Shown: piece by piece, positions 1-64,000 of the stretch
Numbering within the stretch: the stretch's first letter is position 1
How the letters are laid out: every line of letters begins with the position of its first letter
DNA from: Pedobacter sp. PF22-3
Lineage (GTDB): Bacteria > Bacteroidota > Bacteroidia > Sphingobacteriales > Sphingobacteriaceae
Assembly (NCBI RefSeq): GCF_026239555.1
Contig: NZ_JAPIVP010000016.1
Coordinates: 62,001 to 126,000, forward strand
Length of the DNA: 64,000 bases
Direction of reading: 5' to 3'
Made by a program: the position numbers and the translations under genes
Notes under the pieces: model-generated
What the model was told of the DNA's origin: nothing
Database searches by the model: none
What the model saw: the letters and a program-made list of their open reading frames with translations, nothing else

Positions 1-964
1 TTATGGCATCGATAAAATGGATCTCTGGATTTAATTCACAGCTAACAGTAGAAATCATTTGATGGACTTGTGAGAAGCTGTAGATGCCAAATAATTCATC
101 AACGCTAACAGAGCCCTTAACTGCAGATTTAGTGAGGTCGTGGCGTACCAGATCAACAATCATTACATTCTCTGCTTGTTCTTTAATGTTATTTCTGAGC
201 TGCAGTTTTATAGCTTTATCTTCTTCAGGATCTGAACTTCTTTTGGCGGTGCCTTTAATGGGTTGTGAAGTAAGTTTCGATCCGCGTTTGCACAAAAATC
301 TTTCTGGTGTGGCAGATAAAATATATTGGCCATGAATTTTAAAATAACCTGCAAATGGTGTGGGAGAAATCTGGTTTAAGGCTTCAAAAGTATGAACAGG
401 GTCTATTTCGGCATTTTCTGCAAAAAACTCCTGACAAAAATTGATTTCATAAATATCGCCTCTGTGGATGTGGTTCCTTAATACTTCAACTTTATCTATG
501 TATTGATCTTTAGATAATCTTTGTGAGAGCTGTACGGCTTTAGATTGTTTTTTATCGTCACAGGAGAAAGACTCAATCTCTCCTAAAATTGATTGTTCTC
601 CAAGGAGCATTTCAGCTTTACCATTTTTAAAAGCAATGAGGTATTTTGGAACAAAAAAATATAAATCTGCAAAATTTAATCCATCAGGATGATCAGATTG
701 AAGTACTTCTATTTCGTTTTTTAAATCATAGCTGAAATAGCCAAAAACCCATTGTTTATGTGTAATATAAAAACTCTTTAACTGATCAAAACCATTACCT
801 GCTGAGCACTTTAGTTCGTCATATACATCAGCAGCAATAATGAAATCGTAAACGGAATAAGCATCTTTATAATCGTTTGAATCTAAAAAACAACAAACCT
901 CGAACTGGTTGGCCCAGTGTAATGCTTTTTGTTTAAAATCGGATATGTTTTGCGGGGTTTTCAA
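1..964 (-). CDS. pabB: Aminodeoxychorismate synthase component I (chorismate-binding), 3' end cut by window edge
   Basis: The reverse strand is open from 964 to the left edge and encodes about 321 residues of a chorismate-utilising enzyme. The family signature is visible: ATPERFL followed by a PIKGTAKR motif, and later IVDLVRHDL, as in PabB/TrpE. PabB with a PabA amidotransferase makes 4-amino-4-deoxychorismate for folate synthesis; the short N-terminus favours PabB over TrpE. No in-frame ATG exists before the first internal Met (about residue 110). I place the start at a TTG (964-962), giving MKTPQNISDF; a TACCTTTG box (minus strand, 979-972) lies 7 nt upstream. The C-terminus lies outside the window. 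A PabC-like aminotransferase is at 17305-18144. Family assignment is strong; PabB versus TrpE is inferred. Confidence 0.88.
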   Translation of the reverse strand, partial: MKTPQNISDFKQKALHWANQFEVCCFLDSNDYKDAYSVYDFIIAADVYDELKCSAGNGFDQLKSFYITHKQWVFGYFSYDLKNEIEVLQSDHPDGLNFADLYFFVPKYLIAFKNGKAEMLLGEQSILGEIESFSCDDKKQSKAVQLSQRLSKDQYIDKVEVLRNHIHRGDIYEINFCQEFFAENAEIDPVHTFEALNQISPTPFAGYFKIHGQYILSATPERFLCKRGSKLTSQPIKGTAKRSSDPEEDKAIKLQLRNNIKEQAENVMIVDLVRHDLTKSAVKGSVSVDELFGIYSFSQVHQMISTVSCELNPEIHFIDAI

Positions 965-971
965 GCTACCG

Positions 972-979
972 CAAAGGTA
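972..979 (-). promoter_or_regulatory. -7 promoter box of pabB
   Basis: TACCTTTG on the minus strand matches the Bacteroidota -7 consensus TAnnTTTG and ends 7 nt before the proposed TTG start. No clear -33 TTTG is visible. The box supports the TTG start and predicts a very short 5' UTR. Confidence 0.6.
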
Positions 980-1041
980 AAAATAGAGATGATAATTGTA
1001 AGAAATTAATTTTTATCTTTTGATTAGGGCTTCGCAATATA

Positions 1042-1146
1042 GTCCTCGTTTGTAACGAGGATTAATGAGAAAAGCGATTTTATCGCTTAATTTATCTACT
1101 CACATTACAAATGTGAATCTCTGGCATCCTCGTTACAAACGAGGAC
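1042..1146. repeat. 105-bp inverted-repeat element with perfect 21-bp ends
   Basis: The first 21 bases (1042-1062) and last 21 bases (1126-1146) are perfect reverse complements. Each end is itself a hairpin (CCTCGTT/AACGAGG). Two further hairpins lie inside: AAGCGATTTTATCGCTT at 1071-1087 and CACATTACAAATGTG at 1101-1115. There is no coding capacity. It looks like a REP- or MITE-type non-autonomous element. Confidence 0.7.
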
Positions 1147-1248
1147 GATCAGGGCTAAATCTGTTTAGATAGATCTCTCCATTTCACTACGCTTCAGTCG
1201 AGATGACGTAACGTGTAGTTAAGTAATCCTAGAAGCCTATTGCATTAA

Positions 1249-1273
1249 GATTCCCGCCTGCGCGGGAATGACG
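1249..1273. repeat. Partial CGTCA/TGACG palindromic element
   Basis: A GC-rich hairpin (CCCGCCTGCGCGGG) followed by AATGACG resembles the right end of the fuller element at 54348-54447. Another remnant, ending GAGATGACG at about 1170-1208, resembles the right end of the 19028-19111 family. The gap 965-1434 otherwise holds only the repeats listed here. Confidence 0.6.
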
Positions 1274-1337
1274 ATTTTTTTATAATAATTAACAAAAAAG
1301 CAACCCAATTATGGATTGCCTTTCTTTAATTGATCTT

Positions 1338-1422
1338 CACCCTGAATTTATTTCAGCGTCTATTGGTGTTAATAGAGTAGATCAATGCTGAAATAAATCC
1401 GATAACTATCGGATCAGCATGA
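1338..1422. repeat. Diverged copy of the TGAATTTATTTCAG hairpin element
   Basis: CACCCTGAATTTATTTCAG and a later CTGAAATAAAT form a long inverted repeat, with an extra ATCCGATAACTATCGGAT hairpin near the right end. The arms match the 66-bp elements at 44058-44123 and 47180-47245, and part recurs near 19349-19400. It sits just downstream of purA (minus strand) and could act as a terminator. Confidence 0.6.
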
Positions 1423-1434
1423 TGAATTATGTTT

Positions 1435-2718
<1,284 letters not shown>

Positions 2719-2747
2719 TTAATAAATTAAGCTGGTTTTATTTGTAT

Positions 2748-3245
2748 TTAATTTTGTTCAATTTTTTCGACTGTCGCGGCACTTTCACTTACTTTTCTGG
2801 CCATGCTGCAATCAGAGCAGAAGCCGTAAAGATTTAACGAATGGTGTTTAACATCAAATTTTAGAAGATCACCAACCATGGTTTGGATCTGATGGATACG
2901 GGGATCGCAGAATTCTACTACTTTACCACATTCGATACAGATGACGTGATCATGCTGGCGGTAACCGTAAGATTTTTCGAATTGTGCCATGTTTTTACCA
3001 AACTGGTGCTTGGTAACCAGGTCGCATGAAACCAATAATTCCAGCGTGTTGTAAACCGTAGCACGGCTAACGCGGTACTTTTGGTTTTTCATGTGGATAT
3101 ATAGGGTTTCTACATCAAAGTGGTCGTTTCTTGAATATATTTCTTCCAATATAGCGAAACGCTCTGGTGTTTTACGTAGATTTTTGTTTTCTAAATAAGC
3201 CTCAAAAATCTTGCGAACGAGCTCATTTGTTTTTTGTTCAGACAT
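2748..3245 (-). CDS. Fur/PerR-family transcriptional regulator
   Basis: A 165-residue Fur-superfamily repressor. The winged helix includes the recognition segment VSRATVYNTLELL (about 59-71). The dimerisation/metal domain has an HDH motif (98-100) and two CxxC pairs, C103/C106 and C143/C146, which form the structural zinc site in this family. The sequence alone does not separate Fur (iron), PerR (peroxide) or Zur (zinc). The promoter has a -7 box at 3263-3270. It lies between relA/spoT and purA on the same strand; a regulatory link to either is not evident. Confidence 0.92.
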   Translation of the reverse strand: MSEQKTNELVRKIFEAYLENKNLRKTPERFAILEEIYSRNDHFDVETLYIHMKNQKYRVSRATVYNTLELLVSCDLVTKHQFGKNMAQFEKSYGYRQHDHVICIECGKVVEFCDPRIHQIQTMVGDLLKFDVKHHSLNLYGFCSDCSMARKVSESAATVEKIEQN

Positions 3246-3262
3246 AGTTTTTAAACTCCATT

Positions 3263-3270
3263 CAAAGGTA
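3263..3270 (-). promoter_or_regulatory. -7 promoter box of the Fur-family gene
   Basis: TACCTTTG on the minus strand matches TAnnTTTG and ends 17 nt upstream of the ATG at 3245. No obvious -33 TTTG is present. Confidence 0.55.
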
Positions 3271-3321
3271 GTTAATTAGTTTGATTGTTCGAGGGTTAGA
3301 TTGTTTAAATGTTGTAAGATT

Positions 3322-3415
3322 AGTCTGAAGTCCGCAGTCTTTAGTCCATAGTCAAGGCTTTCGACTTTTGACTCCCGACTTCGGACTCCTGACTTAGGAC
3401 TTAGGACTGTGGACT
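3322..3415. repeat. Inverted heptad array (AGTCNNN)5 / (NNNGACT)8
   Basis: AGTC occurs at 3322, 3329, 3336, 3343 and 3350, exactly every 7 nt. After a short spacer, its complement GACT occurs at 3363, 3370, 3377, 3384, 3391, 3398, 3405 and 3412, again exactly every 7 nt. The arms can pair: 3329-3353 against 3391-3415 matches at about 20 of 25 positions. The array ends 2 nt before the stop codon of relA/spoT, so it could act as its terminator. Confidence 0.8.
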
Positions 3416-3417
3416 AT

Positions 3418-5625
3418 CTAAGCATCAAACCTTGTTACTCCGGTTACGCCCCTAACTTTTAATAAATTTTTAATCAGATTTTCTAAGTGTTCGGTATCGT
3501 TTACAAAAATCATAATCGAACCGTCAAAAATCCCCTCATTGGTATCTACGGTAATTGAGCGCATATTTACTTTAAAATCGGTAGAAATAACGCGTGTAAT
3601 GTTGTTGATTAAGCCAACATCATCAATACCCACAATGCGTAAGCCGGTTAAGAAAGTTAACTCCTGTTGTTTGTTCCATTTGGCTTTAACCACGCGATAA
3701 CCATAATTGGCCATTAATTGTGCTGCATTTGGGCAATTGGTACGGTGTATTTTTATGCCTTCGCTCACGGTAATGAATCCAAAAACATCATCGCCAGGTA
3801 TCGGGTTACAACAAGCTGCCAACGTATAATCAATACGCTGCATATCTTCCCCAATGAGTAAAATATCAGATTCTCCGCCCTTAATTTTACTCTTTATTCC
3901 ATCAACAGAAAGATTTTCTGGTCGTTCCGGACTACGGCTTTCAACTTCTTTTCCACTTGATAGATACTCTTTAATATCTTTTAGCTCTATTTTTCCGAGG
4001 GCAACATTTACAAAAAGTTCTTGTGTAGAAGGTAGCTTAAAGAAATAGCTTAGTTTTTGAATGTTTTCGGTATTGTAGGTGATTTTAAGCGATTTCAGTT
4101 TTCGCTCTAAAATTTCTTTGCCATTTTCGGCAATTTTCCGCTTTTCTTCTTTTAAAGAGGACTTAATTTTGGACTTGGCTTTAGCCGTAACGACCACGTT
4201 TAGCCAATCTTCTTTAGGCGTTTGTTTACTCGAGGTAATGATCTCTACCTGATCGCCATTTTGAAGTTTGTAAGAAATAGGAACCAGTTTATGGTTAACC
4301 TTGGCACCAATACAGGTCGCGCCTACATCAGTATGGATCTCGAAAGCAAAATCCAATGCGGTAGCACCTAAAGGTAACTGGATCAAAGCACCTTTTGGCG
4401 TGAAAATAAAAATCTCATCCGAGAAAAGATTCATTTTAAAATCATCAAGAAAATCTAAAGCGTTGGCTTCCGGATTATTCAACATTTCGCGTACTTTTTG
4501 GATCCACTGATCGAGACCATTGTCGTTGCTCGATTCTTTATATTTCCAATGCGCAGCAAAACCTTTTTCTGCAATTTCATTCATGCGCTGCGTACGGATC
4601 TGCACCTCAACCCATTGTCCGCGTGGCCCCATAACCGTGGTATGCAAGCTTTCGTAGCCATTCCCTTTCGGTGATGAAACCCAATCGCGTAAACGATCTG
4701 GATTTGGGCGGTATAAATCGGTTACTATGGAATATGCTTTCCAGCAATCGGCCTTTTCATTTTCAGGAGCCGAATCCAAAATAATCCGGATGGCAAAAAG
4801 ATCATAAACTTCCTCAAAAGGAATGTTTTTCTTTTTCATCTTGTTCCAGATGGAGTGGATAGACTTGGGTCTGCCATAAACATCGGCTACTAACCCTTGC
4901 TCATGTACAATCTCATCAATAGGCTCTACAAATTTTTTGATGAAAAGCGCACGTTCAGCTTTTTTCTCGTTTAATTTTTTTGCAATGAATTTATAGGTGT
5001 CAGGATCAAGATATTTCATTGAAAGATCTTCCAACTCTGATTTTATGGCATATAAACCTAAGCGGTGGGCGAGGGGGGCGTATAGGTAAATGGTTTCTGA
5101 AGCGATTTTAAGCTGCTTATGGCGGGGCATAAAATCCATTGTACGCATATTGTGTAAACGATCGGCGAGTTTGATCAGAATTACGCGGACATCGTCTGCC
5201 AGGGTAAGCAACATCTTACGGAAATTCTCAGCCTGTAATGAGCTATTGGTATCAAAAACACCCGAAATTTTGGTTAATCCATCAATAATTTTAGCAGTTT
5301 TTTTGCCAAATTCGCGTTCTATATCTTCTAAAGTAATATCGGTATCCTCTACCACATCATGCAATAAGGCACAAACAATGGAGGTTGTTCCCAGTCCAAT
5401 TTCTTCGGCCGCAATTTGCGCAACGGCGATAGGATGGTAGATATAGGGTTCACCAGATTTCCGGCGCATATCTTTATGGCTTTCGAGTGCCATATCAAAA
5501 GCTTTCCGGATTTCTTTCTTATCGCCCTTCTGTAAAGTAGATTTGCTTGCCCTTAGTAATGCCCTATATCTTTTTAGAATCTCTTGCTTTTCCGCCTCTA
5601 AATCAATCACTAACTCTGTTTTCAT
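3418..5625 (-). CDS. RelA/SpoT-type (p)ppGpp synthetase/hydrolase
   Basis: A 735-residue long RSH protein that makes and degrades (p)ppGpp in the stringent response. The order is HD hydrolase domain (about 45-200, with HD at 89-90 followed by VVEDT), synthetase domain (about 235-350, with the GRPKSIHSIWNKM segment), TGS domain (about 400-460) and a C-terminal ACT domain (about 660-735). The intact HD motif argues for a bifunctional Rel/SpoT enzyme rather than a hydrolase-dead RelA. It starts at ATG 5625 and is divergent from DUF4294. The heptad array at 3322-3415 abuts its stop. Confidence 0.95.
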   Translation of the reverse strand: MKTELVIDLEAEKQEILKRYRALLRASKSTLQKGDKKEIRKAFDMALESHKDMRRKSGEPYIYHPIAVAQIAAEEIGLGTTSIVCALLHDVVEDTDITLEDIEREFGKKTAKIIDGLTKISGVFDTNSSLQAENFRKMLLTLADDVRVILIKLADRLHNMRTMDFMPRHKQLKIASETIYLYAPLAHRLGLYAIKSELEDLSMKYLDPDTYKFIAKKLNEKKAERALFIKKFVEPIDEIVHEQGLVADVYGRPKSIHSIWNKMKKKNIPFEEVYDLFAIRIILDSAPENEKADCWKAYSIVTDLYRPNPDRLRDWVSSPKGNGYESLHTTVMGPRGQWVEVQIRTQRMNEIAEKGFAAHWKYKESSNDNGLDQWIQKVREMLNNPEANALDFLDDFKMNLFSDEIFIFTPKGALIQLPLGATALDFAFEIHTDVGATCIGAKVNHKLVPISYKLQNGDQVEIITSSKQTPKEDWLNVVVTAKAKSKIKSSLKEEKRKIAENGKEILERKLKSLKITYNTENIQKLSYFFKLPSTQELFVNVALGKIELKDIKEYLSSGKEVESRSPERPENLSVDGIKSKIKGGESDILLIGEDMQRIDYTLAACCNPIPGDDVFGFITVSEGIKIHRTNCPNAAQLMANYGYRVVKAKWNKQQELTFLTGLRIVGIDDVGLINNITRVISTDFKVNMRSITVDTNEGIFDGSIMIFVNDTEHLENLIKNLLKVRGVTGVTRFDA

Positions 5626-5712
5626 TTGTATTTTTTGCGTAAAAAAATGCGTCTTATTTATGAATAAAACTTATATTAGTTCTGTGAAACAACTAATATA
5701 TGAAATAACACC

Positions 5713-5720
5713 TAACTTTG
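5713..5720 (+). promoter_or_regulatory. -7 promoter box of the DUF4294 gene
   Basis: TAACTTTG fits TAnnTTTG and ends 15 nt before the ATG at 5736, so the predicted 5' UTR is about 10 nt. No good -33 element is seen. Confidence 0.55.
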
Positions 5721-5735
5721 TAAAAGTATAAATTT

Positions 5736-6350
5736 ATGAAATTTAAAGGGCTCTTTTTTCTTTGTATTGTAATGATTTATGGTGTTTCACTGCGGGCGCA
5801 GGAACCAACTGCCCCTGTATTCCCTAAATTAGGAAAAAGCGATACCATAAAAGTAGCCTCTACAAACGATAATGGAGTGATGATTCCATGGATGCAACTG
5901 AATGAAGTTAACATTTATGCAGCCAGAATCTGGAAATCACCCGCTGAGCAGGCTGCTTATAACCGTTTGCGGTACAATGTATTAAAGGTAATGCCTTATG
6001 CTTTGTTTGCTAAACGCCGTTATGAACAACTGGAGCAGGATTTAGCTAAAACGGCAGAAAAAAAAGAACAAAAACAATTGGTTAAACAATGTGATAAAGA
6101 AATAAAAGACATGTTTAACCGTGAAATAAAAGAATTGACGATTACTCAAGGCCAGATTTTAACGAAGCTGATCGATCGTGAAGTGGGCAGAACAACCTAT
6201 GATATTGTAAAGCAAACCAAAGGAGGTTTTGCGGCATTTTCTTATCAGATTGTTGCCCGGGTAGTTGGACATAATTTAAAAAGCACTTACGATCCGAATA
6301 CAGATAGAGATATAGAATCTATTATCCGTACTTCAGGATTTTATCAATAA
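5736..6350 (+). CDS. DUF4294 exported protein
   Basis: A 204-residue protein with a signal peptide (about 1-21, ending LRAQ). The remainder is helical and charged, with a segment rich in Glu, Lys and Gln (about 105-130) and conserved-looking motifs such as LNEVNIYA, YNRLRYNVLKVMPYA and LIDREVGRTTYDIVK. I recognise this pattern as the Bacteroidota-restricted DUF4294 family, whose function is unknown. It probably acts in the periplasm or cell envelope. It is 6 nt upstream of the glutathione-peroxidase-like gene, so the two likely form an operon. Confidence 0.8.
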   Translation: MKFKGLFFLCIVMIYGVSLRAQEPTAPVFPKLGKSDTIKVASTNDNGVMIPWMQLNEVNIYAARIWKSPAEQAAYNRLRYNVLKVMPYALFAKRRYEQLEQDLAKTAEKKEQKQLVKQCDKEIKDMFNREIKELTITQGQILTKLIDREVGRTTYDIVKQTKGGFAAFSYQIVARVVGHNLKSTYDPNTDRDIESIIRTSGFYQ

Positions 6351-6356
6351 CATATA

Positions 6357-6869
6357 ATGCAGGATCGCATCCCAAATATTTATTCGTTTAAGGTTAAGAA
6401 AGTTAATGGCGAAGAACAGCCGTTATCAGTCTATCAAAACAAAGTTGTTTTAATCGTAAATACAGCGTCAGAATGTGGCTTAACACCACAGTTGAAGGAA
6501 TTGCAGCAACTTAAAGACGAGATTAATAGTCCTGATTTTGAAATCCTGGGCTTTCCTTCTAATGATTTTGGAAAGCAGGAACCTTTGGAAGGATCTGATA
6601 TTGCATCTTTCTGTGAGATTAACCATGGCGTAAAATTTCCGGTTTTTGATAAAATTATTGTTCGCGGGGAAAATGCTCACCCACTGTATCAGTTCCTGAG
6701 CGATAAAAAACAAAACGCAAAATTAAGTTCGAAACCACGATGGAACTTTCATAAATACATCGTGAACAAAAATGGCGAGCTGGAAGATTATTTTTTCCCG
6801 TTCACTAAGCCATTAAATTCGAAAATCAAAAAGAAAATTCAGCAATTGCTGAGTCAAAATGCCCAATAA
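6357..6869 (+). CDS. Glutathione-peroxidase-family thiol peroxidase
   Basis: At 170 residues this is a cytosolic thioredoxin-fold peroxidase of the GPx family, reducing hydroperoxides, probably with thioredoxin or bacillithiol rather than glutathione. The peroxidatic residue is Cys40 in TASECGLTPQ (Cys, not selenocysteine). The WNFHKY segment near residue 124 carries the conserved Trp and Asn. The usual FPCNQFG motif reads FPSNDFG here, so the catalytic Gln is replaced by Asp and the resolving-Cys position by Ser. It lies in a likely operon with the upstream DUF4294 gene; bshB1 follows about 108 nt downstream. Confidence 0.9.
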   Translation: MQDRIPNIYSFKVKKVNGEEQPLSVYQNKVVLIVNTASECGLTPQLKELQQLKDEINSPDFEILGFPSNDFGKQEPLEGSDIASFCEINHGVKFPVFDKIIVRGENAHPLYQFLSDKKQNAKLSSKPRWNFHKYIVNKNGELEDYFFPFTKPLNSKIKKKIQQLLSQNAQ

Positions 6870-6977
6870 TTAAATCAATGAAACCGACATTATTAAAATA
6901 TCATTAAGCCAGATGGATAATGATTATTTTAATGATCAAAGGTTCCATCTGACAATTAAAAAACACAAAAAACACAG

Positions 6978-7694
6978 ATGAACTTAGATATTTTAGTAAT
7001 AGCTGTACATCCTGATGATGCAGAGCTTTGCTGTTCAGGTACCATTTTAAAACATATTGCACTCGGTAAAAAAGTAGGTATTGTAGACTTAACCAGAGGT
7101 GAACTCGGTACAAGGGGTACAGCTGAAACAAGAGACGAAGAAGCGGCAGATTCAGCTAAAATTTTAGGCTTGCATATCCGCGAAAATCTAAGGTTGAGGG
7201 ATGGCTTTTTTCAGAACGATGAATTTCACCGTTTAGAAGTGATTAAAGCCATCAGAAAATACCAACCAGAAATTATTTTAAGCAACGCGCTTGAAGACCG
7301 TCACCCTGACCATGGAAGGGCTGGCGACTTGGTTTACGATTCCGTTTTTCTATCGGGTTTACCAAAAATAGAAACATCAGTTGATGGGATTCTGCAAGAT
7401 GCACATCGTCCAAGATTGTTATTGCAATTCATTCAAGATAGGTATTTGAAACCTGATATTATCGTAGATATCTCTGATCATATGGATAAAAAGATCGAAT
7501 CGATCCAGGCTTTTAAAACACAGTTTTATAATCCAGATGTAGAAGGTCAACAAACCTATATATCCTCGCCAGAGTTTTTTGAAAGCGTAATTGGCCGTTC
7601 GAGAGAATTTGGTAAAAGCATTGGTGCCACTTTTGGCGAAGGCTTTACTTCGCGGAAATTATTAGGTGTTGATAATTTGTTTGATTTGCGTTAA
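6978..7694 (+). CDS. bshB1: Bacillithiol biosynthesis deacetylase BshB1
   Basis: A 238-residue LmbE/PIG-L zinc deacetylase. The zinc motif VHPDDAE (H11, D13, D14) and the second metal motif HPDHGRA are present, and the TRGELGTRGT segment is typical of BshB1. The enzyme removes acetyl from GlcNAc-malate, the second step of bacillithiol synthesis. Having it near a thiol peroxidase is consistent with a low-molecular-weight thiol system; bshA and bshC are not in this window. The terminator at 7716-7754 follows. Confidence 0.93.
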   Translation: MNLDILVIAVHPDDAELCCSGTILKHIALGKKVGIVDLTRGELGTRGTAETRDEEAADSAKILGLHIRENLRLRDGFFQNDEFHRLEVIKAIRKYQPEIILSNALEDRHPDHGRAGDLVYDSVFLSGLPKIETSVDGILQDAHRPRLLLQFIQDRYLKPDIIVDISDHMDKKIESIQAFKTQFYNPDVEGQQTYISSPEFFESVIGRSREFGKSIGATFGEGFTSRKLLGVDNLFDLR

Positions 7695-7715
7695 AATCAG
7701 TTATTTAACCTAATT

Positions 7716-7754
7716 AAAAGTGCATGCCTGGTATTTAAGACATGCACTTTTTTT
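7716..7754. terminator. Bidirectional intrinsic terminator after bshB1
   Basis: AAAAGTGCATG (7716-7726) and CATGCACTTTT (7741-7751) form a perfect 11-bp stem with T and A tracts on both sides. It lies between bshB1 (plus) and the small charged-protein gene (minus), so it can serve both. Confidence 0.85.
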
Positions 7755-7764
7755 AATAGCCCAA

Positions 7765-7893
7765 TTATTTAGACTCTAAATTTCCCTTAATCTCACCAGC
7801 TTTAAATGCTGCTTTTGTTTTAAGATCGTCTACCTTATCGGCAGCTTTGTCAGCCAAATTGCTCGCTTTGTCTTTCAGGTTTTCTCCTGTTGT
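7765..7893 (-). other. In-frame coding continuation beyond the TAA of the small charged protein
   Basis: Directly after the TAA that ends the 80-residue frame at 7894, the same frame stays open for 42 codons to a second TAA at 7765-7767. It encodes the same kind of sequence, with NLKDKASNLADKAADKVDD and then TKAAFKAGEIKGN, which echoes MKTKGAFAAGEAKG upstream of the stop. This suggests a single ancestral CDS of about 123 residues split by one nonsense codon, or a recoded stop, or a sequence error. Confidence 0.65.
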
Positions 7894-8136
7894 TTAAGCC
7901 TGGCCTTTAGCTTCTCCGGCAGCAAATGCTCCCTTTGTTTTCATTTCATCGTATTTGTCTTCAGCTTTATCTTTCAGGTCTTCAGCTTTATCCTTTACAT
8001 CTTCCCATACATCCTCTGCTTTATCTTTTGCGTCTTCCCAGGCGTCTTCAGCTTTGTCTTTTAGATCGCTTAATTTGCTCTTTGCTTTATCAAAGAAACT
8101 TTGTTCTTCTTCTGGTAATTGATTTTCTGTGCTCAT
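7894..8136 (-). CDS. Small charged amphipathic-repeat protein (possibly truncated)
   Basis: An 80-residue cytoplasmic-type protein made of 11-residue-like helical repeats of the form DKAEDxWEDxK. The sequence is very rich in Lys, Asp, Glu and Ala, has no Cys and no hydrophobic segment. It resembles stress-associated YtxH/CsbD/LEA-like hydrophilic proteins, but I cannot assign a family. The frame carries on with homologous composition after the stop (7765-7893), so this may be the N-terminal two-thirds of a longer gene. Confidence 0.7.
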   Translation of the reverse strand: MSTENQLPEEEQSFFDKAKSKLSDLKDKAEDAWEDAKDKAEDVWEDVKDKAEDLKDKAEDKYDEMKTKGAFAAGEAKGQA

Positions 8137-8293
8137 ATAAATTGAATTTAATTAGAACCATACAACAGTACTTTAATAATAATGTTTTGCATTACACTTT
8201 CCAGTTGTGAAGTGCTAAATAGTTAGTTTGGAGCGATCTAAATGATGAGCCAACAAAACTGACCTTCATTTGTTATTCTCAAAACGAATAATA

Positions 8294-9655
8294 ATGGCGA
8301 ATATATTTTCTTCTCTCAAAAACGCTTACAATCTTTTTAAACATGTAGATTTCGACAAATTGGAAGCTTTATCGAAAAAGGTTGATTTACCCAAAATGGT
8401 TGAAACGATATCAAGCCTTGATGATAAACAGATTCAGGGGATGATGAAAATGATGGGTGGATCTGGCAAAAAGAAAGAATTACCACCTATTGAGGGCGAT
8501 TTTTACCATTTGGGCGATGAAGCGTTAAAGGATGAAGACCGTGCGCTTCAGTTAAAAGTACGGGCTTTTTTAGAGCAGGAAGTAAAACCCATAGTTAACC
8601 AATATTGGAATAAAGCAGAATTCCCTTTTGAAATTATTCCAAAACTTGCCGAACTTAACATTTGTGGCTTAACGTACAAAGGTTATGGCTGTCCGGGGAA
8701 ATCGAATTTAATGGAAGGCATTTTAGCCATGGAAATGGCCAGGATTGATACTTCTATATCTACTTTTTTTGGTGTACAGAGCGGTTTGGCCATGGGTTCG
8801 ATCTATCTATGCGGTTCGGAGGAACAAAAACAACAATGGCTGCCGCTAATGCAGCAATTTAAAATTATCGGGGCATTTGGGTTAACTGAGCCTGAAGTAG
8901 GGTCTGCTGCTGCCGGCGGATTAACCACAACTTGCAAAAAAGTAAATGGTAAATGGATATTAAATGGTCAGAAAAAATGGATTGGTAATGCCACTTTTGC
9001 CGATATCTTAATTATTTGGGCACGAGATGAAGAAAGTGGGGAAGTAAAAGGTTTTATCGTTAAGAAAGATAATCCGGGTTTTGCTGTTGAGAAAATGCAG
9101 AATAAAATGGCCTTACGGATTGTACAGAATGGAATTATTACCTTAACCGATTGCGAGGTAGAGGAATCAGATCGATTGCAGAATGCCAACTCATTTAAAG
9201 ATACGGCGAAGGTTTTACAGATGACACGTGCAGGAGTGGCCTGGCAGGCGGTAGGTTGTGCCCGTGGCGCTTATGAAAATGCCTTGGAATATACGCGTAC
9301 CCGAAAACAGTTTGGTAAACCCATTGCATCTTTTCAATTAATTCAAAATCATCTTGTAGAGATGTTGTCGAATTTAACGGCGATGCAAACACTTTGTTTC
9401 CGTCTTTCACAATTACAAGATCAGGGATTATTAAAGGATGAACACGCTTCATTAGCCAAGGTTTTCTGTTCATTAAGAACGCGTGATGTAGTAAGCAAAG
9501 CAAGAGAAGTGATGGGCGGAAATGGTATTTTACTCGAATACAATGTAGCACGTTTTGTGGCCGATGCAGAAGCAATTTATTCGTATGAGGGCACCAAAGA
9601 AATTAATACCCTGATTGTGGGTAGGGCAATAACGGGCTTTTCAGCTTTTGTTTAG
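8294..9655 (+). CDS. Acyl-CoA dehydrogenase family protein
   Basis: A 453-residue flavin-dependent acyl-CoA dehydrogenase. FAD-binding segments include FGLTEPEVGSAAAG (about 195-208) and the W(I)GNATFADI region. The C-terminal helical domain ends with YEGTKEINTLIVGRAITG, whose Glu is the catalytic base position in the glutaryl/isovaleryl-CoA dehydrogenase group. An N-terminal helical extension of about 60 residues (to KKKELPPIEG) precedes the core. I take ATG 8294 (MANIFSSLKN) over an upstream TTG at 8270. The substrate is not predictable, though a glutaryl-CoA-dehydrogenase-like role is plausible. It stands alone. Confidence 0.92.
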   Translation: MANIFSSLKNAYNLFKHVDFDKLEALSKKVDLPKMVETISSLDDKQIQGMMKMMGGSGKKKELPPIEGDFYHLGDEALKDEDRALQLKVRAFLEQEVKPIVNQYWNKAEFPFEIIPKLAELNICGLTYKGYGCPGKSNLMEGILAMEMARIDTSISTFFGVQSGLAMGSIYLCGSEEQKQQWLPLMQQFKIIGAFGLTEPEVGSAAAGGLTTTCKKVNGKWILNGQKKWIGNATFADILIIWARDEESGEVKGFIVKKDNPGFAVEKMQNKMALRIVQNGIITLTDCEVEESDRLQNANSFKDTAKVLQMTRAGVAWQAVGCARGAYENALEYTRTRKQFGKPIASFQLIQNHLVEMLSNLTAMQTLCFRLSQLQDQGLLKDEHASLAKVFCSLRTRDVVSKAREVMGGNGILLEYNVARFVADAEAIYSYEGTKEINTLIVGRAITGFSAFV

Positions 9656-9812
9656 ATGATGGGAACTTAATGAAGTTTGAAAGGTAAGAGCAATTTAGGA
9701 ACTTCATTAGTTTTAGCCGGGGTAATTAGTTGCTTGTCAGTCTGAGCGTAGTCGAAGACCGCTGTGCATACTGATGAATTTTTAGGTTTTGGAAATGAAT
9801 GTCAGAATTTCA

Positions 9813-10164
9813 TAGGTACTGTAGTCCTGTCATTCGCTGCAACTATCCTGTTCGTATAGTTAAGCGTAGCGTCTCTACGAATTGGCTAATGGTATTGAGT
9901 TTTCAAACTCAATGATAAACTTACGAGTCGGAGACTCTTTTCCATGAGTTAATCCGTAGAGCCTTTCAGAACTCTACGGACAGAGAAATTCTTAGGTACT
10001 GTAGTCCTGCCATTCGCTGCAACTATCCTGTTCGTATAGTTAAGCGTAGCGTCTCTACGAATTGGCTAATGGTATTGAGTTTTCAAACTCAATGATAAAC
10101 TTACGAGTCGGAGACTCTTTTCCATGAGTTAATCCATAGAGCCTTTCAGAACTCTACGGACAGA
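9813..10164. repeat. Tandem duplication of a 180-bp non-coding unit
   Basis: The block 9813-9992 is repeated at 9993-10164 with an exact 180-nt offset and only two mismatches (9830 T/C, 9956 G/A). Each unit carries the hairpins GAGTTTTCAAACTC and GAGTCGGAGACTC and a right end AACTCTACGGACAGA, and so is a relative of the 132-bp elements at 54526 and 59809 with a decayed left end. No ORF is supported. The gap 9656-10461 otherwise holds only repeat remnants. Confidence 0.85.
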
Positions 10165-10313
10165 CTATGTATGAGGTATCTTTTTTATCGGTTACAGATG
10201 ATTCGTACCTCAGCATGACAGCATATTAAAGGCTGAGGCAAGCAAAAAGTATTTTCATTACTGTCAGGTTTACGTAACAAGGGCCTGTTTTCAAGGCACA
10301 AAACTTGGTTTAT

Positions 10314-10370
10314 AAACCCGATTGGAACGGATGCCAATTTCCTTCAAATTGGCAGGAGGGAAAGCGGGAC
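10314..10370. repeat. AAACCCGAT...GCGGGAC repeat, copy 1
   Basis: Related to 19248-19308 and 48915-48973: a conserved AAACCCGAT start, a GATGCCAATTTCCTTCAAAT hairpin paired with ATTTGAA/TTGGCA, and an AGCGGGAC end. It is non-coding. Confidence 0.6.
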
Positions 10371-10461
10371 AGAAAATGCCAAATGCGCAGAACCTTTCAT
10401 TTCCAATAAATAACGCTTAATTTTTTTTAGCTAACTAACTTTCCGAATTTTTAACTTCTGT

Positions 10462-10863
10462 TTAAAACGGATGTTTATTAAATGCCACCTGGCTCATCGC
10501 ACTTTTTTCATATAAAGCAATACAATCTTTGTTGAAAACAGGATCGAAATTTACATCACCGGGCTGTAAGCTTGTTGGAACATTTGCATTTTGCATGAAA
10601 AAATACACTTTGGTATTACCGTATTTGGTATGGGGCATCAAGTTACCATAATCTTCCATTTCTTTCCAGATCGAATCTTTAATCGTCACTATGTAAATCC
10701 GTTGTATTGGACCTGTGTTATTGGCATTTCTATACTTGATCACTTCTTTAAAGCCAGCCTTCATATCACTAATTCCTGGCTGATCAAAAATATCTTTAAC
10801 TATAAAAAAGATCAATACTAAAACACCTGCAACCAGGAAATAAACCGACGATTTTCTGTTCAT
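10462..10863 (-). CDS. Hypothetical single-pass membrane protein
   Basis: A 133-residue protein with one N-terminal membrane segment (about 7-22, VYFLVAGVLVLIFFIV) and an extracytoplasmic remainder. I do not recognise a family. It begins 2 nt after the stop of the lysine aminotransferase gene on the same strand, so the two are almost certainly co-transcribed. No catalytic motif is visible. Confidence 0.75.
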   Translation of the reverse strand: MNRKSSVYFLVAGVLVLIFFIVKDIFDQPGISDMKAGFKEVIKYRNANNTGPIQRIYIVTIKDSIWKEMEDYGNLMPHTKYGNTKVYFFMQNANVPTSLQPGDVNFDPVFNKDCIALYEKSAMSQVAFNKHPF

Positions 10864-10865
10864 GC

Positions 10866-12197
10866 CTACAATAAAGGCAATATTTTTTCCATAACCGTCA
10901 GGCCTTCGTCAATATGCTTTTGCTCAATACAGAGTGCCGGACGGAAACGTATCGTTTTTTCACCACAACCCAAAAACATCACATTGTTTTCCAGTCCTTT
11001 GCCAATAAATGCATTGCGCATTTCTTTTGTCGGGAAATCGAAAGAACATAGCAAACCTTTTCCACGCACGTTTGTCATTTGGTCAAATTTATGCGATAAA
11101 TTCTCAAGTTGATCTTTTAAGTATAGTCCTACTTTTGATGCATTTTCGCATAGCTGATCTTCCTCTATGATCTGTAAAATCTGAGAAGAACGTACCATAT
11201 CAACCAAATTGCCTCCCCATGTGGAATTAATTCGGCTGGGCACTTTAAATACATTGCTTTCAATTTCATCAACCTTATTGCCAACAAGGATTCCACAAAC
11301 CTGCATTTTTTTACCAAAAGCGATAATATCTGGTTGGGCTTTTTCACTAAAATGTTGGTGGCACCAGAATTTACCTGTTAATCCTACGCCAGTTTGCACT
11401 TCGTCATAAATCAAAAACGCATCATTTTCATCGGCAAGGGTTTTAAGCTGAATCAAAAACTCTTCCCGTAAGTGGTTATCTCCCCCTTCTGATTGGATGG
11501 GTTCTATAATGATGGCGCAGATCTCATCTTTATTCTCTGCAAAGGCTTTTTTGATCTGTGCAAGCGAAGCCTCTTCAGTTGCAACGGCATGACTTAAATT
11601 GCTTCCGGAAAGTGGGAATCTAACTTCCGGAACGGCTACCCTTGGCCAATCGAACTTGGCAAACCATTTTGTTTTATCGGGTAGGGTATTGGTTAAACTA
11701 AGTGTGTAACCTGTACGGCCATGAAAAGCCCTTTCGAAGTGTAAAACTTTAAAACCTTTTTCTTCAGTATATCCTTTTGCAAAGTTTTTCTGAACCTTCC
11801 AGTCCATGGCAACCTTAATGGCATTTTCTACTGCTAAGCCTCCACCTGCAATAAAAAAAGCGTGTGGCAGATAATCGGGAATACCAATTTTAGAAAATGT
11901 TTCCACGAATTGTGCATATTGCTGGGTATAAACATCAGAGTTTGATGGATTGGATAAAGCGGCGAGTAAAAGATTCTTTTTAAAAGCTTCGTCATTAACC
12001 ATTTTTGGGTGGTTGTAACCTAAAGGAACAGAAGCAAAACAAGTGAAAAAATCGAGTAAAGTCCTATTGTATTTCGAGTCGTAAATATAAGCACCATTAC
12101 TTTTTTCCATATCATAGGTCAGGTCGAAACCATCGGCCAGAATGTGCTTACTTAAAGATTCGTTAACGCGATCTGCAGGTACTGTTAATTGATACAT
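10866..12197 (-). CDS. lat: L-lysine 6-transaminase
   Basis: A 443-residue class-III PLP aminotransferase of the lysine epsilon-aminotransferase group, transferring the side-chain amino group of lysine to 2-oxoglutarate (giving allysine, which cyclises to piperideine-6-carboxylate). The family-typical start TVPADRVNESLSKHILADG, the IIIEPIQSEGGDNHLR segment, LIYDEVQTGVG and the PLP-lysine region AFGKKMQ (near residue 292) are visible. I choose ATG 12197 over a TTG at 12221 because a -7 box overlaps the TTG (12219-12226). It probably feeds lysine catabolism. Downstream is a small membrane protein gene. Confidence 0.9.
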   Translation of the reverse strand: MYQLTVPADRVNESLSKHILADGFDLTYDMEKSNGAYIYDSKYNRTLLDFFTCFASVPLGYNHPKMVNDEAFKKNLLLAALSNPSNSDVYTQQYAQFVETFSKIGIPDYLPHAFFIAGGGLAVENAIKVAMDWKVQKNFAKGYTEEKGFKVLHFERAFHGRTGYTLSLTNTLPDKTKWFAKFDWPRVAVPEVRFPLSGSNLSHAVATEEASLAQIKKAFAENKDEICAIIIEPIQSEGGDNHLREEFLIQLKTLADENDAFLIYDEVQTGVGLTGKFWCHQHFSEKAQPDIIAFGKKMQVCGILVGNKVDEIESNVFKVPSRINSTWGGNLVDMVRSSQILQIIEEDQLCENASKVGLYLKDQLENLSHKFDQMTNVRGKGLLCSFDFPTKEMRNAFIGKGLENNVMFLGCGEKTIRFRPALCIEQKHIDEGLTVMEKILPLL

Positions 12198-12218
12198 AAA
12201 CTTGGTTTTGGTATAATC

Positions 12219-12248
12219 CAAATTTAGTTAAATGTGCCCAAAATCAAA
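12219..12248 (-). promoter_or_regulatory. Bacteroidota-type promoter of lat
   Basis: On the minus strand TTTG (12248-12245), an 18-nt spacer and TAAATTTG (12226-12219) fit the -33/-7 consensus. The predicted transcript starts at about 12213-12215, roughly 17 nt upstream of the ATG at 12197. Confidence 0.7.
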
Positions 12249-12278
12249 ATTTAAGCACTTTTTCTGCACTTTGTGTAA

Positions 12279-12357
12279 AAAATAGGTTTAAACAGTTTAA
12301 AGTATGATTATAGACAAAAACCTATTTTGGACTTCACGAATGTGGAAAACTTTTTTA
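12279..12357. repeat. Conserved element A upstream of the chorismate mutase gene
   Basis: An 11-bp perfect stem, AAAATAGGTTT (12279-12289) with AAACCTATTTT (12318-12328), encloses GTTTAAA and TATGATTA. It is followed by a small TTCAC/GTGGAA hairpin (12333-12347) and CTTTTTTA. From 12295 to 12357 it aligns without gaps to 13034-13096, with conserved blocks GTTTAAA, TATGATTA, TTCAC, GTGGAAA and CTTTTTTA. The stem sequences differ between copies. Both strands remain possible. The rest of the gap 12198-12590 has small hairpins at 12487-12500 and 12523-12544. Confidence 0.6.
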
Positions 12358-12590
12358 ATCGAACGCTTATTAAAAATACCTTGTTTTGATAAAATAATTA
12401 ATCCAATACTTTATTTTCCAATTACTACTGAAACAGTTTCTGTTGACATTTAGTAGATATATATACAGCAAATTGGCTCCTTATCACTTACGTCAGTAAG
12501 ATTAAAACTCACAGCTTCAATGATGCCAATTTAATTAATGGCAATAATGCCCGAGCAAGTCCGTTTTTAAAACAAAAACCCCATTTGGAA

Positions 12591-12956
12591 ATGAAAAAAA
12601 GATGCTATTTCATACTGATCATGATCGTTGCTGCATATAGCTCAGCTAGCGCACAAGCAATACCTGCTAAACCTCCTACAGTTCTTGAAACCAACAGAAA
12701 GATGATTGACTCGTTGGATAAGAAAATTATTGAAACCATTGCTCTTAGGGAAAAACTGGTTAAGGAGATCGGAGCATATAAGGCCAAGAATAAAATCCCG
12801 GCGCTACAGACTTCCCGCTTTCATGAGGTACTGAATAATGCTGTTAAAGCTGGAATGCAGCAGGGTTTATCTGAAGAATTTGTTACCGAGCTCATGAATG
12901 CGATCCACCGCGAAAGTCTTAGGATCGAAAGCGAAGCCACAAACCATCCAAATTAA
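12591..12956 (+). CDS. Exported AroQ-class chorismate mutase
   Basis: A 121-residue protein with a signal peptide (about 1-21, ending SASAQ) and one AroQ helical domain that aligns without gaps to E. coli chorismate mutase. Taking that enzyme's numbering, Arg11, Arg28, Lys39, Arg51 and Ser84 are present (here R36, R53, K64, R76 and S109). Gln88 is Glu (E113), as in the yeast enzyme. Asp48 is Gln and Glu52 is Phe (F77). It would convert chorismate to prephenate outside the cytoplasm, where no pathway is obvious. I prefer ATG 12591 (MKKRCYF) to 12585. A strong terminator follows, and copies of one conserved element flank the gene. Confidence 0.85.
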   Translation: MKKRCYFILIMIVAAYSSASAQAIPAKPPTVLETNRKMIDSLDKKIIETIALREKLVKEIGAYKAKNKIPALQTSRFHEVLNNAVKAGMQQGLSEEFVTELMNAIHRESLRIESEATNHPN

Positions 12957-12978
12957 CTTTAAATCAAAAAAACATTGC

Positions 12979-13016
12979 AAAAACCACATCTAAACATATG
13001 TTTAAATGTGGTTTTT
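12979..13016 (+). terminator. Intrinsic terminator of the chorismate mutase gene
   Basis: AAAACCACAT...TAAACATATGTTTA...ATGTGGTTTTT forms a long, nearly perfect hairpin followed by T-rich sequence, 23 nt after the stop. Confidence 0.85.
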
Positions 13017-13027
13017 AATTTTTGGAC

Positions 13028-13096
13028 AAAGCTGTTTAAAATATGATTAACGAGAAGTCAGCTTTTAAACTTTCACAATTGTGGAAAGCTTTTTTA
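13028..13096. repeat. Conserved element B downstream of the chorismate mutase gene
   Basis: A second copy of the 12279-12357 element. A 7-bp stem, AAAGCTG (13028-13034) with CAGCTTT (13059-13065), is followed by TTCAC/GTGGAAA (13072-13087) and CTTTTTTA (13089-13096). The spacing between the conserved blocks equals that in element A, but the stem bases differ. Confidence 0.6.
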
Positions 13097-13160
13097 TTTA
13101 ATGCTTTTTTCCTTTAGCTGACAACTTGTTGATTCAATAATACACCTTGACAAAAATTGG

Positions 13161-13691
13161 TTACAATTTGTCGAGAAAATCCAGGTATAGCGGAACACTT
13201 TTTTCAATCCATTCTTCTGACGGGTGATGATCAATTCCATAGTATGCAAAAAATGGTCTATAATCTGCTTTAATGTATTCAAAGGAAAGCTCGAAAGGAC
13301 GTGTAAGTTCTTTTAGCGGATATTTATAAATACCGGAAGAACTGAGTTCTGCCTGATCTACACCTAATGAAATGGCCAGTGCAATTTTCTTTCGGGCAAC
13401 TTTATAGCCGCTTTTGCTTCCATATGCCCAGCCATGTGTAAGTACTTCATCTAGCCACTTTTTGAAAAAGGCGGGGCAGTTAAACCAATAATAAGGAAAT
13501 TGAAAAACTATCTTTTCATATTCTTCGATTAATTTTTGTTCGGCAGACACATTAATTTTTCCGTCAGGATAAACCTTATGCAATTGATGCACATGGAATT
13601 TATCAGGGAATTTACCAAGTTCTTCGATCCATCTTTTGTTAACAACGGAGTTTTGGATATCGGGATGAATGACGATGATGAGTGTTTTCAT
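13161..13691 (-). CDS. NAD(P)H-dependent flavodoxin-fold oxidoreductase (MdaB/YwrO type)
   Basis: A 176-residue flavodoxin-like quinone reductase. It starts TLIIVIHPD, has the FQFPYYWFNCPAFFKKWLDE segment that binds flavin and forms the active site in this family, and a GSKSGY motif. ATG 13691 (MKTLIIV) is preferred over an upstream start at 13757, because the extra residues are not family-like and overlap the promoter zone. It is divergent from an HxlR-type regulator 98 bp away, the classic arrangement in which the regulator controls the oxidoreductase in response to quinones or electrophiles. Confidence 0.9.
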   Translation of the reverse strand: MKTLIIVIHPDIQNSVVNKRWIEELGKFPDKFHVHQLHKVYPDGKINVSAEQKLIEEYEKIVFQFPYYWFNCPAFFKKWLDEVLTHGWAYGSKSGYKVARKKIALAISLGVDQAELSSSGIYKYPLKELTRPFELSFEYIKADYRPFFAYYGIDHHPSEEWIEKSVPLYLDFLDKL

Positions 13692-13789
13692 TTCAGTAGT
13701 CTTAAAATTATCAGGTACAAAAATAAGATAGCTTGCCTGCAATATGTATATTAGCAACCAATTGTATGGTACTATAAAAAATGTAAGTA

Positions 13790-14146
13790 ATGTCTAAAAT
13801 CAAGGAAACATCGACCAATTTTGCTAATAAACAGGCACTAGCGGAGGAATGTCCAGAAGTTTATGCGGCCAATATTATAGGAGGGCAGTGGGCATTGGTA
13901 ATCTGCTCCTGGTTAATTAATGGCAAACTCAGATTTGGCGAGCTCAAAAAATTGTTGCCTAATATCACCGAACGTATGTTGACACTTCAGCTCCGAAAAC
14001 TTGAAGAAAACAAAATCATTAAACGTACTATTTATGCTGAAGTACCGCCACGTGTAGAATACGAACTAACACCAATAGGCTATGAACTTAAAGCTGTTAT
14101 AAAACAACTGGAAAGTTGGGGCGATAAACATAAAGCACTAAATTAA
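13790..14146 (+). CDS. HxlR-family transcriptional regulator
   Basis: A 118-residue winged-helix regulator. The HxlR pattern is clear: a Cys near the N-terminus (AEECPEVYA), IGGQWALVICSWL, LRFGELKKLLPNITERMLTLQLRKLEE (recognition helix) and VEYELTPIGYEL. Members sense reactive electrophiles or oxidants through the N-terminal Cys. It is divergently arranged with the flavodoxin-fold oxidoreductase at 13161-13691 and likely represses it. The intergenic region presumably contains the operator, but I could not define one. Confidence 0.92.
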   Translation: MSKIKETSTNFANKQALAEECPEVYAANIIGGQWALVICSWLINGKLRFGELKKLLPNITERMLTLQLRKLEENKIIKRTIYAEVPPRVEYELTPIGYELKAVIKQLESWGDKHKALN

Positions 14147-14201
14147 GCAAGAAATAACTGCCTGTTTTAAAGTAAGTTTTCTTGTTAGCAAAAAGAACGC
14201 T

Positions 14202-15071
14202 TTAAAACTTATCTTTCATGCCAAAAAGGCCCATTAGGCCTCCTGTATGGATAGCCAATATGCTTTCATCTTTATCAATAATTCCTTTTTGTGCCAAATC
14301 CTGGATGGCATAAAACATTTTTGCTGTATAAACAGGATCTAAAAGCAGTCCGGTTTTTGCAGTAAAGGTTTTGATAAAGCTAATCAGTTCAGGAGTGGTT
14401 TTGGCATAGCCACCAAAATGATAATCAAGATGAAGTTTGAGATGTTCGGATACAGGTGTATACTGCGCAATTTCATCTTGAATAAAAGAAGCCCCTTTTA
14501 ATACAGGTATGATATGCAACTTCGTATTTATACGGCGTTGCTGGATCCCGCTTAACAAACCTGCCGCTGTGGTTCCTGTTCCGGCAGCACAAAAAATGTG
14601 GTCGTATTGCGCTGTTAATTCGTCGATTATTTCTGCACAACCGATTGTTGCTTCAGTAGATGCCCCGCCTTCATTTATAAAATAAGCCTGTTCATCATGT
14701 GCAAAATGCTCTTCAAACAATTGAAGTTTATCCCGATAACTTTCACGGTCTGTAAAAATGAGTTTCATTCCAAATAAACTGCACAGCAATAACATCTCAT
14801 TTTTTACTTCTTCGCCTCTCACAAAAGCAGTGGATTTCAGTCCCGAGCGTGATGCAGCAGCGGCTGTAGCAACCAGATGATTGGAATAAGCACCACCAAA
14901 TGTAACCAGATGCGTTTTGTTTTCATCCTTTGCCTTAGCTAAAATATATTTGAGTTTGCGCCATTTATTGCCAGAAATGTAGGGGTCAATAAGATCATCT
15001 CTTTTAACAAAGAGGTTCTTGAAAGGTGCAAGTTCTACTTTCTGTACCGGGCTATATATTTCTTCGAACAC
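14202..15071 (-). CDS. PLP-dependent 1-aminocyclopropane-1-carboxylate deaminase / D-cysteine desulfhydrase family
   Basis: A 289-residue fold-type II PLP enzyme. The PLP-lysine segment SGNKWRKLKY (about residues 34-43), TFGGAYSNH (cofactor and substrate contact) and the phosphate-binding AAGTGTTAAG are all present. In this short bacterial subgroup D-cysteine desulfhydrase activity is more usual than ACC deaminase, but the sequence does not decide. It is a single gene ending about 50 bp from the HxlR gene end, and its upstream side has the hairpin at 15083-15111. Confidence 0.88.
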   Translation of the reverse strand: MFEEIYSPVQKVELAPFKNLFVKRDDLIDPYISGNKWRKLKYILAKAKDENKTHLVTFGGAYSNHLVATAAAASRSGLKSTAFVRGEEVKNEMLLLCSLFGMKLIFTDRESYRDKLQLFEEHFAHDEQAYFINEGGASTEATIGCAEIIDELTAQYDHIFCAAGTGTTAAGLLSGIQQRRINTKLHIIPVLKGASFIQDEIAQYTPVSEHLKLHLDYHFGGYAKTTPELISFIKTFTAKTGLLLDPVYTAKMFYAIQDLAQKGIIDKDESILAIHTGGLMGLFGMKDKF

Positions 15072-15082
15072 GTGTAAAAATA

Positions 15083-15111
15083 AAAAACACCTGAATATAT
15101 CAGGTGTTTTT
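15083..15111. terminator. Terminator hairpin between DUF6588 and desulfhydrase genes
   Basis: AAAAACACCTGA and TCAGGTGTTTTTA form a perfect 12-bp stem with A/T tracts on both sides. It lies 26 nt past the end of the DUF6588 gene (minus strand) and probably terminates it. Confidence 0.8.
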
Positions 15112-15136
15112 AAACATTATTATATCTATAGGCTTA

Positions 15137-16168
15137 TTATTTACCGATACCTAAGCCAATACCTGCATTAACCATGCTGTATTTTGCCTGAGTATACGAA
15201 CCATAAAACTTAAAGAAACCAAACTTTAACTGAAAGCCTAAACTTCCTCTTACACCATTAATATCTCTTTGATTTACAGCAACCGGGTCAGTATAATTTA
15301 CCGATTGGCCGTTACCGGTATCAAAAGAATAGGTACCTAAAGCCTTTAAATCAGTATTGGAAGTTTGATAACCCACACTGGCAAATGGCGTAAAGAATAA
15401 AATTTGTTTCGATACAATTGCGTCAAAATTTACACCGTTAAACCTGGCATCTATATGCTGGTTAGAGCCTGTTGAATTATTGATATTTAGTGGTAAGGTG
15501 TATTTATATTGTGTAAAACCACCAGCAATGGCAATGTCAACTGGAATAAGCTTTTCGGTAGTGGTTCCCATCAATAGTGGCAGCAATTCTACTTTAGCCC
15601 CAAAACCAATCATTGATAAACTTCCCAGGTCGCTGCCCAGTTTTATTTTAGGCATTGCCCTTAAGGTAACATCGATGTTTTTGGGCAACCCCAAAGTAGC
15701 TTGTAACTGTACCGCAGGTACAACATGGAAACCTAAACCTTTTGGAAGGTTAAAAAATGATGTTGTTGGCTGTCCATTACTGGTGTAGATCTGCATTTTT
15801 CCGCCAACCTCGTCGTTACCAAAAGCAGTAGGGCCTATAGATGAAGATCCAACTGCCGGTCTGATGTTTTTTAGACCTAATGTATTTACATCATAGCTGC
15901 GGGCAGACTGTGGTACAAAAGCACCCGAAACTGAAAAGCGGACATCGAATTTCAATAAACCTTTAGATTTTGCAGTATTACTCCAGCCATCCGTTAAGCC
16001 AATGCCCAAACCTTTGTATAAGGGATCGAAATAAGCATTGATTAATTTGGTTGCATCATCCGGGCCAGATTTAAAAAGATCGCCAACATTCTGTTGTGCG
16101 CTAGCCTTTTGAGCCATTACCAATAAAAATAAGGCACATGTGGCCTTTAAAGCGTAGCATTTTTTCAT
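15137..16168 (-). CDS. DUF6588-type outer-membrane-like beta protein
   Basis: A 343-residue exported protein with a signal peptide (about 1-24, ending QKASAQ). The rest alternates short beta strands and Gly/Asn-rich turns, as in outer membrane barrels, and ends FKFYGSYTQAKYSMVNAGIGLGIGK. I recognise the DUF6588 pattern (Bacteroidota, unknown function), though from memory only. It is divergent from rluD. Confidence 0.7.
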   Translation of the reverse strand: MKKCYALKATCALFLLVMAQKASAQQNVGDLFKSGPDDATKLINAYFDPLYKGLGIGLTDGWSNTAKSKGLLKFDVRFSVSGAFVPQSARSYDVNTLGLKNIRPAVGSSSIGPTAFGNDEVGGKMQIYTSNGQPTTSFFNLPKGLGFHVVPAVQLQATLGLPKNIDVTLRAMPKIKLGSDLGSLSMIGFGAKVELLPLLMGTTTEKLIPVDIAIAGGFTQYKYTLPLNINNSTGSNQHIDARFNGVNFDAIVSKQILFFTPFASVGYQTSNTDLKALGTYSFDTGNGQSVNYTDPVAVNQRDINGVRGSLGFQLKFGFFKFYGSYTQAKYSMVNAGIGLGIGK

Positions 16169-16234
16169 GTAAGGAAATTTAGAATGTTTTGATTATGAGT
16201 AAAGATAAGGCAGTTTTTCCGAAAACTGCAATCA

Positions 16235-16268
16235 TTGAAAAAATCTTGAAGTTAAAAGTTTATTTTTG
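16235..16268 (+). promoter_or_regulatory. Promoter of rluD with -7 box 4 nt from the ATG
   Basis: TTG at 16235-16237, a 23-nt spacer and TATTTTTG at 16261-16268 fit the Bacteroidota pattern. The ATG follows at 16273, so transcription would start at or next to the A of the ATG. Confidence 0.65.
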
Positions 16269-16272
16269 CGCC

Positions 16273-17301
16273 ATGGAAAATGTGGTTGGTTTGCAGGAAT
16301 CAGAAGAACAGGAATTATATGAGCACTTAAAAATTATTGTTGATAAGGGGCAGTCTTTGCTGCGTATCGATAAATTTTTGATGGTGCGCGTAGAAAATGC
16401 CTCAAGAAACCGGATTCAAAATGCAATTGATGCAGGGAATGTACTCGTCAACCAAAAACAGATCAAAGCGAGCTATAAGGTTAAGCCTTTCGACGAAATA
16501 TCTATCGTATTACCTCATCCGCCGCGCGATACAGAAGTTTACCCAGAAGATATCCCGCTGGATATCATTTACGAAGACAGCGATTTGCTTGTGGTAAATA
16601 AAGTGGCTGGAATGGTCGTACACCCTGGTTTTAATAATTATACCGGAACATTGGTTAATGCTTTGGCATTCCACTTTGAACAACTTCCTCAACTGCCTGG
16701 CAATGACGGCAGACCAGGCCTGGTTCACCGTATTGATAAGGATACCTCTGGTTTATTGCTGATCAGTAAAAATGAAAAGTCGATTACACACCTTGCGCGT
16801 CAGTTTTTTGATCATAGCATTACCCGTAAATATATTGCATTGGTTTGGGGCGATATCGAAAACGATGGAACCGTAAACGGTTACATTGGCAGAAGTGTGA
16901 AGGACCGCCGGGTAATGGATATTTACGATGATGAAGAAAAAGGCAAATGGTCGGTAACGCACTATAAAGTATTAAAGCGATTGGGTTATGTTACTTTGAT
17001 CAGTTGCGAACTCGAAACAGGCCGTACGCACCAGATCCGAGCACACATGCAACATATTGGTCATCCACTGTTTAACGATGCCATGTATGGTGGCGATAAG
17101 ATTTTAAAAGGTACTACGTTTAATAAATACAAACAGTTTGTAGATAATTGTTTCGAATTGCTGCCCCGTCAGGCTTTACATGCACAAAGTTTGGGGTTTA
17201 TTCATCCAACTACTAAAGCGTATATGTATTTTGAATCGCCATTGCCGCCTGATTTTAAAGCTGGTTTAACCAAATGGGAAAATTATATCGCTACATCATA
17301 A
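16273..17301 (+). CDS. rluD: RluA-family 23S rRNA pseudouridine synthase (RluD type)
   Basis: A 342-residue protein with an N-terminal S4 RNA-binding domain (LLRIDKFLMVRVENASRNRIQNAIDAG region, about 30-90) and a RluA catalytic domain with LVHRIDKDTSGLLL, where the Asp is the catalytic nucleophile. By family it makes pseudouridines in helix 69 of 23S rRNA. An upstream extension to 16189 is possible but contains the promoter box, so ATG 16273 is taken. The aminotransferase gene starts 3 nt after the stop, giving an operon. Confidence 0.93.
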   Translation: MENVVGLQESEEQELYEHLKIIVDKGQSLLRIDKFLMVRVENASRNRIQNAIDAGNVLVNQKQIKASYKVKPFDEISIVLPHPPRDTEVYPEDIPLDIIYEDSDLLVVNKVAGMVVHPGFNNYTGTLVNALAFHFEQLPQLPGNDGRPGLVHRIDKDTSGLLLISKNEKSITHLARQFFDHSITRKYIALVWGDIENDGTVNGYIGRSVKDRRVMDIYDDEEKGKWSVTHYKVLKRLGYVTLISCELETGRTHQIRAHMQHIGHPLFNDAMYGGDKILKGTTFNKYKQFVDNCFELLPRQALHAQSLGFIHPTTKAYMYFESPLPPDFKAGLTKWENYIATS

Positions 17302-17304
17302 AAT

Positions 17305-18144
17305 ATGTTTCAGGATTACCTTTTATTTAATGATGAATTTTTGGCGGTTGATGCTCCGATATTAACAGCATCGAACAGAAGTTTCAAATTTGGAGATGGA
17401 TTGTTCGAAAGTATGCGAATGATCAATAATAAGCTGCAATTTGCCGATTTACATGCCGATAGGTTAACTGCAGGTATGAAAGCGCTAAAAATTGACGGAC
17501 ATGCTTTAATGGATGATTATTTTTTGCGCCAGAAAACCGCCGATCTTTCAAAACGCAACAAATGGAATGGTAATGTTCGTTTCCGACTTTCTGTTTACAG
17601 GGGAGGAGCCGGGGTTTACATGCCCGAAATCAATAAGGCAGGTTATGTTTTGGAAGGTATTCCTTTAAAAATATCTGCTTATGAGTTAAACAGCAAAGGT
17701 TTGATCATTGATGTTTTTGACGAAATGACCAAACCCGTTAATAAACTTTCCAATTTTAAAACAGCCAATGCGCTGCTTTATGTTATGGCCGGACTTTTTA
17801 AAAGTCAGCAACGCCTGGATGAAGCCATGATCTTGAACCAATACGGTTTTCTATGCGAAAGTATCAGTGCCAATGTTTTTGTGGTCTATAATAAGCAGAT
17901 TTATACCCCCTCTCTTGCTGAAGGTTGCATCAGTGGTGTAATGCGTACAGCAGTTATGCAATTGTGCAAAATGAACAATATGCCTTTAATTGAGGCGCAG
18001 ATCAATCCGGAAATATTAAAAGAAGCTGAAGAAGTTTTTATTACCAATGCTACTCAGGGTATACAATGGGTAATGGGCTATGGCAGAAAACGTTATTTTA
18101 ACGAGGTATCGAAGTTTTTGATCGAGAAATTGAATACATTGTAA
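17305..18144 (+). CDS. Class IV aminotransferase (PabC / branched-chain type)
   Basis: A 279-residue fold-type IV PLP enzyme. FGDGLFESMRMINNKLQF at the N-terminus, KLSNFKTANALLYVMA (the PLP lysine) in the middle and EEVFITNATQGIQWV at the C-terminus match the family. It could be 4-amino-4-deoxychorismate lyase (PabC), completing PABA synthesis with the pabB at the window start, or a branched-chain/D-amino-acid aminotransferase. The sequence alone does not settle this. It is translationally close to rluD. Confidence 0.87.
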   Translation: MFQDYLLFNDEFLAVDAPILTASNRSFKFGDGLFESMRMINNKLQFADLHADRLTAGMKALKIDGHALMDDYFLRQKTADLSKRNKWNGNVRFRLSVYRGGAGVYMPEINKAGYVLEGIPLKISAYELNSKGLIIDVFDEMTKPVNKLSNFKTANALLYVMAGLFKSQQRLDEAMILNQYGFLCESISANVFVVYNKQIYTPSLAEGCISGVMRTAVMQLCKMNNMPLIEAQINPEILKEAEEVFITNATQGIQWVMGYGRKRYFNEVSKFLIEKLNTL

Positions 18145-18271
18145 CCCCTATCCGTAATTTATCAGGAAGCAAATTTCTTTTTGCTTCGGCGATGTTACAT
18201 TTATTTTTATCGGTTTGTGTTTACCTGAATGCTATTTTTAGTAATATTGGTTACACACAAATTTAACCGAA

Positions 18272-19018
18272 ATGAAAAAATTACTCATGCTCGTAATGGC
18301 TTGCTATGGCCTGAACGCTCGTTCACAGCAGTTGAACGAATCCAGAAACTTTCTGTACTTCTATTCAGATTCTACAGTTTATGCGCAAAAGATCAGGTTA
18401 CGCCCCGATTTTACCGGCGGTTGGTCGCTCAGGGCCGATTCAAGGCGGGTACCGGTATCCCAGGTCAAGTTTTTTAACAATCAGGATGGCTTTTTTGCGA
18501 ACACCCGGAAACTCAGCCTTTTGGGTGAGGCCTCTTTTGCGGAGCGGATTATTGAAGGTAAACTCAATCTTTATCAGGAAGTAATTTATGATGATGTTCC
18601 GTTGGAAGGTGAATATTATGGATTTAGAGATTACAGGCGGCAGGCAGTAAACAACCGCATGTTTATTAACAAGGGTTATGCCGATCTAAAAAGGGTAAAT
18701 TACCATAATTTAAATGATGCCATGGCTGATAACCCGAAAAGTTTAGCGCTTTTAGGACGATATAGGAATACTAAAATTACAGGTATTGCGATGTACGTGG
18801 CTGCAGGAGCTGCAATTATCGCCAGTGGGATTACGCTGATGTCGGAAGGTAAACAAGTAGGCACTACATTCGGCGGTATGCCAAAATATGCAGACCGCAG
18901 TTATACGGGCAGTTTTGTTTTGTTAGGTTTGGGGGCCGGTTTAAGTCTGGGAGGATTTCTTGTAGGCGAATCTGGTAAGAAGAATATAGAAAGGGCTATC
19001 GATAATTATAACCGATAG
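18272..19018 (+). CDS. Hypothetical exported protein with two C-terminal membrane segments
   Basis: A 248-residue protein with a signal peptide (about 1-18). Two hydrophobic segments are near the C-terminus (about 171-190, ITGIAMYVAAGAAIIASGI, and about 216-233). The middle is charged and beta-rich. I know no family. No close partner: 127 bp lie upstream and a repeat-rich gap downstream. Confidence 0.75.
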   Translation: MKKLLMLVMACYGLNARSQQLNESRNFLYFYSDSTVYAQKIRLRPDFTGGWSLRADSRRVPVSQVKFFNNQDGFFANTRKLSLLGEASFAERIIEGKLNLYQEVIYDDVPLEGEYYGFRDYRRQAVNNRMFINKGYADLKRVNYHNLNDAMADNPKSLALLGRYRNTKITGIAMYVAAGAAIIASGITLMSEGKQVGTTFGGMPKYADRSYTGSFVLLGLGAGLSLGGFLVGESGKKNIERAIDNYNR

Positions 19019-19027
19019 TAGAAAAAT

Positions 19028-19111
19028 CGTCATCTCGACCGGAGCAACGCGAAGTGGAGAGATCTATCAAAACAGATTTCTCGACTGCGTTGCACTCCTC
19101 TCGAAATGACG
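19028..19111. repeat. 84-bp CGTCA/TGACG palindromic element
   Basis: It starts CGTCATCTCGACC and ends CTCTCGAAATGACG, with internal complementary GCAACGC/GCGTTGC and AGATCTATC/AGATTTCTC segments. A partial copy is at about 1170-1208. The gap 19019-19736 also holds the elements below and nothing coding. Confidence 0.7.
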
Positions 19112-19247
19112 GTAAATCCAGGGGGTACGCAGATTAATTACTGTCCTTCATATTGATTTTATAAATAAATTAGTAAAGCAAAACTTGAGGTACTTCGGTT
19201 TTGGTTGGGTTTATTTAAACCTGAATAGAAGCACTTTGTGGCCACTT

Positions 19248-19308
19248 AAACCCGATCAAAGCGGGATGCCAATTTCCTTCAAATTGGCAGAAGCGGGAGC
19301 GGGACTGC
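19248..19308. repeat. AAACCCGAT...GCGGGACTG repeat, copy 2
   Basis: Nearly the same as 48915-48973, and continuing to a CTGCTTTCCA end at about 19338. It therefore looks like the right half of the 301-bp element described at 48713-49013. Confidence 0.6.
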
Positions 19309-19348
19309 ATTAACCTAAAAGCTACTGACACTGCTTTCCAGTCAGTTG

Positions 19349-19400
19349 CTTGTCATGCTGATCAGATAACTATCGGATTTAGTTCAGCATTCATCATGGT
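19349..19400. repeat. Fragment of the CAGCAT hairpin element
   Basis: TCATGCTGATC-AGATAACTATCGGAT-TTAGTTCAGCATTCATCATG shares the ATAACTATCGGAT hairpin and CAGCAT arms with 1338-1422. Confidence 0.5.
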
Positions 19401-19419
19401 TTTAAAGAGCTGTTTATTC

Positions 19420-19590
19420 TTTTGGAAAGCAAAGCCTTTGGCGCTTCGGTTCCGCTAGTCCCGCCCTTTGCTTAATCCCGATGAATTTACTTTATAAGAT
19501 AAATACTTCATAATCGGGATAACGGCTTTCGGTCGGGTTTATTTTACTGCTGACAGTAGCCATGCCATAGCCACCTAAACCGATCTATGT
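19420..19590. repeat. Left-half copy of the TTTTGGAAAGCA element
   Basis: It begins TTTTGGAAAGCA, as does the left end of the 301-bp element at 48713, and runs to GCCACCTAAACCGATC, where the 48.9-kb copy reads GCCACCTAAACCCGATC. The right half is missing here. Confidence 0.45.
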
Positions 19591-19672
19591 ACCATTTCTT
19601 AAATAAAGAATTTAAACTTTAAAAGATCCTTCATTGCATTCAGGATGACATATAGTTTACTGCCGGTTATTA

Positions 19673-19733
19673 GACTTCAGATTCTGTAATTTCGAAATCC
19701 AGACTTAGGACTAAAGACTCCAGACTAAGAACT
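19673..19733. repeat. Heptad array NNNGACT next to the fmt stop
   Basis: GACT occurs at 19702, 19709, 19716 and 19723, with AACT at 19730: five units with an exact 7-nt period. GACT at 19673 and GATT at 19680 form a preceding pair. The array ends 3 nt before the fmt stop codon (19737-19739). Confidence 0.75.
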
Positions 19734-19736
19734 AAC

Positions 19737-20645
19737 TTACAACCGCATTCCCCTTAAAAAATCTTCTATCAGCATCCGTTTTTTACCTTCGTACTGAATA
19801 TCTAAAAGTTTGATAAAACCATCTTTAGCGGCAAATTTTAAATAGGTTTTGCCATCTGTTAAAAAGCCTCCGGCAACTATTCCCGGTTCTTGCTGTTCTA
19901 TTTCAGCCTTAAACACCTTCAGTGTTTTATCATTTAAAAAAGTAAAGGCAGTAGGGTAAGGGCTCAGTCCGCGGATTAAATTATAAATCGTTTGAGCCTG
20001 ATCGTTCCAGTCGATCTTGCAATCATCTTTGAAAATTTTAGGCGCATGTTTTAAGTCGCCGCTTTGTGGTTGCGGTTGTTCGTTAACTTCGCCAGCCTCA
20101 ATAGCTTTAAGTGTTTTTACCAGCAGGTTAGCACCAATTTGCATCAGTTTATCGTGTAGGTCGCCGGCAGTTTCATCATCAGCAATGGGCGTACGATCAC
20201 TGAGGATAATATTACCCGTATCGATTTCATGCGTAAGGAAAAAAGTTGTTACACCGCTTTCTTTTTCTCCTTTTATAATGGCGTGGTTTATCGGTGCAGC
20301 ACCACGGTATTGTGGTAAAAGCGATCCATGCAGGTTAATCGTTCCTTTTGGCGGCATATTCCATACCACTTCTGGCAACATTCTAAAAGCCACAACTACT
20401 TGTAAATCGGCTTTATAAGATCTTAATTCCTCAATAAATTCAGGGTTCTTTAACTTTTCTGGTTGCAGAACGGGAATCCCTTTTTCTACGGCATATTTTT
20501 TTACTGCACTTTCATTCAGTTTTTGGCCACGTCCGGCAGGCTTATCTGGCGCAGTAACTACTGCAACTATATCGAAATTGGCTTGTACCAAGGCATCTAA
20601 AGAGGCTACTGCAAAATCGGGCGTACCCATGAAAACTATTTTCAT
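19737..20645 (-). CDS. fmt: Methionyl-tRNA formyltransferase
   Basis: A 302-residue enzyme that formylates Met-tRNAi with 10-formyl-THF to give initiator fMet-tRNA. MKIVFMGTPDFAVASLDAL at the N-terminus, the catalytic region NLHGSLLPQYRGAAPIN and the motif TTFFLTHEIDTGNIIL are textbook Fmt. The C-terminal tRNA-binding OB domain is complete. It is divergent from topoisomerase IB with 89 bp between. Confidence 0.96.
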   Translation of the reverse strand: MKIVFMGTPDFAVASLDALVQANFDIVAVVTAPDKPAGRGQKLNESAVKKYAVEKGIPVLQPEKLKNPEFIEELRSYKADLQVVVAFRMLPEVVWNMPPKGTINLHGSLLPQYRGAAPINHAIIKGEKESGVTTFFLTHEIDTGNIILSDRTPIADDETAGDLHDKLMQIGANLLVKTLKAIEAGEVNEQPQPQSGDLKHAPKIFKDDCKIDWNDQAQTIYNLIRGLSPYPTAFTFLNDKTLKVFKAEIEQQEPGIVAGGFLTDGKTYLKFAAKDGFIKLLDIQYEGKKRMLIEDFLRGMRL

Positions 20646-20734
20646 ATGAAAGTGTTGTGTTTTTAAATAACGTGGATATCCATGTTTAAGTTTTGCAAAA
20701 TAACTAAAAATAAACCCATACTTAGAGGCAAAAA

Positions 20735-21778
20735 ATGGTACAAGGCAAAGATGTTGTTAAAGCAAGTGGATTGGTGTACGTAACTGATACCATGCCTGGT
20801 ATTTACCGTAAAGGAAAACCTGGAAAATTTTATTATGTAGATAAAGACGATAATAAAATTACTGAAGATAAACATCTGGACCGGATTAAAGCCCTGGTTA
20901 TCCCACCTGCATGGCAAAACGTATGGATTGCCAATAAACCCAATGCTTATTTGCAGGTTACAGGAATTGATGCCGCGGGGCGTAAACAATACAAGTACCA
21001 TGCAAAATGGACCAGCCGTCGAGCTGAAGATAAATATTTTCGCCTGCTCGAATTTGGTAAAGCCTTGCCCAAAGCCCGTAAAAATTTACAGAAAGACCTT
21101 CGCCGGAAAGACTTTGACGAACGTAAGGTATTGGCTATTTCAGTAGATGTACTGCAAAAAACGTTGATCAGGGTAGGAAATGAAAGCTACAAACAGCTAT
21201 ATGGCTCTTTTGGCCTGACCACCCTGCGTGATAAACATGTTAAGATAAATGGCAGTAAAATTACTATGGATTTTGTGGGTAAAAAGGGCGTGCATCAAAA
21301 ATTAGAGCTTAACGATCTCTCGCTGGCTAAATTGGTCAAGAAATGTCGTGATATTCCGGGTCAGGATCTATTTCAGTTTTATACAAATGATGGAGAGCAT
21401 AAAAGTATTGATTCTGGTAAAATAAATGCCTATATAAAGGAAATTACAGGCGATGATTTCACGGCAAAAGATTTCAGGACCTGGGGTGGTACGCTCGAAG
21501 CGCTTCGGCAGTTTGCCCAATGCCAGGTGAATGAAAATGCAGGTTTAAACAGTAAAAAACAAATTGTTGCCGTTTTAGATTGTGTAGCAAAAAAACTGGG
21601 TAATACACGGGCAGTATGTAAAAGTTCTTATGTTTACCCGCTTTTGCTTACGGCTTATGAGAATAATCAGTTAGATAAATACCTGAAAAAGATGAACAAT
21701 CATTCTCTTAAAGGGAAAGTGAGTTTGGAACACAATGAAAAGGTGTTGTTATCCTTTTTAAAATCAGGTAGTAAGTAA
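20735..21778 (+). CDS. Poxvirus-like DNA topoisomerase IB
   Basis: A 347-residue type IB topoisomerase that relaxes supercoils through a 3'-phosphotyrosyl intermediate. By comparison with vaccinia and Deinococcus enzymes, all active-site residues are visible: Arg146 (LIRVGNE), Lys183 (DFVGKKG), Arg248 (KDFRTWG), Asn290 (LGNTRAV, where vaccinia has His and Deinococcus Asn) and the nucleophile Tyr299 (KSSYVYP). The length is normal for bacterial members. The role is accessory supercoil control. The next gene, a histidine kinase, has its own promoter. Confidence 0.93.
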   Translation: MVQGKDVVKASGLVYVTDTMPGIYRKGKPGKFYYVDKDDNKITEDKHLDRIKALVIPPAWQNVWIANKPNAYLQVTGIDAAGRKQYKYHAKWTSRRAEDKYFRLLEFGKALPKARKNLQKDLRRKDFDERKVLAISVDVLQKTLIRVGNESYKQLYGSFGLTTLRDKHVKINGSKITMDFVGKKGVHQKLELNDLSLAKLVKKCRDIPGQDLFQFYTNDGEHKSIDSGKINAYIKEITGDDFTAKDFRTWGGTLEALRQFAQCQVNENAGLNSKKQIVAVLDCVAKKLGNTRAVCKSSYVYPLLLTAYENNQLDKYLKKMNNHSLKGKVSLEHNEKVLLSFLKSGSK

Positions 21779-21787
21779 AAAAGCAAT

Positions 21788-21795
21788 TATATTTG
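21788..21795 (+). promoter_or_regulatory. -7 promoter box of the PAS histidine kinase gene
   Basis: TATATTTG fits TAnnTTTG and overlaps a candidate TTG start at 21793, which argues that translation begins at ATG 21811, 15 nt downstream. Confidence 0.6.
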
Positions 21796-21810
21796 TCCGT
21801 TTATCCTATT

Positions 21811-23679
21811 ATGCAAATTAATCTCGACGATAAAGCCAATATTTTTAATACGCTTATAGAAGAGTCTCCAATGCCCATCGCGCTTTATACTGGAGAAAAT
21901 ATGGTTATTCAGGTGGCTAACAAAGCTATGCTTAAAGCCTGGGGCAGAGATTTATCGGTAATTGGTAAAGAATTGGCCCTCGCGCTGCCTGAGTTAAAAG
22001 ATCAACCCTTTCTTAGTATTCTTGAGCAGGTAAGAAGTACTGCTATGCCTTATGAAGCCAAGGAAGATAAGGTGGTACTTTTAAATGATAATGTACTCCA
22101 AACTTTCTATTTCGATTTTACTTATAAACCGCTGCTTGATCAAGACGGTAATGTATGGGGTATTTTAAATAATGCTACCGATGTAACCGAACTCGTAAAT
22201 GCCAAGTTTAAAGTAGAACATAGTGAAGCGCTATTCAGGCAAATGATTTACGATGCACCTGTGGCCATTGGTATTTTAAGGGGTAGAGATCTTATTATAG
22301 AAGAGGCCAATGACGAACTGTTAAAAATATGGAGGAAGAGTAAAGACATCATTGGCATAAAACTTTTAGATGGATTGCCCGAAATTGTCGACCAGCCTTT
22401 TCCAGAACTCTTGTTACAGGTTTATGATAGCGGAGTTGCCCATTACGGTTACGAAACCAAGGCGCGGTTGGAGCATAATGGGGCGGAAAGTGATTTTTAT
22501 TTCAACTTTGTTTACGATCCTATTTTTGGCCAGGATGGCGAGGTTACTGGCATTATGATCGTGGCTAACGAAATTACCTTACAGGTGGTATCAAAAATGG
22601 AGGCTGCCAAAAGCGAAGAGCGTTTTCGTAATTTTATGTACGATATACCGATGGCTACGGCCTACTACCAAACAGAAAACATTGTTATCAGTTTGGCAAA
22701 CGATGAAATGCTCCGGTTTTGGGGTAAGGATAAAAGTGTAATCGGTAAAACCGTTGCTGAAGCCATACCTGAATTAAACGTACAGCCATCTGTTGATGTT
22801 TTAAAGGAAGTATATCAAACAGGAATAACTTACCATGCTGATCAGGAAGAATTCGAGGTGATTATTGATGGTAAGGAAGAAAAGCGTTGGTTCTCTTTTA
22901 CATATAAACCGATAAAAGATTCAAGTGGACACGTGTATGCCATTATACATGCCGCGATGGATGTGACCAAGCTAGTGCGGCTACAACAACAAAAAGATGA
23001 ATTTTTAGGAATTGCCAGTCATGAATTGAAAACGCCAGTAACCAGTATTAAAGCCTATGCCCAGGTGCTCGAACGCATGATCAGCAATGATGGCGATGAA
23101 AAAAAGGCTACTATGGTACGTAAAATGGACCTGCAATTGAATCGGTTAACGGGCCTGATTGGCGATTTGCTTGATGTAACCAAAATTCAATCTGGCAAAA
23201 TGACTTTTAATCCAGTCGAATTTGATTTTGATGCTGCTGTTGAAGATATTGTTGATGAAATGCAGCACATCAGTTCCAAACAGAAGATAATTTGTGATTT
23301 AAAGAGTAATGCAATCGTTTTTGCCGATAAAGAACGCATTGGGCAGGTGATTACCAATTTTTTATCTAATGCAATTAAATATTCTGTTGATGCCGTTGAG
23401 ATTAACGTTGCCACTTTTAGCCAAGGTGGCGAAGTGATATTAAGCGTTAAAGATTATGGGATCGGTATTTCGGAGGATATGCAACACCTGGTTTTCGATC
23501 AGTTTTACCGTGTAGATGGCAATTTACAGCATACCTACCCTGGTTTGGGTTTAGGCCTTTACATCTCAGCCGAAATCATAAAAAGTGAAGGCGGCAGGAT
23601 TTGGGTAAACAGTACTGTTGGACAAGGGGCCACCTTTTTCTTTGCACTAAAAACTAAATCGTTCAGATCATACAACTAA
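21811..23679 (+). CDS. Three-PAS sensor histidine kinase
   Basis: A 622-residue soluble hybrid-free kinase without membrane segments. Three tandem PAS domains (about 3-125, 135-255 and 260-385) repeat the pattern IALYTGEN.../VANKAML.../WGILNNATDVTELV. They are followed by HisKA (phospho-acceptor in ASHELKTPVTSIKAYAQ) and HATPase_c (N box ITNFLSNAIKYS, G1 DYGIGIS, G2 GLGLGLYISAEI). It senses a cytosolic cue, probably through a small ligand or redox/light cofactor; no Cys or cofactor motif identifies it. No response regulator is adjacent, so it is an orphan. Confidence 0.92.
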   Translation: MQINLDDKANIFNTLIEESPMPIALYTGENMVIQVANKAMLKAWGRDLSVIGKELALALPELKDQPFLSILEQVRSTAMPYEAKEDKVVLLNDNVLQTFYFDFTYKPLLDQDGNVWGILNNATDVTELVNAKFKVEHSEALFRQMIYDAPVAIGILRGRDLIIEEANDELLKIWRKSKDIIGIKLLDGLPEIVDQPFPELLLQVYDSGVAHYGYETKARLEHNGAESDFYFNFVYDPIFGQDGEVTGIMIVANEITLQVVSKMEAAKSEERFRNFMYDIPMATAYYQTENIVISLANDEMLRFWGKDKSVIGKTVAEAIPELNVQPSVDVLKEVYQTGITYHADQEEFEVIIDGKEEKRWFSFTYKPIKDSSGHVYAIIHAAMDVTKLVRLQQQKDEFLGIASHELKTPVTSIKAYAQVLERMISNDGDEKKATMVRKMDLQLNRLTGLIGDLLDVTKIQSGKMTFNPVEFDFDAAVEDIVDEMQHISSKQKIICDLKSNAIVFADKERIGQVITNFLSNAIKYSVDAVEINVATFSQGGEVILSVKDYGIGISEDMQHLVFDQFYRVDGNLQHTYPGLGLGLYISAEIIKSEGGRIWVNSTVGQGATFFFALKTKSFRSYN

Positions 23680-23695
23680 TTGCAATCTGAACGAT
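23658..23695 (+). terminator. Hairpin overlapping the kinase stop codon
   Basis: ATCGTTCAGAT (23658-23668) and ATCTGAACGAT (23685-23695) form a perfect 11-bp stem. The first arm lies in the last codons of the kinase and the loop contains its stop codon. T-rich sequence follows. Confidence 0.65.
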
Positions 23696-23698
23696 TAT

Positions 23699-23905
23699 TT
23701 ATGCTTTAGGAGCTTTCTTGATCGGGTGTACCGGCTGCTCTTCGTTTTCACGCTGTTTAGCCGGATTATTTGTCCGAACTGGCTTATTGGGCGTACTGTC
23801 GTTTTCTTTTCTCACTGTTTTGTGGTCAACAGGTTCTCTACCCTTTGGTACTTCTTTCTCGTAATTACTTCCGGGTTTATCACTTTTAACTTTTGGACCG
23901 CTCAT
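23699..23905 (-). CDS. Small hydrophilic protein of unknown function
   Basis: A 68-residue protein starting MSGPKVKSDKPG, extremely rich in Lys, Pro, Asn and Glu, with no hydrophobic stretch; it is probably disordered. The start at 23905 is preferred over 23947 because the upstream residues are not of the same composition. I know similar short sequences from Pedobacter-like genomes but no function. Confidence 0.6.
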   Translation of the reverse strand: MSGPKVKSDKPGSNYEKEVPKGREPVDHKTVRKENDSTPNKPVRTNNPAKQRENEEQPVHPIKKAPKA

Positions 23906-24036
23906 GATGTAATAATTTAATGAATTTTGAATGATTGAATGGCACAACGCTTATCAATTACAAATCATAACAAACCGTTACCGGTTAAGTTTGAAAATAA
24001 TTGCAAATGCAACTCAATTATTCTCTCATTCAATAA

Positions 24037-25305
24037 TTAATTGTAAAGCAAATATTTCTTCCGCATCGTTTTGTAAGCACTCAAGCCTGGTTCCCAACTG
24101 GCTCTGATTTCTGCTTCGCTTCTACCGTCAATTACCTGCTGCCTGAAATCTGCAACACCAACTAATCTTTCAATAACGCCCATCTCTTTGCTCAGTTTAG
24201 TGTTAAAAAAGTCTTCTTTTTTTGGCGATGCCTGATATAATGAAATTAACCACGATAAATTGATCTGTTTTCTTTTGCGTAGCTCCGCTGTATCATAAGT
24301 TCTTAAATCTAAACCATAACAAACCTGATCCTGAAACAATGGTGTTTCAGACATTCCTTTTATACTTTTTGGCGTGAAACTAAAGTCGAATTTACCTTTA
24401 AGGTAAGGCGCTCCAACAATAGTAAAAGGAAACATGGTTCCACGGCCATGGTTTAAATAAGTGCCCTCAAATAAACAGGTAGATGGGTAAAGTAAAATAG
24501 ATTGCTGTGTATTTAAGTTAGGCGAGGGTTTAACCGGTAAAGTATATTCCATGTTATGGTCGTAATTGGCATTTTTGATGATGGTTATTTTACATTTCAC
24601 CCTATCTTTCAACCAGCCTTCACCATTTAACATTTGCGCATATTCGCCAACCGTTAAACCATGTGCAATGGGTATTGGCTGCACCCCAATGCCCGATTTA
24701 AATTTTGGATCTAAAATCGGTCCGTCGATTAAATAACCATTTGGATTTGGACGGTCTAAGATTAATAACATTTTATTGTTAGCGGCACAGGCTTCCATAA
24801 CATGTTGCAGCGTGTTGATATAGGTATAAAAACGGACACCCACATCCTGAATATCGAATACCATAATATCAATATCGGCTAAATCTTCAGCTGTTGGCGT
24901 ACTGTGTTTGCCATAAAGTGAGATGGCTTTTATGCCGGTTTTAGTATCAACATCATCTTTAACGGTGACGCCAGCGCTGGCATTTCCTCTAAAACCATGC
25001 TCAGGACCAAATATCTTCTGGATTTGCACACCTCTTTGTAACAGGCTATCAACCGATGTTTGCGCACCAATGATTGATGTAGGATTAACCACCATGCCCA
25101 CACGTTTACCTTTTAATAGTGGCAGATACTTTTCGGTTTGTTCTGCACCGGTTTTAATCGTTGTTGGTAGTTTAACGGTCTTAATCATCAGTTTTTTATG
25201 CTCAGGGCTTTTCTTGCCCAAAACCTCCTGTTCTTTTGGCTTGGGCTGGCCACAGGCCGATAATGCAATTAAACTGGTTAAAGCAAAGCTGATATAATTT
25301 TTCAT
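24037..25305 (-). CDS. NamZ-type (DUF1343) exo-beta-N-acetylmuramidase lipoprotein
   Basis: A 422-residue lipoprotein: signal peptide MKNYISFALTSLIALSACG with the lipobox Cys at residue 18. The DUF1343 domain covers the rest, with FGPEHGFRGNASAG, IMVFDIQDVGVRFYTYI, LDRPNPNG and the C-terminal arginine-rich ending. Family members (NamZ) release terminal MurNAc from peptidoglycan fragments, so this protein is likely involved in wall recycling on the periplasmic side. I take ATG 25305 over 25344 because it gives a proper lipoprotein signal. Confidence 0.88.
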   Translation of the reverse strand: MKNYISFALTSLIALSACGQPKPKEQEVLGKKSPEHKKLMIKTVKLPTTIKTGAEQTEKYLPLLKGKRVGMVVNPTSIIGAQTSVDSLLQRGVQIQKIFGPEHGFRGNASAGVTVKDDVDTKTGIKAISLYGKHSTPTAEDLADIDIMVFDIQDVGVRFYTYINTLQHVMEACAANNKMLLILDRPNPNGYLIDGPILDPKFKSGIGVQPIPIAHGLTVGEYAQMLNGEGWLKDRVKCKITIIKNANYDHNMEYTLPVKPSPNLNTQQSILLYPSTCLFEGTYLNHGRGTMFPFTIVGAPYLKGKFDFSFTPKSIKGMSETPLFQDQVCYGLDLRTYDTAELRKRKQINLSWLISLYQASPKKEDFFNTKLSKEMGVIERLVGVADFRQQVIDGRSEAEIRASWEPGLSAYKTMRKKYLLYN

Positions 25306-25481
25306 TGTAGTATATGCTAATCTTCCGGTATTATAATAAAACAATTTACAGCATATTTCATTTATGCTATTGGTGTTTCTCGTGATAAGTTAATGATTGA
25401 TGTTTAAAGTTGGTTATTTATTTTCAAAAATGCCATTTTTAAAAAGGAATTGAGCATTTTTGTTAATACAAACTGATTAAA

Positions 25482-26702
25482 TTGAATTTCGAATATTTCA
25501 TAGCAGGGCGGATAGCCATTAAATCTGAACGTACTTTTTCAAAACTCATTGTCCGCATTGCAATAGCAGGCGTGATGCTGAGTCTGGCTGTTATGATTCT
25601 TTCTATAGCCATTATTAAAGGCTTTAAAACTGAAATCCAAGATAAGGTAAGGGGATATTTAGGCGATATACAGATTACCCGTTACGATCTGAACAATTCA
25701 TTCGAGCATTCGCCCTTCGTACCTGATGCAGAAACGGAAAAGATGCTCAAAAACAATCGCGATATTGAATATTATTATCCTTTTGCTACAAAACCTGCTA
25801 TTCTATCAGCCAATAATGAAATTGAGGGCATTAATTTTAAGGGAATAGATAAAAGCTACAAATGGGATTACATTAAACAGCATATTATCAGCGGTACCAT
25901 CATCGATTTTTCTGATAGTACAGCAGCCATGCAAGAACTGCTGATCTCAAAATATACGGCCAATCGATTAAAACTTAAAACCGGTGATGATTTTATCATG
26001 TACTTTGTTCAAAACCAGTTGCGTCCGCGTAAATTTAAAATTGTAGGTATTTACGATATTGGTGTAGAAGATATTGATAAGGGTTTTGTGCTGGGCAACC
26101 TGAATATAATTAAACGCCTAAATAACTGGAAAGCTAATGAAATTGGTGGTATAGAAATCAGGATTAAGGATTTTAAGCGGCTTAAACCCATTTCTGATAA
26201 CATTTATGAAAATCTCCCACGTAATTTACGCTCCTATTCCATTGAAGAAAATTTTCCTAATATTTTTACCTGGTTAGGCCTTCTAGATGTCAATACCAAA
26301 GTATTATTAATCCTGATGCTCATCGTAGGTGTAATTAATATGATTACGGCATTGTTAATTATGATTCTGGAAAAAACTAATATGATCGGGATGCTAAAAT
26401 CTTTTGGGGCCAGCAACTGGAGCATTATGAAAATTTTCCTTTACAATGCTGCTTATTTAATTGGCATCGGCTTGTTACTTGGTAATATTCTGGGCTTGGG
26501 GCTTGGTTTCTTACAGCAGTCTACGCACATTTTTAAACTTAATCAGGCGTCGTACTTTTTAGCTTATGCACCTATAGAATTTCATTTTATTGATGTATTG
26601 CTGCTAAATATTGTTACGGTTGTGGTATGTTTAACCGTTTTGGTTATTCCTTCGTTATTGATCAGCAAGGTTTCTCCGCTTAAGGCCATCAGGTTTAAAT
26701 AA
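25482..26702 (+). CDS. FtsX-like ABC transporter permease (LolC/LolE type)
   Basis: A 406-residue membrane protein with an N-terminal transmembrane helix (about 24-46), a large periplasmic MacB-like domain (about 50-260) and three C-terminal helices (FtsX domain, about 275-400). It resembles lipoprotein-releasing LolC/E permeases. It begins at a TTG (25482): NFEYFIAGRIA is the conserved start of the family, and no better ATG is near. The ATPase partner is not adjacent. Confidence 0.88.
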   Translation: MNFEYFIAGRIAIKSERTFSKLIVRIAIAGVMLSLAVMILSIAIIKGFKTEIQDKVRGYLGDIQITRYDLNNSFEHSPFVPDAETEKMLKNNRDIEYYYPFATKPAILSANNEIEGINFKGIDKSYKWDYIKQHIISGTIIDFSDSTAAMQELLISKYTANRLKLKTGDDFIMYFVQNQLRPRKFKIVGIYDIGVEDIDKGFVLGNLNIIKRLNNWKANEIGGIEIRIKDFKRLKPISDNIYENLPRNLRSYSIEENFPNIFTWLGLLDVNTKVLLILMLIVGVINMITALLIMILEKTNMIGMLKSFGASNWSIMKIFLYNAAYLIGIGLLLGNILGLGLGFLQQSTHIFKLNQASYFLAYAPIEFHFIDVLLLNIVTVVVCLTVLVIPSLLISKVSPLKAIRFK

Positions 26703-26706
26703 AAAA

Positions 26707-26743
26707 CTTGGGGCACCGGTCAGATCAGTTCCCGATGCCCAAG
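26707..26743 (+). terminator. Hairpin after the permease gene
   Basis: CTTGGGGCA and TGCCCAAG pair with one bulged base, with CGG/CCG inside. The lack of a T tract makes its terminator role uncertain. Confidence 0.45.
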
Positions 26744-26856
26744 CAACCTAAACTAAGCTCTTGTTTGTCAACCTTCAACTTGTGTAATATCATGCTTCTA
26801 AAGGCTGAGGATAAGGTTTGGATGCTGATTAATTTAAAAACATAATCTATACCAAG

Positions 26857-27300
26857 CTAATTGCTTCTTTTTAAAATATATTCATAATCTATGGTAGCGT
26901 AGGTAGCAGGAGAAAAGTCTGCTTTTTTATTGAACCTTTTTCTCAGGGTTAAATCCACACCGCTGCTTCTAATATCGTATTCGCCATTTAAAATCATATT
27001 CCAATCAAAATCTGCCGTCCAGGCACCTTCATCCTCAAAATAACCAATACGATTTTTGAAAGTATAGGATCCTTTCCCGCTTAGTGGTTTTAAGTTAGCA
27101 TTTGCGCCTGGCGTAATATTGAATTTTCCATTCCGTAATGAAATAGAAATTGGCCGGGTTTCGGGTACAGATTTATCACTATTGGTGATTACCAAAACAC
27201 CTGCGTAATTACCATCCAGTAAAACATCTACGTTTGTGGATTTATTACAGCCCAAAGCTAAAATCAGGATGAAGAGGAAAATACAGATTTGGACTTTCAT
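26857..27300 (-). CDS. Hypothetical lipoprotein
   Basis: A 147-residue protein with a lipoprotein signal (lipobox LALGC, Cys18). The mature part is beta-rich with DGNYAGVLVI and a WTADFDWNMILNGEYDI segment, reminiscent of small lipocalin-like proteins, but I recognise no family. It is 36 nt downstream of truA on the same strand and may share its transcript. Confidence 0.75.
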   Translation of the reverse strand: MKVQICIFLFILILALGCNKSTNVDVLLDGNYAGVLVITNSDKSVPETRPISISLRNGKFNITPGANANLKPLSGKGSYTFKNRIGYFEDEGAWTADFDWNMILNGEYDIRSSGVDLTLRKRFNKKADFSPATYATIDYEYILKRSN

Positions 27301-27336
27301 ACTCCTTAAACGAAGTTGAAAATGAAAACGCTACAG

Positions 27337-28137
27337 TTAAATCGAAATCCACTCTATACCTTGGGTACTGTGGATAAATTCTGGTCGTGGTTCGAGGTTT
27401 AAATACGGATAAGTGACTTTTGAAAGGTATAAGCCAGTAGGATGTGCAGGTAATGATATTTTTGAAGGTTTAAGGGTAATCAGTTCGCTTTCGAATTCAT
27501 CAAAACTGAGTTCTCCCTTGCCAACCATTAAAATTTTGCCCATAATTAAGCGGATCATTTTGCCCAAAAAGCGGTTGCTGGCAATATGAAACCTTAACCT
27601 GTCGCCCTTTGCGTTTACAAATAAATCTGCTTCCATTACATTGCATAAGGTATGTTCATATTTATCGGGGTGCGTACAAAAAGCCCTGTAATCTTTATAT
27701 TGAGGTAATAATTTTACTACCGCCTTCATTTTATCAAAATCTAAGTGGTTTAATAGATAAAAGGAACTTTGGGTGCTTAAAAAAGGATCTTTATAGGTAT
27801 GGAGAAAATAATCATATTTACGCTGTACGGCATCAAAACGGGCATGTGGTTTACCTTCCATTTTAATAATGTCGAATACCGCAATATTATAGGGTAAAGC
27901 TTTATTTAAAATGAAAAGCAGATCGAAATCAATCTCCCTTTCAATATCGGCATGAAAAAAAAATTGACTGGCATGTACTTGCGCATCGGTGCGTCCACAC
28001 CCGTTAATGGCAGTTGGCGATTTTAAAATCTTCGACAGCGTTTGCTCTATAACTTCCTGAACGCTTTTAACTCCGGGTTGTTTTTGCCACCCACTAAAGT
28101 ACTGGCCTTGATAGGCAATGTGAAAAAAATACCTCAT
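27337..28137 (-). CDS. truA: tRNA pseudouridine synthase A
   Basis: A 266-residue enzyme that makes pseudouridine at tRNA positions 38-40. The catalytic motif GCGRTDAQVHA (Asp51) is intact; HARFDAVQRKYDYFLH and the C-terminal FLGKMIRLIMG are also typical. It lies upstream of a lipoprotein gene on the same strand and diverges from ychJ with 74 bp between. Confidence 0.96.
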   Translation of the reverse strand: MRYFFHIAYQGQYFSGWQKQPGVKSVQEVIEQTLSKILKSPTAINGCGRTDAQVHASQFFFHADIEREIDFDLLFILNKALPYNIAVFDIIKMEGKPHARFDAVQRKYDYFLHTYKDPFLSTQSSFYLLNHLDFDKMKAVVKLLPQYKDYRAFCTHPDKYEHTLCNVMEADLFVNAKGDRLRFHIASNRFLGKMIRLIMGKILMVGKGELSFDEFESELITLKPSKISLPAHPTGLYLSKVTYPYLNLEPRPEFIHSTQGIEWISI

Positions 28138-28211
28138 TATTCTGCTGCAATTTTACGGAAATTTTAGCAGCGGGAATATTAAATCATACTTTTGTGCTGT
28201 AAATTTTAATC

Positions 28212-28595
28212 ATGGATTTAATAAACTGTCCCTGTGGAAGTGGAATAACTTTTCAGCTTTGTTGCCAACCCTATCATTTCAAAACAAAAACAGCACCAAC
28301 AGCCGAAGCTTTAATGCGTTCGCGATATTCGGCTTTTGTAGTAGCTGATGCAGATTATCTTTATGAAACCACACACATCAGTAAAAGAAAGAACCATTCC
28401 AAACGTGGTTATTTAAGCAGTGCAAAAAATACCAAATGGCTAAAACTCGAAATTGTTTTTTCAGATTTTGATACTGTCGAGTTCAAGGCCTATTATCTGA
28501 ATAAGAAGTTCCAAACTGAAATATTGCATGAAAAATCTAACTTCAGGTTAGAAGATGGGCGATGGTATTATGTGGATGGGGAATTTTATGAATAA
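28212..28595 (+). CDS. YchJ-family protein with SEC-C-like zinc motif
   Basis: A 127-residue cytosolic protein with CPCGSG...LCCQPYH at the N-terminus (zinc-binding SEC-C type) and a YchJ middle region (ALMRSRYSAFV). The ending LEDGRWYYVDGEF is standard for this UPF0225 family. The function is not established. It converges with mazG. Confidence 0.88.
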   Translation: MDLINCPCGSGITFQLCCQPYHFKTKTAPTAEALMRSRYSAFVVADADYLYETTHISKRKNHSKRGYLSSAKNTKWLKLEIVFSDFDTVEFKAYYLNKKFQTEILHEKSNFRLEDGRWYYVDGEFYE

Positions 28596-28612
28596 GATTA
28601 TACTCCTTTTGG

Positions 28613-29419
28613 CTATAATTTCTTTGCTTCGTTCCAATACACATCCATTTCTGCAAGCGTCATATCGGCCAAAGCTTTTCCGTTTTCTTTTGCTTTGGTT
28701 TCGAGGTATTGAAAACGTTTGATGAATTTTTTATTGGTTTTTTCTAGGGCATTTTCAGGATTGATGTTGATGAAACGTGCATAATTGATCAACGAGAAAA
28801 GGACATCACCAAATTCTGATTCTGCTTTTTCTATATCAATGGCAGTATTGTCGGCAACATTGAATTCTGTTTTAAACTCTTGCAGTTCTTCCTCAACTTT
28901 TTCCCATACTTGATTTTTATCTTCCCAATCAAAGCCAACTCCACGGGCTTTTTCCTGGATTCGGGCAGCTTTAACCAAAGCGGGGAGTGACGATGGAACA
29001 CCAGCCAACACCGATTTGTTGCCTTCTTTTAGTTTAATCTGTTCCCAGTTTCGCTTAACGTCTTCTTCGTTTTCCACCTCAACATCACCATAAATATGTG
29101 GGTGCCGGTTTACAAGTTTATCGCAAACGCCATTTAGAACATCGGTAATGTTAAAATCGTTGGTTTCGGAAGCAATTCTGGAATAAAAAACCAGATGCAT
29201 CATTACATCACCAAGCTCCTTTTTAATTTCGTTTAAATCGCCATCTAAAATGGCATCACTTAACTCATAAGTTTCTTCTATGGTTAAATGACGCAGTGTT
29301 TCCATGGTCTGTTTTTTATCCCATGGGCATTGCGTACGCAGTGTATCTAAAACTGTAAGTAAACGTGTAAAGGCATCAGCTGGATTATTGGCGCTTGCAG
29401 GAATTGGATGATTAGGCAT
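28613..29419 (-). CDS. mazG: Nucleoside triphosphate pyrophosphohydrolase
   Basis: A 268-residue protein with two MazG domains, as in E. coli. The first has ETLRHLTIEETYELSDAI and KELGDVMMHLVFYS; the second has VEEELQEFKTEF and SEFGDVLFSLINYARF. It hydrolyses NTPs to NMP and PPi, so it cleans abnormal nucleotides and can influence (p)ppGpp responses. It is the last gene of a four-gene minus-strand operon (31309 to 28613) with gaps of 1, 13 and 19 nt. Confidence 0.95.
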   Translation of the reverse strand: MPNHPIPASANNPADAFTRLLTVLDTLRTQCPWDKKQTMETLRHLTIEETYELSDAILDGDLNEIKKELGDVMMHLVFYSRIASETNDFNITDVLNGVCDKLVNRHPHIYGDVEVENEEDVKRNWEQIKLKEGNKSVLAGVPSSLPALVKAARIQEKARGVGFDWEDKNQVWEKVEEELQEFKTEFNVADNTAIDIEKAESEFGDVLFSLINYARFININPENALEKTNKKFIKRFQYLETKAKENGKALADMTLAEMDVYWNEAKKL

Positions 29420-29438
29420 GTTTTATGTTGAACTAAAT

Positions 29439-29888
29439 TTATCGAATGCTAAAGTACCAAACCCAAACGATTAAGAAAAGCTGAAAAGGAATTCTGAACC
29501 ATAAATATTTTGGCCCCGGACCTGGCTTATACAAATCTTCGTAATTGATGCGGTTCTTGGCTGCGTAGATATTTGCTGGTAGAATGACTATATAGAAAAT
29601 AATCAGCGCTATTCCGGTGAAATGCCTGGTGCCTGGTATCGCCAGTCCGATTGCAAATAAGATTTCCATAACTCCTGTTAAAAGTACAAGTTCTACTTTT
29701 TTAGGGATGAATAATGGAACCATGGCAGCCATACTGGTTTTAAATTTGAAATGGCCAATAGCAGTAAAAAGCAGCATCGCAGCCATAGCCATATTACCTG
29801 CAAAAATATTTCCTTTATCAAAGGTGGTGTGGGTGCCAAATGCCAATAGCGCAACATAAACGATTACGAGTACAAATAAAGGTTTCAT
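29439..29888 (-). CDS. DoxX-like four-helix membrane protein
   Basis: A 149-residue protein with about four membrane helices (1-17, 30-48, 67-90 and 93-110, plus a weaker C-terminal one). The pattern GHFKF...MVPLFIPKKVELVLLTGVMEILFAIGLAIPGTR matches the DoxX-like family. The function is unknown; some members associate with oxidative stress systems. It is third in the mazG operon. Confidence 0.8.
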   Translation of the reverse strand: MKPLFVLVIVYVALLAFGTHTTFDKGNIFAGNMAMAAMLLFTAIGHFKFKTSMAAMVPLFIPKKVELVLLTGVMEILFAIGLAIPGTRHFTGIALIIFYIVILPANIYAAKNRINYEDLYKPGPGPKYLWFRIPFQLFLIVWVWYFSIR

Positions 29889-29901
29889 TTAAGGAACTAA
29901 T

Positions 29902-30198
29902 TTACTTTATTAAATTAAATGCAATTAAAATCGTAGCAATAAACAGTACCAACAGCCCTGATAAAAAGATGAAATCGGCTGCTTTTTCCAACCGCAGGCT
30001 TGTCATTCTTTGTCTTCTCATCGAAATAAAAGATAAGATACAGCTGGTCATAAAAAACATTACAGCAGCCACGGCAAATTCGTCAATTAGCGAACCATCG
30101 GTAAGTGCCAGCTTTTTTAAAGAGGTAAGCACAATGAAGCAGATCCCTAAGAGATTAGCAGAGGTGCTTAAAATATGTGGCGATCTGTTTTCGGCCAT
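29902..30198 (-). CDS. Small membrane protein of unknown function
   Basis: A 98-residue protein with two or three membrane helices (about 11-30, 40-57 and 76-95). A basic loop, MRRQRMTSLRLEKAADF, lies between the last two. No family is recognised. It begins 1 nt after the AI-2E-type transporter gene. Confidence 0.75.
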   Translation of the reverse strand: MAENRSPHILSTSANLLGICFIVLTSLKKLALTDGSLIDEFAVAAVMFFMTSCILSFISMRRQRMTSLRLEKAADFIFLSGLLVLFIATILIAFNLIK

Positions 30199-30199
30199 T

Positions 30200-31309
30200 T
30201 TAATCTTTTTCTTCTAATTTAATCTTTTTTGTAATCCGGTAAACGCGTTTCTTTTTATCGGGTTTATGTTCTTCACCCATTAATATGCCCCATGGTTTTA
30301 GGCTGTCTACTCTATCGAAAATTATTTTTAAGATGGCCAGATAAGGAATACATAAAAACATGCCTGAAATGCCCCAGATCATCTCGCCAACCACAATGCC
30401 GATAAAGGCAAATAAAGCATTTATTTTTACTTTTGAGCCCACTACTAATGGCATCAGTACATTACCGTCTATGGCATGTACACCAACAAAGGCAATAAGC
30501 ACCAGCAGCACTTTACCAGCACCTGCCGTAGCAAAAGTAATCAAGCAGCTTACCAACAATGCGAAGAATATGCCCAGATATGGAACTACATTAAAAATAC
30601 CTGCCACCAGGCCCAACAGAACCGCATATTTAACACCCAATAAACTCAGTACCGTAATCATTAACACCGTAACAATGAGCATTTGTAAAAACAAACCTAT
30701 GATATATTTTTTAATGATATACTGGATCTGGCTCACAATTTCTGAAACTTTTTCTTTGTGCTCTTCACTAAAAACAGAAGTTAAAAAAGTAAATAAAACT
30801 CTACGGTAGTTTAAAATAAAAAAAGTGAATAGTAGGGTGAAACCTAAAAATAATAGTGTAGAGGATAGGGTAGATAGGGTTGTAGCCACAATTGCAGCAC
30901 TGGTAGCTAAAGCTTTTTCTGTACTATCGTTTAAATAACTGAGTTGTTTCTGAGAATTTATACCGAAAGTATGCGAAATCCATTTTTGGAGTTCATGGTA
31001 TGAAACATTTGCTTTCTCTTTAAGTAAGGGCCAATCTGCCCACAAATCGCTTAGTTGATTGCCAAAAAAGTATACAATACCTCCAATAACAGCAATCATG
31101 AGAATAACTGATAGCAAGGTTGATAAACTCCTTTTAAATTTTAATCTGTGCTCTAGAAAATTACCTACAGGTAATAATAAAATCGCCATTAAAAAAGAAA
31201 AAAGCAGGGGAGCCAGCAAAGAGTGGCCTAAAATGGCAATGTATGTTAAACTGATTAAACAGAAAAGAACCAGTGCCAGTTTGGGTAGAAAAGATAGTTT
31301 GTCTTTCAT
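30200..31309 (-). CDS. AI-2E family transporter (PerM-like)
   Basis: A 369-residue polytopic membrane protein. Two N-terminal helix pairs, a soluble segment (about 80-140) and a cluster of C-terminal helices with GVKYAVLLGLVAGIFNVVPYLG and HAIDGNVLMPLVVGSKVKINALFAF are diagnostic of the AI-2E/PerM family. Substrates vary in this family (signals, ions). It is first in the operon leading to mazG, preceded by the hairpin at 31336-31371. Confidence 0.92.
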   Translation of the reverse strand: MKDKLSFLPKLALVLFCLISLTYIAILGHSLLAPLLFSFLMAILLLPVGNFLEHRLKFKRSLSTLLSVILMIAVIGGIVYFFGNQLSDLWADWPLLKEKANVSYHELQKWISHTFGINSQKQLSYLNDSTEKALATSAAIVATTLSTLSSTLLFLGFTLLFTFFILNYRRVLFTFLTSVFSEEHKEKVSEIVSQIQYIIKKYIIGLFLQMLIVTVLMITVLSLLGVKYAVLLGLVAGIFNVVPYLGIFFALLVSCLITFATAGAGKVLLVLIAFVGVHAIDGNVLMPLVVGSKVKINALFAFIGIVVGEMIWGISGMFLCIPYLAILKIIFDRVDSLKPWGILMGEEHKPDKKKRVYRITKKIKLEEKD

Positions 31310-31335
31310 ATATTTTAAAAATCCTGTTTAATACA

Positions 31336-31371
31336 AAATGCCCGATTAATTGTTTCATTAATCGGGCATTT
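31336..31371. terminator. Terminator of the aldo/keto reductase gene
   Basis: AAATGCCCGATTAAT (31336-31350) and its perfect complement (31357-31371) enclose a 6-nt loop with T/A-rich flanks. It lies 17 nt after the stop of the reductase gene (minus). Confidence 0.85.
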
Positions 31372-31388
31372 AAATATAAGAGATTATT

Positions 31389-32336
31389 TTAATAGCTGCT
31401 CGCTTTATCTAAAAGAGAAATATCTTCTGCTGATAATTTTAAATTAGCGGCTTCAGTAAACGATTTTAATTGATTTAAATCGGTAACGCTTGCAATCGGA
31501 GCCGTAATTGATGGGTGATGAATTAACCAGGCCAGGGCTACAGAAGCTGGTTCAACACGGTGCTGCTCTGCAACCTGATCCAGTGCTGCTAAAATTTTAA
31601 AGCCACGTTCGTTCAGGAATTTTTTAACGCCTCCGCCACGCTGGCTTTTGTTCAGATCATTTTCGCTGCGGTATTTCCCTGTTAAGAAACCGCTGGCCAG
31701 CGAATAATAAACCACAACGCCCAAGCCATATTCCTGGCAGATTTTTTCGTGTTCCCGCTCAAAGTCTGCTCTATCGTAAAGGTTGTACCCCGGTTGGTAA
31801 ACTTCGTAACGCGGTAAACTATTTTTGGTGGAATAAATCAACGATTCTTTAAGTCGATCGGCGGAAAAATTCGATGCTCCGATCCAACGGACTTTACCAG
31901 CCTTGATTAAAGTTTCGTAAGCACTTAGGGTTTCTTCAACAGGGGTGCTTTCGTCATCAAAGTGAGAAAAGTAAAGATCGATATAATCGGTTTGCAAGCG
32001 CAATAAAGAATGTTCTACTTCGTTGATGATGTAATCTCTCTTCAACGATTTGCCTTGCCCCATATCTGAACCTACTTTGGTTGCGATAATAATGTTGTGA
32101 CGCCTGTTGTGTTTTTTTAGCCAGTTACCAATGATCGTTTCCGATTCGCCACCACTATTGCCAGGTGCCCAACGCGAATATACATCTGCCGTATCGATAA
32201 AATTGAAACCACTTTCTACAAATTGGTCTAATATTTCAAACGACTTCTTTTCATCAATCGTCCAGCCAAAAACATTTCCTCCAAATACGATGGGTGCAAT
32301 ATCTAAATCGGTTTTTCCTAAGGTTCTTTTTTCCAT
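31389..32336 (-). CDS. Aldo/keto reductase
   Basis: A 315-residue NADPH-dependent TIM-barrel reductase. FIDTADVYSRW carries the catalytic Asp and Tyr, IIIATKVG the Lys and YIDLYFSHFDD the His position. VRWIGASNFSADRL and ALAWLIHHPSITAPIASV also match. It is closest to the plant-potassium-channel-beta/YajO-like group. The substrate is unknown. It is monocistronic. Confidence 0.92.
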   Translation of the reverse strand: MEKRTLGKTDLDIAPIVFGGNVFGWTIDEKKSFEILDQFVESGFNFIDTADVYSRWAPGNSGGESETIIGNWLKKHNRRHNIIIATKVGSDMGQGKSLKRDYIINEVEHSLLRLQTDYIDLYFSHFDDESTPVEETLSAYETLIKAGKVRWIGASNFSADRLKESLIYSTKNSLPRYEVYQPGYNLYDRADFEREHEKICQEYGLGVVVYYSLASGFLTGKYRSENDLNKSQRGGGVKKFLNERGFKILAALDQVAEQHRVEPASVALAWLIHHPSITAPIASVTDLNQLKSFTEAANLKLSAEDISLLDKASSY

Positions 32337-32516
32337 GATATGAATGTTAATACCTTTCTAACAAAATTAGATGACGTAGGTTTTAGGGGAGTAGTCTGAG
32401 TTTATGAAAAATGTTCTATTTCAACTGCATAGGACTCAAGAATTTGACAAAGTGCACAGCTTTTGGCGTATACGCTTTCATCACAGAGACGTAAAGAAAG
32501 ATATTTGTGGAAAGTT

Positions 32517-32549
32517 TACTTCGGACTTTCGGACATCAGACCTCTGATT
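32517..32549. repeat. Heptad array near the mnmD stop
   Basis: TACT (32517), GACT (32524), GACA (32532), GACC (32539) and GATT (32546) are spaced 7, 8, 7 and 7 nt apart. The array ends 4 nt from the stop codon of mnmD. Confidence 0.55.
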
Positions 32550-32552
32550 ATT

Positions 32553-33227
32553 TTAACCTTCCATCTTAACTGCACGCAACATTTCTCTTTTTCCCGGGGC
32601 GCCTGGTAATTTTTCGATAGTAAATCCACAGGCTTTAAGAGCCCTTTTTAGTTTGCCAGTAATGGCGTAGGTAACAAAAGTACCACGGGGTTTTAAGAAA
32701 CTGCAGGCGTGTGCAATAATTTCATCACTCCACATTTCGGGTTGGTGCTGTACAGAAAATGCATCGTAATAAATCAGGTCAAATTGGTTATCGCTGCGGT
32801 ATTCGGCCAATGTAGTATGCGGAATTTCTAAGGTGCAATGTGGAGTTAATTTTTGTGGTGCTTTTAATGCTTCCTGATAATTTGAAAAAAACTCAGTCCA
32901 TATTTCTTCAGGAACATATGCCGCATAACCTGTTTGCTTTATTATATCTGTAGTAAGCGGAAAGGCCTCAATGCTAGTATAGCTAAGGTTAAGGTTGTTT
33001 GCCGCACAATATTCGAAACTTAAAATAAAGTTCAGTCCAGTACCAAAACCGACTTCCAAAATGGAAATTTCAGCTTGGTTCGCGGATGCGAATTTCAAAC
33101 CGGCATCAATAAATACATGTTTGCTTTCCTGCAGCGCACCATGTTTGCTATGGTAATGTTCGCCTATGGTTTCGTTATAAAGCGTATTGGAACCATCTGC
33201 AGTAGGCGTAATTATATTCATGAGCAT
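32553..33227 (-). CDS. mnmD: MnmD-type tRNA 5-aminomethyl-2-thiouridine methyltransferase
   Basis: A 224-residue methyltransferase corresponding to the N-terminal half of MnmC (DUF752). It completes mnm5s2U34 in tRNA using SAM. It starts with NETIGEHYHSKHGALQESKHVFID and has the SAM-binding loop LEVGFGTGLNF and the IYYDAFSVQHQPEMWSDEI motif. The FAD domain of MnmC is absent, as usual in Bacteroidota. ATG 33221 is an alternative start. A heptad array abuts the 3' end. Confidence 0.9.
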   Translation of the reverse strand: MLMNIITPTADGSNTLYNETIGEHYHSKHGALQESKHVFIDAGLKFASANQAEISILEVGFGTGLNFILSFEYCAANNLNLSYTSIEAFPLTTDIIKQTGYAAYVPEEIWTEFFSNYQEALKAPQKLTPHCTLEIPHTTLAEYRSDNQFDLIYYDAFSVQHQPEMWSDEIIAHACSFLKPRGTFVTYAITGKLKRALKACGFTIEKLPGAPGKREMLRAVKMEG

Positions 33228-33403
33228 GGACTATTTTGTTTTTGAAGGTAATGGTGCAAATATAGGAACAGGATTGATAGGATTTTTAGATTTCAAGATC
33301 AATGTGCGGTTCCAGGATTTAATGAGTAAAAATTAATTAGTCAAAGATCACATTTGTCTTTATACTTGTGTCTTATACTTTCGGCTGTCCAACTTAATCA
33401 TCG

Positions 33404-33470
33404 GACTTCTGAGTCCTGACCTCTGATTTTTTTCTCTTTCAGCTTTAATCTTTTGTGTTTAGCTTTGGTC
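33404..33470. repeat. Degenerate heptad arrays before the CCCTAAA array
   Basis: GACT/GAGT/GACC/GATT occur at 33404, 33411, 33418 and 33425, exactly every 7 nt. CTTT/CTTT/CTTT/GTTT follow at 33436, 33443, 33450 and 33457, also every 7 nt. The homogeneous CCCTAAA array starts 4 nt after this block. The gap 33228-33556 holds nothing else. Confidence 0.65.
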
Positions 33471-33473
33471 TGA

Positions 33474-33557
33474 CCCTAAACCCTAAACCCTAAACCCTAA
33501 ACCCTAAACCCTAAACCCTAAACCCTAAACCCTAAACCCTAAACCCTAAACCTTAAA
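33474..33557 (+). repeat. (CCCTAAA)11 plus one degenerate unit, fused to a start codon
   Basis: Eleven perfect CCCTAAA units run from 33474 to 33550, followed by CCTTAAA (33551-33557), whose last A is the first base of the ATG of the YjbR-family gene. The motif equals the plant-type telomere repeat. A 7-nt unit within the leader means that unit gain or loss would shift promoter/leader spacing, not reading frame. Confidence 0.95.
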
Positions 33558-33895
33558 TGGATATCGAATCTTTCAGAGAATATTGTTTGAGTTTACCCGG
33601 CACTACAGAGGGTATGAAATGGGAGCATCTGTGTTTTATGATAGAGGAGAAAATCTATGTAATTATCGCTATTGATGAGGGTAGCCGTTTTTCTATCAAA
33701 TGCAATCCGGATGAATTTGATGAACTCGCTGCCCGAGATGGCATTGCGCAGGCCTATCATATGGCAAAGCGGCAATGGATTCAGATTGAAAATTTGGATG
33801 TGTTGAACGATAAAGAGTTAAAAAAAAGGGTGGCCGATTCCAGGGCGATGGTTTTAGCTAAATTACCTAAGAAAACGCAGGCCAGGTACGCTTAA
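33557..33895 (+). CDS. MmcQ/YjbR family protein
   Basis: A 112-residue cytosolic protein with the family pattern: IESFREYCLSLPGTTEGMKWEH, a central FSIKCNPDEFDEL and YHMAKRQWIQIE near the C-terminal half. The DNA-binding-like fold is known for this family but the role is not. The ATG is fused to the CCCTAAA array, and I see no -7 box of the usual type, so expression may depend on the repeat or on an upstream start. Confidence 0.88.
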   Translation: MDIESFREYCLSLPGTTEGMKWEHLCFMIEEKIYVIIAIDEGSRFSIKCNPDEFDELAARDGIAQAYHMAKRQWIQIENLDVLNDKELKKRVADSRAMVLAKLPKKTQARYA

Positions 33896-33934
33896 ATTTT
33901 TCTGTTGAAACGTAGAATATTTTAATGCAATTTT

Positions 33935-34399
33935 CTATACCAACTTTTTTAAGGCCATGATGTAGCCGATATGTAGTCCTTCATGAAAAGGGATAAAGTT
34001 TATGGCATCTTCTATGGAATTTAATTTCATGCCGTAACGCTTATCCCAAGGGTCGAACTTTAGAAAAATACCACCCGAATAATCGATGGCTAAACGATCC
34101 ATGCTATTTAAGAATGTATCAAAAATGGAATCAATCTCTGTCTGCTCAATAAAATTTTCTGGTTTTGTTCCGCTTAAAAATGGCGAAAAATGTTCTTCTG
34201 TAACCGTTACTGCTATGCCCGATCTTACATAACACAGGTTTTGCTGTGCAGCTGTTAAATGGCCAATGTTCCAGATGATGTTATTGTTAAAACCTACGGG
34301 GATTTTGTTTAATTGTGCTGTGTTTAAGTTTTTTACCAATTCTAGAACAAAAGCTCTGGTATTTTTAATCTGGGTGATCGTAGCAATTGTATTGGACAT
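33935..34399 (-). CDS. DinB-superfamily protein
   Basis: A 154-residue four-helix DinB-like protein. IIWNIGHLTAAQQNLCYV near residue 45 and FIPFHEGLHIGYIMALKKLV at the C-terminus give the His residues that bind metal in this fold. Related enzymes are thiol-dependent transferases, some bacillithiol-dependent, which is compatible with bshB1 in this window. ATG 34399 is taken over a TTG at 34402. It follows the DUF2625 gene by 26 nt on the same strand. Confidence 0.83.
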   Translation of the reverse strand: MSNTIATITQIKNTRAFVLELVKNLNTAQLNKIPVGFNNNIIWNIGHLTAAQQNLCYVRSGIAVTVTEEHFSPFLSGTKPENFIEQTEIDSIFDTFLNSMDRLAIDYSGGIFLKFDPWDKRYGMKLNSIEDAINFIPFHEGLHIGYIMALKKLV

Positions 34400-34425
34400 C
34401 AAATTGTTTTATAAATGGCTATTTA

Positions 34426-35223
34426 TTATTCGTTTTTTGTTTCTTCCGCTTTGGTCTCGTCTTTTTTAATGCCTTTGTCAGCATTAAGCTCTTTCGACTT
34501 CATAATATTAAAACGGTACATTTCTTCAATCCCAACAAGTTTTCGCGTACATTTATCAATGTCTGTTCCTTCTTCCCATAAATACGGGCGGAAACTATAG
34601 GTTTTGGTGCCATCCAAATTTGCAATAAACTGATCCCAGCTGTTCCAGCGTAATCCTTTATAAAATTTAGAGAGATCACTATCGAAACAAAAAACAAGGA
34701 ATTCACCATAACCAGCCCCAAGCGGTTGCCAGGTCAGTGTGTTTGGTTCAAGATAATACACGTTTTTGATGTCTTTGCCTAAACCACCGTAATTAATGGC
34801 AAAAAAACCGCCTACAGCATCATCTGCAATTAAAAGATAGGGCATGTTGTCGCCATATTCTTTTAAGGTTTTTCCTTTATTCCAATCGGCTACATTTCTG
34901 CTTAATCTTTCGCTACCTGAACCTAAAATTCTAATCCAGCCATTATCAACCATAATGCCCCCGGTATTATAAATTACCGAACCAAGTGTGGCATAGGTTG
35001 TCATTTGTGAATGATATAAAACCTCTTTTGCCTTTGTGGAATCAACGGGTAGTATTTCCACCTTGTTTTTTGCAGAATCAATCCATTTTTTCACCAGTGG
35101 CCATGCAGGATCTGTTTTATTAATTAATTTCTCAAGACTGATCAAATTATTTTCCTGAGCAAAACCTGTGAGGGAAAATAAGGTTAAAGCAAAGATAAAG
35201 AGAAAGGTGATTGGGTTTTTCAT
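34426..35223 (-). CDS. DUF2625 exported protein
   Basis: A 265-residue protein with a signal peptide (about 1-22, ending GFAQ) and a DUF2625-like domain: SLEKLINKTDPAWPLVKKWID, a GSVIYNTGGIMVDNGWIRILGSG segment and PNTLTWQPLGAGYGEFLVF. The tail is rich in Lys and Glu. The family's function is unknown. It is likely co-transcribed with the downstream DinB gene. Confidence 0.8.
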   Translation of the reverse strand: MKNPITFLFIFALTLFSLTGFAQENNLISLEKLINKTDPAWPLVKKWIDSAKNKVEILPVDSTKAKEVLYHSQMTTYATLGSVIYNTGGIMVDNGWIRILGSGSERLSRNVADWNKGKTLKEYGDNMPYLLIADDAVGGFFAINYGGLGKDIKNVYYLEPNTLTWQPLGAGYGEFLVFCFDSDLSKFYKGLRWNSWDQFIANLDGTKTYSFRPYLWEEGTDIDKCTRKLVGIEEMYRFNIMKSKELNADKGIKKDETKAEETKNE

Positions 35224-35468
35224 GGATAGGGTACTTATGTTTTTTCAAAGATAGAACGATAATTGGAATTGCTGAAAGGAGCAGGATAATTTTTGATTTA
35301 GGTAAAGCATTGAATTAAATTATTGGTTCTTGAGGACACTGACTATGGCACTTAGAATGACTGTGGTGTTGGATGTTACCATCCTACACGGGGAAAATCA
35401 TCAATGTCAACGGCTTTTGTTTGTGATAAGATGAAACCAAGGCAGATTGAATTAATGCTTTTGGTAAG

Positions 35469-35490
35469 TGTCAGATGGAAACATCTGACA
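35469..35490. other. Perfect hairpin with GAAA tetraloop
   Basis: TGTCAGATG, GAAA, CATCTGACA: a 9-bp perfect stem closed by a GNRA-type tetraloop. It lies 31 nt from the terminator at 35500-35530. The 404-bp gap 35224-35627 has no gene; this hairpin, the terminator and a heptad array are what I see. Confidence 0.5.
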
Positions 35491-35499
35491 GCACAGCTA

Positions 35500-35530
35500 T
35501 AAAAAAAACGTCCCGAAAATAATCGGGACG
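35500..35530 (-). terminator. Terminator of the M13 peptidase gene
   Basis: On the minus strand, CGTCCCGA pairs with TCGGGACG (35509-35516 and 35523-35530) and is followed by eight T. It lies about 100 nt after the peptidase stop. Confidence 0.8.
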
Positions 35531-35590
35531 CCTGTAATATTGGGGTGATGTAATAATTGAATTAATGTTGAGGGGAAAGAAAATCTTAAG

Positions 35591-35625
35591 CCTTACACCC
35601 TCCATCTTTCAGCCTTCAACCTCAA
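35591..35625. repeat. Heptad array at the M13 peptidase stop
   Basis: CA dinucleotides end units at 35597, 35604, 35611 and 35618, exactly 7 nt apart, in CCTTACA/CCCTCCA/TCTTTCA/GCCTTCA. The array ends 3-10 nt before the stop codon of the peptidase gene. Confidence 0.6.
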
Positions 35626-35627
35626 AA

Positions 35628-37661
35628 CTACCACATTCTAATTCTGTTTTCTGGTTTTTTATATAGCTTATCGCCAGGTTTAACATCAAAAGCTTCATAC
35701 CATGCATCCATATTTACTGGTGCACCAATGGTACGGTACTGACCTGGCGAATGTGGATCTGTTTTAATTAATTGAGCCGCACTTTCAGGTAAAATGTTAC
35801 CTCTCCATACCTGCGCCCAAGCCAGGAAGAAACGCTGATCTGGTGTAAAACCATCAATTTTCTCGTTGCTTTGTCCTTGTTTGGTCATTTTGAAAGCTGT
35901 ATAAGCTGCATTTAAACCTCCTAAGTCGCCAATGTTTTCGCCCATGGTTAATTTACCGATTACATGAATGGTATCTAATACGGTATAAGCATCAAACTGT
36001 TCACCCAAAGCTTTGGTTTTAGCATCAAATTTAGCTTTGTCTTCAGCTGTCCACCAGTTTTTTAAGTTACCAGCGGCATCATACTGACTTCCGCTGTCAT
36101 CAAAACCATGGCTCATTTCGTGACCAATTACAGCACCTATACCGCCATAATTAACAGCATCATCCGCATTTGGATCAAAGAAAGGGAATTGTAAAATACC
36201 AGCAGGGAAAACAATTTCGTTTAGCGTAGGACTATAGTAAGCATTAACCGTTGGAGGCGTCATTCCAAAACGTTTGCGATCAACAGGTTTACCTAACTGA
36301 CTAATCATTTCGTTATAGCCCCAAATACTTGCACTGCGCAAATTTTGGAAGTAAGTATCTTTATTAATCATTAAACCATCGTAGTTTTTCCACTTTTCAG
36401 GATAACCCACTTTTGGTGTAAATGCATGTAATTTAGCCAAGGCCTTTTGTTTGGTTTCAGGGCTCATCCACTCTAAACCATTAATCCTGATTTCGAATGC
36501 TTTACGCAGGTTCACAATCATCTGGTTCATGCGTTCTTTAGCTTCTGGCTTAAAGTATTTGGCTACATAAAGCTGACCTAATAATTCGCCAATAGTTCCA
36601 TCTGTTAAAGATGACATGCGTTGCCAACGTGGTGTTTGTACTTTCTGCCCAGTTTGAGCCTGTGTGAAAGCGAAACTCGCCTTCACAAATGGAGAACTTA
36701 AGCTAGAAGCAGAACCTTTTAAAATGTTCCATTCCAAATAGGTTTTCCAATCTTCAACAGGAATCGATTTCAACATTCCATCCAGGCTTGCCATAAATTT
36801 TGGCGATGAAACCAGAACAGTGTCTTGATTTTTGATTTTGAATTTTGGTAAATAGGTTTTCCAGTTAATATCTGGCGTTTTTTGGTTCAGTTCGGCAACG
36901 GTAAGCTTGTTATAGGTGGCGTAAGGATCACGCATTTCTAAACGGCTCATCTGCGCTTCAGCAAATTGCTTTTCGATTTTGTAAACCGTTGCTGCTTTTT
37001 GTTTGGCTTCTTCTGCGGTACTTCCTGTTAAGGTAAATAAAGTAGCCATGTAGGTGTTGTAAGCATCGCGGATCTTAATACTTCGCGCATCATCTTTCAG
37101 GTAATAATCACGGTCTGGAAGTGTTGTGCCACCCTGACTAATATTCACCATGTATTTGTTTACGTTCTTGCGGTCTTGGCCAACGCCCAAACCAAACATT
37201 CCTCCCCCCAAACCATTTGTTCGCATGTAGGCTACCTGATCCAGCACTTCCTGAATGTTTTTGATTTGCTTAATTTTTGCTAAATCGGCTTTTATTGGTG
37301 TATAGCCCAATTTTTCAATGGTTGCGCTATCCATGGCAGCCGAATAAAAATCGCCAACCCTACGCTTAACAGAACCTGCGGGAGCAGATTTATCGGCAGC
37401 TGCATCTTCCACTAAAGATTTAACGGCATTGATATTGAAATCGCGAAGTTCGTTAAATGAACCCCAGCGTGTTTCTTTGGCAGGAACTGGATTGTTTTTT
37501 ATCCAATTGCCACTCGCATAGGTGTAGAAATCGTCGCCTGGCTTAACGGATAGATCCATGTTGGCAGGGTCGATAAATTTTTTTGTTTGTGCATTTGCAG
37601 AAAAGCCAGCAGCGACTATACCCAGCGCCGCAAAACATCTTTTCAAATTTTGGTATTTCAT
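35628..37661 (-). CDS. M13-family zinc metallopeptidase (PepO/neprilysin-like)
   Basis: A 677-residue secreted endopeptidase. A signal peptide (about 1-24, ending SANAQ) precedes the M13 N-terminal domain starting at IDPANMDLSVKPGDDFYTYASGNW. The catalytic zinc motif HEMSH is near residue 514, with the third ligand in ENIGDLGG about 60 residues later. NAYYSPTLNEIVFPAGI and the family ending (YRTIGAPVNMDAWYEAF) are intact. Length is normal. It is monocistronic with a terminator at 35500-35530. Confidence 0.95.
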   Translation of the reverse strand: MKYQNLKRCFAALGIVAAGFSANAQTKKFIDPANMDLSVKPGDDFYTYASGNWIKNNPVPAKETRWGSFNELRDFNINAVKSLVEDAAADKSAPAGSVKRRVGDFYSAAMDSATIEKLGYTPIKADLAKIKQIKNIQEVLDQVAYMRTNGLGGGMFGLGVGQDRKNVNKYMVNISQGGTTLPDRDYYLKDDARSIKIRDAYNTYMATLFTLTGSTAEEAKQKAATVYKIEKQFAEAQMSRLEMRDPYATYNKLTVAELNQKTPDINWKTYLPKFKIKNQDTVLVSSPKFMASLDGMLKSIPVEDWKTYLEWNILKGSASSLSSPFVKASFAFTQAQTGQKVQTPRWQRMSSLTDGTIGELLGQLYVAKYFKPEAKERMNQMIVNLRKAFEIRINGLEWMSPETKQKALAKLHAFTPKVGYPEKWKNYDGLMINKDTYFQNLRSASIWGYNEMISQLGKPVDRKRFGMTPPTVNAYYSPTLNEIVFPAGILQFPFFDPNADDAVNYGGIGAVIGHEMSHGFDDSGSQYDAAGNLKNWWTAEDKAKFDAKTKALGEQFDAYTVLDTIHVIGKLTMGENIGDLGGLNAAYTAFKMTKQGQSNEKIDGFTPDQRFFLAWAQVWRGNILPESAAQLIKTDPHSPGQYRTIGAPVNMDAWYEAFDVKPGDKLYKKPENRIRMW

Positions 37662-37938
37662 TCGCTTAATAAGTTAATAATGATGCGAAATTTATGAAAT
37701 ACTAATTAATACTGGTGTTATATATTAAGAATATTACTTGTTAAACCAGTAGTAAATTTTTGCTAAGCCAAGCCGCCTGATCAAGTTGGATGCTGAAAAA
37801 GGAATTTTGATAGATTTCATGATTTTAAATCTTTTATATCACTATTAACATTTTTTAACAAAATTTATTGTGTACTTGTAAAAATTATTGCTATCAAGAA
37901 TGATTCGGAATAAAGCATATTATTTTCCATAAATTTGA

Positions 37939-37992
37939 AACACTTATCCAAATCTCGTATGTTTTCAAAAACTTTGAGGTTTTGGAAGTGTT
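37939..37992. promoter_or_regulatory. Long imperfect palindrome upstream of the metal ATPase gene
   Basis: AACACTT-AT-CCAAA-TCTC (37939-37956) can pair with GAGG-TTTTGG-AAGTGTT (37976-37992) around a 19-nt loop. It lies 20 nt before the ATG. It could be a metal-regulator operator or a leader hairpin. Of the 351-bp gap 37662-38012 the rest shows nothing definite. Confidence 0.45.
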
Positions 37993-38012
37993 AAGAAAAA
38001 TATAGTATATAA

Positions 38013-40001
38013 ATGAGCCATTCACACGATAGGGAAGATAGCTGTTGCAGCAGTAAAGTACATTCCGAACCAAAACATACCCATAGCCATGATCACGCAC
38101 ATGAAGAAGGCGACGAACATGACCACGACCATGGTGGAGATCCATCAGCCTTTAAAACGTATTTGCCAGCCATCGTAACATTGGGTATGCTGTTGATCGG
38201 AATTGCGTTTGATAATCTTTTTAAGGTTCCGGCATTTCAGGTTATTCGCCCTTATTGGTATATCGTGGCTTATTTACCAGTGGGTATTCCGGTTTTACGT
38301 GAAGTTTGGGAAACATTTAAAGCCAAAGATTTCTTTACCGAGTTCTCTCTGATGTCTATCGCTACCATTGGCGCTTTTGCTATTGGAGAGTATCCGGAAG
38401 GTGTAACGGTTATGCTTTTCTACACTATTGGCGAGTTGTTTCAGATGGCTGCGGTAAACCGTGCCAAAAGAAATATTAAAGCATTACTTGATGTTCGGGC
38501 AGAAGTGGCACATGTATTTCGAAATGGAAAATACGAAGATATTAATCCTGAAAAGGTAGAAATTGGCGAAACGATACAGGTAAAGGCTGGTGAAAAAATC
38601 CCTTTAGACGGAGAATTGATCAGTGATAGAAGCAGTTTTAATACCGCTGCTTTAACCGGCGAGAGCAAACCGCGCACCATTAATAAAGGTGAATCGATTT
38701 TGGCCGGGATGCTTAATCTGGATAACTTGGTCGAAGTTAAAGTTACTAAAGCCTTTGCAGATAGTGCATTGTCGCGTATTTTGGAAATGGTTCAAAATGC
38801 CACTACACGCAAAGCCAAAACCGAACTTTTTATCCGCAAATTTGCGAAAATATATACCCCAATCGTTTTCTTTTTAGCCCTTGAGCTGGTTACTCTTCCA
38901 ATTTTAATTTTAGGAAGCGAATATCACTTCCAAACCTGGCTGTATCGTTCGTTGGTTTTCCTGGTTATATCGTGCCCATGTGCTTTGGTGATTTCAATCC
39001 CATTGGGTTATTTTGGGGGAATCGGTGCGGCATCAGCAAATGGCATTCTTTTTAAAGGGTCTAATTTCCTTGATTTGATTACCAAGTTGAACACCGTTGT
39101 AATGGATAAAACAGGAACCTTAACAAAAGGTGTTTTTAATGTTCAGAAAGTAGAAAGCAGTATAGATGAAGCAGATTTTTTAAACTTATTAACGGCTGTA
39201 GAAGCCAAATCTACCCATCCAATTGCGAGGGCTATTGTAGCGTATGCAGGCCAGAAAGAAATTCATCCTGCCGATAACATGGAGGAAATTGCCGGGATGG
39301 GTTTGAAGGGCTTTGTTAATGGTAAGGAGGTTTTAGCAGGTAATGTTAAGCTTTTGGAGAAATTTAATATTGATTTTGACCCTAAAATTGCATCCATAGA
39401 AGAAAGTATTGTTGTGGTTGCTATCGACCAGAAGTATGTTGGTTATGTGCTCATTGCAGATGAAATAAAAGAAGATGCCGCCGAAGCCATCAAACAGCTC
39501 CATGAAAACGGAATTAAACAGTTGGTCATGTTAAGTGGGGATAAAACCTCAATCGTTAAGAAAGTAGCTTCAAGTTTAGGAATCGATACTTATTTTGGGG
39601 ACTTATTACCTGAAGATAAGGTTGCCAGACTGGAAGCAATTAAAAGTGACAAAAGCAATGTGGTAGCCTTTGTTGGCGATGGAATTAACGATACACCAGT
39701 GTTAGCCATTAGCGATATTGGCATTGCAATGGGTGCAATGGGTAGCGATGCCGCTATTGAAACAGCTGATGTGGTTATTCAAACCGATCAACCCTCTAAA
39801 ATTGTTACTGCGGTAAAAATAGGTAAAGCAACCAAAAATGTAGTGATCCAAAATATCGTGTTGGCATTTGCTGTAAAAGCAATTGTTTTAATTTTAGGTG
39901 CGGGAGGAATAGCAACCATGTGGGAGGCTGTTTTTGCCGACGTTGGTGTGGCACTTCTGGCGATTTTAAATGCGGTGAGAATTCAGAAGATGAAGTTTTA
40001 G
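38013..40001 (+). CDS. Zn/Cd/Co-type heavy metal P1B-ATPase
   Basis: A 662-residue P-type exporter. Instead of a CxxC domain, the N-terminus (1-45) is a His/Asp/Glu-rich tail with a CC pair, typical of Zn/Cd pumps. The transmembrane metal motif CPC is at 321-323, the phosphorylation site DKTGT at 365-369 and GDGIND at 555-560. It exports divalent metals across the inner membrane. No metalloregulator gene is adjacent, but a long palindrome precedes the start. Confidence 0.95.
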   Translation: MSHSHDREDSCCSSKVHSEPKHTHSHDHAHEEGDEHDHDHGGDPSAFKTYLPAIVTLGMLLIGIAFDNLFKVPAFQVIRPYWYIVAYLPVGIPVLREVWETFKAKDFFTEFSLMSIATIGAFAIGEYPEGVTVMLFYTIGELFQMAAVNRAKRNIKALLDVRAEVAHVFRNGKYEDINPEKVEIGETIQVKAGEKIPLDGELISDRSSFNTAALTGESKPRTINKGESILAGMLNLDNLVEVKVTKAFADSALSRILEMVQNATTRKAKTELFIRKFAKIYTPIVFFLALELVTLPILILGSEYHFQTWLYRSLVFLVISCPCALVISIPLGYFGGIGAASANGILFKGSNFLDLITKLNTVVMDKTGTLTKGVFNVQKVESSIDEADFLNLLTAVEAKSTHPIARAIVAYAGQKEIHPADNMEEIAGMGLKGFVNGKEVLAGNVKLLEKFNIDFDPKIASIEESIVVVAIDQKYVGYVLIADEIKEDAAEAIKQLHENGIKQLVMLSGDKTSIVKKVASSLGIDTYFGDLLPEDKVARLEAIKSDKSNVVAFVGDGINDTPVLAISDIGIAMGAMGSDAAIETADVVIQTDQPSKIVTAVKIGKATKNVVIQNIVLAFAVKAIVLILGAGGIATMWEAVFADVGVALLAILNAVRIQKMKF

Positions 40002-40019
40002 TACATTTATACTTTTACC

Positions 40020-40078
40020 ATTAAGAAATTAAGATAGTTAAGGAATTGCCTAAAACTTAATGTCCTTAATTTCTTAAG
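40020..40078. repeat. Inverted array of TTAAG units after the metal ATPase
   Basis: TTAAG repeats at 40021, 40029 and 40038 (8-9 nt apart) and its complements at 40057-40078 form an imperfect inverted repeat matching at about 19 of 23 positions. It lies 20-77 nt past the ATPase stop and could terminate it. It resembles the heptad arrays but with an 8-9-nt step. Confidence 0.55.
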
Positions 40079-40129
40079 TGTAAGTAAGATATATTGAAAA
40101 ATAGAAAGTCGGAATACTATAAAAATTAG

Positions 40130-40137
40130 TATATTTG
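40130..40137 (+). promoter_or_regulatory. -7 promoter box of the Uma2 gene, 3 nt from the ATG
   Basis: TATATTTG ends 3 nt before ATG 40141. With the usual distance from box to transcription start, the mRNA would begin at or next to the ATG (leaderless). Confidence 0.6.
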
Positions 40138-40140
40138 ATT

Positions 40141-40773
40141 ATGTCTGAGCCAGTTCCATATCCGATCTTAAACGATGATGAGCCCGTTCGGCAGTTCAAT
40201 GAACTTGATGCATCATTAACTTACAGCTATGCCAGCTATTTAAACTGGCTTTTTCCTGAAAGGGTAGAATTGATTAAAGGTAGGGTTTTTAAAATGAGTC
40301 CTGCGCCATCGAGCGTTCATCAGGAAATTATTGGTAACATTTTTCTTAAGCTAGGAAGTTTTTTAAAAAAGAAACCTTGTAAAGTTTATATATCACCATT
40401 CGATGTTCGTTTTCCAAAAGAAAGTCATAATGATGAGGCTGTTTTTACTGTTTTACAGCCAGATATTTGCGTAATCTGCGATAGGAGCAAAATTGATGCC
40501 CGTGGCGGTGTTGGTGCACCGGATTTAGTTGTTGAGGTTTTATCGCCAGGGAATACCAAAATGGAACTGCTTCATAAATACCGCGTTTACGAAGAGTTTG
40601 GCGTTAAGGAATACTGGGTAGTGAGCCAGGGCGATAAAAGTGTTTTGATTTATACCCTAGATGAAATGGGTAAATTCCAACCCTCTAAAATATTTACCCT
40701 AAGCGAAAAAATCACTTCAGCCGTATTGCCAGGTTTTGAACTGGCATTGGATGATGTTTTTGAAGATTTATAA
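40141..40773 (+). CDS. Uma2-family (DUF820) restriction-like endonuclease
   Basis: A 210-residue PD-(D/E)XK protein. VQPDICVICDRSKIDARGG and APDLVVEVLSPGNTKMELLHKYRVYEEFGVKEYWVV are the conserved Uma2 core with the Asp/Glu/Lys catalytic positions, and VLPGFELALDDVF is the family C-terminus. These nuclease-like proteins are widespread and of uncertain role. ATG 40141 is used; the TTG at 40135 lies within the -7 box. A truncated, decayed paralogue including the promoter follows at 40819. Confidence 0.9.
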   Translation: MSEPVPYPILNDDEPVRQFNELDASLTYSYASYLNWLFPERVELIKGRVFKMSPAPSSVHQEIIGNIFLKLGSFLKKKPCKVYISPFDVRFPKESHNDEAVFTVLQPDICVICDRSKIDARGGVGAPDLVVEVLSPGNTKMELLHKYRVYEEFGVKEYWVVSQGDKSVLIYTLDEMGKFQPSKIFTLSEKITSAVLPGFELALDDVFEDL

Positions 40774-40818
40774 AATTCATCAATATTTTTGTATTACTAC
40801 TTTTTAGTATCTTGAATG

Positions 40819-40953
40819 ATGTCTGAACCTGTTCCATATCCGATCTTAAATGATGGTGAGCCTGTGTGAGCACTCAACAATATTGATGTGCCTTTAACCT
40901 AAAGCCATGACCATTCTTCGGTGTTCCTAGAATTTGAACCGGTTTTAGATTAA
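40819..40953 (+). pseudogene. Decayed, internally deleted copy of the Uma2 gene
   Basis: The first 16 codons read MSEPVPYPILNDGEPV, almost the same as the intact neighbour (NDDEPV). The next codon, CGG in the intact gene, is TGA here, and a TAA replaces TAC 11 codons later. After about 30 codons the frame reads SSVFLEFEPVLD, which resembles the Uma2 C-terminal VLPGFELALDD, so the whole middle appears deleted. The upstream TTTTTAGTATCTTG also mirrors the intact promoter. The start homology is clear; the C-terminal match is tentative. Confidence 0.8.
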
Positions 40954-41032
40954 TCAGGTTTTTCTACTAAGTGAGGTCAATACTGCAAAATTCACTGCTT
41001 TAGGGTGCTTCGCTCCTCCAAAAACAATCGCC

Positions 41033-41287
41033 TTATAAATGATTTTTTCTGAATTCTTCAAGTGCATCTTTTAAAGTCTTTCCAATATTTTCTTTAAACC
41101 AGGCCATAAAGATTCTGTTGTTCTTCCAGCATTCGCCGAAATGCGATTGAAAATAACGCCGCACATTTGAGGTGTTTTTAAAATTTAAGGTAATCACTGT
41201 TTCATCGCTCAATGGTTCAGAATGCCAATTAAATTTGCTCATCCCCAAATATGAAAAATAACTTTTTACTTTCATAATGCTGAACAT
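41033..41287 (-). CDS. DUF6434-like small protein
   Basis: An 84-residue protein (or 69 if started at ATG 41242, MSKFNWHSE). FNWHSEPLSDETVITLNFKNTSNVRRYF, then FMAWFKENIGKTLKDALEEFRK, fits the DUF6434 pattern, often found with SAP domains. The function is unknown. The shorter start looks more like family N-termini. It is divergent from valS. Confidence 0.7.
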   Translation of the reverse strand: MFSIMKVKSYFSYLGMSKFNWHSEPLSDETVITLNFKNTSNVRRYFQSHFGECWKNNRIFMAWFKENIGKTLKDALEEFRKNHL

Positions 41288-41292
41288 CCTGC

Positions 41293-41333
41293 CTTTCGCC
41301 TCTATCTTTCTGCTTTGGTCTTTCAGCTTTGAC
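41293..41333. repeat. Heptad array between DUF6434 and valS
   Basis: CTTT/CTCT/CTTT/CTTT/CTTT/CTTT occur at 41293, 41300, 41306, 41313, 41320 and 41327, a 7-nt step with one 6. It lies directly upstream of the valS promoter box. Confidence 0.55.
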
Positions 41334-41343
41334 CTGAATTAGC

Positions 41344-41351
41344 TATTTTTG
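41344..41351 (+). promoter_or_regulatory. -7 promoter box of valS
   Basis: TATTTTTG fits TAnnTTTG, 19 nt before ATG 41371. TTTG sequences upstream are at unusual distances, so the -33 element is not clear. Confidence 0.55.
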
Positions 41352-41370
41352 GGCTTTTATAACAATTTTC

Positions 41371-44037
41371 ATGAGCATTTCCACCAAGTACAATCCTGCA
41401 GAAACAGAAGATAAATGGTATAGCTATTGGCTATCCAAGAAGTTTTTCCACTCAGAACCCGATGAACGCGAACCTTACACCATTGTAATTCCGCCGCCAA
41501 ACGTCACAGGTGTACTGCACATGGGGCACATGCTTAATAATACCATTCAGGATGTATTGATCCGTAAAGCCCGTATGCAAGGTAAAAACGCTTGTTGGGT
41601 ACCTGGAACTGACCATGCTTCTATTGCTACAGAAGCAAAAGTTGTGGCCATGTTAAAAGAGCAGGGGATTAATAAAAAAGATCTTTCGCGTGAAGAGTTT
41701 TTGAAATATGCCTGGGAGTGGAAAGAGAAATACGGTGGTATTATTTTAGAACAGCTAAAGAAATTGGGTGCAAGTTGCGATTGGGACCGTACCCGTTTCA
41801 CCATGGAGGAAGATCTTTCTGAAGCGGTTATAGATTCGTTTATTCACCTGTATAAAAAAGGATGGATTTACCGGGGTATCCGTATGGTTAACTGGGACCC
41901 GGCTGGTAAAACCGCAGTTTCTGACGAAGAAGTAATCCGTAAGGAAGTAAACCAGAAATTATATTATATTAAATACCTCATTTCTGGAACGGAAGATCAG
42001 TTTTTAACGATAGCTACAACGCGTCCGGAAACCATTATGGCCGATGCAGCCATCTGTATCAATCCGAACGATGAGCGCTTTACGCATTTAAAAGGTAAAA
42101 AGGTTTTCGTGCCGTTGGTTAACCATGAAATTCCGGTTATTGAAGATGAATATGTTGATATCGAATTTGGTACAGGCTGTTTAAAAGTTACACCGGCGCA
42201 CGATCTGAACGATTATGAACTGGGCGTTAAGCACAATTTGCCTGTTACCGATATTTTAAATGATGATGGAACCTTAAACGAACTGGCGGTTATTTTAGTG
42301 GGCGAAGACCGGTTTGTTGCCCGTAAAAAAATCGCCAAAATGCTGGAAGAAGCTGGTCATTTAGCTAAAGTAGAGGACTACAAATCGCAGGTTGGTTTTT
42401 CTGAACGTACCGATGCTGCTATCGAACCTAAACTTTCCATGCAATGGTTTGTGAAGATGAAAGAGATGGCGCAGCCAGCTTTGGACGACGTTCTGAATGG
42501 CGAGGTAAACTTGATTCCGAATAAATTTGAAAATACCTATCGCCACTGGATGGAAAATGTGCGCGACTGGAACATCAGCCGCCAATTATGGTGGGGACAA
42601 AGAATTCCGGCCTGGTACGATGATAAAGGAAATTGGGTAGTTGCCAAAACTAAAGATGAAGCCTTAGAAGAATTCTGGAAGAAAAAACATTTAGATGAAA
42701 GCTGCTCAGAAACGGAAAAAGCTGGATTCAAACATCAGTTGGAGCCATTTTTGAGGCAGGATGATGATGTAATGGATACTTGGTTCTCATCATGGTTATG
42801 GCCGATTTCAGTTTTCGATGGCTTTAAAAATCCTGAAAATAAAGATATCAACTATTATTACCCAACCAATGATCTGGTTACTGCGCCTGAAATTTTATTC
42901 TTCTGGGTGGCCCGTATGATTATGGCCGGACATGAGTTTATGGGCAAAAAACCATTTACCAATGTGTATTTAACGGGTATTGTACGCGATAAATTGGGCC
43001 GTAAAATGTCTAAATCACTGGGTAACTCACCAGACCCGATCGGGTTGATTGAAAAATACGGTGCTGATGCGGTTCGTGTGGGGATGTTAATGTCTTCACC
43101 AGCTGGAAACGATTTAATGTTTGATGAAAGCTACTGCGAACAGGGACGTAATTTCGCCAGCAAAATCTGGAATGCTTTCCGTTTGGTAAAAGGATGGGAG
43201 GTTGATGAAAACCTGGTAAACCCGAATATCCAGGCCATATCCTGGTTCGAGAACCGTTTTAATGAGGCTTTGGTAGAAATTGAAGCCAACTTTAAACAAT
43301 ACCGTTTATCAGAAGCATTAATGATCACTTACAAACTGGTTTGGGATGATTTCTGTGCCTGGTATTTAGAAATGGTTAAGCCAGCCTATCAACAGCCTAT
43401 TGATGCCGAAAGTTATAAAGCTACAATCGCATTCTTCGAAAATATCATCAAATTACTGCACCCGAATATGCCTTTTATTACTGAAGAATTATGGCATGAT
43501 GATTTGTTTGCCGATCGTGGCGAAATGGATTGCTGTATTGTGGCCGAATTTCCGAAAGGTGGCACTTTTGATGAGCAATTATTGAAAGATGCCGAGGTAA
43601 TTAAGACCGTTGTAGCCGAAATTAGAAATGTAAGGAACCAGAAACAGATTTCGCCTAAAGAAGCGTTTCCTTTAAGCATTAAGGTAAATTCTGACCTTGA
43701 TTACGAAAAATGGCTAAATATCGTTTTCAAACTGGCTAATGTATCAGAAGCTGAAATTGTAAATGATAAAATTGTTGGTGCAACAGCTTTTATGGCAGGT
43801 AAAGATGAATTCTTTATTCCATTGACTGAAAATGTTGATGTAGAAGCTGAGCGTGAACGTTTAAATGCTGATTTGGTTTATCTGCAGGGTTTCTTGAAGT
43901 CGGTTGATGCCAAATTGAGCAACGAACGTTTTGTACAGAATGCAAAACCTGAAATTATTGCAAACGAACGCAATAAAAAAGCTGACGCTGAAGCTAAAAT
44001 CAAAATTATTGAAGAAAGTTTAGCGGTTTTGGGCTAA
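41371..44037 (+). CDS. valS: Valyl-tRNA synthetase
   Basis: An 888-residue class I synthetase. The HIGH-type motif is HMGH (50-53) within PPPNVTGVLHMGHMLNN. The KMSKS loop is at 545-549 in DKLGRKMSKSLGN. The editing (CP1) domain covers about 190-340 with TTRPETIMAD and GTGCLKVTPAHDLNDYELG. The anticodon domain follows, and a C-terminal coiled coil (about 815-888) closes the protein. A palindromic element and an intrinsic terminator lie downstream. Confidence 0.97.
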   Translation: MSISTKYNPAETEDKWYSYWLSKKFFHSEPDEREPYTIVIPPPNVTGVLHMGHMLNNTIQDVLIRKARMQGKNACWVPGTDHASIATEAKVVAMLKEQGINKKDLSREEFLKYAWEWKEKYGGIILEQLKKLGASCDWDRTRFTMEEDLSEAVIDSFIHLYKKGWIYRGIRMVNWDPAGKTAVSDEEVIRKEVNQKLYYIKYLISGTEDQFLTIATTRPETIMADAAICINPNDERFTHLKGKKVFVPLVNHEIPVIEDEYVDIEFGTGCLKVTPAHDLNDYELGVKHNLPVTDILNDDGTLNELAVILVGEDRFVARKKIAKMLEEAGHLAKVEDYKSQVGFSERTDAAIEPKLSMQWFVKMKEMAQPALDDVLNGEVNLIPNKFENTYRHWMENVRDWNISRQLWWGQRIPAWYDDKGNWVVAKTKDEALEEFWKKKHLDESCSETEKAGFKHQLEPFLRQDDDVMDTWFSSWLWPISVFDGFKNPENKDINYYYPTNDLVTAPEILFFWVARMIMAGHEFMGKKPFTNVYLTGIVRDKLGRKMSKSLGNSPDPIGLIEKYGADAVRVGMLMSSPAGNDLMFDESYCEQGRNFASKIWNAFRLVKGWEVDENLVNPNIQAISWFENRFNEALVEIEANFKQYRLSEALMITYKLVWDDFCAWYLEMVKPAYQQPIDAESYKATIAFFENIIKLLHPNMPFITEELWHDDLFADRGEMDCCIVAEFPKGGTFDEQLLKDAEVIKTVVAEIRNVRNQKQISPKEAFPLSIKVNSDLDYEKWLNIVFKLANVSEAEIVNDKIVGATAFMAGKDEFFIPLTENVDVEAERERLNADLVYLQGFLKSVDAKLSNERFVQNAKPEIIANERNKKADAEAKIKIIEESLAVLG

Positions 44038-44057
44038 TAATAACTTGATATTGCGAT

Positions 44058-44123
44058 CGTCATGCTGAATTTATTTCAGCATCCTTCTTGCTATTAAGAC
44101 CCTGAAATAAATTCAGGGTGACG
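44058..44123. repeat. 66-bp palindromic element, copy 1
   Basis: CGTCATGCTGAATTTATTTC and GAAATAAATTCAGGGTGACG pair over nearly their whole length (two mismatches) around a 22-nt loop. An almost identical copy is at 47180-47245, and both are preceded by GCGAT. A diverged copy is at 1338-1422. The 310-bp gap 44038-44347 holds this, a terminator and a heptad array. Confidence 0.8.
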
Positions 44124-44133
44124 AGACTAATAT

Positions 44134-44170
44134 AAGCCCTTTAGATTTTTTCTAAAGGGCTTTCTTTTTT
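44134..44170 (+). terminator. Intrinsic terminator of valS
   Basis: AAGCCCTTTAGA and TCTAAAGGGCTT form a perfect 12-bp stem with a T5 loop, followed by TCTTTTTT. Confidence 0.9.
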
Positions 44171-44180
44171 TACCCCTTCT

Positions 44181-44223
44181 CCATTTCACCTCATCCATTC
44201 TCCATCTTACATCCTCCGTTTCC
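44181..44223. repeat. Heptad array after the valS terminator
   Basis: CCATTTC/ACCTCAT/CCATTCT/CCATCTT/ACATCCT/CCGTTTC: six consecutive 7-nt units (starts 44181, 44188, 44195, 44202, 44209 and 44216). Confidence 0.7.
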
Positions 44224-44347
44224 TTTCTAAATTGTTACCAAAGCTCATCCATTTATTAAACTAAAAGTCCTAATTTGGATGCTGTTAAACATCTTATAAA
44301 TCGTTTAACGCATAAGCTATCTAACCTTATTTAAACCGTTTTATTCT

Positions 44348-45703
44348 ATGGAAAATTCCAGAAGAAAATTTATTAAACAATCAGCAGTATTTGCTGCAGC
44401 AACCTATGCAGGTACCATGGGCATGAGCCCCAAAAGTTATGGACGCATCATCGGTGCAAATGATCGGGTACGTGTTGGTGTTGTTGGATTTTCTGATCGC
44501 TTTAAAGACACCCTTTTGCCTTGTTTCCTGAACCACAACAAGGAACTCAATTTCGATATCGTCGGTCTTTCTGATTTATGGAACTACCGCAGAGATTTAG
44601 GGATTGCCCATTTAAAAGAAAAATTTGGTCACGATATTAAAGTCTGCCGCAACAATGATGAGCTTTATGCCACAAAAGATCTTGATGCTGTAATTATCAG
44701 TACCGCCGATTTTCAGCACGCACTTCATACCATCGAGGCTGTAAAGGCCAATTGCGACGCTTATGTAGAAAAGCCTTTTGCCGAAACCATGGACGATGCC
44801 AAAGCTGCATTTAAAGCTGTTAAGGCCAGCAAGCAGATTGTGCAAATAGGTTCACAAAGAAGAAGTGGAGAAAATTATATCAATGCTGCAAAATTTATAC
44901 AGGATGGAAAATTCGGGCCGATCACTGCTGTAGATTTAGTGTGGAATGTAAATCAGCCAGGCAGGTGGCGCCGACCAGATTTAGTAGCTAAATTGAAAGA
45001 AGAAGATATTGATTGGAAAAGGTTTTTGTTAAATCGTCCGAACGAGGCTTTTGATCCGAGAAAATATTTAGAATATAGATTATTCTGGCCCTATTCTTCG
45101 GGGATGCCCGGGCAATGGATGAGCCACCAGATTGATACCGTGCATTGGTTTACCAATTTAAAACATCCACGGAGTGTGGTGGCAAATGGAGGTATTTATA
45201 CCTGGAAAGATGGCCGTAGAAATTGGGATTCGATGGTTGCCGTATTCGATTATGGTCAGCCAGATAATAACGATGGCTTCCAGGTTACTTTTACTTCCAG
45301 AATGCAGAATAGTGTGGGTGATGTAGGTGAGGTTTATTACTCGAATGGTGGCGAGCTGAATTTAATGACCAATAAGGTGTCGCCAAAAGGCGGTTTAAGG
45401 GAAAAAGAGGCTGCAGCTATGGGATTGAAAGCCAACCTTTTGCCTGAATTTGATTTAAGTAAAACCGAAATTAAAGCGGCCACAGGAGCTAATATGGGCG
45501 GTGATGCATTAACCTCTGGCCACATGCGCAACTGGATGGAATGTGTACGCAGCCGTAAAACACCAAATGCACCTGTAGAAGCAGGTTATTCGCATTCTAT
45601 TGCCAATATCATGACCAATGCTGCGGTTCGCACGGGTGCAAAAGCAGTTTTCGATGAAAGCAGACAAGAAGTAATCGCAAACGGAAAAGTATTTAAGTAT
45701 TAA
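44348..45703 (+). CDS. Exported Gfo/Idh/MocA-family oxidoreductase
   Basis: A 451-residue sugar oxidoreductase with a twin-arginine-type signal (SRRKFIKQSAVFAAATYA). The Rossmann domain follows (RVRVGVVGFSDRF), then VYVEKPFAET, which carries the EKP motif, and the C-terminal beta-sheet domain. It likely oxidises or reduces a glycoside hydroxyl in the periplasm using a bound NAD(P). Together with the double-DUF1080 protein and the second oxidoreductase (47367-48560), it suggests C3-oxidation-based glycoside breakdown. Confidence 0.92.
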   Translation: MENSRRKFIKQSAVFAAATYAGTMGMSPKSYGRIIGANDRVRVGVVGFSDRFKDTLLPCFLNHNKELNFDIVGLSDLWNYRRDLGIAHLKEKFGHDIKVCRNNDELYATKDLDAVIISTADFQHALHTIEAVKANCDAYVEKPFAETMDDAKAAFKAVKASKQIVQIGSQRRSGENYINAAKFIQDGKFGPITAVDLVWNVNQPGRWRRPDLVAKLKEEDIDWKRFLLNRPNEAFDPRKYLEYRLFWPYSSGMPGQWMSHQIDTVHWFTNLKHPRSVVANGGIYTWKDGRRNWDSMVAVFDYGQPDNNDGFQVTFTSRMQNSVGDVGEVYYSNGGELNLMTNKVSPKGGLREKEAAAMGLKANLLPEFDLSKTEIKAATGANMGGDALTSGHMRNWMECVRSRKTPNAPVEAGYSHSIANIMTNAAVRTGAKAVFDESRQEVIANGKVFKY

Positions 45704-45714
45704 AATAAAAATAT

Positions 45715-45737
45715 CGTCATTCTTCCTCGCAATGACG
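45715..45737. repeat. Short CGTCA/TGACG hairpin remnant
   Basis: CGTCATTCTTCCTCGCAATG followed by ACG: ends complementary, with the CTCGCAATGACG right end of the 48584-48683 family. It sits between the first oxidoreductase gene and the DUF1080 gene. Confidence 0.6.
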
Positions 45738-45753
45738 GCAAGACAAACCTATC

Positions 45754-47118
45754 ATGTTAAAAATCAAAAAATATAGTATTCTGGCGCTCTCGTTAATCAG
45801 TTTATCAGCCGCTGCCCAAAAGGCTAAACCATTATTTGATGGTAAAACGCTTACTGGTTGGAAAGCCGTTGCAGGTGCTGCACCGTATAAGGTTGAAGAC
45901 GGAATGATTGTGGGCACCATGACCAAAGGCACACCAAATTCATTTTTGATTACCGAAAAAGAATATGGCGATTTCATTTTAGAACTGGATGTGAAACTGG
46001 AAGGCGAAACCACCAATTCTGGTATCCAGACCCGTAGCCACATTAAACCAGAAGGGAATGGCGGTAAAGGATTGGTTTTTGGCAGGCAGGTAGAAATAGA
46101 TCCTACCCCGAGAGCATGGACAGGTGGCATTTATGACGAAGCCAGAAGATTGTGGTTGTATCCTCTAGAACTTAATCCAGCGGCAAAACCTTTGTACAAA
46201 AAGAATGAGTTTAACCATTACAAAATCGAATGTATTGGTAACGAAACCAAAACCTGGGTAAATGGAACACCTGTTGCTTATCTAGTTGATACTTTAGATA
46301 AATCAGGATTTATCGGTTTGCAGGTTCATGGTATTGGCAATAACCTCGATAATGATGGTAAAAAAGTTTATTTTAAAAATATCAACATCCAAACTGAAGG
46401 GCTAAAGGCCAAAGTTTTTCCAAAAGGCATTTATACGGTTAATTTAACCCCAAATACTTTATCTGCTTACGAAAAATCAGAAGGCTATAAACTATTGTTC
46501 GATGGTAAAAGCAGTGCAGGTTGGGTTGGTGCTTATAAAACTACTTTCCCTGCCAAAGGTTGGAAAATAGCTGATGGCATTATCAGCGTTGAACCTTCAG
46601 GTGGTGCAGAATCAACTAATGGAGGCGATATTGTAACCAAGGATGAATATGCTGCTTTTGATTTATCTTTCGAATTTAAGCTTACACCCGGCGCCAATAG
46701 CGGAGTGAAATATTTTGTTACCCTGAGTGAAAATAACAAAGGGTCGGCCATTGGCCTGGAATACCAGGTTTTAGATGATGAATTGCACCCTGACGCAAAA
46801 TTGGGTAGAGATGGAAACCGTACTTTGGCGTCTTTATACGATTTAATTACTTCGAAAAAGGAAGCCCGTTACCTGCGCCCAATCGGCAGTTGGAACAATG
46901 GACGTGTGGTAGTGTATCCAAATAACAAAGTAGAACATTATTTAAATGGTGTAAAAGTTCTGGAATATACCCGTGACTCTGAAGAATTTAAAAAACTCGT
47001 TGCTATTAGTAAATATAAAGATTGGAAAAACTTTGGCGAAGCACCAAAAGGACATATCCTGCTGCAGGATCATGGCAATAAAGTAGATTTTAGAACTATT
47101 AAAATCAAGAATTTATAA
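45754..47118 (+). CDS. Exported protein with two 3-keto-disaccharide hydrolase (DUF1080) domains
   Basis: A 454-residue protein with a signal peptide (about 1-20, ending SAAAQ). Two DUF1080 concanavalin-like domains occupy about 22-212 (LFDGKTLTGWKAV...) and 248-454 (LLFDGKSSAGWVGA...). In both, the LFDGK start and the ending pattern (KVYFKNINI; KVDFRTIKI) are seen. DUF1080 proteins cleave or hydrate 3-keto-glycosides. The two domains may be catalytic plus binding, or act on different substrates. It is between two Gfo/Idh genes on the same strand. Confidence 0.92.
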   Translation: MLKIKKYSILALSLISLSAAAQKAKPLFDGKTLTGWKAVAGAAPYKVEDGMIVGTMTKGTPNSFLITEKEYGDFILELDVKLEGETTNSGIQTRSHIKPEGNGGKGLVFGRQVEIDPTPRAWTGGIYDEARRLWLYPLELNPAAKPLYKKNEFNHYKIECIGNETKTWVNGTPVAYLVDTLDKSGFIGLQVHGIGNNLDNDGKKVYFKNINIQTEGLKAKVFPKGIYTVNLTPNTLSAYEKSEGYKLLFDGKSSAGWVGAYKTTFPAKGWKIADGIISVEPSGGAESTNGGDIVTKDEYAAFDLSFEFKLTPGANSGVKYFVTLSENNKGSAIGLEYQVLDDELHPDAKLGRDGNRTLASLYDLITSKKEARYLRPIGSWNNGRVVVYPNNKVEHYLNGVKVLEYTRDSEEFKKLVAISKYKDWKNFGEAPKGHILLQDHGNKVDFRTIKIKNL

Positions 47119-47179
47119 CCTGAGTTCGATTAATATTTATGCGTTTTGATTAGTTTTAGTCTACTTTTCTTAACGCGAT

Positions 47180-47245
47180 CGTCATGCTGAATTTATTTCA
47201 GCATCTTTCTTGCTATATAGACCCTGAAATAAATTCAGGGTGACG
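47180..47245. repeat. 66-bp palindromic element, copy 2
   Basis: It is the same as 44058-44123 apart from a few bases in the loop, again preceded by GCGAT. It lies between the DUF1080 gene and the second oxidoreductase gene, where it could attenuate read-through. Confidence 0.8.
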
Positions 47246-47366
47246 ACTGTGAGCTAAAAATATCCGAGAAAACTTTTAAGCCAATATTAATAATCCAATT
47301 TTGGTTTTCTGTATTAATTTGTGGTTAAATATATTTACGAATAAAGAAATAAAACATTAACATATC

Positions 47367-48560
47367 ATGCACCGTCGATCTTTTGTTAAAACATCAGCTT
47401 TAGTAGGCTCTGGTTTGCTATTGGGCAATCAGGCTCTCGCCAATTTAGTAGCAGACGAAATTATTAATGTGGCCATGATTGGTTGCGGCGATCGCGGTAA
47501 AGGGGTTTTGTCGGTAATTAAATCCATGCCGACCAAATATAACGTTAAAGCCTATTGCGATCTGCTCGATTTCAGGCTTAAGGAAACTGAAAAGTATGTT
47601 CCAGCAGAGGCCAAAGCCATAAAAGATTATCGAAAAGTTTTAGAGGATAAAACAATCGATGCGGTTTTTATTGCTACACCTTTAAGCGAGCATTTCGACA
47701 TTGCAAAAGATGCTGTGCTGGCCGGTAAACATGTTTATGTAGAAAAAACCATGACTTACAACATTACCCAGGCACTTGAGCTTAAGAAGTTGGTTAAGCA
47801 ACACCCTAAGCAGGTTTTTCAGGTGGGATACCAGTACCGTTATTCGCCCTTGTATTTTAAGGTGAAAGAGATGATCCAGAGTGGTTATTTGGGTAAGGTT
47901 AGCCAAATCGATTGTCGTTGGGACCGTAACGGTAACTGGCGCAGGGCTGTTCCAGATCCATCTTTGGAGCGCAAAATCAACTGGAGGATGTACAAGGAAT
48001 ATTCTGGCGGATTGGCTGCCGAACTGCTCTCACACCAGATCGATTTTATCAACTGGGCTTTCGAAACCCAACCTGATGAAATTATGGGCGCTGGAGGGAT
48101 AGATGTTTTTAAGGATGGCCGCGAAACTTATGATAACATTCAAGCGGTATTGCGTTATCAGGAAAAAGGTATGATTGGCAACTTCGGGGCCACCTGCGGC
48201 AATGCACATGATGGTTATCTGTTTAAAATAAAAGGTACAAAGGGCTCGGTTTCCCTGCTGACCAATACTGGCTTATTTTATCCTGAAGAAAGCACCAAAA
48301 AAGAATTGGGTATTGTTGATGGGGTAACCGGAGCGACAAAAATCGTGGTGAATAAAGACGGCGGAATCCCTATTTTGGACAAAGCCACCATTGATGGTAC
48401 AAACTATGCGTTGGATGAATTTTACAAATCAATAACCACCAGGAAAGAACCCGCATCAAATATCAATACCGGAACCCAGGCCGCTATTTGCGTGGCCATG
48501 TGTAATGAGGCGATTTATAGCGGTAATAAACAGGTTTGGAAGCCGGAATATAGTGTTTAA
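47367..48560 (+). CDS. Exported Gfo/Idh/MocA-family oxidoreductase (second)
   Basis: A 397-residue protein with a Tat-type signal (HRRSFVKTSALVGSGLLLG) and the family core: NVAMIGCGDRGKG, then HVYVEKTMTYN (EKT in place of the usual EKP) and a Gfo C-terminal domain with QVGYQYRYSPLYFKVKEMI. It probably acts on a sugar or cyclitol in the periplasm, as partner to the proteins encoded at 44348-47118. Confidence 0.92.
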   Translation: MHRRSFVKTSALVGSGLLLGNQALANLVADEIINVAMIGCGDRGKGVLSVIKSMPTKYNVKAYCDLLDFRLKETEKYVPAEAKAIKDYRKVLEDKTIDAVFIATPLSEHFDIAKDAVLAGKHVYVEKTMTYNITQALELKKLVKQHPKQVFQVGYQYRYSPLYFKVKEMIQSGYLGKVSQIDCRWDRNGNWRRAVPDPSLERKINWRMYKEYSGGLAAELLSHQIDFINWAFETQPDEIMGAGGIDVFKDGRETYDNIQAVLRYQEKGMIGNFGATCGNAHDGYLFKIKGTKGSVSLLTNTGLFYPEESTKKELGIVDGVTGATKIVVNKDGGIPILDKATIDGTNYALDEFYKSITTRKEPASNINTGTQAAICVAMCNEAIYSGNKQVWKPEYSV

Positions 48561-48583
48561 GTGATCTGTTATCTGCACAAAAT

Positions 48584-48683
48584 CGTCATGGCGAGAAGGC
48601 TTTTTCAGCCGACGAAGCAATCTAAAAGATAGATTAATAGAGATCATTGTAAGATTGCTTCGTCGTTCCTCCTCGCAATGACG
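48584..48683. repeat. 100-bp CGTCA/TGACG palindromic element
   Basis: CGTCATGGCGAG...CTCGCAATGACG ends, with an internal inverted pair GACGAAGCAATCT/AGATTGCTTCGTC. It is 24 nt after the oxidoreductase stop and may terminate it. A partial copy is at 51017-51100. Confidence 0.75.
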
Positions 48684-48712
48684 GAAAAACAAAGAATCTT
48701 TAATGCTCTTAA

Positions 48713-49013
48713 TTTTTTTTGGAAAGCAATTGTTGTGGTTGGTTTTAAAGTTAGTCCTGCTTTTCATTACAAGTCCTCGCTGCGCTGTGGGCTTTACATT
48801 TCAATCAGGTTTAAAATTTAAAGGCTTTTGCTGCTATTGAAGGATATAGCATCATTCAGAAAGACACTATTCCTGCGTATTGCAACCCCTAATAGTCTTG
48901 CTGGCTGTGCCACCTAAACCCGATCGAAGCGGGATGCCGATTTTTTCAATCGGCAGAAGCGGGAGCGGGACTGAATAGACCTAAGGACCACTGTTTCTGC
49001 TTTCCAAAAAAAA
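48713..49013. mobile_element. 301-bp MITE-like element with perfect 16-bp terminal inverted repeats
   Basis: TTTTTTTTGGAAAGCA (48713-48728) and TGCTTTCCAAAAAAAA (48998-49013) are perfect reverse complements. The interior is non-coding and contains AAACCCGATCGAAGCGGG at about 48915. Half-copies occur at 19248-19338 (right half) and 19420-19590 (left half). No transposase is present. I could not define a target duplication. The rest of the gap 48561-49107 holds the 100-bp element and repeat debris. Confidence 0.55.
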
Positions 49014-49107
49014 GATTTAAATCATATTGCTACTGCTGTAAGATTTTCTCGCGCTTTGGAATAACGGTAAAGGAAGATCCTTCGTGCCTCAGGATGACAG
49101 ATACTGC

Positions 49108-49566
49108 TTAAAGCCCCAAATATTCAGGCATTTCTTCTACAAAATTAAAGCTGCCTTTCTCCAGGTCCATTTTGGCATAAACATGCTGCAAACCGTTGGT
49201 TAACACAATCCATTTCGCCTGATGTATCGAATTATAACGCGAGGCCTGATCAAAAACAGATTGTGTAATTTTCACCTTTGGTGCCTTGCATTCAATCAAC
49301 ATCAGCTTTTCACCAGCGGTATTGTAAATCAAAATATCGCTTCGTTTTTGTAATTGGTTTAAAACCAAACCACCTTCAATCTGGATTAACGTACGTGGAA
49401 ATTTCTTCTCTAAAATCAGGTTTTGTATAAAATGCTGTCGCACCCACTCTTCGGGTGTAAGTACCAGGTGTTTCTTCCTCAGCTCATCAAAAATAAATAC
49501 CACGTCATCCTTTTTGGTAATTTTAAATGGGTAGGGCGGAAGGTTAAGCGGAGTAGGAGTGAACAT
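49108..49566 (-). CDS. Protein with type I restriction HsdR N-terminal-like nuclease fold
   Basis: A 152-residue protein matching the HSDR_N_2 pattern: LTPEEWVRQHFIQNLILEKKFP, then RSDILIY and LIECKAP. Asp77, Glu92 and Lys94 form the D-ExK active site of PD-(D/E)XK nucleases. There is no helicase part. Stand-alone genes of this kind are usual next to holA in Bacteroidota; the function is not known. It is divergent from holA, with two heptad arrays in between. Confidence 0.88.
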   Translation of the reverse strand: MFTPTPLNLPPYPFKITKKDDVVFIFDELRKKHLVLTPEEWVRQHFIQNLILEKKFPRTLIQIEGGLVLNQLQKRSDILIYNTAGEKLMLIECKAPKVKITQSVFDQASRYNSIHQAKWIVLTNGLQHVYAKMDLEKGSFNFVEEMPEYLGL

Positions 49567-49568
49567 TT

Positions 49569-49600
49569 CAGTTTTCAGTTGGTAGTTTTCAGTTGTATGT
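49569..49600. repeat. Heptad array (CAGTTTT type) at the start of the HsdR_N gene
   Basis: CAGT/CAGT/TAGT/CAGT/ATGT at 49569, 49576, 49583, 49590 and 49597: exactly 7 nt apart. It begins 3 nt upstream of the start codon (minus strand). Confidence 0.7.
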
Positions 49601-49686
49601 CACTTAACAATGCAACAGTAAAACAATTTATCAGTTATTGCAGCTTCAAAGGTAGTTAATTTTGGGCTATGCGATGAAGCCTGCAG

Positions 49687-49726
49687 TCTAATGTCTCAAA
49701 TCTCATATCTAACATCTCATATCTCT
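49687..49726. repeat. Heptad array (TCTCATA type) upstream of holA
   Basis: TCT occurs at 49687, 49694, 49701, 49708, 49715 and 49722: six units with an exact 7-nt period. Confidence 0.75.
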
Positions 49727-49779
49727 AAATTATAAACATTTACCCAAATCCTTAAACCTAAATTGTAATTTTACGGGCA

Positions 49780-50799
49780 ATGACTGCTGCCGAAATTATT
49801 AAAGATATTAAAGCCCGAAAGTTCAAACCTGTATACTTATTGCATGGTGAAGAATCTTATTACATCGATCAGGTAACCGATTATATCGAAGATAAGCTGC
49901 TGAATGATGCTGAAAAAGGTTTCAACCAAACCGTTTTATATGGAAAAGATACCGATATGGCAACGGTTTTGGGTGCTGCAAAGCGTTACCCGATGATGTC
50001 TGATTACCAGGTGGTAATTGTTAAGGAAGCGCAGGATTTAAAATGGGGTAAGGAAGACAGTTCAAAAGAGGGCGAATTTGTGCTCAATTACTTCGAAAAA
50101 CCGCTTCCCAGTACCATTTTGGTGCTGGCTTATAAATATGCCAATTTCGATAAACGTAAAAAAATCTATAAAGCGATCAATAAAAGCGGACTGATTTTTC
50201 AGTCAGATCCTGTTCGCGATTATAAATTGGTACCCTGGATCGAAGAATTTATCAAAGAAAAAGGTTACAAAATCGATCAGCAGGCATCGGCGCTAATGGC
50301 TGAGTATTTGGGGACCGATCTTTCTAAAATAGCCAACGAGATCGAAAAGTTAATGCTCAATGTTTCTAAGGAAGTAACCATCAATACCGACCTGGTTCAG
50401 AAAAATATAGGCATCAGTAAAGAGTATAACGTTTTCGAACTACAAAAGGCATTAGCTATCCGCGATGTGCTAAAATGTAATAAAATTATCAATTACTTTG
50501 CCAGCAACCCCAAAGCCAATCCAACAGTAATGGTTTTAGCCAATTTAGGCGGTTATTTTACCAAACTTCTTAAATACCATTATATCCCCAATAAGGCCGA
50601 TGCCGCATCAGCTTTGGGGGTACCTCCATTTTTTATTAAAGATTATGAGGTAGCGGCAAGAAATTACAACACGGGGAAAGTTTTCCAGGTGATCGGTTTA
50701 CTCCGTGAATATGATTTAAAAAGCAAAGGATTAGATAGTACCGGCAATGTTGATGATGGAGAACTCTTAAAAGAACTGGTTTTCAAGATCGTTCATTAA
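49780..50799 (+). CDS. holA: DNA polymerase III subunit delta
   Basis: A 339-residue clamp-loader subunit. PVYLLHGEESYYIDQVTDYI at the N-terminus, a P-loop-like fold without Walker residues, and the C-terminal collar region (KEYNVFELQKALAIRD, and LGVPPFFIKDYEVAARNY) match HolA. It opens the sliding clamp in replication. The start is at ATG 49780 with an upstream heptad array. The downstream gap (50800-51451) holds a partial palindromic element and a promoter. Confidence 0.93.
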   Translation: MTAAEIIKDIKARKFKPVYLLHGEESYYIDQVTDYIEDKLLNDAEKGFNQTVLYGKDTDMATVLGAAKRYPMMSDYQVVIVKEAQDLKWGKEDSSKEGEFVLNYFEKPLPSTILVLAYKYANFDKRKKIYKAINKSGLIFQSDPVRDYKLVPWIEEFIKEKGYKIDQQASALMAEYLGTDLSKIANEIEKLMLNVSKEVTINTDLVQKNIGISKEYNVFELQKALAIRDVLKCNKIINYFASNPKANPTVMVLANLGGYFTKLLKYHYIPNKADAASALGVPPFFIKDYEVAARNYNTGKVFQVIGLLREYDLKSKGLDSTGNVDDGELLKELVFKIVH

Positions 50800-51016
50800 T
50801 CATTAAGCGACAGCATATTCTGAAAAGATAATGCGTTTTAAAGGACTTAAAAGAACGTTACCACGTTAAGGTTTAATAAATCTGAAATTAGTGTCACAAA
50901 CCATTCTTAAATAGTCAATTCGACCGTAGTAGGGAAATCTACGTACGATAAATCCTTAATTATTGTGGGTTAATCTGGAGAGGAGAATTTTTAACGAACT
51001 GTAGGTTGCGTGGCAT

Positions 51017-51100
51017 CGTCATTGCGAGAAGGCTTTTTCAGCCGACAGCCTGCCCCGATTTTCGGGGAAGCAATCTTACAACGATCGCTAATAGCGAGAG
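51017..51100. repeat. Partial copy of the CGTCATTGCGAG element
   Basis: CGTCATTGCGAGAAGGCTTT is shared with 48584 (CGTCATGGCGAGAAGGCTTT), followed by an inserted CCCCGATTTTCGGGG hairpin and GAAGCAATCTTAC. The right end has decayed. Confidence 0.6.
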
Positions 51101-51376
51101 CATTAAGATTATTCATTTGTACAGTTGTTTTTAAAGGCATTCATGAGCTCACTACGTTCGGTTATCTTCGTGCCTTGCAATAACGATTTCTATTGAAGCC
51201 TATCAATAGTAGAGTAGTGCGAAGAGCATTCATTTGCGATTTATCGATCTCAAGAGCCTAAAACTATGGAGTGCTTAACTTAATGGCATTGCGCTACTGC
51301 TATCGTTTGCATTTAAGTTTAACATTCTGAAAGTTAATGTTTTGTGTGATTTATGAAGAATTGTTTTACCAGAATT

Positions 51377-51407
51377 TTTGTAAACTGATATGCTAATGAT
51401 ATATTTG
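51377..51407 (+). promoter_or_regulatory. Consensus Bacteroidota promoter
   Basis: TTTG (51377-51380), 19-nt spacer, TATATTTG (51400-51407): a full match to the -33/-7 consensus. Transcription would start at about 51411-51413, so an ATG at 51410 cannot be used efficiently and ATG 51452 is preferred. Confidence 0.75.
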
Positions 51408-51451
51408 TTATGCAACCGATTGTTTTGTTGCGCTTTAACCAAATCAAAATT

Positions 51452-52186
51452 ATGATCTTTAAACGAATGATGTGCTGCCTCGCACTTCTCACCTGCTGTG
51501 CAGCCTATTCTATGGCCCAAAATGTTAACCCCTATGTCATCAACGCAGCTAACAAACCCTATTTATTACGAAGCTTCCTGATGTTTGAAGGAAAAAAACG
51601 TACCCATGTGATTTCTGTAGGTACGCCCGAAAAGGTAAACTATGCTTATGATTTAAAACAGGGTGCCTTGCTGGAAGTATGGCGTGGAGATTTTATAGAT
51701 GCGACTGAAATGTGGAAAGACAGGGGAGAGCCTCAGCTCGCCAAACCTTTAGGTACTATTTTACCACTTTCTGCAGCACCTGCTCTTGCTGCCCTGGCTG
51801 ATAAGGATGCTGCATGGCCTGATTCTATCGCTTTTGACGACCTTCAAAATAAGGGTTATGTTTTAGACAAAAGCAAAATGCCTACATTTTTGTATGCGGC
51901 CAATGGCGCCGATGTAAGCGATAAAATAGCTGTTTTAAATAGTGGCACAGCACTAAGCCGTACCATTAGCATTAGCAACAGCAAGCAGCCACTTTATTGT
52001 CGTATTGCAGTAGGGCCAAGCATTGAAGCACATAAAAATAATACCTACACTGTTGGCGATAAAGCTTATACCCTAAAATTGGCTGATGGCACAAAGGCTT
52101 TTATCAGGAAAACCCAAAAGGGTAAAGAACTGCTGGTACAACTTGCCAATGCTACCGATACGTTAACCTATTCAATAACCTGGTAA
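51452..52186 (+). CDS. Exported protein of unknown function, partner of the propeller/azurin gene
   Basis: A 244-residue protein with a signal peptide (about 1-23, MIFKRMMCCLALL...AYSMAQ). The mature part includes KPYLLRSFLMFEGKKRTHVISVGTPEKVNYAYDLKQGALLEVWRG and later LAKPLGTILPLSA. I have seen this type of sequence as a domain in larger PVC-like heme/dehydrogenase proteins, but I know no named activity. It is 7 nt upstream of the propeller/azurin fusion and is surely co-transcribed. Confidence 0.8.
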   Translation: MIFKRMMCCLALLTCCAAYSMAQNVNPYVINAANKPYLLRSFLMFEGKKRTHVISVGTPEKVNYAYDLKQGALLEVWRGDFIDATEMWKDRGEPQLAKPLGTILPLSAAPALAALADKDAAWPDSIAFDDLQNKGYVLDKSKMPTFLYAANGADVSDKIAVLNSGTALSRTISISNSKQPLYCRIAVGPSIEAHKNNTYTVGDKAYTLKLADGTKAFIRKTQKGKELLVQLANATDTLTYSITW

Positions 52187-52193
52187 TCAAGAC

Positions 52194-54221
52194 ATGAAAA
52201 AATCAACATACTTATTGTCGCTTTTGTTATTGGGCACTGGTCTGGTAACGGTAAAAGCACAAACACAAACAGAGAAAGAAATTTATCCCATCGTAACCGT
52301 TCCCATCCCGAAAGAAATAGCACTCGAAGTTGGAGGAATGACCTTTTTACCTAATGATGAGCTGGCAGTGGCTACCCGTAAAGGTGAAGTCTGGATTATT
52401 ATCAACCCATACATGAAAAATGGGCAACAACCCAAATTCCGTTTGTTTGCACATGGCATGCACGAAGTATTAGGCTTAAATTATATCAAAGGAGATATTT
52501 ATCTCACCCAGCGCGCTGAGATCACACGCCTGCGCGATCTGGACGGCGATGGAGAAGCCGATGAATATAGCACCATGTACTCGTGGCCATTATCGGGCAA
52601 TTACCATGAATATGCATATGGCCCTATGCTGGATAAAGATGGCAACATGGTGGTTACACTTAATCTGGGCTGGATTGGTTATGGTGCCAGCTTATCTAAA
52701 TGGCACGGCTGGATGCTCAAATTCACTCCTGATTTTAAATTAAAGCCTTTTGCAACCGGTTTCCGCTCGCCTGCAGCAATGGCGCTGAATAACGATGGAG
52801 AAATATTTTACGCCGAAAACCAGGGCGACTGGGTAGGCTCGGGCAGCATTACCCATGTAGAAGAAGGTGATTTTGTTGGCAATCCGGCCGGTTTGATATG
52901 GGCAGGTGAGCCTAGCTCGCCAGTTAAGCTACGCAAACAAGATATTCCAGATACAGGTGAACCGGAATTCGAAGTAGCCAAAAGAGTACCGGGATTAAAA
53001 ACGCCATCGGTGTGGATTCCGCATTCCATTATGGGCAACTCTACATCAGGTATTCTCAATTATACCGATAATGGTAATATGGGGCCTTTTAAAGGGCAGC
53101 TTTTTGTTGGCGACCAATCGCAGAGTAATATCAACAGGGTATTTTTAGAAAAAGTAAAAGGTGTATACCAAGGTGTGGTATTTCCATTCCGAAGGGGATT
53201 TTCTTCGGGTATCCTTAGGATGAACTGGGGATCGGATGGCAGTATGTTGGTGGGGATGACTTCTAGAGGATGGTCATCAACAGGCAAAGCCGAATACGGA
53301 CTACAGCGTTTAACCTGGTCGGGTATTATGCCATTTGAAGTACAAACAGTAAAAGCGCAGCCCGATGGTTTCGAATTGGAGTTTACCATGCCAGTTGACG
53401 AAAAAACAGCCCGTGATGCCGGTGCTTATAAACTCTCTACTTTTACTTATAAATACCACCACATTTATGGCAGTCCGGTAATCAATCAATCGGCACGTAG
53501 TATTAAAGCCATTGTCGTTTCTCCCGATCATAAAAAGGTACGGTTGGTGTTGGATAGCTTAAAAGAAGGCTACATTCACGAAATCAAAATGGAAGGATTA
53601 CGTGCTGAAAATGGCAATATCCCTTTACTGCACAATTATGGATATTACACCATGAATAAAATTCCGGATGGAGAAAAGTTGGCACTAACTGCAGAAAATA
53701 AACCCACAGGCAATGCGCCGGCCGCACACCATATGGAGGGCATGGAACACCACCAAATGGGCAATATGCCAGCAGCCGGTGGCGCAGTTAAAGGCAATAC
53801 CGATGTTGGGAAACACGTTACCGAACAACCAGAAACCTGGACTAAAGGACCTGATAAAACTATTGTATTGGGCACCAAACCAGGTTTGAAATTCGACATC
53901 ACCAATATTACCCTAAAGGCAGGTACCAAAGTAAAATTAACCTTTAAGAATGTGGATGATATGTTGCATAATTTTGTGCTTACCACACCTGGATCGGGTA
54001 ACGCAGTAGGAGAAATGGCATTGAAAATGGGCCTTGATGGCGAAAAGTACTATTTTGTTCCGGCAACACCTAAGGTGCTGGCCTATACGGTATTGCTACA
54101 GCCTGGAAAATCGGATACGATTTATTTCACAGTACCTAAAACACCTGGTACCTATCCTTTTATTTGTACCTATCCGGGCCATTATATGGTGATGAAAGGC
54201 CAGATTAAAGTGATTAAATAA
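52194..54221 (+). CDS. Beta-propeller dehydrogenase-like protein fused to an azurin-type cupredoxin
   Basis: A 675-residue exported protein (signal about 1-22). Residues about 25-390 form a six-blade-like soluble-dehydrogenase/PVC propeller (GGMTFLPNDELAVATRKGEVW, ITRLRDLDGDGEADEY, ATGFRSPAAMALNNDGEIFYAENQGDW). A His/Met-rich linker (about 510-526: HHMEGMEHHQMGNM) leads to a C-terminal cupredoxin. Its type 1 copper ligands are H592, C658, H663 and M667, with the same spacing as in azurin. The copper domain likely accepts electrons from the propeller's reaction. The substrate is unknown. It is co-transcribed with the 51452 gene. Confidence 0.9.
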   Translation: MKKSTYLLSLLLLGTGLVTVKAQTQTEKEIYPIVTVPIPKEIALEVGGMTFLPNDELAVATRKGEVWIIINPYMKNGQQPKFRLFAHGMHEVLGLNYIKGDIYLTQRAEITRLRDLDGDGEADEYSTMYSWPLSGNYHEYAYGPMLDKDGNMVVTLNLGWIGYGASLSKWHGWMLKFTPDFKLKPFATGFRSPAAMALNNDGEIFYAENQGDWVGSGSITHVEEGDFVGNPAGLIWAGEPSSPVKLRKQDIPDTGEPEFEVAKRVPGLKTPSVWIPHSIMGNSTSGILNYTDNGNMGPFKGQLFVGDQSQSNINRVFLEKVKGVYQGVVFPFRRGFSSGILRMNWGSDGSMLVGMTSRGWSSTGKAEYGLQRLTWSGIMPFEVQTVKAQPDGFELEFTMPVDEKTARDAGAYKLSTFTYKYHHIYGSPVINQSARSIKAIVVSPDHKKVRLVLDSLKEGYIHEIKMEGLRAENGNIPLLHNYGYYTMNKIPDGEKLALTAENKPTGNAPAAHHMEGMEHHQMGNMPAAGGAVKGNTDVGKHVTEQPETWTKGPDKTIVLGTKPGLKFDITNITLKAGTKVKLTFKNVDDMLHNFVLTTPGSGNAVGEMALKMGLDGEKYYFVPATPKVLAYTVLLQPGKSDTIYFTVPKTPGTYPFICTYPGHYMVMKGQIKVIK

Positions 54222-54247
54222 CATTAGCGCTTAACAGCAACAATGTC

Positions 54248-54290
54248 AAAAGCAGATTGATGTTGATTTAAACATTTAATCTGCTTTTTT
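54248..54290 (+). terminator. Terminator after the propeller/azurin gene
   Basis: AAAAGCAGATT and AATCTGCTTTTTT form a perfect 11-bp stem with a T run, 26 nt after the stop. Confidence 0.85.
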
Positions 54291-54347
54291 ATGCCTTAAT
54301 TTTTAATGTCGTTGCTCCTTACAATGACAAATTATATTTTGAGAAGT

Positions 54348-54447
54348 CGTCATTCCCAATTTAATTGGGAATCCTAATGCTATTGCAGCGCGCTTTAAGA
54401 TTAGCTTCGCTGAGCACTTCGTGGTTCCCGCCTGCGCGAGAATGACG
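54348..54447. repeat. 100-bp CGTCATTCCC...GAATGACG element
   Basis: Starts CGTCATTCCCAATTTAATTG and ends GTTCCCGCCTGCGCGAGAAT followed by GACG. A related copy is at 59726-59808, where the right end has been replaced by the 132-bp element. The gap 54222-54721 has this, the 132-bp element, the terminator and nothing coding. Confidence 0.7.
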
Positions 54448-54525
54448 GCCGTACTGATAGATTCTGTCGATGTTAGCGTAGTCGAAGGCATCTTTTTGTG
54501 ATTTATTCCTCAAATTAATAACCGC

Positions 54526-54657
54526 TCTGTCCGTAGAGTTAAGCATAGCGTCTCTACGGATACAAGAATAAAATTGAGTTTATAAACTCAATTAAAACGA
54601 GTCACAGACTCTTTTCTATTATTAATCCGTAGAGCTCTTCGGAACTCTACGGACAGA
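54526..54657. mobile_element. 132-bp four-hairpin inverted-repeat element, copy 1
   Basis: Terminal repeats TCTGTCCGTAGAGTT and AACTCTACGGACAGA are perfect complements. Between them lie GAGTTTATAAACTC and GAGTCACAGACTC hairpins, and each end folds as a TCCGTAGAG/CTCTACGGA hairpin. The copy at 59809-59940 has the same length, and decayed tandem relatives are at 9813-10164. Confidence 0.75.
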
Positions 54658-54721
54658 CACGATTTATTCCTCAAATTAATAACATTGGATTTCCACCAGT
54701 ATTTGAATTTAACCGCATCAA

Positions 54722-55342
54722 CTATTTTTTCTGACCAGATACCATGATAAAAGGTTTAGTGATTTCCTTTCCGTTTTGATCGATTATTATTTCCGTCATT
54801 TCCTTTACCTCAATATTGGCAAATCCCGATTGTTTGAAAAATGCTTTTACTTCGTCAATCTCATAAAATGTAAAATCGAGTTGCGTCCAGGGTAGGTGGG
54901 CACCAAAGTTTTTTTCAACAAAGGCAAGATTCATTTTTCCGCCTGATTTTAATACGCGGTAGCTTTCAGATAAGTATTTTAAAGGATCTGGCCAGAAATA
55001 AATGGTATTGGCTGTAAAACACCAATCGAAGGAATTGTCCTGTAGATCGAGTTTATTTTCTGTTATTTTAGCAAAATCTACCGTATTTCCATTTGCTTTA
55101 TAAGTGGAAAGGGTATTTTTTATTCCAGTTTCTGCAAGATAAGTACCCGTATAGGTGATATTTATTGCTTTTTGAAACAGATAAGAGAGGTGTTCGGTGT
55201 CTTTAGGGCCGATTTCCAATACATTTTCTTCCTTTTTTAAAGGTAAACCTTGTAAAAGTTTAAAAATTAGCGTGTTTTTAGGTGGGAGAACGTTAGTTTT
55301 TAATGTTAGGGTCAATGTGTTTTGGTCTTCTTGCTCGTCCAT
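54722..55342 (-). CDS. SAM-dependent methyltransferase
   Basis: A 206-residue class I methyltransferase. VLEIGPKD is the SAM loop; LDLQDNSFDWCFTANTIYFWPDPLKYLSESYRVLKSGGKM shows motifs II-III. ATG 55342 (MDEQEDQNTL) is chosen: a longer open frame to 55936 runs antisense through the AraC gene and has no family-like sequence. The substrate is unknown. It is divergent from an AraC-type regulator, which likely controls it. Confidence 0.88.
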   Translation of the reverse strand: MDEQEDQNTLTLTLKTNVLPPKNTLIFKLLQGLPLKKEENVLEIGPKDTEHLSYLFQKAINITYTGTYLAETGIKNTLSTYKANGNTVDFAKITENKLDLQDNSFDWCFTANTIYFWPDPLKYLSESYRVLKSGGKMNLAFVEKNFGAHLPWTQLDFTFYEIDEVKAFFKQSGFANIEVKEMTEIIIDQNGKEITKPFIMVSGQKK

Positions 55343-55501
55343 AATAAAACGTTTAATCTCTTGCGGTGTATTTCGCAATTGGGGCAAAATTGAAAAATAG
55401 CTGCTGTACGCTTTTACATCAAAAGGATTTTCTTTTACATAAAATCGAATTGTGGATAACCCAATAGCGTTATTTCGGCTTTTTTTGTGATAATTGCCAT
55501 T

Positions 55502-56494
55502 ATGGGAATCAATGTTGGAAAGAATTATGGTGCCTGGAAAAACGTAGGGGGGAACTTTGATGATCTTCGTGTTCAGAATGGATTGGTTACGGAAAAAAGG
55601 GAGAAATACAGTTTTTCTTTTAGCGATGCCGAAATGGTGCAGATCAATATTCCTGGTATTTACATGGTGTATGGCGATATCCTGTTTAAACAGCAACAAA
55701 TGTATTTTAGCCCAACCAATGATGTACCCGATATGATTAAACTGCGGTTTACACTCTCTGGCAGTGGCACCATTTTTAACCGCGTAAATAAGCAACAATA
55801 CATCTTTAATTCCAACCAACAGAATATTATTTATATGCCTGAGTTGGATGGTACAGGCCAATATGATACCAACCAATGCTATCGCTTTTTTGAGGTACAT
55901 TTTGTTAAAGAAAAGTTTTTGCAATTGGCAGAGCATTCTACCAAAGCGTTACATATTTTGGCAGATTATGCCGATACCGGGCGTTATATGCAGCTGGGCG
56001 ATCAAAATCTGCCTATTTCATGGCCTATGCAGCAATGCATCAGAGATATTCTAGATTGTGATTTTCCGGAAGGATTAAAGCACCTGTTTATCGAGTCGAA
56101 ATGTATTGAGTTACTGGTACTCCAGGCCGAAGCTTTTGAACGGAGCATTAACCAAAAACAGCCAGTTGCTTTAACTTCTACTTACGATAGGGAATGCATT
56201 TATCAGGCTAGGGATTACCTGATCCAGAATATTCACCAGCCACCATCGGTTGCAGAGTTGGCTAAATTATGTGGCATTAACGAATTTAAACTGAAACAGG
56301 GTTTTAAAGGATTGTTTGATAACAGCATATTTGGTTACTTAAGCGATTACAGGCTGAACCACGCAAAAGAACTACTGCTGGATGGGATTTCCATAAAATC
56401 GGTGGCCTTTATGCTCGGTTATTCCTCCGTACAGCACTTCAGCAATGCCTTTAGAAAGAAATTTGCAGTAACGCCGGGTAAGCTGAAAGGTTAA
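55502..56494 (+). CDS. AraC-family transcriptional regulator
   Basis: A 330-residue regulator. The N-terminal half (about 1-215) is a ligand-binding-like domain with LRFTLSGSGTIFNRV; the C-terminal half has two helix-turn-helix motifs (PPSVAELAKLCGINEFKLKQGFKGLF and SIKSVAFMLGYSSVQHFSNAFRKKF). It ends VTPGKLKG, as usual. ATG 55502 is preferred to a GTG at 55487. It is divergent from the methyltransferase gene. Confidence 0.92.
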   Translation: MGINVGKNYGAWKNVGGNFDDLRVQNGLVTEKREKYSFSFSDAEMVQINIPGIYMVYGDILFKQQQMYFSPTNDVPDMIKLRFTLSGSGTIFNRVNKQQYIFNSNQQNIIYMPELDGTGQYDTNQCYRFFEVHFVKEKFLQLAEHSTKALHILADYADTGRYMQLGDQNLPISWPMQQCIRDILDCDFPEGLKHLFIESKCIELLVLQAEAFERSINQKQPVALTSTYDRECIYQARDYLIQNIHQPPSVAELAKLCGINEFKLKQGFKGLFDNSIFGYLSDYRLNHAKELLLDGISIKSVAFMLGYSSVQHFSNAFRKKFAVTPGKLKG

Positions 56495-56550
56495 GCCTGG
56501 TATCTGGCTAATTGAGATCAGCATTCTGCTCAAGTGCTAAACCCCTAATT

Positions 56551-56682
56551 CTAGCGCAAGTTTTAGCGCCCATTGCCTTAGCACAGGCCTGACTTGTGCC
56601 TTAGTAATATTTTAAAGATTAATCAGGAAAGCATAAGTCATCCAGCGCGCTAGTCTAAACACTCAGACCCGCGCCAGTAATG
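56551..56682. repeat. 132-bp AGCGCAAGT...GCGCTAGTAATGG-type element, copy 1
   Basis: Left end CTAGCGCAAGTTTTAGCGC, then GCCTGACTTGTGCCTTAGTA, and a right arm AAGTCATCCAGCGCGCTAG to GCGCCAGTAATGG. Related copies are at 60776-60892 and, right half only, at 59957-60011. Confidence 0.65.
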
Positions 56683-56765
56683 GATGATTGAAGATCAAAA
56701 AAATGAATATACGTTTTAACTGCTACATCCTTTTCAAACCAGGCTTTACCGAATGAGGAGCGAAA

Positions 56766-57506
56766 CTAAGGTTCTAATAATTTCATTTCCATGATGCGGC
56801 TGCCCATCGTAATTTGCTGCAGATAAAGCTGCCTGGTAATTTGGTCGATTTGATAAATGCTTTTTCCACCTGTACTGCTAATTTCATCCGAAGCTTCTAC
56901 AATCCATACATTTCTGTCGCCAGAATTTTTGGTGTGGTATTTTCCTTCGCTAACGCTCAATATATGTGCTTTAATAACACCGGTTTTTCCGTTCGGATTA
57001 TAATCAAAAATATTTAAATCTGCTTTGAAACCTGTTTTTAATGGCAACCAGTTGATAAGCATTGGGTAAAAATTACTATCGAAATAACCAGGCGCAACCT
57101 GTTGAGCTATTGCTGTTTTTTTACCACTGGTTTTGTCGTGATAGAAGCCTTTAATGTCTGTTCCGAAATGAATTGACATATCTCTTTGTGCATTGTAAGA
57201 GGCATGGTAAACTGGTGAAAAATCTGCCTTCTTAACAATGGTTGAATCGATCCACGATGAAGGAGACGATTTCATTTTCACTGTTGTAATCACTTGTATT
57301 TTATCACCCAAAACCTCCACTTTCGTATCTACGAAACCAATGGTAAACTTGCTGGTGTCTTTAAGCATGGTCCATTCCATCTGGTAGTTTTGGTTGTGAA
57401 TCCATTTTTTATCCACTAAGTTTTTTTTCGCGGAAATGATTTCCTGGCTCCAGCCGATGAGGGGCAGTGCAACATACAATAAAAGGATCAGGTAACTTTT
57501 TTTCAT
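56766..57506 (-). CDS. Exported hypothetical protein (DUF3108-like)
   Basis: A 246-residue protein with a signal peptide (about 1-20, ending GWSQ). The mature part is beta-rich with WTMLKDTSKFTIGFVDTKVEVLGDKIQVITTVKM and FDSNFYPMLINWLPLKTGFKADLNIFDY. It resembles DUF3108-type periplasmic proteins, but this is a weak, memory-based suggestion. It appears to be monocistronic, with 257 bp of non-coding sequence upstream. Confidence 0.72.
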   Translation of the reverse strand: MKKSYLILLLYVALPLIGWSQEIISAKKNLVDKKWIHNQNYQMEWTMLKDTSKFTIGFVDTKVEVLGDKIQVITTVKMKSSPSSWIDSTIVKKADFSPVYHASYNAQRDMSIHFGTDIKGFYHDKTSGKKTAIAQQVAPGYFDSNFYPMLINWLPLKTGFKADLNIFDYNPNGKTGVIKAHILSVSEGKYHTKNSGDRNVWIVEASDEISSTGGKSIYQIDQITRQLYLQQITMGSRIMEMKLLEP

Positions 57507-57763
57507 AACATCTTTTTTGGTATATCTTTTAGATGGAGTATAGAATGGGTTGTTACAAATTTAATTAGGCCTGATCTGGGATTATTCCCTAATAACTAAT
57601 TATTTAAATCCGCTGCACCTGCCTTTCAGGTAATGTAAGAAATAATATTTATCATTGTATGATAGGGTTGACAGTAGTCGCCTTTTGCTTAAACATCTAA
57701 ATATTTTTAACACGGTAATTGGATGCAGATGATATGCATGCTATTGCCATTTCTCTCAAATAA

Positions 57764-59620
57764 ATGAAAAATAAAGGCATTAGTGTAATCATGCCCACGT
57801 ATCAGCATGGGACATTTATCTCACGGGCAATTACCAGTTTGCAGTTTCAAACCTTTAAAGAGTGGGAACTGATTATCGTTGTTGATGGCAGTAGTGATGC
57901 AACAATAGATGTAATAAGTCGCTATCTTGGCGATGATCGGATAAAATACATTTCCAATAATTCTAACGAAGGCCTGGGTGCTGCCCTTAACAAAGGGTTG
58001 GAGCATGCCTTGTATGATTATATTAGTTACCTGCCTTCTGATGATTTATACTTTGAAGATCACTTGCAGTTGCTATGGAGTTTGGCACAAGCTAACCCAG
58101 ATGCTGCTTTTTTCTGCTCTGGTGCAAAACATAATTATCGGGATGATCATACAGGCAGTGGCGGACAAAAAACTTTCGGCGCCTTTATAGATATCGGATA
58201 TCAGTTGGTGCAGGTTATGCATCAAAAAACATCTCACCAATGGCTGGAAAGGAGCGAATTGGTAACGGATAGCCTGAATGATATGTTCTGGAATAAATTG
58301 CTAAATGGAGCCGAACCTAAGTTTACCATGGAAATTACTGCCGAATGGGTTTCTCACCCCAGCCAGCGGCATAAAATAATTAGCGAGCGTTGGGGCGGCG
58401 GGATTAATCTCTACAAACAGTTTTACCACATCAATCAGAAACTGAGGTTCAAATCAGCTTTTGGAGGTTTAGTTGACGAAAATATTGAATATTCGGAATT
58501 TGATCATCGCCCGGTAATATCAAACGGCACACCACTAAAAATACTTTTGGTTGGCGAGCTGTCCTATAATGCCGAACGGGTTTTGGCTTTCGAAGAAAAA
58601 GGCCATCAGTTATATGGTTTATGGATTGATGAACCTTCATTTTTTAACGCGGTTGGTCCGCTTCCTTTTGGCAATATTATCGATATCCCTAAAAAGAATT
58701 GGCAACAGGCTGTACAAAAACTTAAACCCGATATTATTTATGCGCTCTTAAATGTTAGGGCCATACCATTTATTCATGAAGTGCTCCGTGCAGGTTTGGG
58801 TATCCCTTTTGTGTGGCATTTTAAAGAAGGACCGTTTTTCTGCAGGCAAAATGGCTTATGGGATAAAATGATCGATCTTTTTCAATATGCTGACGGAACG
58901 ATTTATCTTAATGAGGAAATTAAACGCTGGTATGAACAGTTTTTTCATTTTGATGTGCCGTTGAGTATGATCCTGGACGGAGATTTACCACATATTGAAC
59001 GGTTTAAGGGAGCGCCAGGCCGTTTGATTTCGGAGCAGGACGGAGAGATTCATACCGTAGTTCCGGGAAGGCCGATGGGGTTAGCTCCAATTGATATAGG
59101 GGAATTGGCTAAAAGAAAAATTCATTTACATCTTTATGGCGATTTTTACCACAGTGTTTATAAATCATGGATTGATGAGGCTAATGTATTGGCTCCGGGC
59201 TACCTTCATCTGCATGAGGCATGTTCGGCACAGCAATGGGTAGCCGAACTTTCTAAATATGACGCTGGCTGGTTGCATGTTTTTAATGCTGAAAATTATG
59301 GGGAGCTGATGAAAGCGAGTTGGCTTGATCTTAATTATCCAGCCAGGATGTCTACACTTGGCGCTGCCGGCCTCCCGATGATTCAGCGTGACAATACCGG
59401 GCACATTTGCGCTTCTCAATCTTTTACCCATAAAAATGGATTCGGGATTTTTTATCATTCCTATGATGATCTTGCAGCACAGCTGAACAACAGGGGGCAG
59501 ATGAAAAGTATGAGGCAGGAAATTTGGGATAAAAGGGAAGTCCTAAGTTTTAACTATTATATTGATGAGGTTTTATCTTTTTTTAGGGAGGTGATTAAGT
59601 CAAAGAAAACGATTCGTTAG
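57764..59620 (+). CDS. Glycosyltransferase with GT2 N-terminal and GT-B-like C-terminal part
   Basis: A 618-residue protein. Residues 1-220 are a GT2 (GT-A) domain: SVIMPTYQHG (8-17), VVDGSSDAT (39-47) and the metal site PSDD (91-94). Residues about 265-618 form a second GT-B-like region (ILLVGELSYNAERVLAFEEKGH, IPFVWHFKEGPFFCRQNG, YPARMSTLGAAGLPMIQ). The protein may transfer two sugars in succession to a cell-surface glycan. It stands alone, without other polysaccharide genes. Confidence 0.88.
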   Translation: MKNKGISVIMPTYQHGTFISRAITSLQFQTFKEWELIIVVDGSSDATIDVISRYLGDDRIKYISNNSNEGLGAALNKGLEHALYDYISYLPSDDLYFEDHLQLLWSLAQANPDAAFFCSGAKHNYRDDHTGSGGQKTFGAFIDIGYQLVQVMHQKTSHQWLERSELVTDSLNDMFWNKLLNGAEPKFTMEITAEWVSHPSQRHKIISERWGGGINLYKQFYHINQKLRFKSAFGGLVDENIEYSEFDHRPVISNGTPLKILLVGELSYNAERVLAFEEKGHQLYGLWIDEPSFFNAVGPLPFGNIIDIPKKNWQQAVQKLKPDIIYALLNVRAIPFIHEVLRAGLGIPFVWHFKEGPFFCRQNGLWDKMIDLFQYADGTIYLNEEIKRWYEQFFHFDVPLSMILDGDLPHIERFKGAPGRLISEQDGEIHTVVPGRPMGLAPIDIGELAKRKIHLHLYGDFYHSVYKSWIDEANVLAPGYLHLHEACSAQQWVAELSKYDAGWLHVFNAENYGELMKASWLDLNYPARMSTLGAAGLPMIQRDNTGHICASQSFTHKNGFGIFYHSYDDLAAQLNNRGQMKSMRQEIWDKREVLSFNYYIDEVLSFFREVIKSKKTIR

Positions 59621-59725
59621 CATCGCATTCCTCTATCAATCGGGATAGCACCAGGAGAATACATTTCGGTTGGCAAGACATCAACCGGTAGTGAAAATTT
59701 TATTAGGTAATATCCCTCGAGGGAT

Positions 59726-59808
59726 CGTCATTCTCAACTTGATTGGGAATCTAATGCAAGCGCTTTAAGATTAGCTTCGCTGAGCACTTCGTGGTTCCCG
59801 CATGCACC
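59726..59808. repeat. Truncated copy of the CGTCATTCC element
   Basis: It matches 54348-54447 from CGTCATTCTCAACTTGATTG to GTGGTTCCCGC, then joins the 132-bp element at 59809, losing its right arm. The gap 59621-60119 holds only this, the two next elements and debris. Confidence 0.65.
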
Positions 59809-59940
59809 TCTGTCCGTAGAGTTAAGCATAGCGTCTCTACGGATACAAGAATAATATTGAGTTTATAAACTCAATTAAAACGAGTCACAGACTCTTTTCT
59901 ATTACTAATCCGTAGAGCCCTTCGGAACTCTACGGACAGA
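59809..59940. mobile_element. 132-bp four-hairpin inverted-repeat element, copy 2
   Basis: It has the same length as 54526-54657 and only a few substitutions (for example AATAATA against AATAAAA, and AGCCCTTC against AGCTCTTC). The terminal TCTGTCCGTAGAGTT/AACTCTACGGACAGA repeats are intact. Confidence 0.75.
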
Positions 59941-59956
59941 AACGATTAAATAATAA

Positions 59957-60011
59957 AAGCACAAGTCATGCAGCGCGCTTGCCTATACATTAAGACTTGC
60001 GTTAGTAATGG
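59957..60011. repeat. Right-half copy of the AGCGCAAGT element
   Basis: AGCACAAGTCATGCAGCGCG...TTAAGACTTGCGTTAGTAATGG corresponds to the right arm of 56551-56682. Confidence 0.55.
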
Positions 60012-60119
60012 CATTAATAAATACTATTATACCTCAACCTTGCTCATATATCCTCTTTGCATGATCATAACTCCGATACTTCTCATGATTAAGCCAACTA
60101 ATCTTTGTCCCTTGATTAA

Positions 60120-60572
60120 TTAGCGCACGATGCGCTTGGTATTCATCAAATTCAGGGTTGAGTTCAAATTCCCCATCATAAAGCAAGTAGCCTCTCTTAC
60201 AACCTTACCGTCAATAACTGTTAAGTATAATTGATGCACCGTGATATCTGCGAAGTCTTCAAAATATTCGAGTATGAATCTGTCTGGATTAATTTCTTTT
60301 ATTAACGAAGCTAGTGCTGAAAAGTCGTAGGTAAATAATTCTTCTTCATCGTCATCATATTTATCCTGCACTGCTGAAGAGGTATTTAATGCAGTAGACA
60401 AGTCATCACAGCTAAAGACGTGAGCAATAAAAATGCTAAGAGAAGTCCAGTCTACATCATACCTATCAGGGTCTAAAGGTATTATAAATGCCCTGTTTTC
60501 CCGGAAGTGTACGATTTCAGGAGGTACGACCGTATCATCCAATACTATGAGTGCACAAATTAGCTGAGCCAT
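60120..60572 (-). CDS. Hypothetical protein
   Basis: A 150-residue acidic protein with no signal peptide, with an acidic run KYDDDEEELFTYDFSALASLI in the middle. I recognise no family or motif. It starts at ATG 60572. It sits among palindromic elements, and its base composition resembles the surroundings, so coding status is likely but not certain. Confidence 0.6.
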   Translation of the reverse strand: MAQLICALIVLDDTVVPPEIVHFRENRAFIIPLDPDRYDVDWTSLSIFIAHVFSCDDLSTALNTSSAVQDKYDDDEEELFTYDFSALASLIKEINPDRFILEYFEDFADITVHQLYLTVIDGKVVREATCFMMGNLNSTLNLMNTKRIVR

Positions 60573-60775
60573 ATCTTTAATTTTATTAAATATAAATCAT
60601 ACCTCATACATATCCAAAACCTAGGGATATAGTTGTATCATGCGCTGGCGCAGGCATACCGCGTTTGAAATATATTAAGATGCTCCGGTAGTATCAAATG
60701 CACATGCAACAGCCACGGCACGCGTGCGCCAGCGAGGAGTAGATCTGTGGTTAAAAACCTTAACTTAATGACATT

Positions 60776-60892
60776 GAGCGCAAGTCTTAGCGCTGGCCAA
60801 AGTATAGGCTTGACTTGTACTTAATAAATTAGTCATTAAGCACAAGTCATCCAGCTCACTAGCCTAGACACTAAGACTTGGGCTAGTAATGG
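60776..60892. repeat. AGCGCAAGT-type element, copy 3
   Basis: GAGCGCAAGTCTTAGCGC at the left and ACTAAGACTTGGGCTAGTAA at the right pair as an inverted repeat. Internal AAGCACAAGTCATCCAG matches the other copies. The gap 60573-61051 otherwise shows nothing clear. Confidence 0.65.
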
Positions 60893-61051
60893 TTCGCTGC
60901 CATTTATAATGTTAAATTACTTATCAACTCGTCATAAATTCAAGAATTGTTCCAGATTAGATTTTAGAGTAGGTTTAAATTTAACGAAAAGTTAATATTG
61001 TTCATGTCGCGTTCCTGAATATATCTACGTATTTTAGAGAAATGACGCCTT

Positions 61052-61561
61052 ATGAAAAACCTTATACCGATCTTTCTAATCCTCTTCCTGATTACCTCAT
61101 GCCGTAAAGACGATGAGATCATAGATACTTTGCCTCCGATCACTTCAAATGGAAGCAGGACTTTTGGCTTCATGTTTAACGATCAAGTGTGGATAAACAC
61201 ACCCAAGGTTCTATCTACTGGATTAAATGTTAGTTACATTGAATCTTATGGTTTCACTATAGATTGTATCCGAGATAATAAATTACAGAACAACCGCTCA
61301 GATGTGGCAGGCTTTCTCTTTAAACACATTGCAGAAGGCGTGCGCGAACTTAGCGAGCAAGCAGGTGATGGGGTTAACATTGCCATAAATAATCCTGATG
61401 GCACGATTGAATATGCTGTACTTAAAACAGGAACTTTGAAAATATCAAGATTCGATAAGGCACAACGGATTATTTCAGGTGAGTTTCAAGCTGAAGTTGA
61501 AGTTCGCAATACTGGAGCGAAAGCCACCATTACGCAAGGCAGATTTGATGTGAAGTATTAA
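61052..61561 (+). CDS. Hypothetical lipoprotein
   Basis: A 169-residue lipoprotein (lipobox LITSC, Cys17). The mature part resembles small DUF6252-like proteins in layout (FGFMFNDQVWINT..., then a beta-rich region and a final GRFDVKY), but I cannot name the family. It lies 43 nt upstream of the secreted hydrolase gene on the same strand. Confidence 0.7.
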   Translation: MKNLIPIFLILFLITSCRKDDEIIDTLPPITSNGSRTFGFMFNDQVWINTPKVLSTGLNVSYIESYGFTIDCIRDNKLQNNRSDVAGFLFKHIAEGVRELSEQAGDGVNIAINNPDGTIEYAVLKTGTLKISRFDKAQRIISGEFQAEVEVRNTGAKATITQGRFDVKY

Positions 61562-61604
61562 CCTACCAATTTCTTAATAACCTATCAACCTTAATAACAA
61601 TTTT

Positions 61605-64000
61605 ATGCGCATCATTTTATTGCTATTGCTATTTCCCATCCTCGGATTTGGACAGAACTTGCGTGTCCGTAATTATAATGAGAGCGGTATACAGCACGCT
61701 GACTCATTATGGTTCACGGATGAAGAATATTTCAGTTATAGCATGGGCCAGCTAAACTTCTCAGAGGTACTTAGCCATGGTGGTTATCTTATTGAAAAAT
61801 CTCAAGCACCCTTTATAGCCAATAAATTTGACGGCCTTAACGGTGATGATATTGCTGTAAATTCGACAACCGGCCTTGGAATTTACTCCTCATTTTATAA
61901 TTCTTATTTAAGTTCCCCTAATCCACTATTAAATGCTAGTGCGCTCGTTTCGGCAGCACAACCGTTATTAAAAGATCATATAATTCCTATATTCTTTCTC
62001 AATCACCAATATTGCTGCATAGATTCCAACGCATTGAATAATGGTTTATTTACGACAAATACCGATCACACCATTCTATATGATAATCCTGCGCGTACTG
62101 CCTCACCTTACCTGCTACAGCGATTGTTCATTGGCGGGCCATATGTAAATAATAACAGCTACCATTCAACAGGCGAAGTGACTTTTAAATTTTCCCAGGA
62201 CTTTGTTGTTTCTGATCAAACCATCTCTTATCTGGAAATTGACTTTGGGGACGGTAGCGGTTTTCGAGGCGTAGGTCTTGGCCAGCAGCAGACGGTGAAT
62301 TATACTGCTTCCGGTTTAAAGACAATAAAGATCAGAATGGGGGGACGTGTTTGCATTTCAGAATTCCACTTTATTAAAGACGAGATCTTTGAAGGCTCTT
62401 TAGCAACTCAGGCCCAATCCCAAAATTTACGAGCAGCGGTAGCTGGTGCGTCAACTTTTATGCAACTTGGCTGTGATGGCGTTCTGGACAAGCCCGTGTT
62501 GATAATCGAAGGCTTAGAAATTGAGTCTGTTAGCGATCCTGGGAGTATATTTGGAAGTGTTAACAGACCTGCCGGGAATTTCCTTTTAACGAGGCTTCGG
62601 GAACTGAATTATGATATAATTGTAGTGAAGTTCGCCAACAATAACGCTAGCATCACTGCCAATGCAGCAGTTTTAGAAAATGTCATTAATGAAGTGAACG
62701 CTGAGAAAACAGGGATATCAAAGCTGCACATTATCGGCTTAAGTATGGGTGGTCTTATTGCCAAATATTGCCTCAAAGATATGGAAGACCGCTCGCTGAC
62801 CCATAATGTCGCGAACTATTTTTCTTACGATTCTCCTCATCAAGGCGCGTATGTTCCTATCGGAATTCAATGGCTGCTTAATGACGCAAGCTATGCTGTA
62901 AAAGATATCAGGGAAAATCCACTGGTGGAACGGATACTTGGTGTCCTGAATTCAACTGCCGCAAAACAGTTGCTACAGGTGGGTATAAATAATCCGGAGC
63001 GGGCATACTTCGCGGCTTCATATTATCAAAAAGGTTACCCAAGCCAGTGTAATAATTATGGTATCGCAAATGGACGCGGTGATGGTATCGGATTAGGTTA
63101 TGGGAATGGCTCACAACTTATGGATTTTAATGCCACCACCAAATTCTGGTTCATCTCCGCCTTGAAGCATAAAGAACAGTTATGGACGACAAATACGTCA
63201 GTTTCTGATGTATCCTATGTTTCCAACAGTGGCTTTGCCCCATTGTTCGGTTTACAAGGTTTGAGATCTTATTCTTCACGTGTAAAATTTGCAGGCCTTG
63301 TGCCCCATGAGACAGTACCCGGCAGCACGGTAAACATGGTGCCACTTTACGGAAATGGGTTATTTGATGGTTTTAAGAAACAGACGCAAGCAACGTTAAA
63401 CCTTTATGGCCGTGAAGTCACCTCCTTTGTGCCTACAGTATCAGCGTTAGATCTTAGCAATCAGGATTATGCATTGGACGGGCGATACATATCACGTAAT
63501 CCCTACTTTAATATACAGGCCGGGAATGTTGTGGCCAATAATATAACGCCGTTTGATGACGTGATTTTCGCGACGGGTGTAAGTCAGGATCATTTGCAGA
63601 TGGATATTAATATTGCAAATTTCATCATGCAGAAAATACATGGGTCAATTCCAGTTAATTCTTGTACCACCGGATGTATATCCAACCCACCCTCATTTAC
63701 AACCGAAGTTGCTAATACGGCATGTCACGATCAGGATGTTCTCATGGCAAACTACCCGCCCGGCGTAAGTATCCAATGGACAGTTCCGGCCGGGGTAAAA
63801 CTACTTTATGGGCAAGGCACGAACAGGATAAGGATAAACTCGCAAAAGGCAGGTGTTAACAATCTAACGGTCTCTATCAAAAAGCCGGATTGCACTCCTT
63901 TTGTCTATAATGTGCCGGTCAATATTCAGCAACCTGTGGTTGCCAAACCGGCTTTTATACGTGGGGAACTTCCCAATGCCTGCCGGTATAGTATCCAAAC
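61605..64000 (+). CDS. Large secreted lipase-like alpha/beta hydrolase with PKD-type domains, 3' end cut by window edge
   Basis: At least 798 residues, open to the right edge. Signal peptide about 1-17 (ILLLLLFPILGFGQ). A PKD-like region (about 190-260) has YLEIDFGDGSGF. The hydrolase domain starts near residue 300, with the nucleophile Ser380 in HIIGLSMGGLIAKY, then YDSPHQGA. A second PKD-like region begins near 690 (CHDQDVLMANYPPGVSIQWTVPAGVKLL). The architecture suggests secretion, possibly by type IX with a C-terminal signal outside the window. Substrate is unknown (lipid, ester or amide). Confidence 0.85.
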   Translation, partial: MRIILLLLLFPILGFGQNLRVRNYNESGIQHADSLWFTDEEYFSYSMGQLNFSEVLSHGGYLIEKSQAPFIANKFDGLNGDDIAVNSTTGLGIYSSFYNSYLSSPNPLLNASALVSAAQPLLKDHIIPIFFLNHQYCCIDSNALNNGLFTTNTDHTILYDNPARTASPYLLQRLFIGGPYVNNNSYHSTGEVTFKFSQDFVVSDQTISYLEIDFGDGSGFRGVGLGQQQTVNYTASGLKTIKIRMGGRVCISEFHFIKDEIFEGSLATQAQSQNLRAAVAGASTFMQLGCDGVLDKPVLIIEGLEIESVSDPGSIFGSVNRPAGNFLLTRLRELNYDIIVVKFANNNASITANAAVLENVINEVNAEKTGISKLHIIGLSMGGLIAKYCLKDMEDRSLTHNVANYFSYDSPHQGAYVPIGIQWLLNDASYAVKDIRENPLVERILGVLNSTAAKQLLQVGINNPERAYFAASYYQKGYPSQCNNYGIANGRGDGIGLGYGNGSQLMDFNATTKFWFISALKHKEQLWTTNTSVSDVSYVSNSGFAPLFGLQGLRSYSSRVKFAGLVPHETVPGSTVNMVPLYGNGLFDGFKKQTQATLNLYGREVTSFVPTVSALDLSNQDYALDGRYISRNPYFNIQAGNVVANNITPFDDVIFATGVSQDHLQMDINIANFIMQKIHGSIPVNSCTTGCISNPPSFTTEVANTACHDQDVLMANYPPGVSIQWTVPAGVKLLYGQGTNRIRINSQKAGVNNLTVSIKKPDCTPFVYNVPVNIQQPVVAKPAFIRGELPNACRYSIQ

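Follow-up and report, generated by a model that had tools for sequence, protein, structure and literature searches.

Why the intergenic DNA of a Pedobacter genome should carry short tandem arrays whose unit differs from place to place and whose step is 7 nt is the question raised by this locus. The window analysed here is the whole stretch of 64,000 nucleotides. A preliminary description had placed such arrays at about ten sites, and all of those cited read as described, although their strength varies. The host is a soil bacterium, and arrays of this kind are also present in its relatives.

Heptad arrays in the window and the genome

The strong arrays are those at 3322-3415, 19702-19730, 33473-33557, 49569-49597 and 49687-49722. 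The first comprises an opposed pair. On the minus strand, (AGTCNNN)8 at 3363..3415, in relA sense, begins 2 nt past the stop (3418) of relA (RelA domains); on the plus strand, (AGTCNNN)5 at 3322..3353 points at it, 76 nt from the start (3245) of fur (FUR). A minus-strand (AGTCNNN)4 array at 19702..19730 follows the fmt stop (19737) and is absent at the same stop in the relatives G004, G001 and G009. The homogeneous (CCCTAAA)11 / (TTTAGGG)11 array (33473..33557, minus strand) abuts the YjbR start (33557). On the plus strand, (CAGTTNN)4 at 49569..49597 leads away from the start (49566) of the HSDR_N gene and has approximately 12 units in P. terrae. It is faced by a minus-strand (GAGATNN)5 array at 49687..49722, located 57 nt from the DNA_pol3_delta start (49780), and this class is also retained in P. 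terrae.

Minus-strand ATGGNNN (CCAT) heptads at 44181..44216, 144 nt past the valS stop, form a good array. Four further minus-strand arrays are degenerate and individually weaker. Two consist of GACT-type heptads, one at 32517..32548, 5 nt past the Methyltransf_30 (mnmD) stop (32553), and one at 33404..33425. AGGNNNN-type heptads at 35597..35618 follow the peptidase M13 stop (35628), where orthologues retain the AGG step and differ in the remaining letters. AAAGNNN-type heptads at 41293..41331 are located between the DUF6434 and valS starts. Two gene positions in the preliminary description are corrected: YjbR, which the CCCTAAA array adjoins, is at 33557, and the gene with HSDR_N spans 49108-49566. 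Searches across the window for Rfam families and tRNAs found nothing.

The analysis covered 0.8 Mb of the Pedobacter genome, taken as stretches of which half were picked irrespective of arrays. In the window and the 400 kb array-blind sample, period-7 arrays are some 10-20 times more frequent than in dinucleotide shuffles, an excess to which periods 5, 6, 8 and 10 show nothing comparable. With a threshold of 3 units and 4 identical columns, the intergenic DNA of the window holds 12 period-7 arrays against 0.58 in 200 shuffles (maximum 3), and periods 5, 6, 8, 9 and 10 give 0, 0, 1, 0 and 0. Under a stricter threshold (4 units, 4 identical columns), the 400 kb sample yields 9 arrays at period 7, where 0.1 are expected, and again 0, 0, 1, 0 and 0 at the other five periods. 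The comparison of lags suggested in the preliminary description bears it out: in the 400 kb sample, autocorrelation at lag 7 is 1.54 times that of the shuffles (z 9.6) and recurs at lags 14, 21, 28 and 42, whereas lags 5, 6 and 8 stand at 0.90-1.12 times and lags 9-12 at 1.17-1.33 times. No lag-7 excess was seen in coding DNA.

A common period shared by several different units and tied to ORF ends is thus supported. The suggestion that the units are unrelated stands only in that several exist; because AGTC/GACT forms one class, with more than 100 matches to four units (overlaps counted) across the genome where a reversed control has 0, the arrays are not all made of unrelated units.

Placement and polarity at ORF edges

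The lag-7 excess begins at the stop codon and fades by about 100 nt. For AGTC arrays, the adjacent gene is in sense in 24 of 35 cases, mostly with the array at -8 to +12 nt from its stop. At two further stops, a conserved intrinsic terminator lies beyond the array, so that the array is transcribed. Behind arrays, such terminators occur no more often than at other places, and where one is present it is separate, with no hairpin and T-run formed by the array itself.

The arrays are also polar. Taking the ORF edge closest to each array as reference, the G-richer strand runs outward from it in the 5' to 3' direction by 22:3, the array at 41293..41331 being an exception in which the edge on the 3' side is nearer. 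Opposed pairs face each other in all cases (37/37, in 31 intergenic regions), and the lag-7 excess itself is strand-asymmetric (AG 306 vs CT 24; GT 311 vs AC 25). Polarity follows ORF edges at both starts and stops, and not the direction of transcription; in divergent regions, the arrays close to a start lie antisense to the gene. Base-composition background was rejected as the cause of polarity at stops, where the G/C count is 16/15 without an array and 28/10 with one.

Cores, spacers and possible readers

Most units consist of a fixed core and free letters, with AGTC plus three letters dominant. Cores are 4-5 nt long and nearly always built around AG, and AGTC is the commonest in Pedobacter. 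Neighbouring AGTC units have triplets only slightly more alike than those of different arrays. The near-identical units of a perfect LSSR are present in CCCTAAA and a few AGTC arrays, but in most arrays the triplets vary.

Divergence between species separates the two parts of the unit. Across 11 species, pairwise divergence at one orthologous stop is 0.026 in the core and 0.450 in the triplets, so that the core resembles amino-acid-changing sites and the triplets resemble 4-fold sites (0.432); core values were computed only in species still carrying an AGTC array. Three extra loci agree in direction, with core below triplet: 0.163 vs 0.382 at the relA stop, and 0.116 vs 0.299 and 0.210 vs 0.404 at two more orthologous stops; in the comparison of these last two, the codon 1+2 value for locus L121 was left out, its reading frame being misaligned. 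Since the core is kept while the triplets diverge like 4-fold sites, these comparisons indicate that purifying selection holds the core at its 7-nt pitch and that the letters between cores are probably free spacer. The adding or copying of heptamers, put forward in the preliminary description as the generating process, is not supported as the main cause: copying alone would take all seven letters, whereas the core is kept and the triplets drift as neutral DNA would.

The core is not the same everywhere. In a strict test, the array site at the relA stop persists with a changed core in 14 of 36 species. Heptads of AGAGTAA-, AGGGTAG-, TGAGTGA- or AAAG-type occur at the same stop in other species. 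None of the other conserved stops near relA has such persistence; it is seen at further stops beyond relA. In some relatives the AGTC array is lost without trace. One genome holds several cores, and promoter and terminator sequence flanking the arrays is conserved. Unit number changes between species in 7-nt steps, as had been anticipated; the CCCTAAA array has 11 copies here, about 6 in G004, 5 in G009 and 1 in G001.

Four other explanations may be weighed against these data. The arrays could be neutral heptanucleotide microsatellites, generated by 7-nt polymerase slippage, decaying by mutation and confined to the flanks of ORFs by the intolerance of coding DNA. Homogeneous arrays do vary in copy number by 7-nt units, and a mechanism, which the preliminary description had thought lacking, has been proposed: in many bacteria no class of long SSR is commoner than heptamers, and slippage based on a 7-nt polymerase contact was offered as the explanation of their excess (Mrazek 2007, as cited in PMC4679880 and PMC4692102). 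Decay should, however, affect all seven columns alike, yet the core is retained and the triplets are saturated, and slippage predicts neither strand polarity nor persistence of a site with a changed core. This explanation is already weakened and is unlikely. Healing of intergenic breaks in a telomere-like manner, with heptads added to 3' ends that are then joined, would account for the head-to-head arrays with the G-rich strand toward the join (37/37) and for TTTAGGG arrays; given the long conservation of cores at fixed sites, the intact flanking promoter and terminator sequence, the several cores per genome and the many single arrays, it is very improbable.

Pairing is a third possibility, with the arrays as RNA or DNA hairpin arms (terminators, 3'-end protection or template-switch palindromes) in which complementarity is conserved. 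Opposed arms share a core in many regions, the folding of relA-fur elements is in most species better than that of dinucleotide shuffles, and one 20-bp stem has 3 compensated pairs. Outside the core, however, complementarity between opposed arms is no higher than between arms taken from different loci, no triplet covariation was found among 19 AGTC pairs of opposed arms, many arrays are unpartnered, a second relA group yields almost no consensus structure, and hairpins leave the 7-nt pitch unexplained. Pairing is accordingly improbable. The relA fold test, taken alone, had pointed to pairing. For AGTC pairs, comparisons of identity and of duplex energy led us to reject copying between hairpin arms. 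Somewhat less doubtful, though still unlikely, is a DNA-binding reader with a 7-bp pitch, like the RHH protein omega on WATCACW, forming polar barriers or insulators at intergenic edges. The setting of polarity by starts as well as stops favours it, as does a known heptad-reading protein that needs at least 4 heptads for full activity (PMC9499535), close to the usual unit number here. Against it, arrays are strongest at stops and sense-biased, fall within the transcribed 3'UTR at the stops that have a visible terminator, and have several cores per genome.

The explanation to which we give roughly an even chance is that the arrays are selected recognition sites at 7-nt pitch, generated by slippage and read by a candidate oligomeric RNA- or DNA-binding factor. 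Each array would present 3-12 short sites at an ORF edge, chiefly right after a stop and thus mostly in 3' UTRs. Slippage in 7-nt steps would create, remove and multiply units, and the young, homogeneous arrays would arise in the same way. The most probable reader is an oligomeric factor that binds RNA (or DNA) and would take in several sites together, perhaps as TRAP reads NAG repeats in RNA or omega reads heptads in DNA; it could act on transcript 3' ends or shield the intergenic region from transcription that runs out of the gene. The period, the location, the polarity, the constraint on the core, the copy-number change in 7-nt steps and the switching of cores between species are observed, whereas we infer the existence of this factor, its oligomeric state, its function and its reading of RNA rather than DNA. 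The several cores per genome mean that a lax reader or several readers would be needed, and a pure 3'UTR role leaves the antisense, start-proximal arrays unexplained.

Among specific candidates, TRAP (PF02081) is absent from the genome, as judged by a search that found the B. subtilis control. The genome has a single RRM gene, which is not diagnostic of a reader, and RbpB (RRM) was rejected in that role, its preference in the literature being AU-rich sequence and not heptads. Fail-safe stop codons in rotating frames were set aside, as many frequent units (CGAAGTC, GGAAGTC) contain no stop, and so were Rho rut sites (YC every 7 nt), as AGTC contains TC but other classes lack YC.

A broader proposal, tentative and on balance doubtful, is that Bacteroidota have a polar gene-edge "ruler" code, with a core at exactly 7-nt pitch and a candidate oligomeric reader whose core preference switches between lineages. 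If true, reader and sites would co-evolve while the sites remain at the same genes. The heptamer excess has gone unexplained for decades and is usually ascribed to slippage; the divergence of core and spacer suggests that selection maintains the period as a spacing in one large bacterial group, and that the rulers resemble regularly spaced docking sites for a putative factor more than stuttered DNA. An old curiosity may thereby become a testable hunt for a gene-end reader, with a 7-nt pitch compared with one of 6 or 8 nt as a clean assay.

Comparison with known heptad systems

A 7-nt period is reportedly favoured among long SSRs, both in the Calothrix heptanucleotide repeats of Mazel in 1990 and in the general LSSRs of Mrazek in 2007, both of which PMC4692102 cites; these are said to be defined as identical tandem units, unlike the Pedobacter arrays. 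We know of no core and spacer structure or ORF-edge polarity in either.

TRAP-binding NAG repeats have spacers of 2-3 nt and are located in leaders. They share with the Pedobacter arrays regular short AG-containing sites, free spacers and a disfavoured C before AG, but the pitch of 7 and the lack of a TRAP gene set the latter apart. The parS/operator sites of omega (ParB of pSM19035), WATCACW repeated 7-10 times and read by an oligomeric protein, likewise have contiguous 7-bp units with a fixed core and a lax edge (PMC9499535). They are plasmid promoter and centromere sites, not located at gene 3' ends, and their consensus differs from that of Pedobacter.

The TAACTGA repeats (MacGregor 2015, PMC4679880) are intergenic heptamer arrays near starts in Bacteroidota and others, and are related to the CAGTT class at 49569. 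That array adjoins a start, and its unit, CAGTTNN or NNAACTG on the other strand, is not fixed, whereas TAACTGA is a single invariant unit found mainly in the forward orientation ahead of starts, and neither a degenerate core nor a stop-side class was described for it.

A close likeness is to the GGGNATC and GGGGA(C/T)T arrays of Xanthomonas and Nostoc (Rehm 2015, PMC4692102), which the preliminary description had not taken into account. In both systems a heptanucleotide tandem unit is enriched in intergenic DNA, stop-proximal and strand-oriented, the G-rich strand being the coding strand next to a stop and the non-coding strand next to a start; opposed pairs occur (70-75 in that study), and lengths vary between related species. 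The units of Rehm 2015 are, however, near-homogeneous with quadruplex-forming G-tracts. Those of Pedobacter have a 4-nt core and a free triplet, G-tracts of 3-4 are not fixed in AGTCNNN, AGTTNNN or GAGATNN (GGG occurs only in TTTAGGG), and there are several cores per genome with switching between species. Stop-proximal, strand-oriented and paired heptamer arrays are already described (Rehm 2015; MacGregor 2015), while the apparently new features are the 4+3 design with its degenerate letters, the mark of selection on it and the switching of cores.

Period and genomic extent

The window (C8:62001-126000 of the 5.63-Mb Pedobacter source genome, G000) encodes a RelA with 100% identity to that of P. 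terrae. The short arrays cited in the preliminary description were present on re-reading, and the window holds 12 period-7 arrays, against 0.58 in dinucleotide shuffles and 0-1 at other periods. In 400 kb of G000 picked without regard to arrays and compared with dinucleotide shuffles, lag-7 runs occur at 1.54 times the shuffled level (z 9.6), with echoes at lags 14, 21, 28 and 42; lags 5, 6 and 8 are flat, and lags 9-12 reach 1.33 times. This sample contains nine period-7 arrays with four units and four identical columns, where 0.1 are expected. In window and sample alike, period 7 alone stands out from the shuffles, and the observation is real. Genome-wide, the pattern (GACTNNN)4, of the AGTC/GACT class, has 103 overlapping matches and its reversed control none.

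Other repeats were seen as well. A 180-bp unit is present twice, at 97% identity, inside a long convergent intergenic region (window 9804-10164). An imperfect palindrome of ~57 bp, TCATCCTGAACTTGTTCCAGAATCT..., at L117:11101-11160 (G000:C1 near 666100) is matched at dozens of sites, on either strand, across many Pedobacter genomes; it is a dispersed hairpin element, not related to the heptads.

Position and polarity at gene edges

The lag-7 signal starts with the stop codon, where it reaches 27.5 per thousand versus about 7-11 at other lags, and has faded by about 100 nt past it; no excess was found in coding DNA, inside genes. The neighbouring gene is in sense for 24 of 35 AGTC arrays, most of which lie -8 to +12 nt from its stop, and certain arrays overlap the stop with their first letters (TAGTC). 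TAG is commoner at array-bearing stops (10/22 versus 65/312). In a stop-side catalogue of 60 arrays, sense heptads are chiefly AGNNNNN (AGTC, AGTT, AGCG, AGAT, AGAC and AGGC), and the lag-7 excess differs between the strands (AG 306 versus CT 24). At L207:11961-12034, an opposed AGTC pair contains the ends of two convergent genes; both frames finish AGT CCN GAG TCT before the stop, so the array encodes the final residues (SPES) as well as the stop.

With the G-richer strand set as forward, the nearest ORF edge lies 5' in 22 of 25 arrays (unbiased set and window), 36 of 42 (relA loci of one clade) and 40 of 50 (other genomes). This polarity holds at starts as well as stops, start positions being rough because genes were called as longest ORFs. 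Stops with arrays show a G/C skew (28/10), whereas array-free stops show none (16/15). Where an intergenic region carries arrays on each strand (31 regions, the orthologous ones not being independent), the two face each other in all 37 pairs.

Opposed arms frequently have the core in common and fold well. It is nevertheless not pairing that is kept in general, since complementarity between the arms of 19 AGTC pairs, outside the core, does not exceed that between arms of different loci. Two stops, each compared in up to 30 species, are followed first by the array and then by a conserved hairpin with a T-run, which places the array within the 3' UTR there. Genome-wide, such terminators are not enriched behind arrays (6 of 23 AGTC arrays, versus about 30% elsewhere).

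Divergence of core, spacer and unit

Core and triplet diverge very differently in comparisons of one genome per species, restricted to species retaining an AGTC array. At the L130:9916 stop (11 species), the core differs pairwise by 2.6% and the triplets by 45%, next to 43% at four-fold sites and 3.4% at codon positions 1 and 2 of the gene. The relA stop goes the same way (16% versus 38%), the G of AG being the best kept core letter (3%), as do two further stops (12 versus 30% and 21 versus 40%). Triplets are composition-biased, with C avoided at the two positions preceding AGTC; their likeness is slightly higher between neighbouring units (1.08/3) than between arrays (0.91/3), figures that take in a few homogeneous arrays.

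Of 61 Pedobacter genomes sampled, 35 have AGTC arrays. Such arrays are also found in other Bacteroidota families, and further ones use different cores, such as GCTGANN. The relA stop carries AGTC arrays in one Pedobacter clade, mostly no array in a second, and GGTT, GATGG, TTAT, TTAATG or CAGTT heptads in other species; at other conserved stops near relA (23-37 orthologues each) no arrays were found. More distant species have AGAGTAA, AGGGTAG or TGAGTGA heptads at the L130 stop, and the L119 stop has either AAGG heptads or AAAGNNN heptads accompanied by an inverted CTTT partner. Where the window has (CCCTAAA)11, relatives have 6, 5 and about 1 of these units, and the window's CAGTT array has 4 units versus about 12 in P. 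terrae, differences which indicate that slippage adds and removes units.

Several variants were seen alongside. In P. chinensis the entire relA 3' element (~63 bp including the array) is tandemly repeated (L051 from 12206). An 8-nt step (AGTCNNNN) occurs in certain species at the same stops (L342, L347 and relA loci L031-L066), and lag 8 is raised in pooled relatives. GCTGANN/TCAGCNN arrays are abundant in a GC-rich Bacteroidota genome, G254 (L197, L211-L220); the reversed control pattern gave 505 matches in one genome.

Candidate readers and known heptad systems

A four-letter core apparently held by selection at a constant pitch, between freely varying spacers, has the appearance of a series of recognition sites. 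Comparable arrays are read on RNA by TRAP, which binds NAG repeats and is absent from G000. On DNA, they are represented by the heptads of omega (PMC9499535). A putative reader of the Pedobacter arrays may act on RNA, as sense bias and 3' UTR position favour; a polarity shared by start edges would also fit action on DNA. Confidence in a recognition-site mechanism is moderate. In their polar placement at ORF edges, the arrays match the G-rich heptamers reported from Xanthomonas and Nostoc (Rehm et al. 2015, PMC4692102).

Follow-up and report, generated by a model that had tools for sequence, protein, structure and literature searches.

The region upstream of an L-lysine 6-transaminase gene (lat) contains a 37-bp imperfect palindrome that is likely to serve as the operator of a regulator of amino-acid catabolism. 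In the window, that is, the whole 64-kb stretch of DNA analysed, two similar elements lie on either side of a chorismate mutase gene: A at 12279-12357 and B, first placed at 13028-13096 and bounded at 13031..13096 in our follow-up. Comparison with related genomes makes it likely, with some room for doubt, that A is the regulatory DNA of lat with an operator for a catabolic regulator, and that B is a decaying duplicate that arose from insertion of the chorismate mutase gene. A folded RNA is an unlikely reading of the repeated element, whose core looks instead like a DNA switch site that relatives of Pedobacter have before genes of lysine and glutamate breakdown. The features of the region are as follows.

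10866..12197, minus strand: lat, L-lysine 6-transaminase (NCBIfam TIGR03251 equivalog, 629 bits against a cut-off of 521; Pfam Aminotran_3).
12219..12226, minus strand: putative lat -7 element TAAATTTG (TAnnTTTG), from alignment A3 (see below).
12234..12258: inverted repeat GTGCC..GCAC between the operator and lat, minus-strand terminator-like in relatives.
12245..12248, minus strand: putative lat -33 element TTTG, from the sequence and alignment A3.
12276..12312: 37-bp imperfect palindrome, proposed operator, centre at 12294, with a TTTAAACAGTTTAAA core.
12341..12356: second box TGTGGAAAACTTTTTT, at a distance of 46 bp from where the right half of the operator starts.
12591..12956, plus strand: chorismate mutase type II gene, inserted cargo (Pfam CM_2, E 1.3e-18).
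12979..13016: hairpin after the chorismate mutase gene, likely terminator, with 19-nt arms, 95% complementary, and no loop bases.
13031..13096: element B, probable decayed copy of the part of A that runs rightwards from the palindrome centre; the two flanking genes converge on it.
14202..15071, minus strand: gene for a PLP-dependent enzyme of the ACC deaminase / D-cysteine desulfhydrase superfamily (Pfam PALP; no NCBIfam cut-off reached), the ancestral neighbour.

The blocks common to A and B are in register and lie where the original prediction had placed them. An ungapped alignment of A 12295-12357 with B 13034-13096 has 44 identities in 63 positions. Elsewhere in the window, on either strand, the highest count is 33, and none of 20,000 shuffles of B attained 44 (maximum 33). 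The plus-strand chorismate mutase gene and a minus-strand flavodoxin-fold gene have their 3' ends on either side of B. Given this position between convergent gene ends, we rejected B as a promoter region. The gene between the elements had been described as an exported chorismate mutase; the Pfam match confirms a type II enzyme, and the export signal is a judgement by eye.

Element A lies upstream of the lat start codon at 12197. The lat gene is present in 57 of 60 genomes of the same genus, and its upstream region was read in 50 of these 57. A 20-position palindrome core with at most four mismatches was found in 46 of the 50; it is weaker in G018 and G060 and absent in G042 and G044. These four genomes, with weak or absent sites, are outside both of our alignments: A2, with 44 rows over the whole element, from which G061 and G071 were dropped because their flanks could not be aligned, and A3, with 45 rows, from which G061 was dropped for the same reason. 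In A2 the palindrome is nearly invariant, and approximately 25 bases to its right vary freely. At compact loci (G041, G046, G017, G013, G049, G067, G002 and G005), A fills the gap between lat and the PLP-enzyme gene on the same strand. Together with the presence of the chorismate mutase gene in only 3 of 50 genomes, the compact loci indicate that A is ancestral lat upstream sequence and was not carried in by the mutase gene.

The palindrome is centred on TTTAAACnGTTTAAA, 97 bp upstream of the lat start codon and approximately 82 bp ahead of the inferred lat transcription start near 12212. Every one of the 44 rows of A2 keeps the two core TTTAAA half-sites without change, and G012, G079 and G124 have near-perfect or perfect dyads. 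A-tract flanks border the 37-bp dyad, which stands upstream of the putative promoter. Within the family, at least five further genera also have the palindrome upstream of lat. As a dyad-symmetric site conserved upstream of orthologous genes, it has the properties of an operator, and we propose that its core would be bound by a dimeric or larger transcription factor of amino-acid catabolism in the Sphingobacteriaceae. At L135:892-979 (G012) and L075:1317-1404 (G079), the site is now a near-perfect dyad because one half has changed so as to complement the other, the outcome that correction of a quasi-palindrome would give.

Conservation of the second box, TGTGGAAAACTTTTTT, extends through the close clade, at a spacing of 45-46 bp, and in part through the genus, and the sequence between it and the palindrome varies freely. 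In the other genera that were read, no such box could be made out next to the palindrome. In G071 (L162, around 888-980), the usual combination of palindrome and TGTGGAAAAC box upstream of lat is replaced by two tandem palindromes 39 bp apart.

Between the operator and lat, the minus strand carries TTTG-18-TAAATTTG, which fits the Bacteroidota promoter consensus and which we take to be the lat promoter. TAnnTTTG is almost invariant across the 45 rows of A3 and can also be read in G042 and G044, both without the palindrome. The inverted repeat at 12234..12258 is paired in 69.9% of cells, compared with 68.1% after shuffling, a level that 14 of 500 shuffles reached, and no excess of two-sided changes was found for it. 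This terminator-like repeat overlaps the lat -33 region, and its letters vary (GTGCC/GGCAC, GCCCC/GGGGC).

The palindrome recurs at other catabolic genes. A sequence-only model of A (R1) yielded further matches in relatives that comprise the palindrome only. Twenty of these extra matches were read in their context, 15 of them upstream of a glutamate dehydrogenase-type gene (gdh; assigned by Pfam ELFV_dehydrog for the one gene tested), one, in G118, upstream of an acyl-CoA dehydrogenase gene, and four (L201, L209, L212, L213) near unrelated genes. With a weight matrix built from the 44 lat sites only, 17 of 27 usable gdh upstream regions score at least 19; three of the 30 gdh loci gave no usable upstream region, and a later scan covered all 30. 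Across a background of 798,560 positions from two relatives, three positions reach 15, all of them in lat regions. The gdh site of G000 is a weaker variant that scores 16.5 with a 4-nt spacer, one base longer. Altogether, 18 of the 30 gdh loci reach 15 (17 in the longer-spacer scan, plus L241), and 12 stay below 15 despite the longer spacer. One gdh gene, at G064:C1:4966488-4967504, has an internal TAG and matches in part only; it may be a pseudogene or reflect a sequencing error.

A palindrome model (R2), run on 20 genomes at a threshold of E<=1e-4, found 32 distinct places, all of which precede lat (17, in 16 genomes), gdh (13), an acyl-CoA dehydrogenase gene (one, in G118) or an ornithine transaminase gene (one, in G086). 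Because many of these places are training sites, the result demonstrates consistency and is not an independent test. Weaker matches were found at an ornithine transaminase gene in G140 (TIGR01885) and at an arginine deiminase-family gene in G086 (Pfam ADI). Nine of the ten best PDB relatives of the G118 acyl-CoA dehydrogenase are named glutaryl-CoA dehydrogenase, an enzyme that acts in the breakdown of lysine, of which glutarate is a product.

An exact scan for the pattern TAnGTTTAAACnGTTTAAACnTA in 84,980 species, with one genome each, returned 15 stretches. Ten lie directly before lat, and another probably does (L338, whose sequence stops short of the gene and has the same preceding genes as the lat loci L330 and L179). 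Two lie before gdh, and one, in Mucilaginibacter, precedes a 93% identical relative of the G118 acyl-CoA dehydrogenase; the remaining stretch is cyanobacterial (Pleurocapsa) and unrelated. Thus 14 of 15 are in Bacteroidota, with Pedobacter, Pseudopedobacter, Daejeonella and Mucilaginibacter among the named hosts, and 13 stand directly before catabolic genes of one theme. The site therefore occurs, above background, at several functionally linked genes, as the sites of a regulon do. So rare a site, mostly tied to one catabolic theme, makes a nitrogen-control regulon of the whole family directly testable.

Other matches of the palindrome models were rejected as chance-like or off theme: the four R1 loci near unrelated genes (L201, L212, L213, L209) and L284, L285, L287, L288, L289, L290, L291, L292, L294, L295, L296, L298 and L299. 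L209 and L284 have the same pair of neighbour genes. A palindrome of TTTAAA half-sites, mostly with a 4-nt spacer, is found near position 1500 in L284, L290, L291 and L295, and also in L209. The L284 type occupies a divergent spacer between pseudouridine synthase-like and lytic-transglycosylase-like genes (named by eye) in several genomes of two genera and is outside the catabolic theme.

The most widespread targets of the proposed regulator would be lysine 6-transaminase and glutamate dehydrogenase, joined in some lineages by glutaryl-CoA dehydrogenase, ornithine transaminase and perhaps the arginine deiminase-family enzyme. From the sequences we infer protein binding at the palindrome, the direction of its effect and the identity of the regulator. 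The distance of the operator centre from the inferred lat start would suit an activator or an Lrp-type architectural regulator, presumably one responsive to an amino acid. Placed before amino-acid catabolic genes, a 37-bp dyad flanked by A-tracts fits a regulator of the Lrp/AsnC type, and the leading, as yet unproven, candidate is an Lrp/AsnC orthologue, encoded in G000 at G000:C26:13919-14143. Each of the ten genomes tested has two to seven Lrp/AsnC genes, and one orthologue group is represented in nine of the ten (29 of 42 Lrp matches compared). The candidate was not seen in G044, an 80% complete draft in which the lat palindrome is absent and gdh scores only 2.0; in G042, the candidate gene is present and the lat palindrome absent. 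Owing to the incompleteness of the G044 draft and the mismatch in G042, this co-occurrence is a lead only. Lrp/AsnC genes commonly, although not obligatorily, have an autoregulatory site. None of the 30 Lrp loci scanned had the palindrome (best score 10.0, against a background maximum of 12.4 outside lat regions), so we rejected an autoregulated Lrp gene, and nothing ties the regulator to the palindrome in that way. Regulators of the LysR, GntR or other families are possible. To our knowledge, few operators have been mapped in Bacteroidota outside Bacteroides, and we found no description of the 37-bp TTTAAACnGTTTAAA-centred motif in open-licence papers.

Element A is also the left edge of an insertion hotspot, in which cargo precedes the ancestral neighbour in many genomes; in compact genomes, this PLP-enzyme gene lies directly beyond A. 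Across the hotspot (12357-15071) and its orthologous loci (L144-L163), the cargo ranges from none to more than 15 kb and consists of ordinary genes (transporter, response regulator, lipase, MsrA, RND pump, SDR, HxlR). The original prediction had asked whether the gene between the elements varies among strains; of 50 loci, only G000, G001 and G074 have chorismate mutase at this place, and the cargo differs. The mutase was rejected as a partner of the element, since the shared blocks are absent beside a similar gene in eight other genomes of the genus (L020-L027, 1.5 kb on each side, up to two or three mismatches).

Decayed copies of the right part of A lie at the far end of the cargo in three lineages. 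In G000 and G001, the relic follows the chorismate mutase gene. In G072 it is 12.6 kb away, beyond a 12.5-kb block, and in G064 it comes after an SDR-HxlR pair, and what lies beyond it is the sequence found immediately after A in G066. In G000/G001 and in G072, the palindrome centre is where the copy begins; the G064 relic also retains some of the left half. In G074, chorismate mutase is present and B is missing. The B of G000 has decayed differently from its G001 orthologue, as expected of a redundant copy. We infer that the right half of A was duplicated when the chorismate mutase gene entered the gap that separates A from the ancestral neighbour, and that this duplicate, B, would now be redundant and decaying. 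In our reading, B is thus what recombination at A left behind and not half of a functional pair. The relics illustrate how a regulatory region can be duplicated by gene insertions at a fixed hotspot and later discarded, and a reader with a single genome can mistake the resulting pattern for a structured element.

A bolder extension, possible although we incline against it, is that one Lrp-type protein governs a hitherto unrecognised regulon of amino-acid catabolism, centred on lysine, throughout the Sphingobacteriaceae, and that the long AT-rich operator at lat is in addition prone to recombination. New genes would then have entered beside lat repeatedly, by breakage or strand switching at the dyad centre, with half-operator scars of the B type as the outcome.

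It is improbable that a site-specific recombination system uses A and B as its attachment sites and moves the intervening genes as cassettes. The three separate insertions beside A, each with a decaying second copy at its far end that in two of the three begins at the palindrome centre, are in keeping with such a system. However, A is single-copy beside lat in compact, cargo-free loci, the palindrome recurs at gdh and other genes, and a Pfam scan of 18 cargo proteins detected no integrase or transposase, and hence neither support for the paired recombination site first suggested nor the cognate recombinase with an array that marks integrons and attachment sites. The relics are explained more simply by homologous or illegitimate recombination. 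The notion of a mobile cassette boundary was half right: A does bound inserted genes, as the hotspot edge and the relics in three lineages indicate.

Still less likely is that A and B encode a structured RNA, small or cis-acting, with stems that covary around conserved loops. By eye, the stems named in the original prediction are perfect complements in both window copies, many relatives have a promoter-like TTTTTG-18-TAGGTTTA sequence ahead of the plus-strand block, and a T run closes the conserved part. In the orthologues, however, the stems are not kept. RNAalifold returned an empty structure on both strands for 44 orthologues of A. In the named stem, 65.2% of cells are paired, compared with 64.5 +/- 0.8% after shuffling; covariation is not in excess, and columns 16 and 55, a central pair, do not pair in 33 of 44 rows. 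The window has no Rfam match at gathering score, the middle of A differs freely among clades, and other genera retain only the palindrome. A regulatory RNA thus loses its footing, and so do stems under selection, a claim against which the prediction had itself set neutral change in the stems, the pattern that the 44-row alignment shows. Selection as such is upheld, and on the sequence evidence it is the DNA palindrome, not an RNA fold, on which it acts. Covariation above shuffles was also looked for in the palindrome as a helix, and none was found, as expected of a DNA dyad with fixed half-sites. A short plus-strand peptide starting from the ATG in TATGATTATAGAC was rejected, as it meets stops or a changed frame in G007, G010, G003 and G008 (by eye).

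A role of A as a replication-origin or terminus element is hardly credible: TTTTCCACA on the minus strand resembles a DnaA box, but the strand-corrected GC skew of G075 (20 sampled stretches) changes sign near 2.2-2.5 and 5.4-5.7 Mb, and lat, at 3.65 Mb, lies inside one arm and not at a switch; the sampled skew of G071 has no clear pattern.

The reading of A as lat regulatory DNA has parallels in known systems. Lrp/AsnC feast-famine regulons control amino-acid catabolic genes through AT-rich palindromic sites. The proposed targets and sites resemble these in both respects; the difference is that Lrp binding here is putative and that the 37-bp TTTAAACnGTTTAAA-centred site is a motif we did not find in print. 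A close analogy is mycobacterial LrpA, an amino-acid-responsive regulator that lies upstream of the lysine aminotransferase gene lat (Rv3290c) and is reported to bind there directly (PMC4726150). In mycobacteria the regulator gene adjoins lat, whereas no Lrp gene was seen beside lat here, and the palindrome here also precedes gdh and other genes. A likeness of function, glutarate breakdown, links our system to GcdR and CsiR, which are reported to regulate this pathway in Pseudomonas putida and belong to the LysR and GntR families, in a different phylum (PMC6667623).
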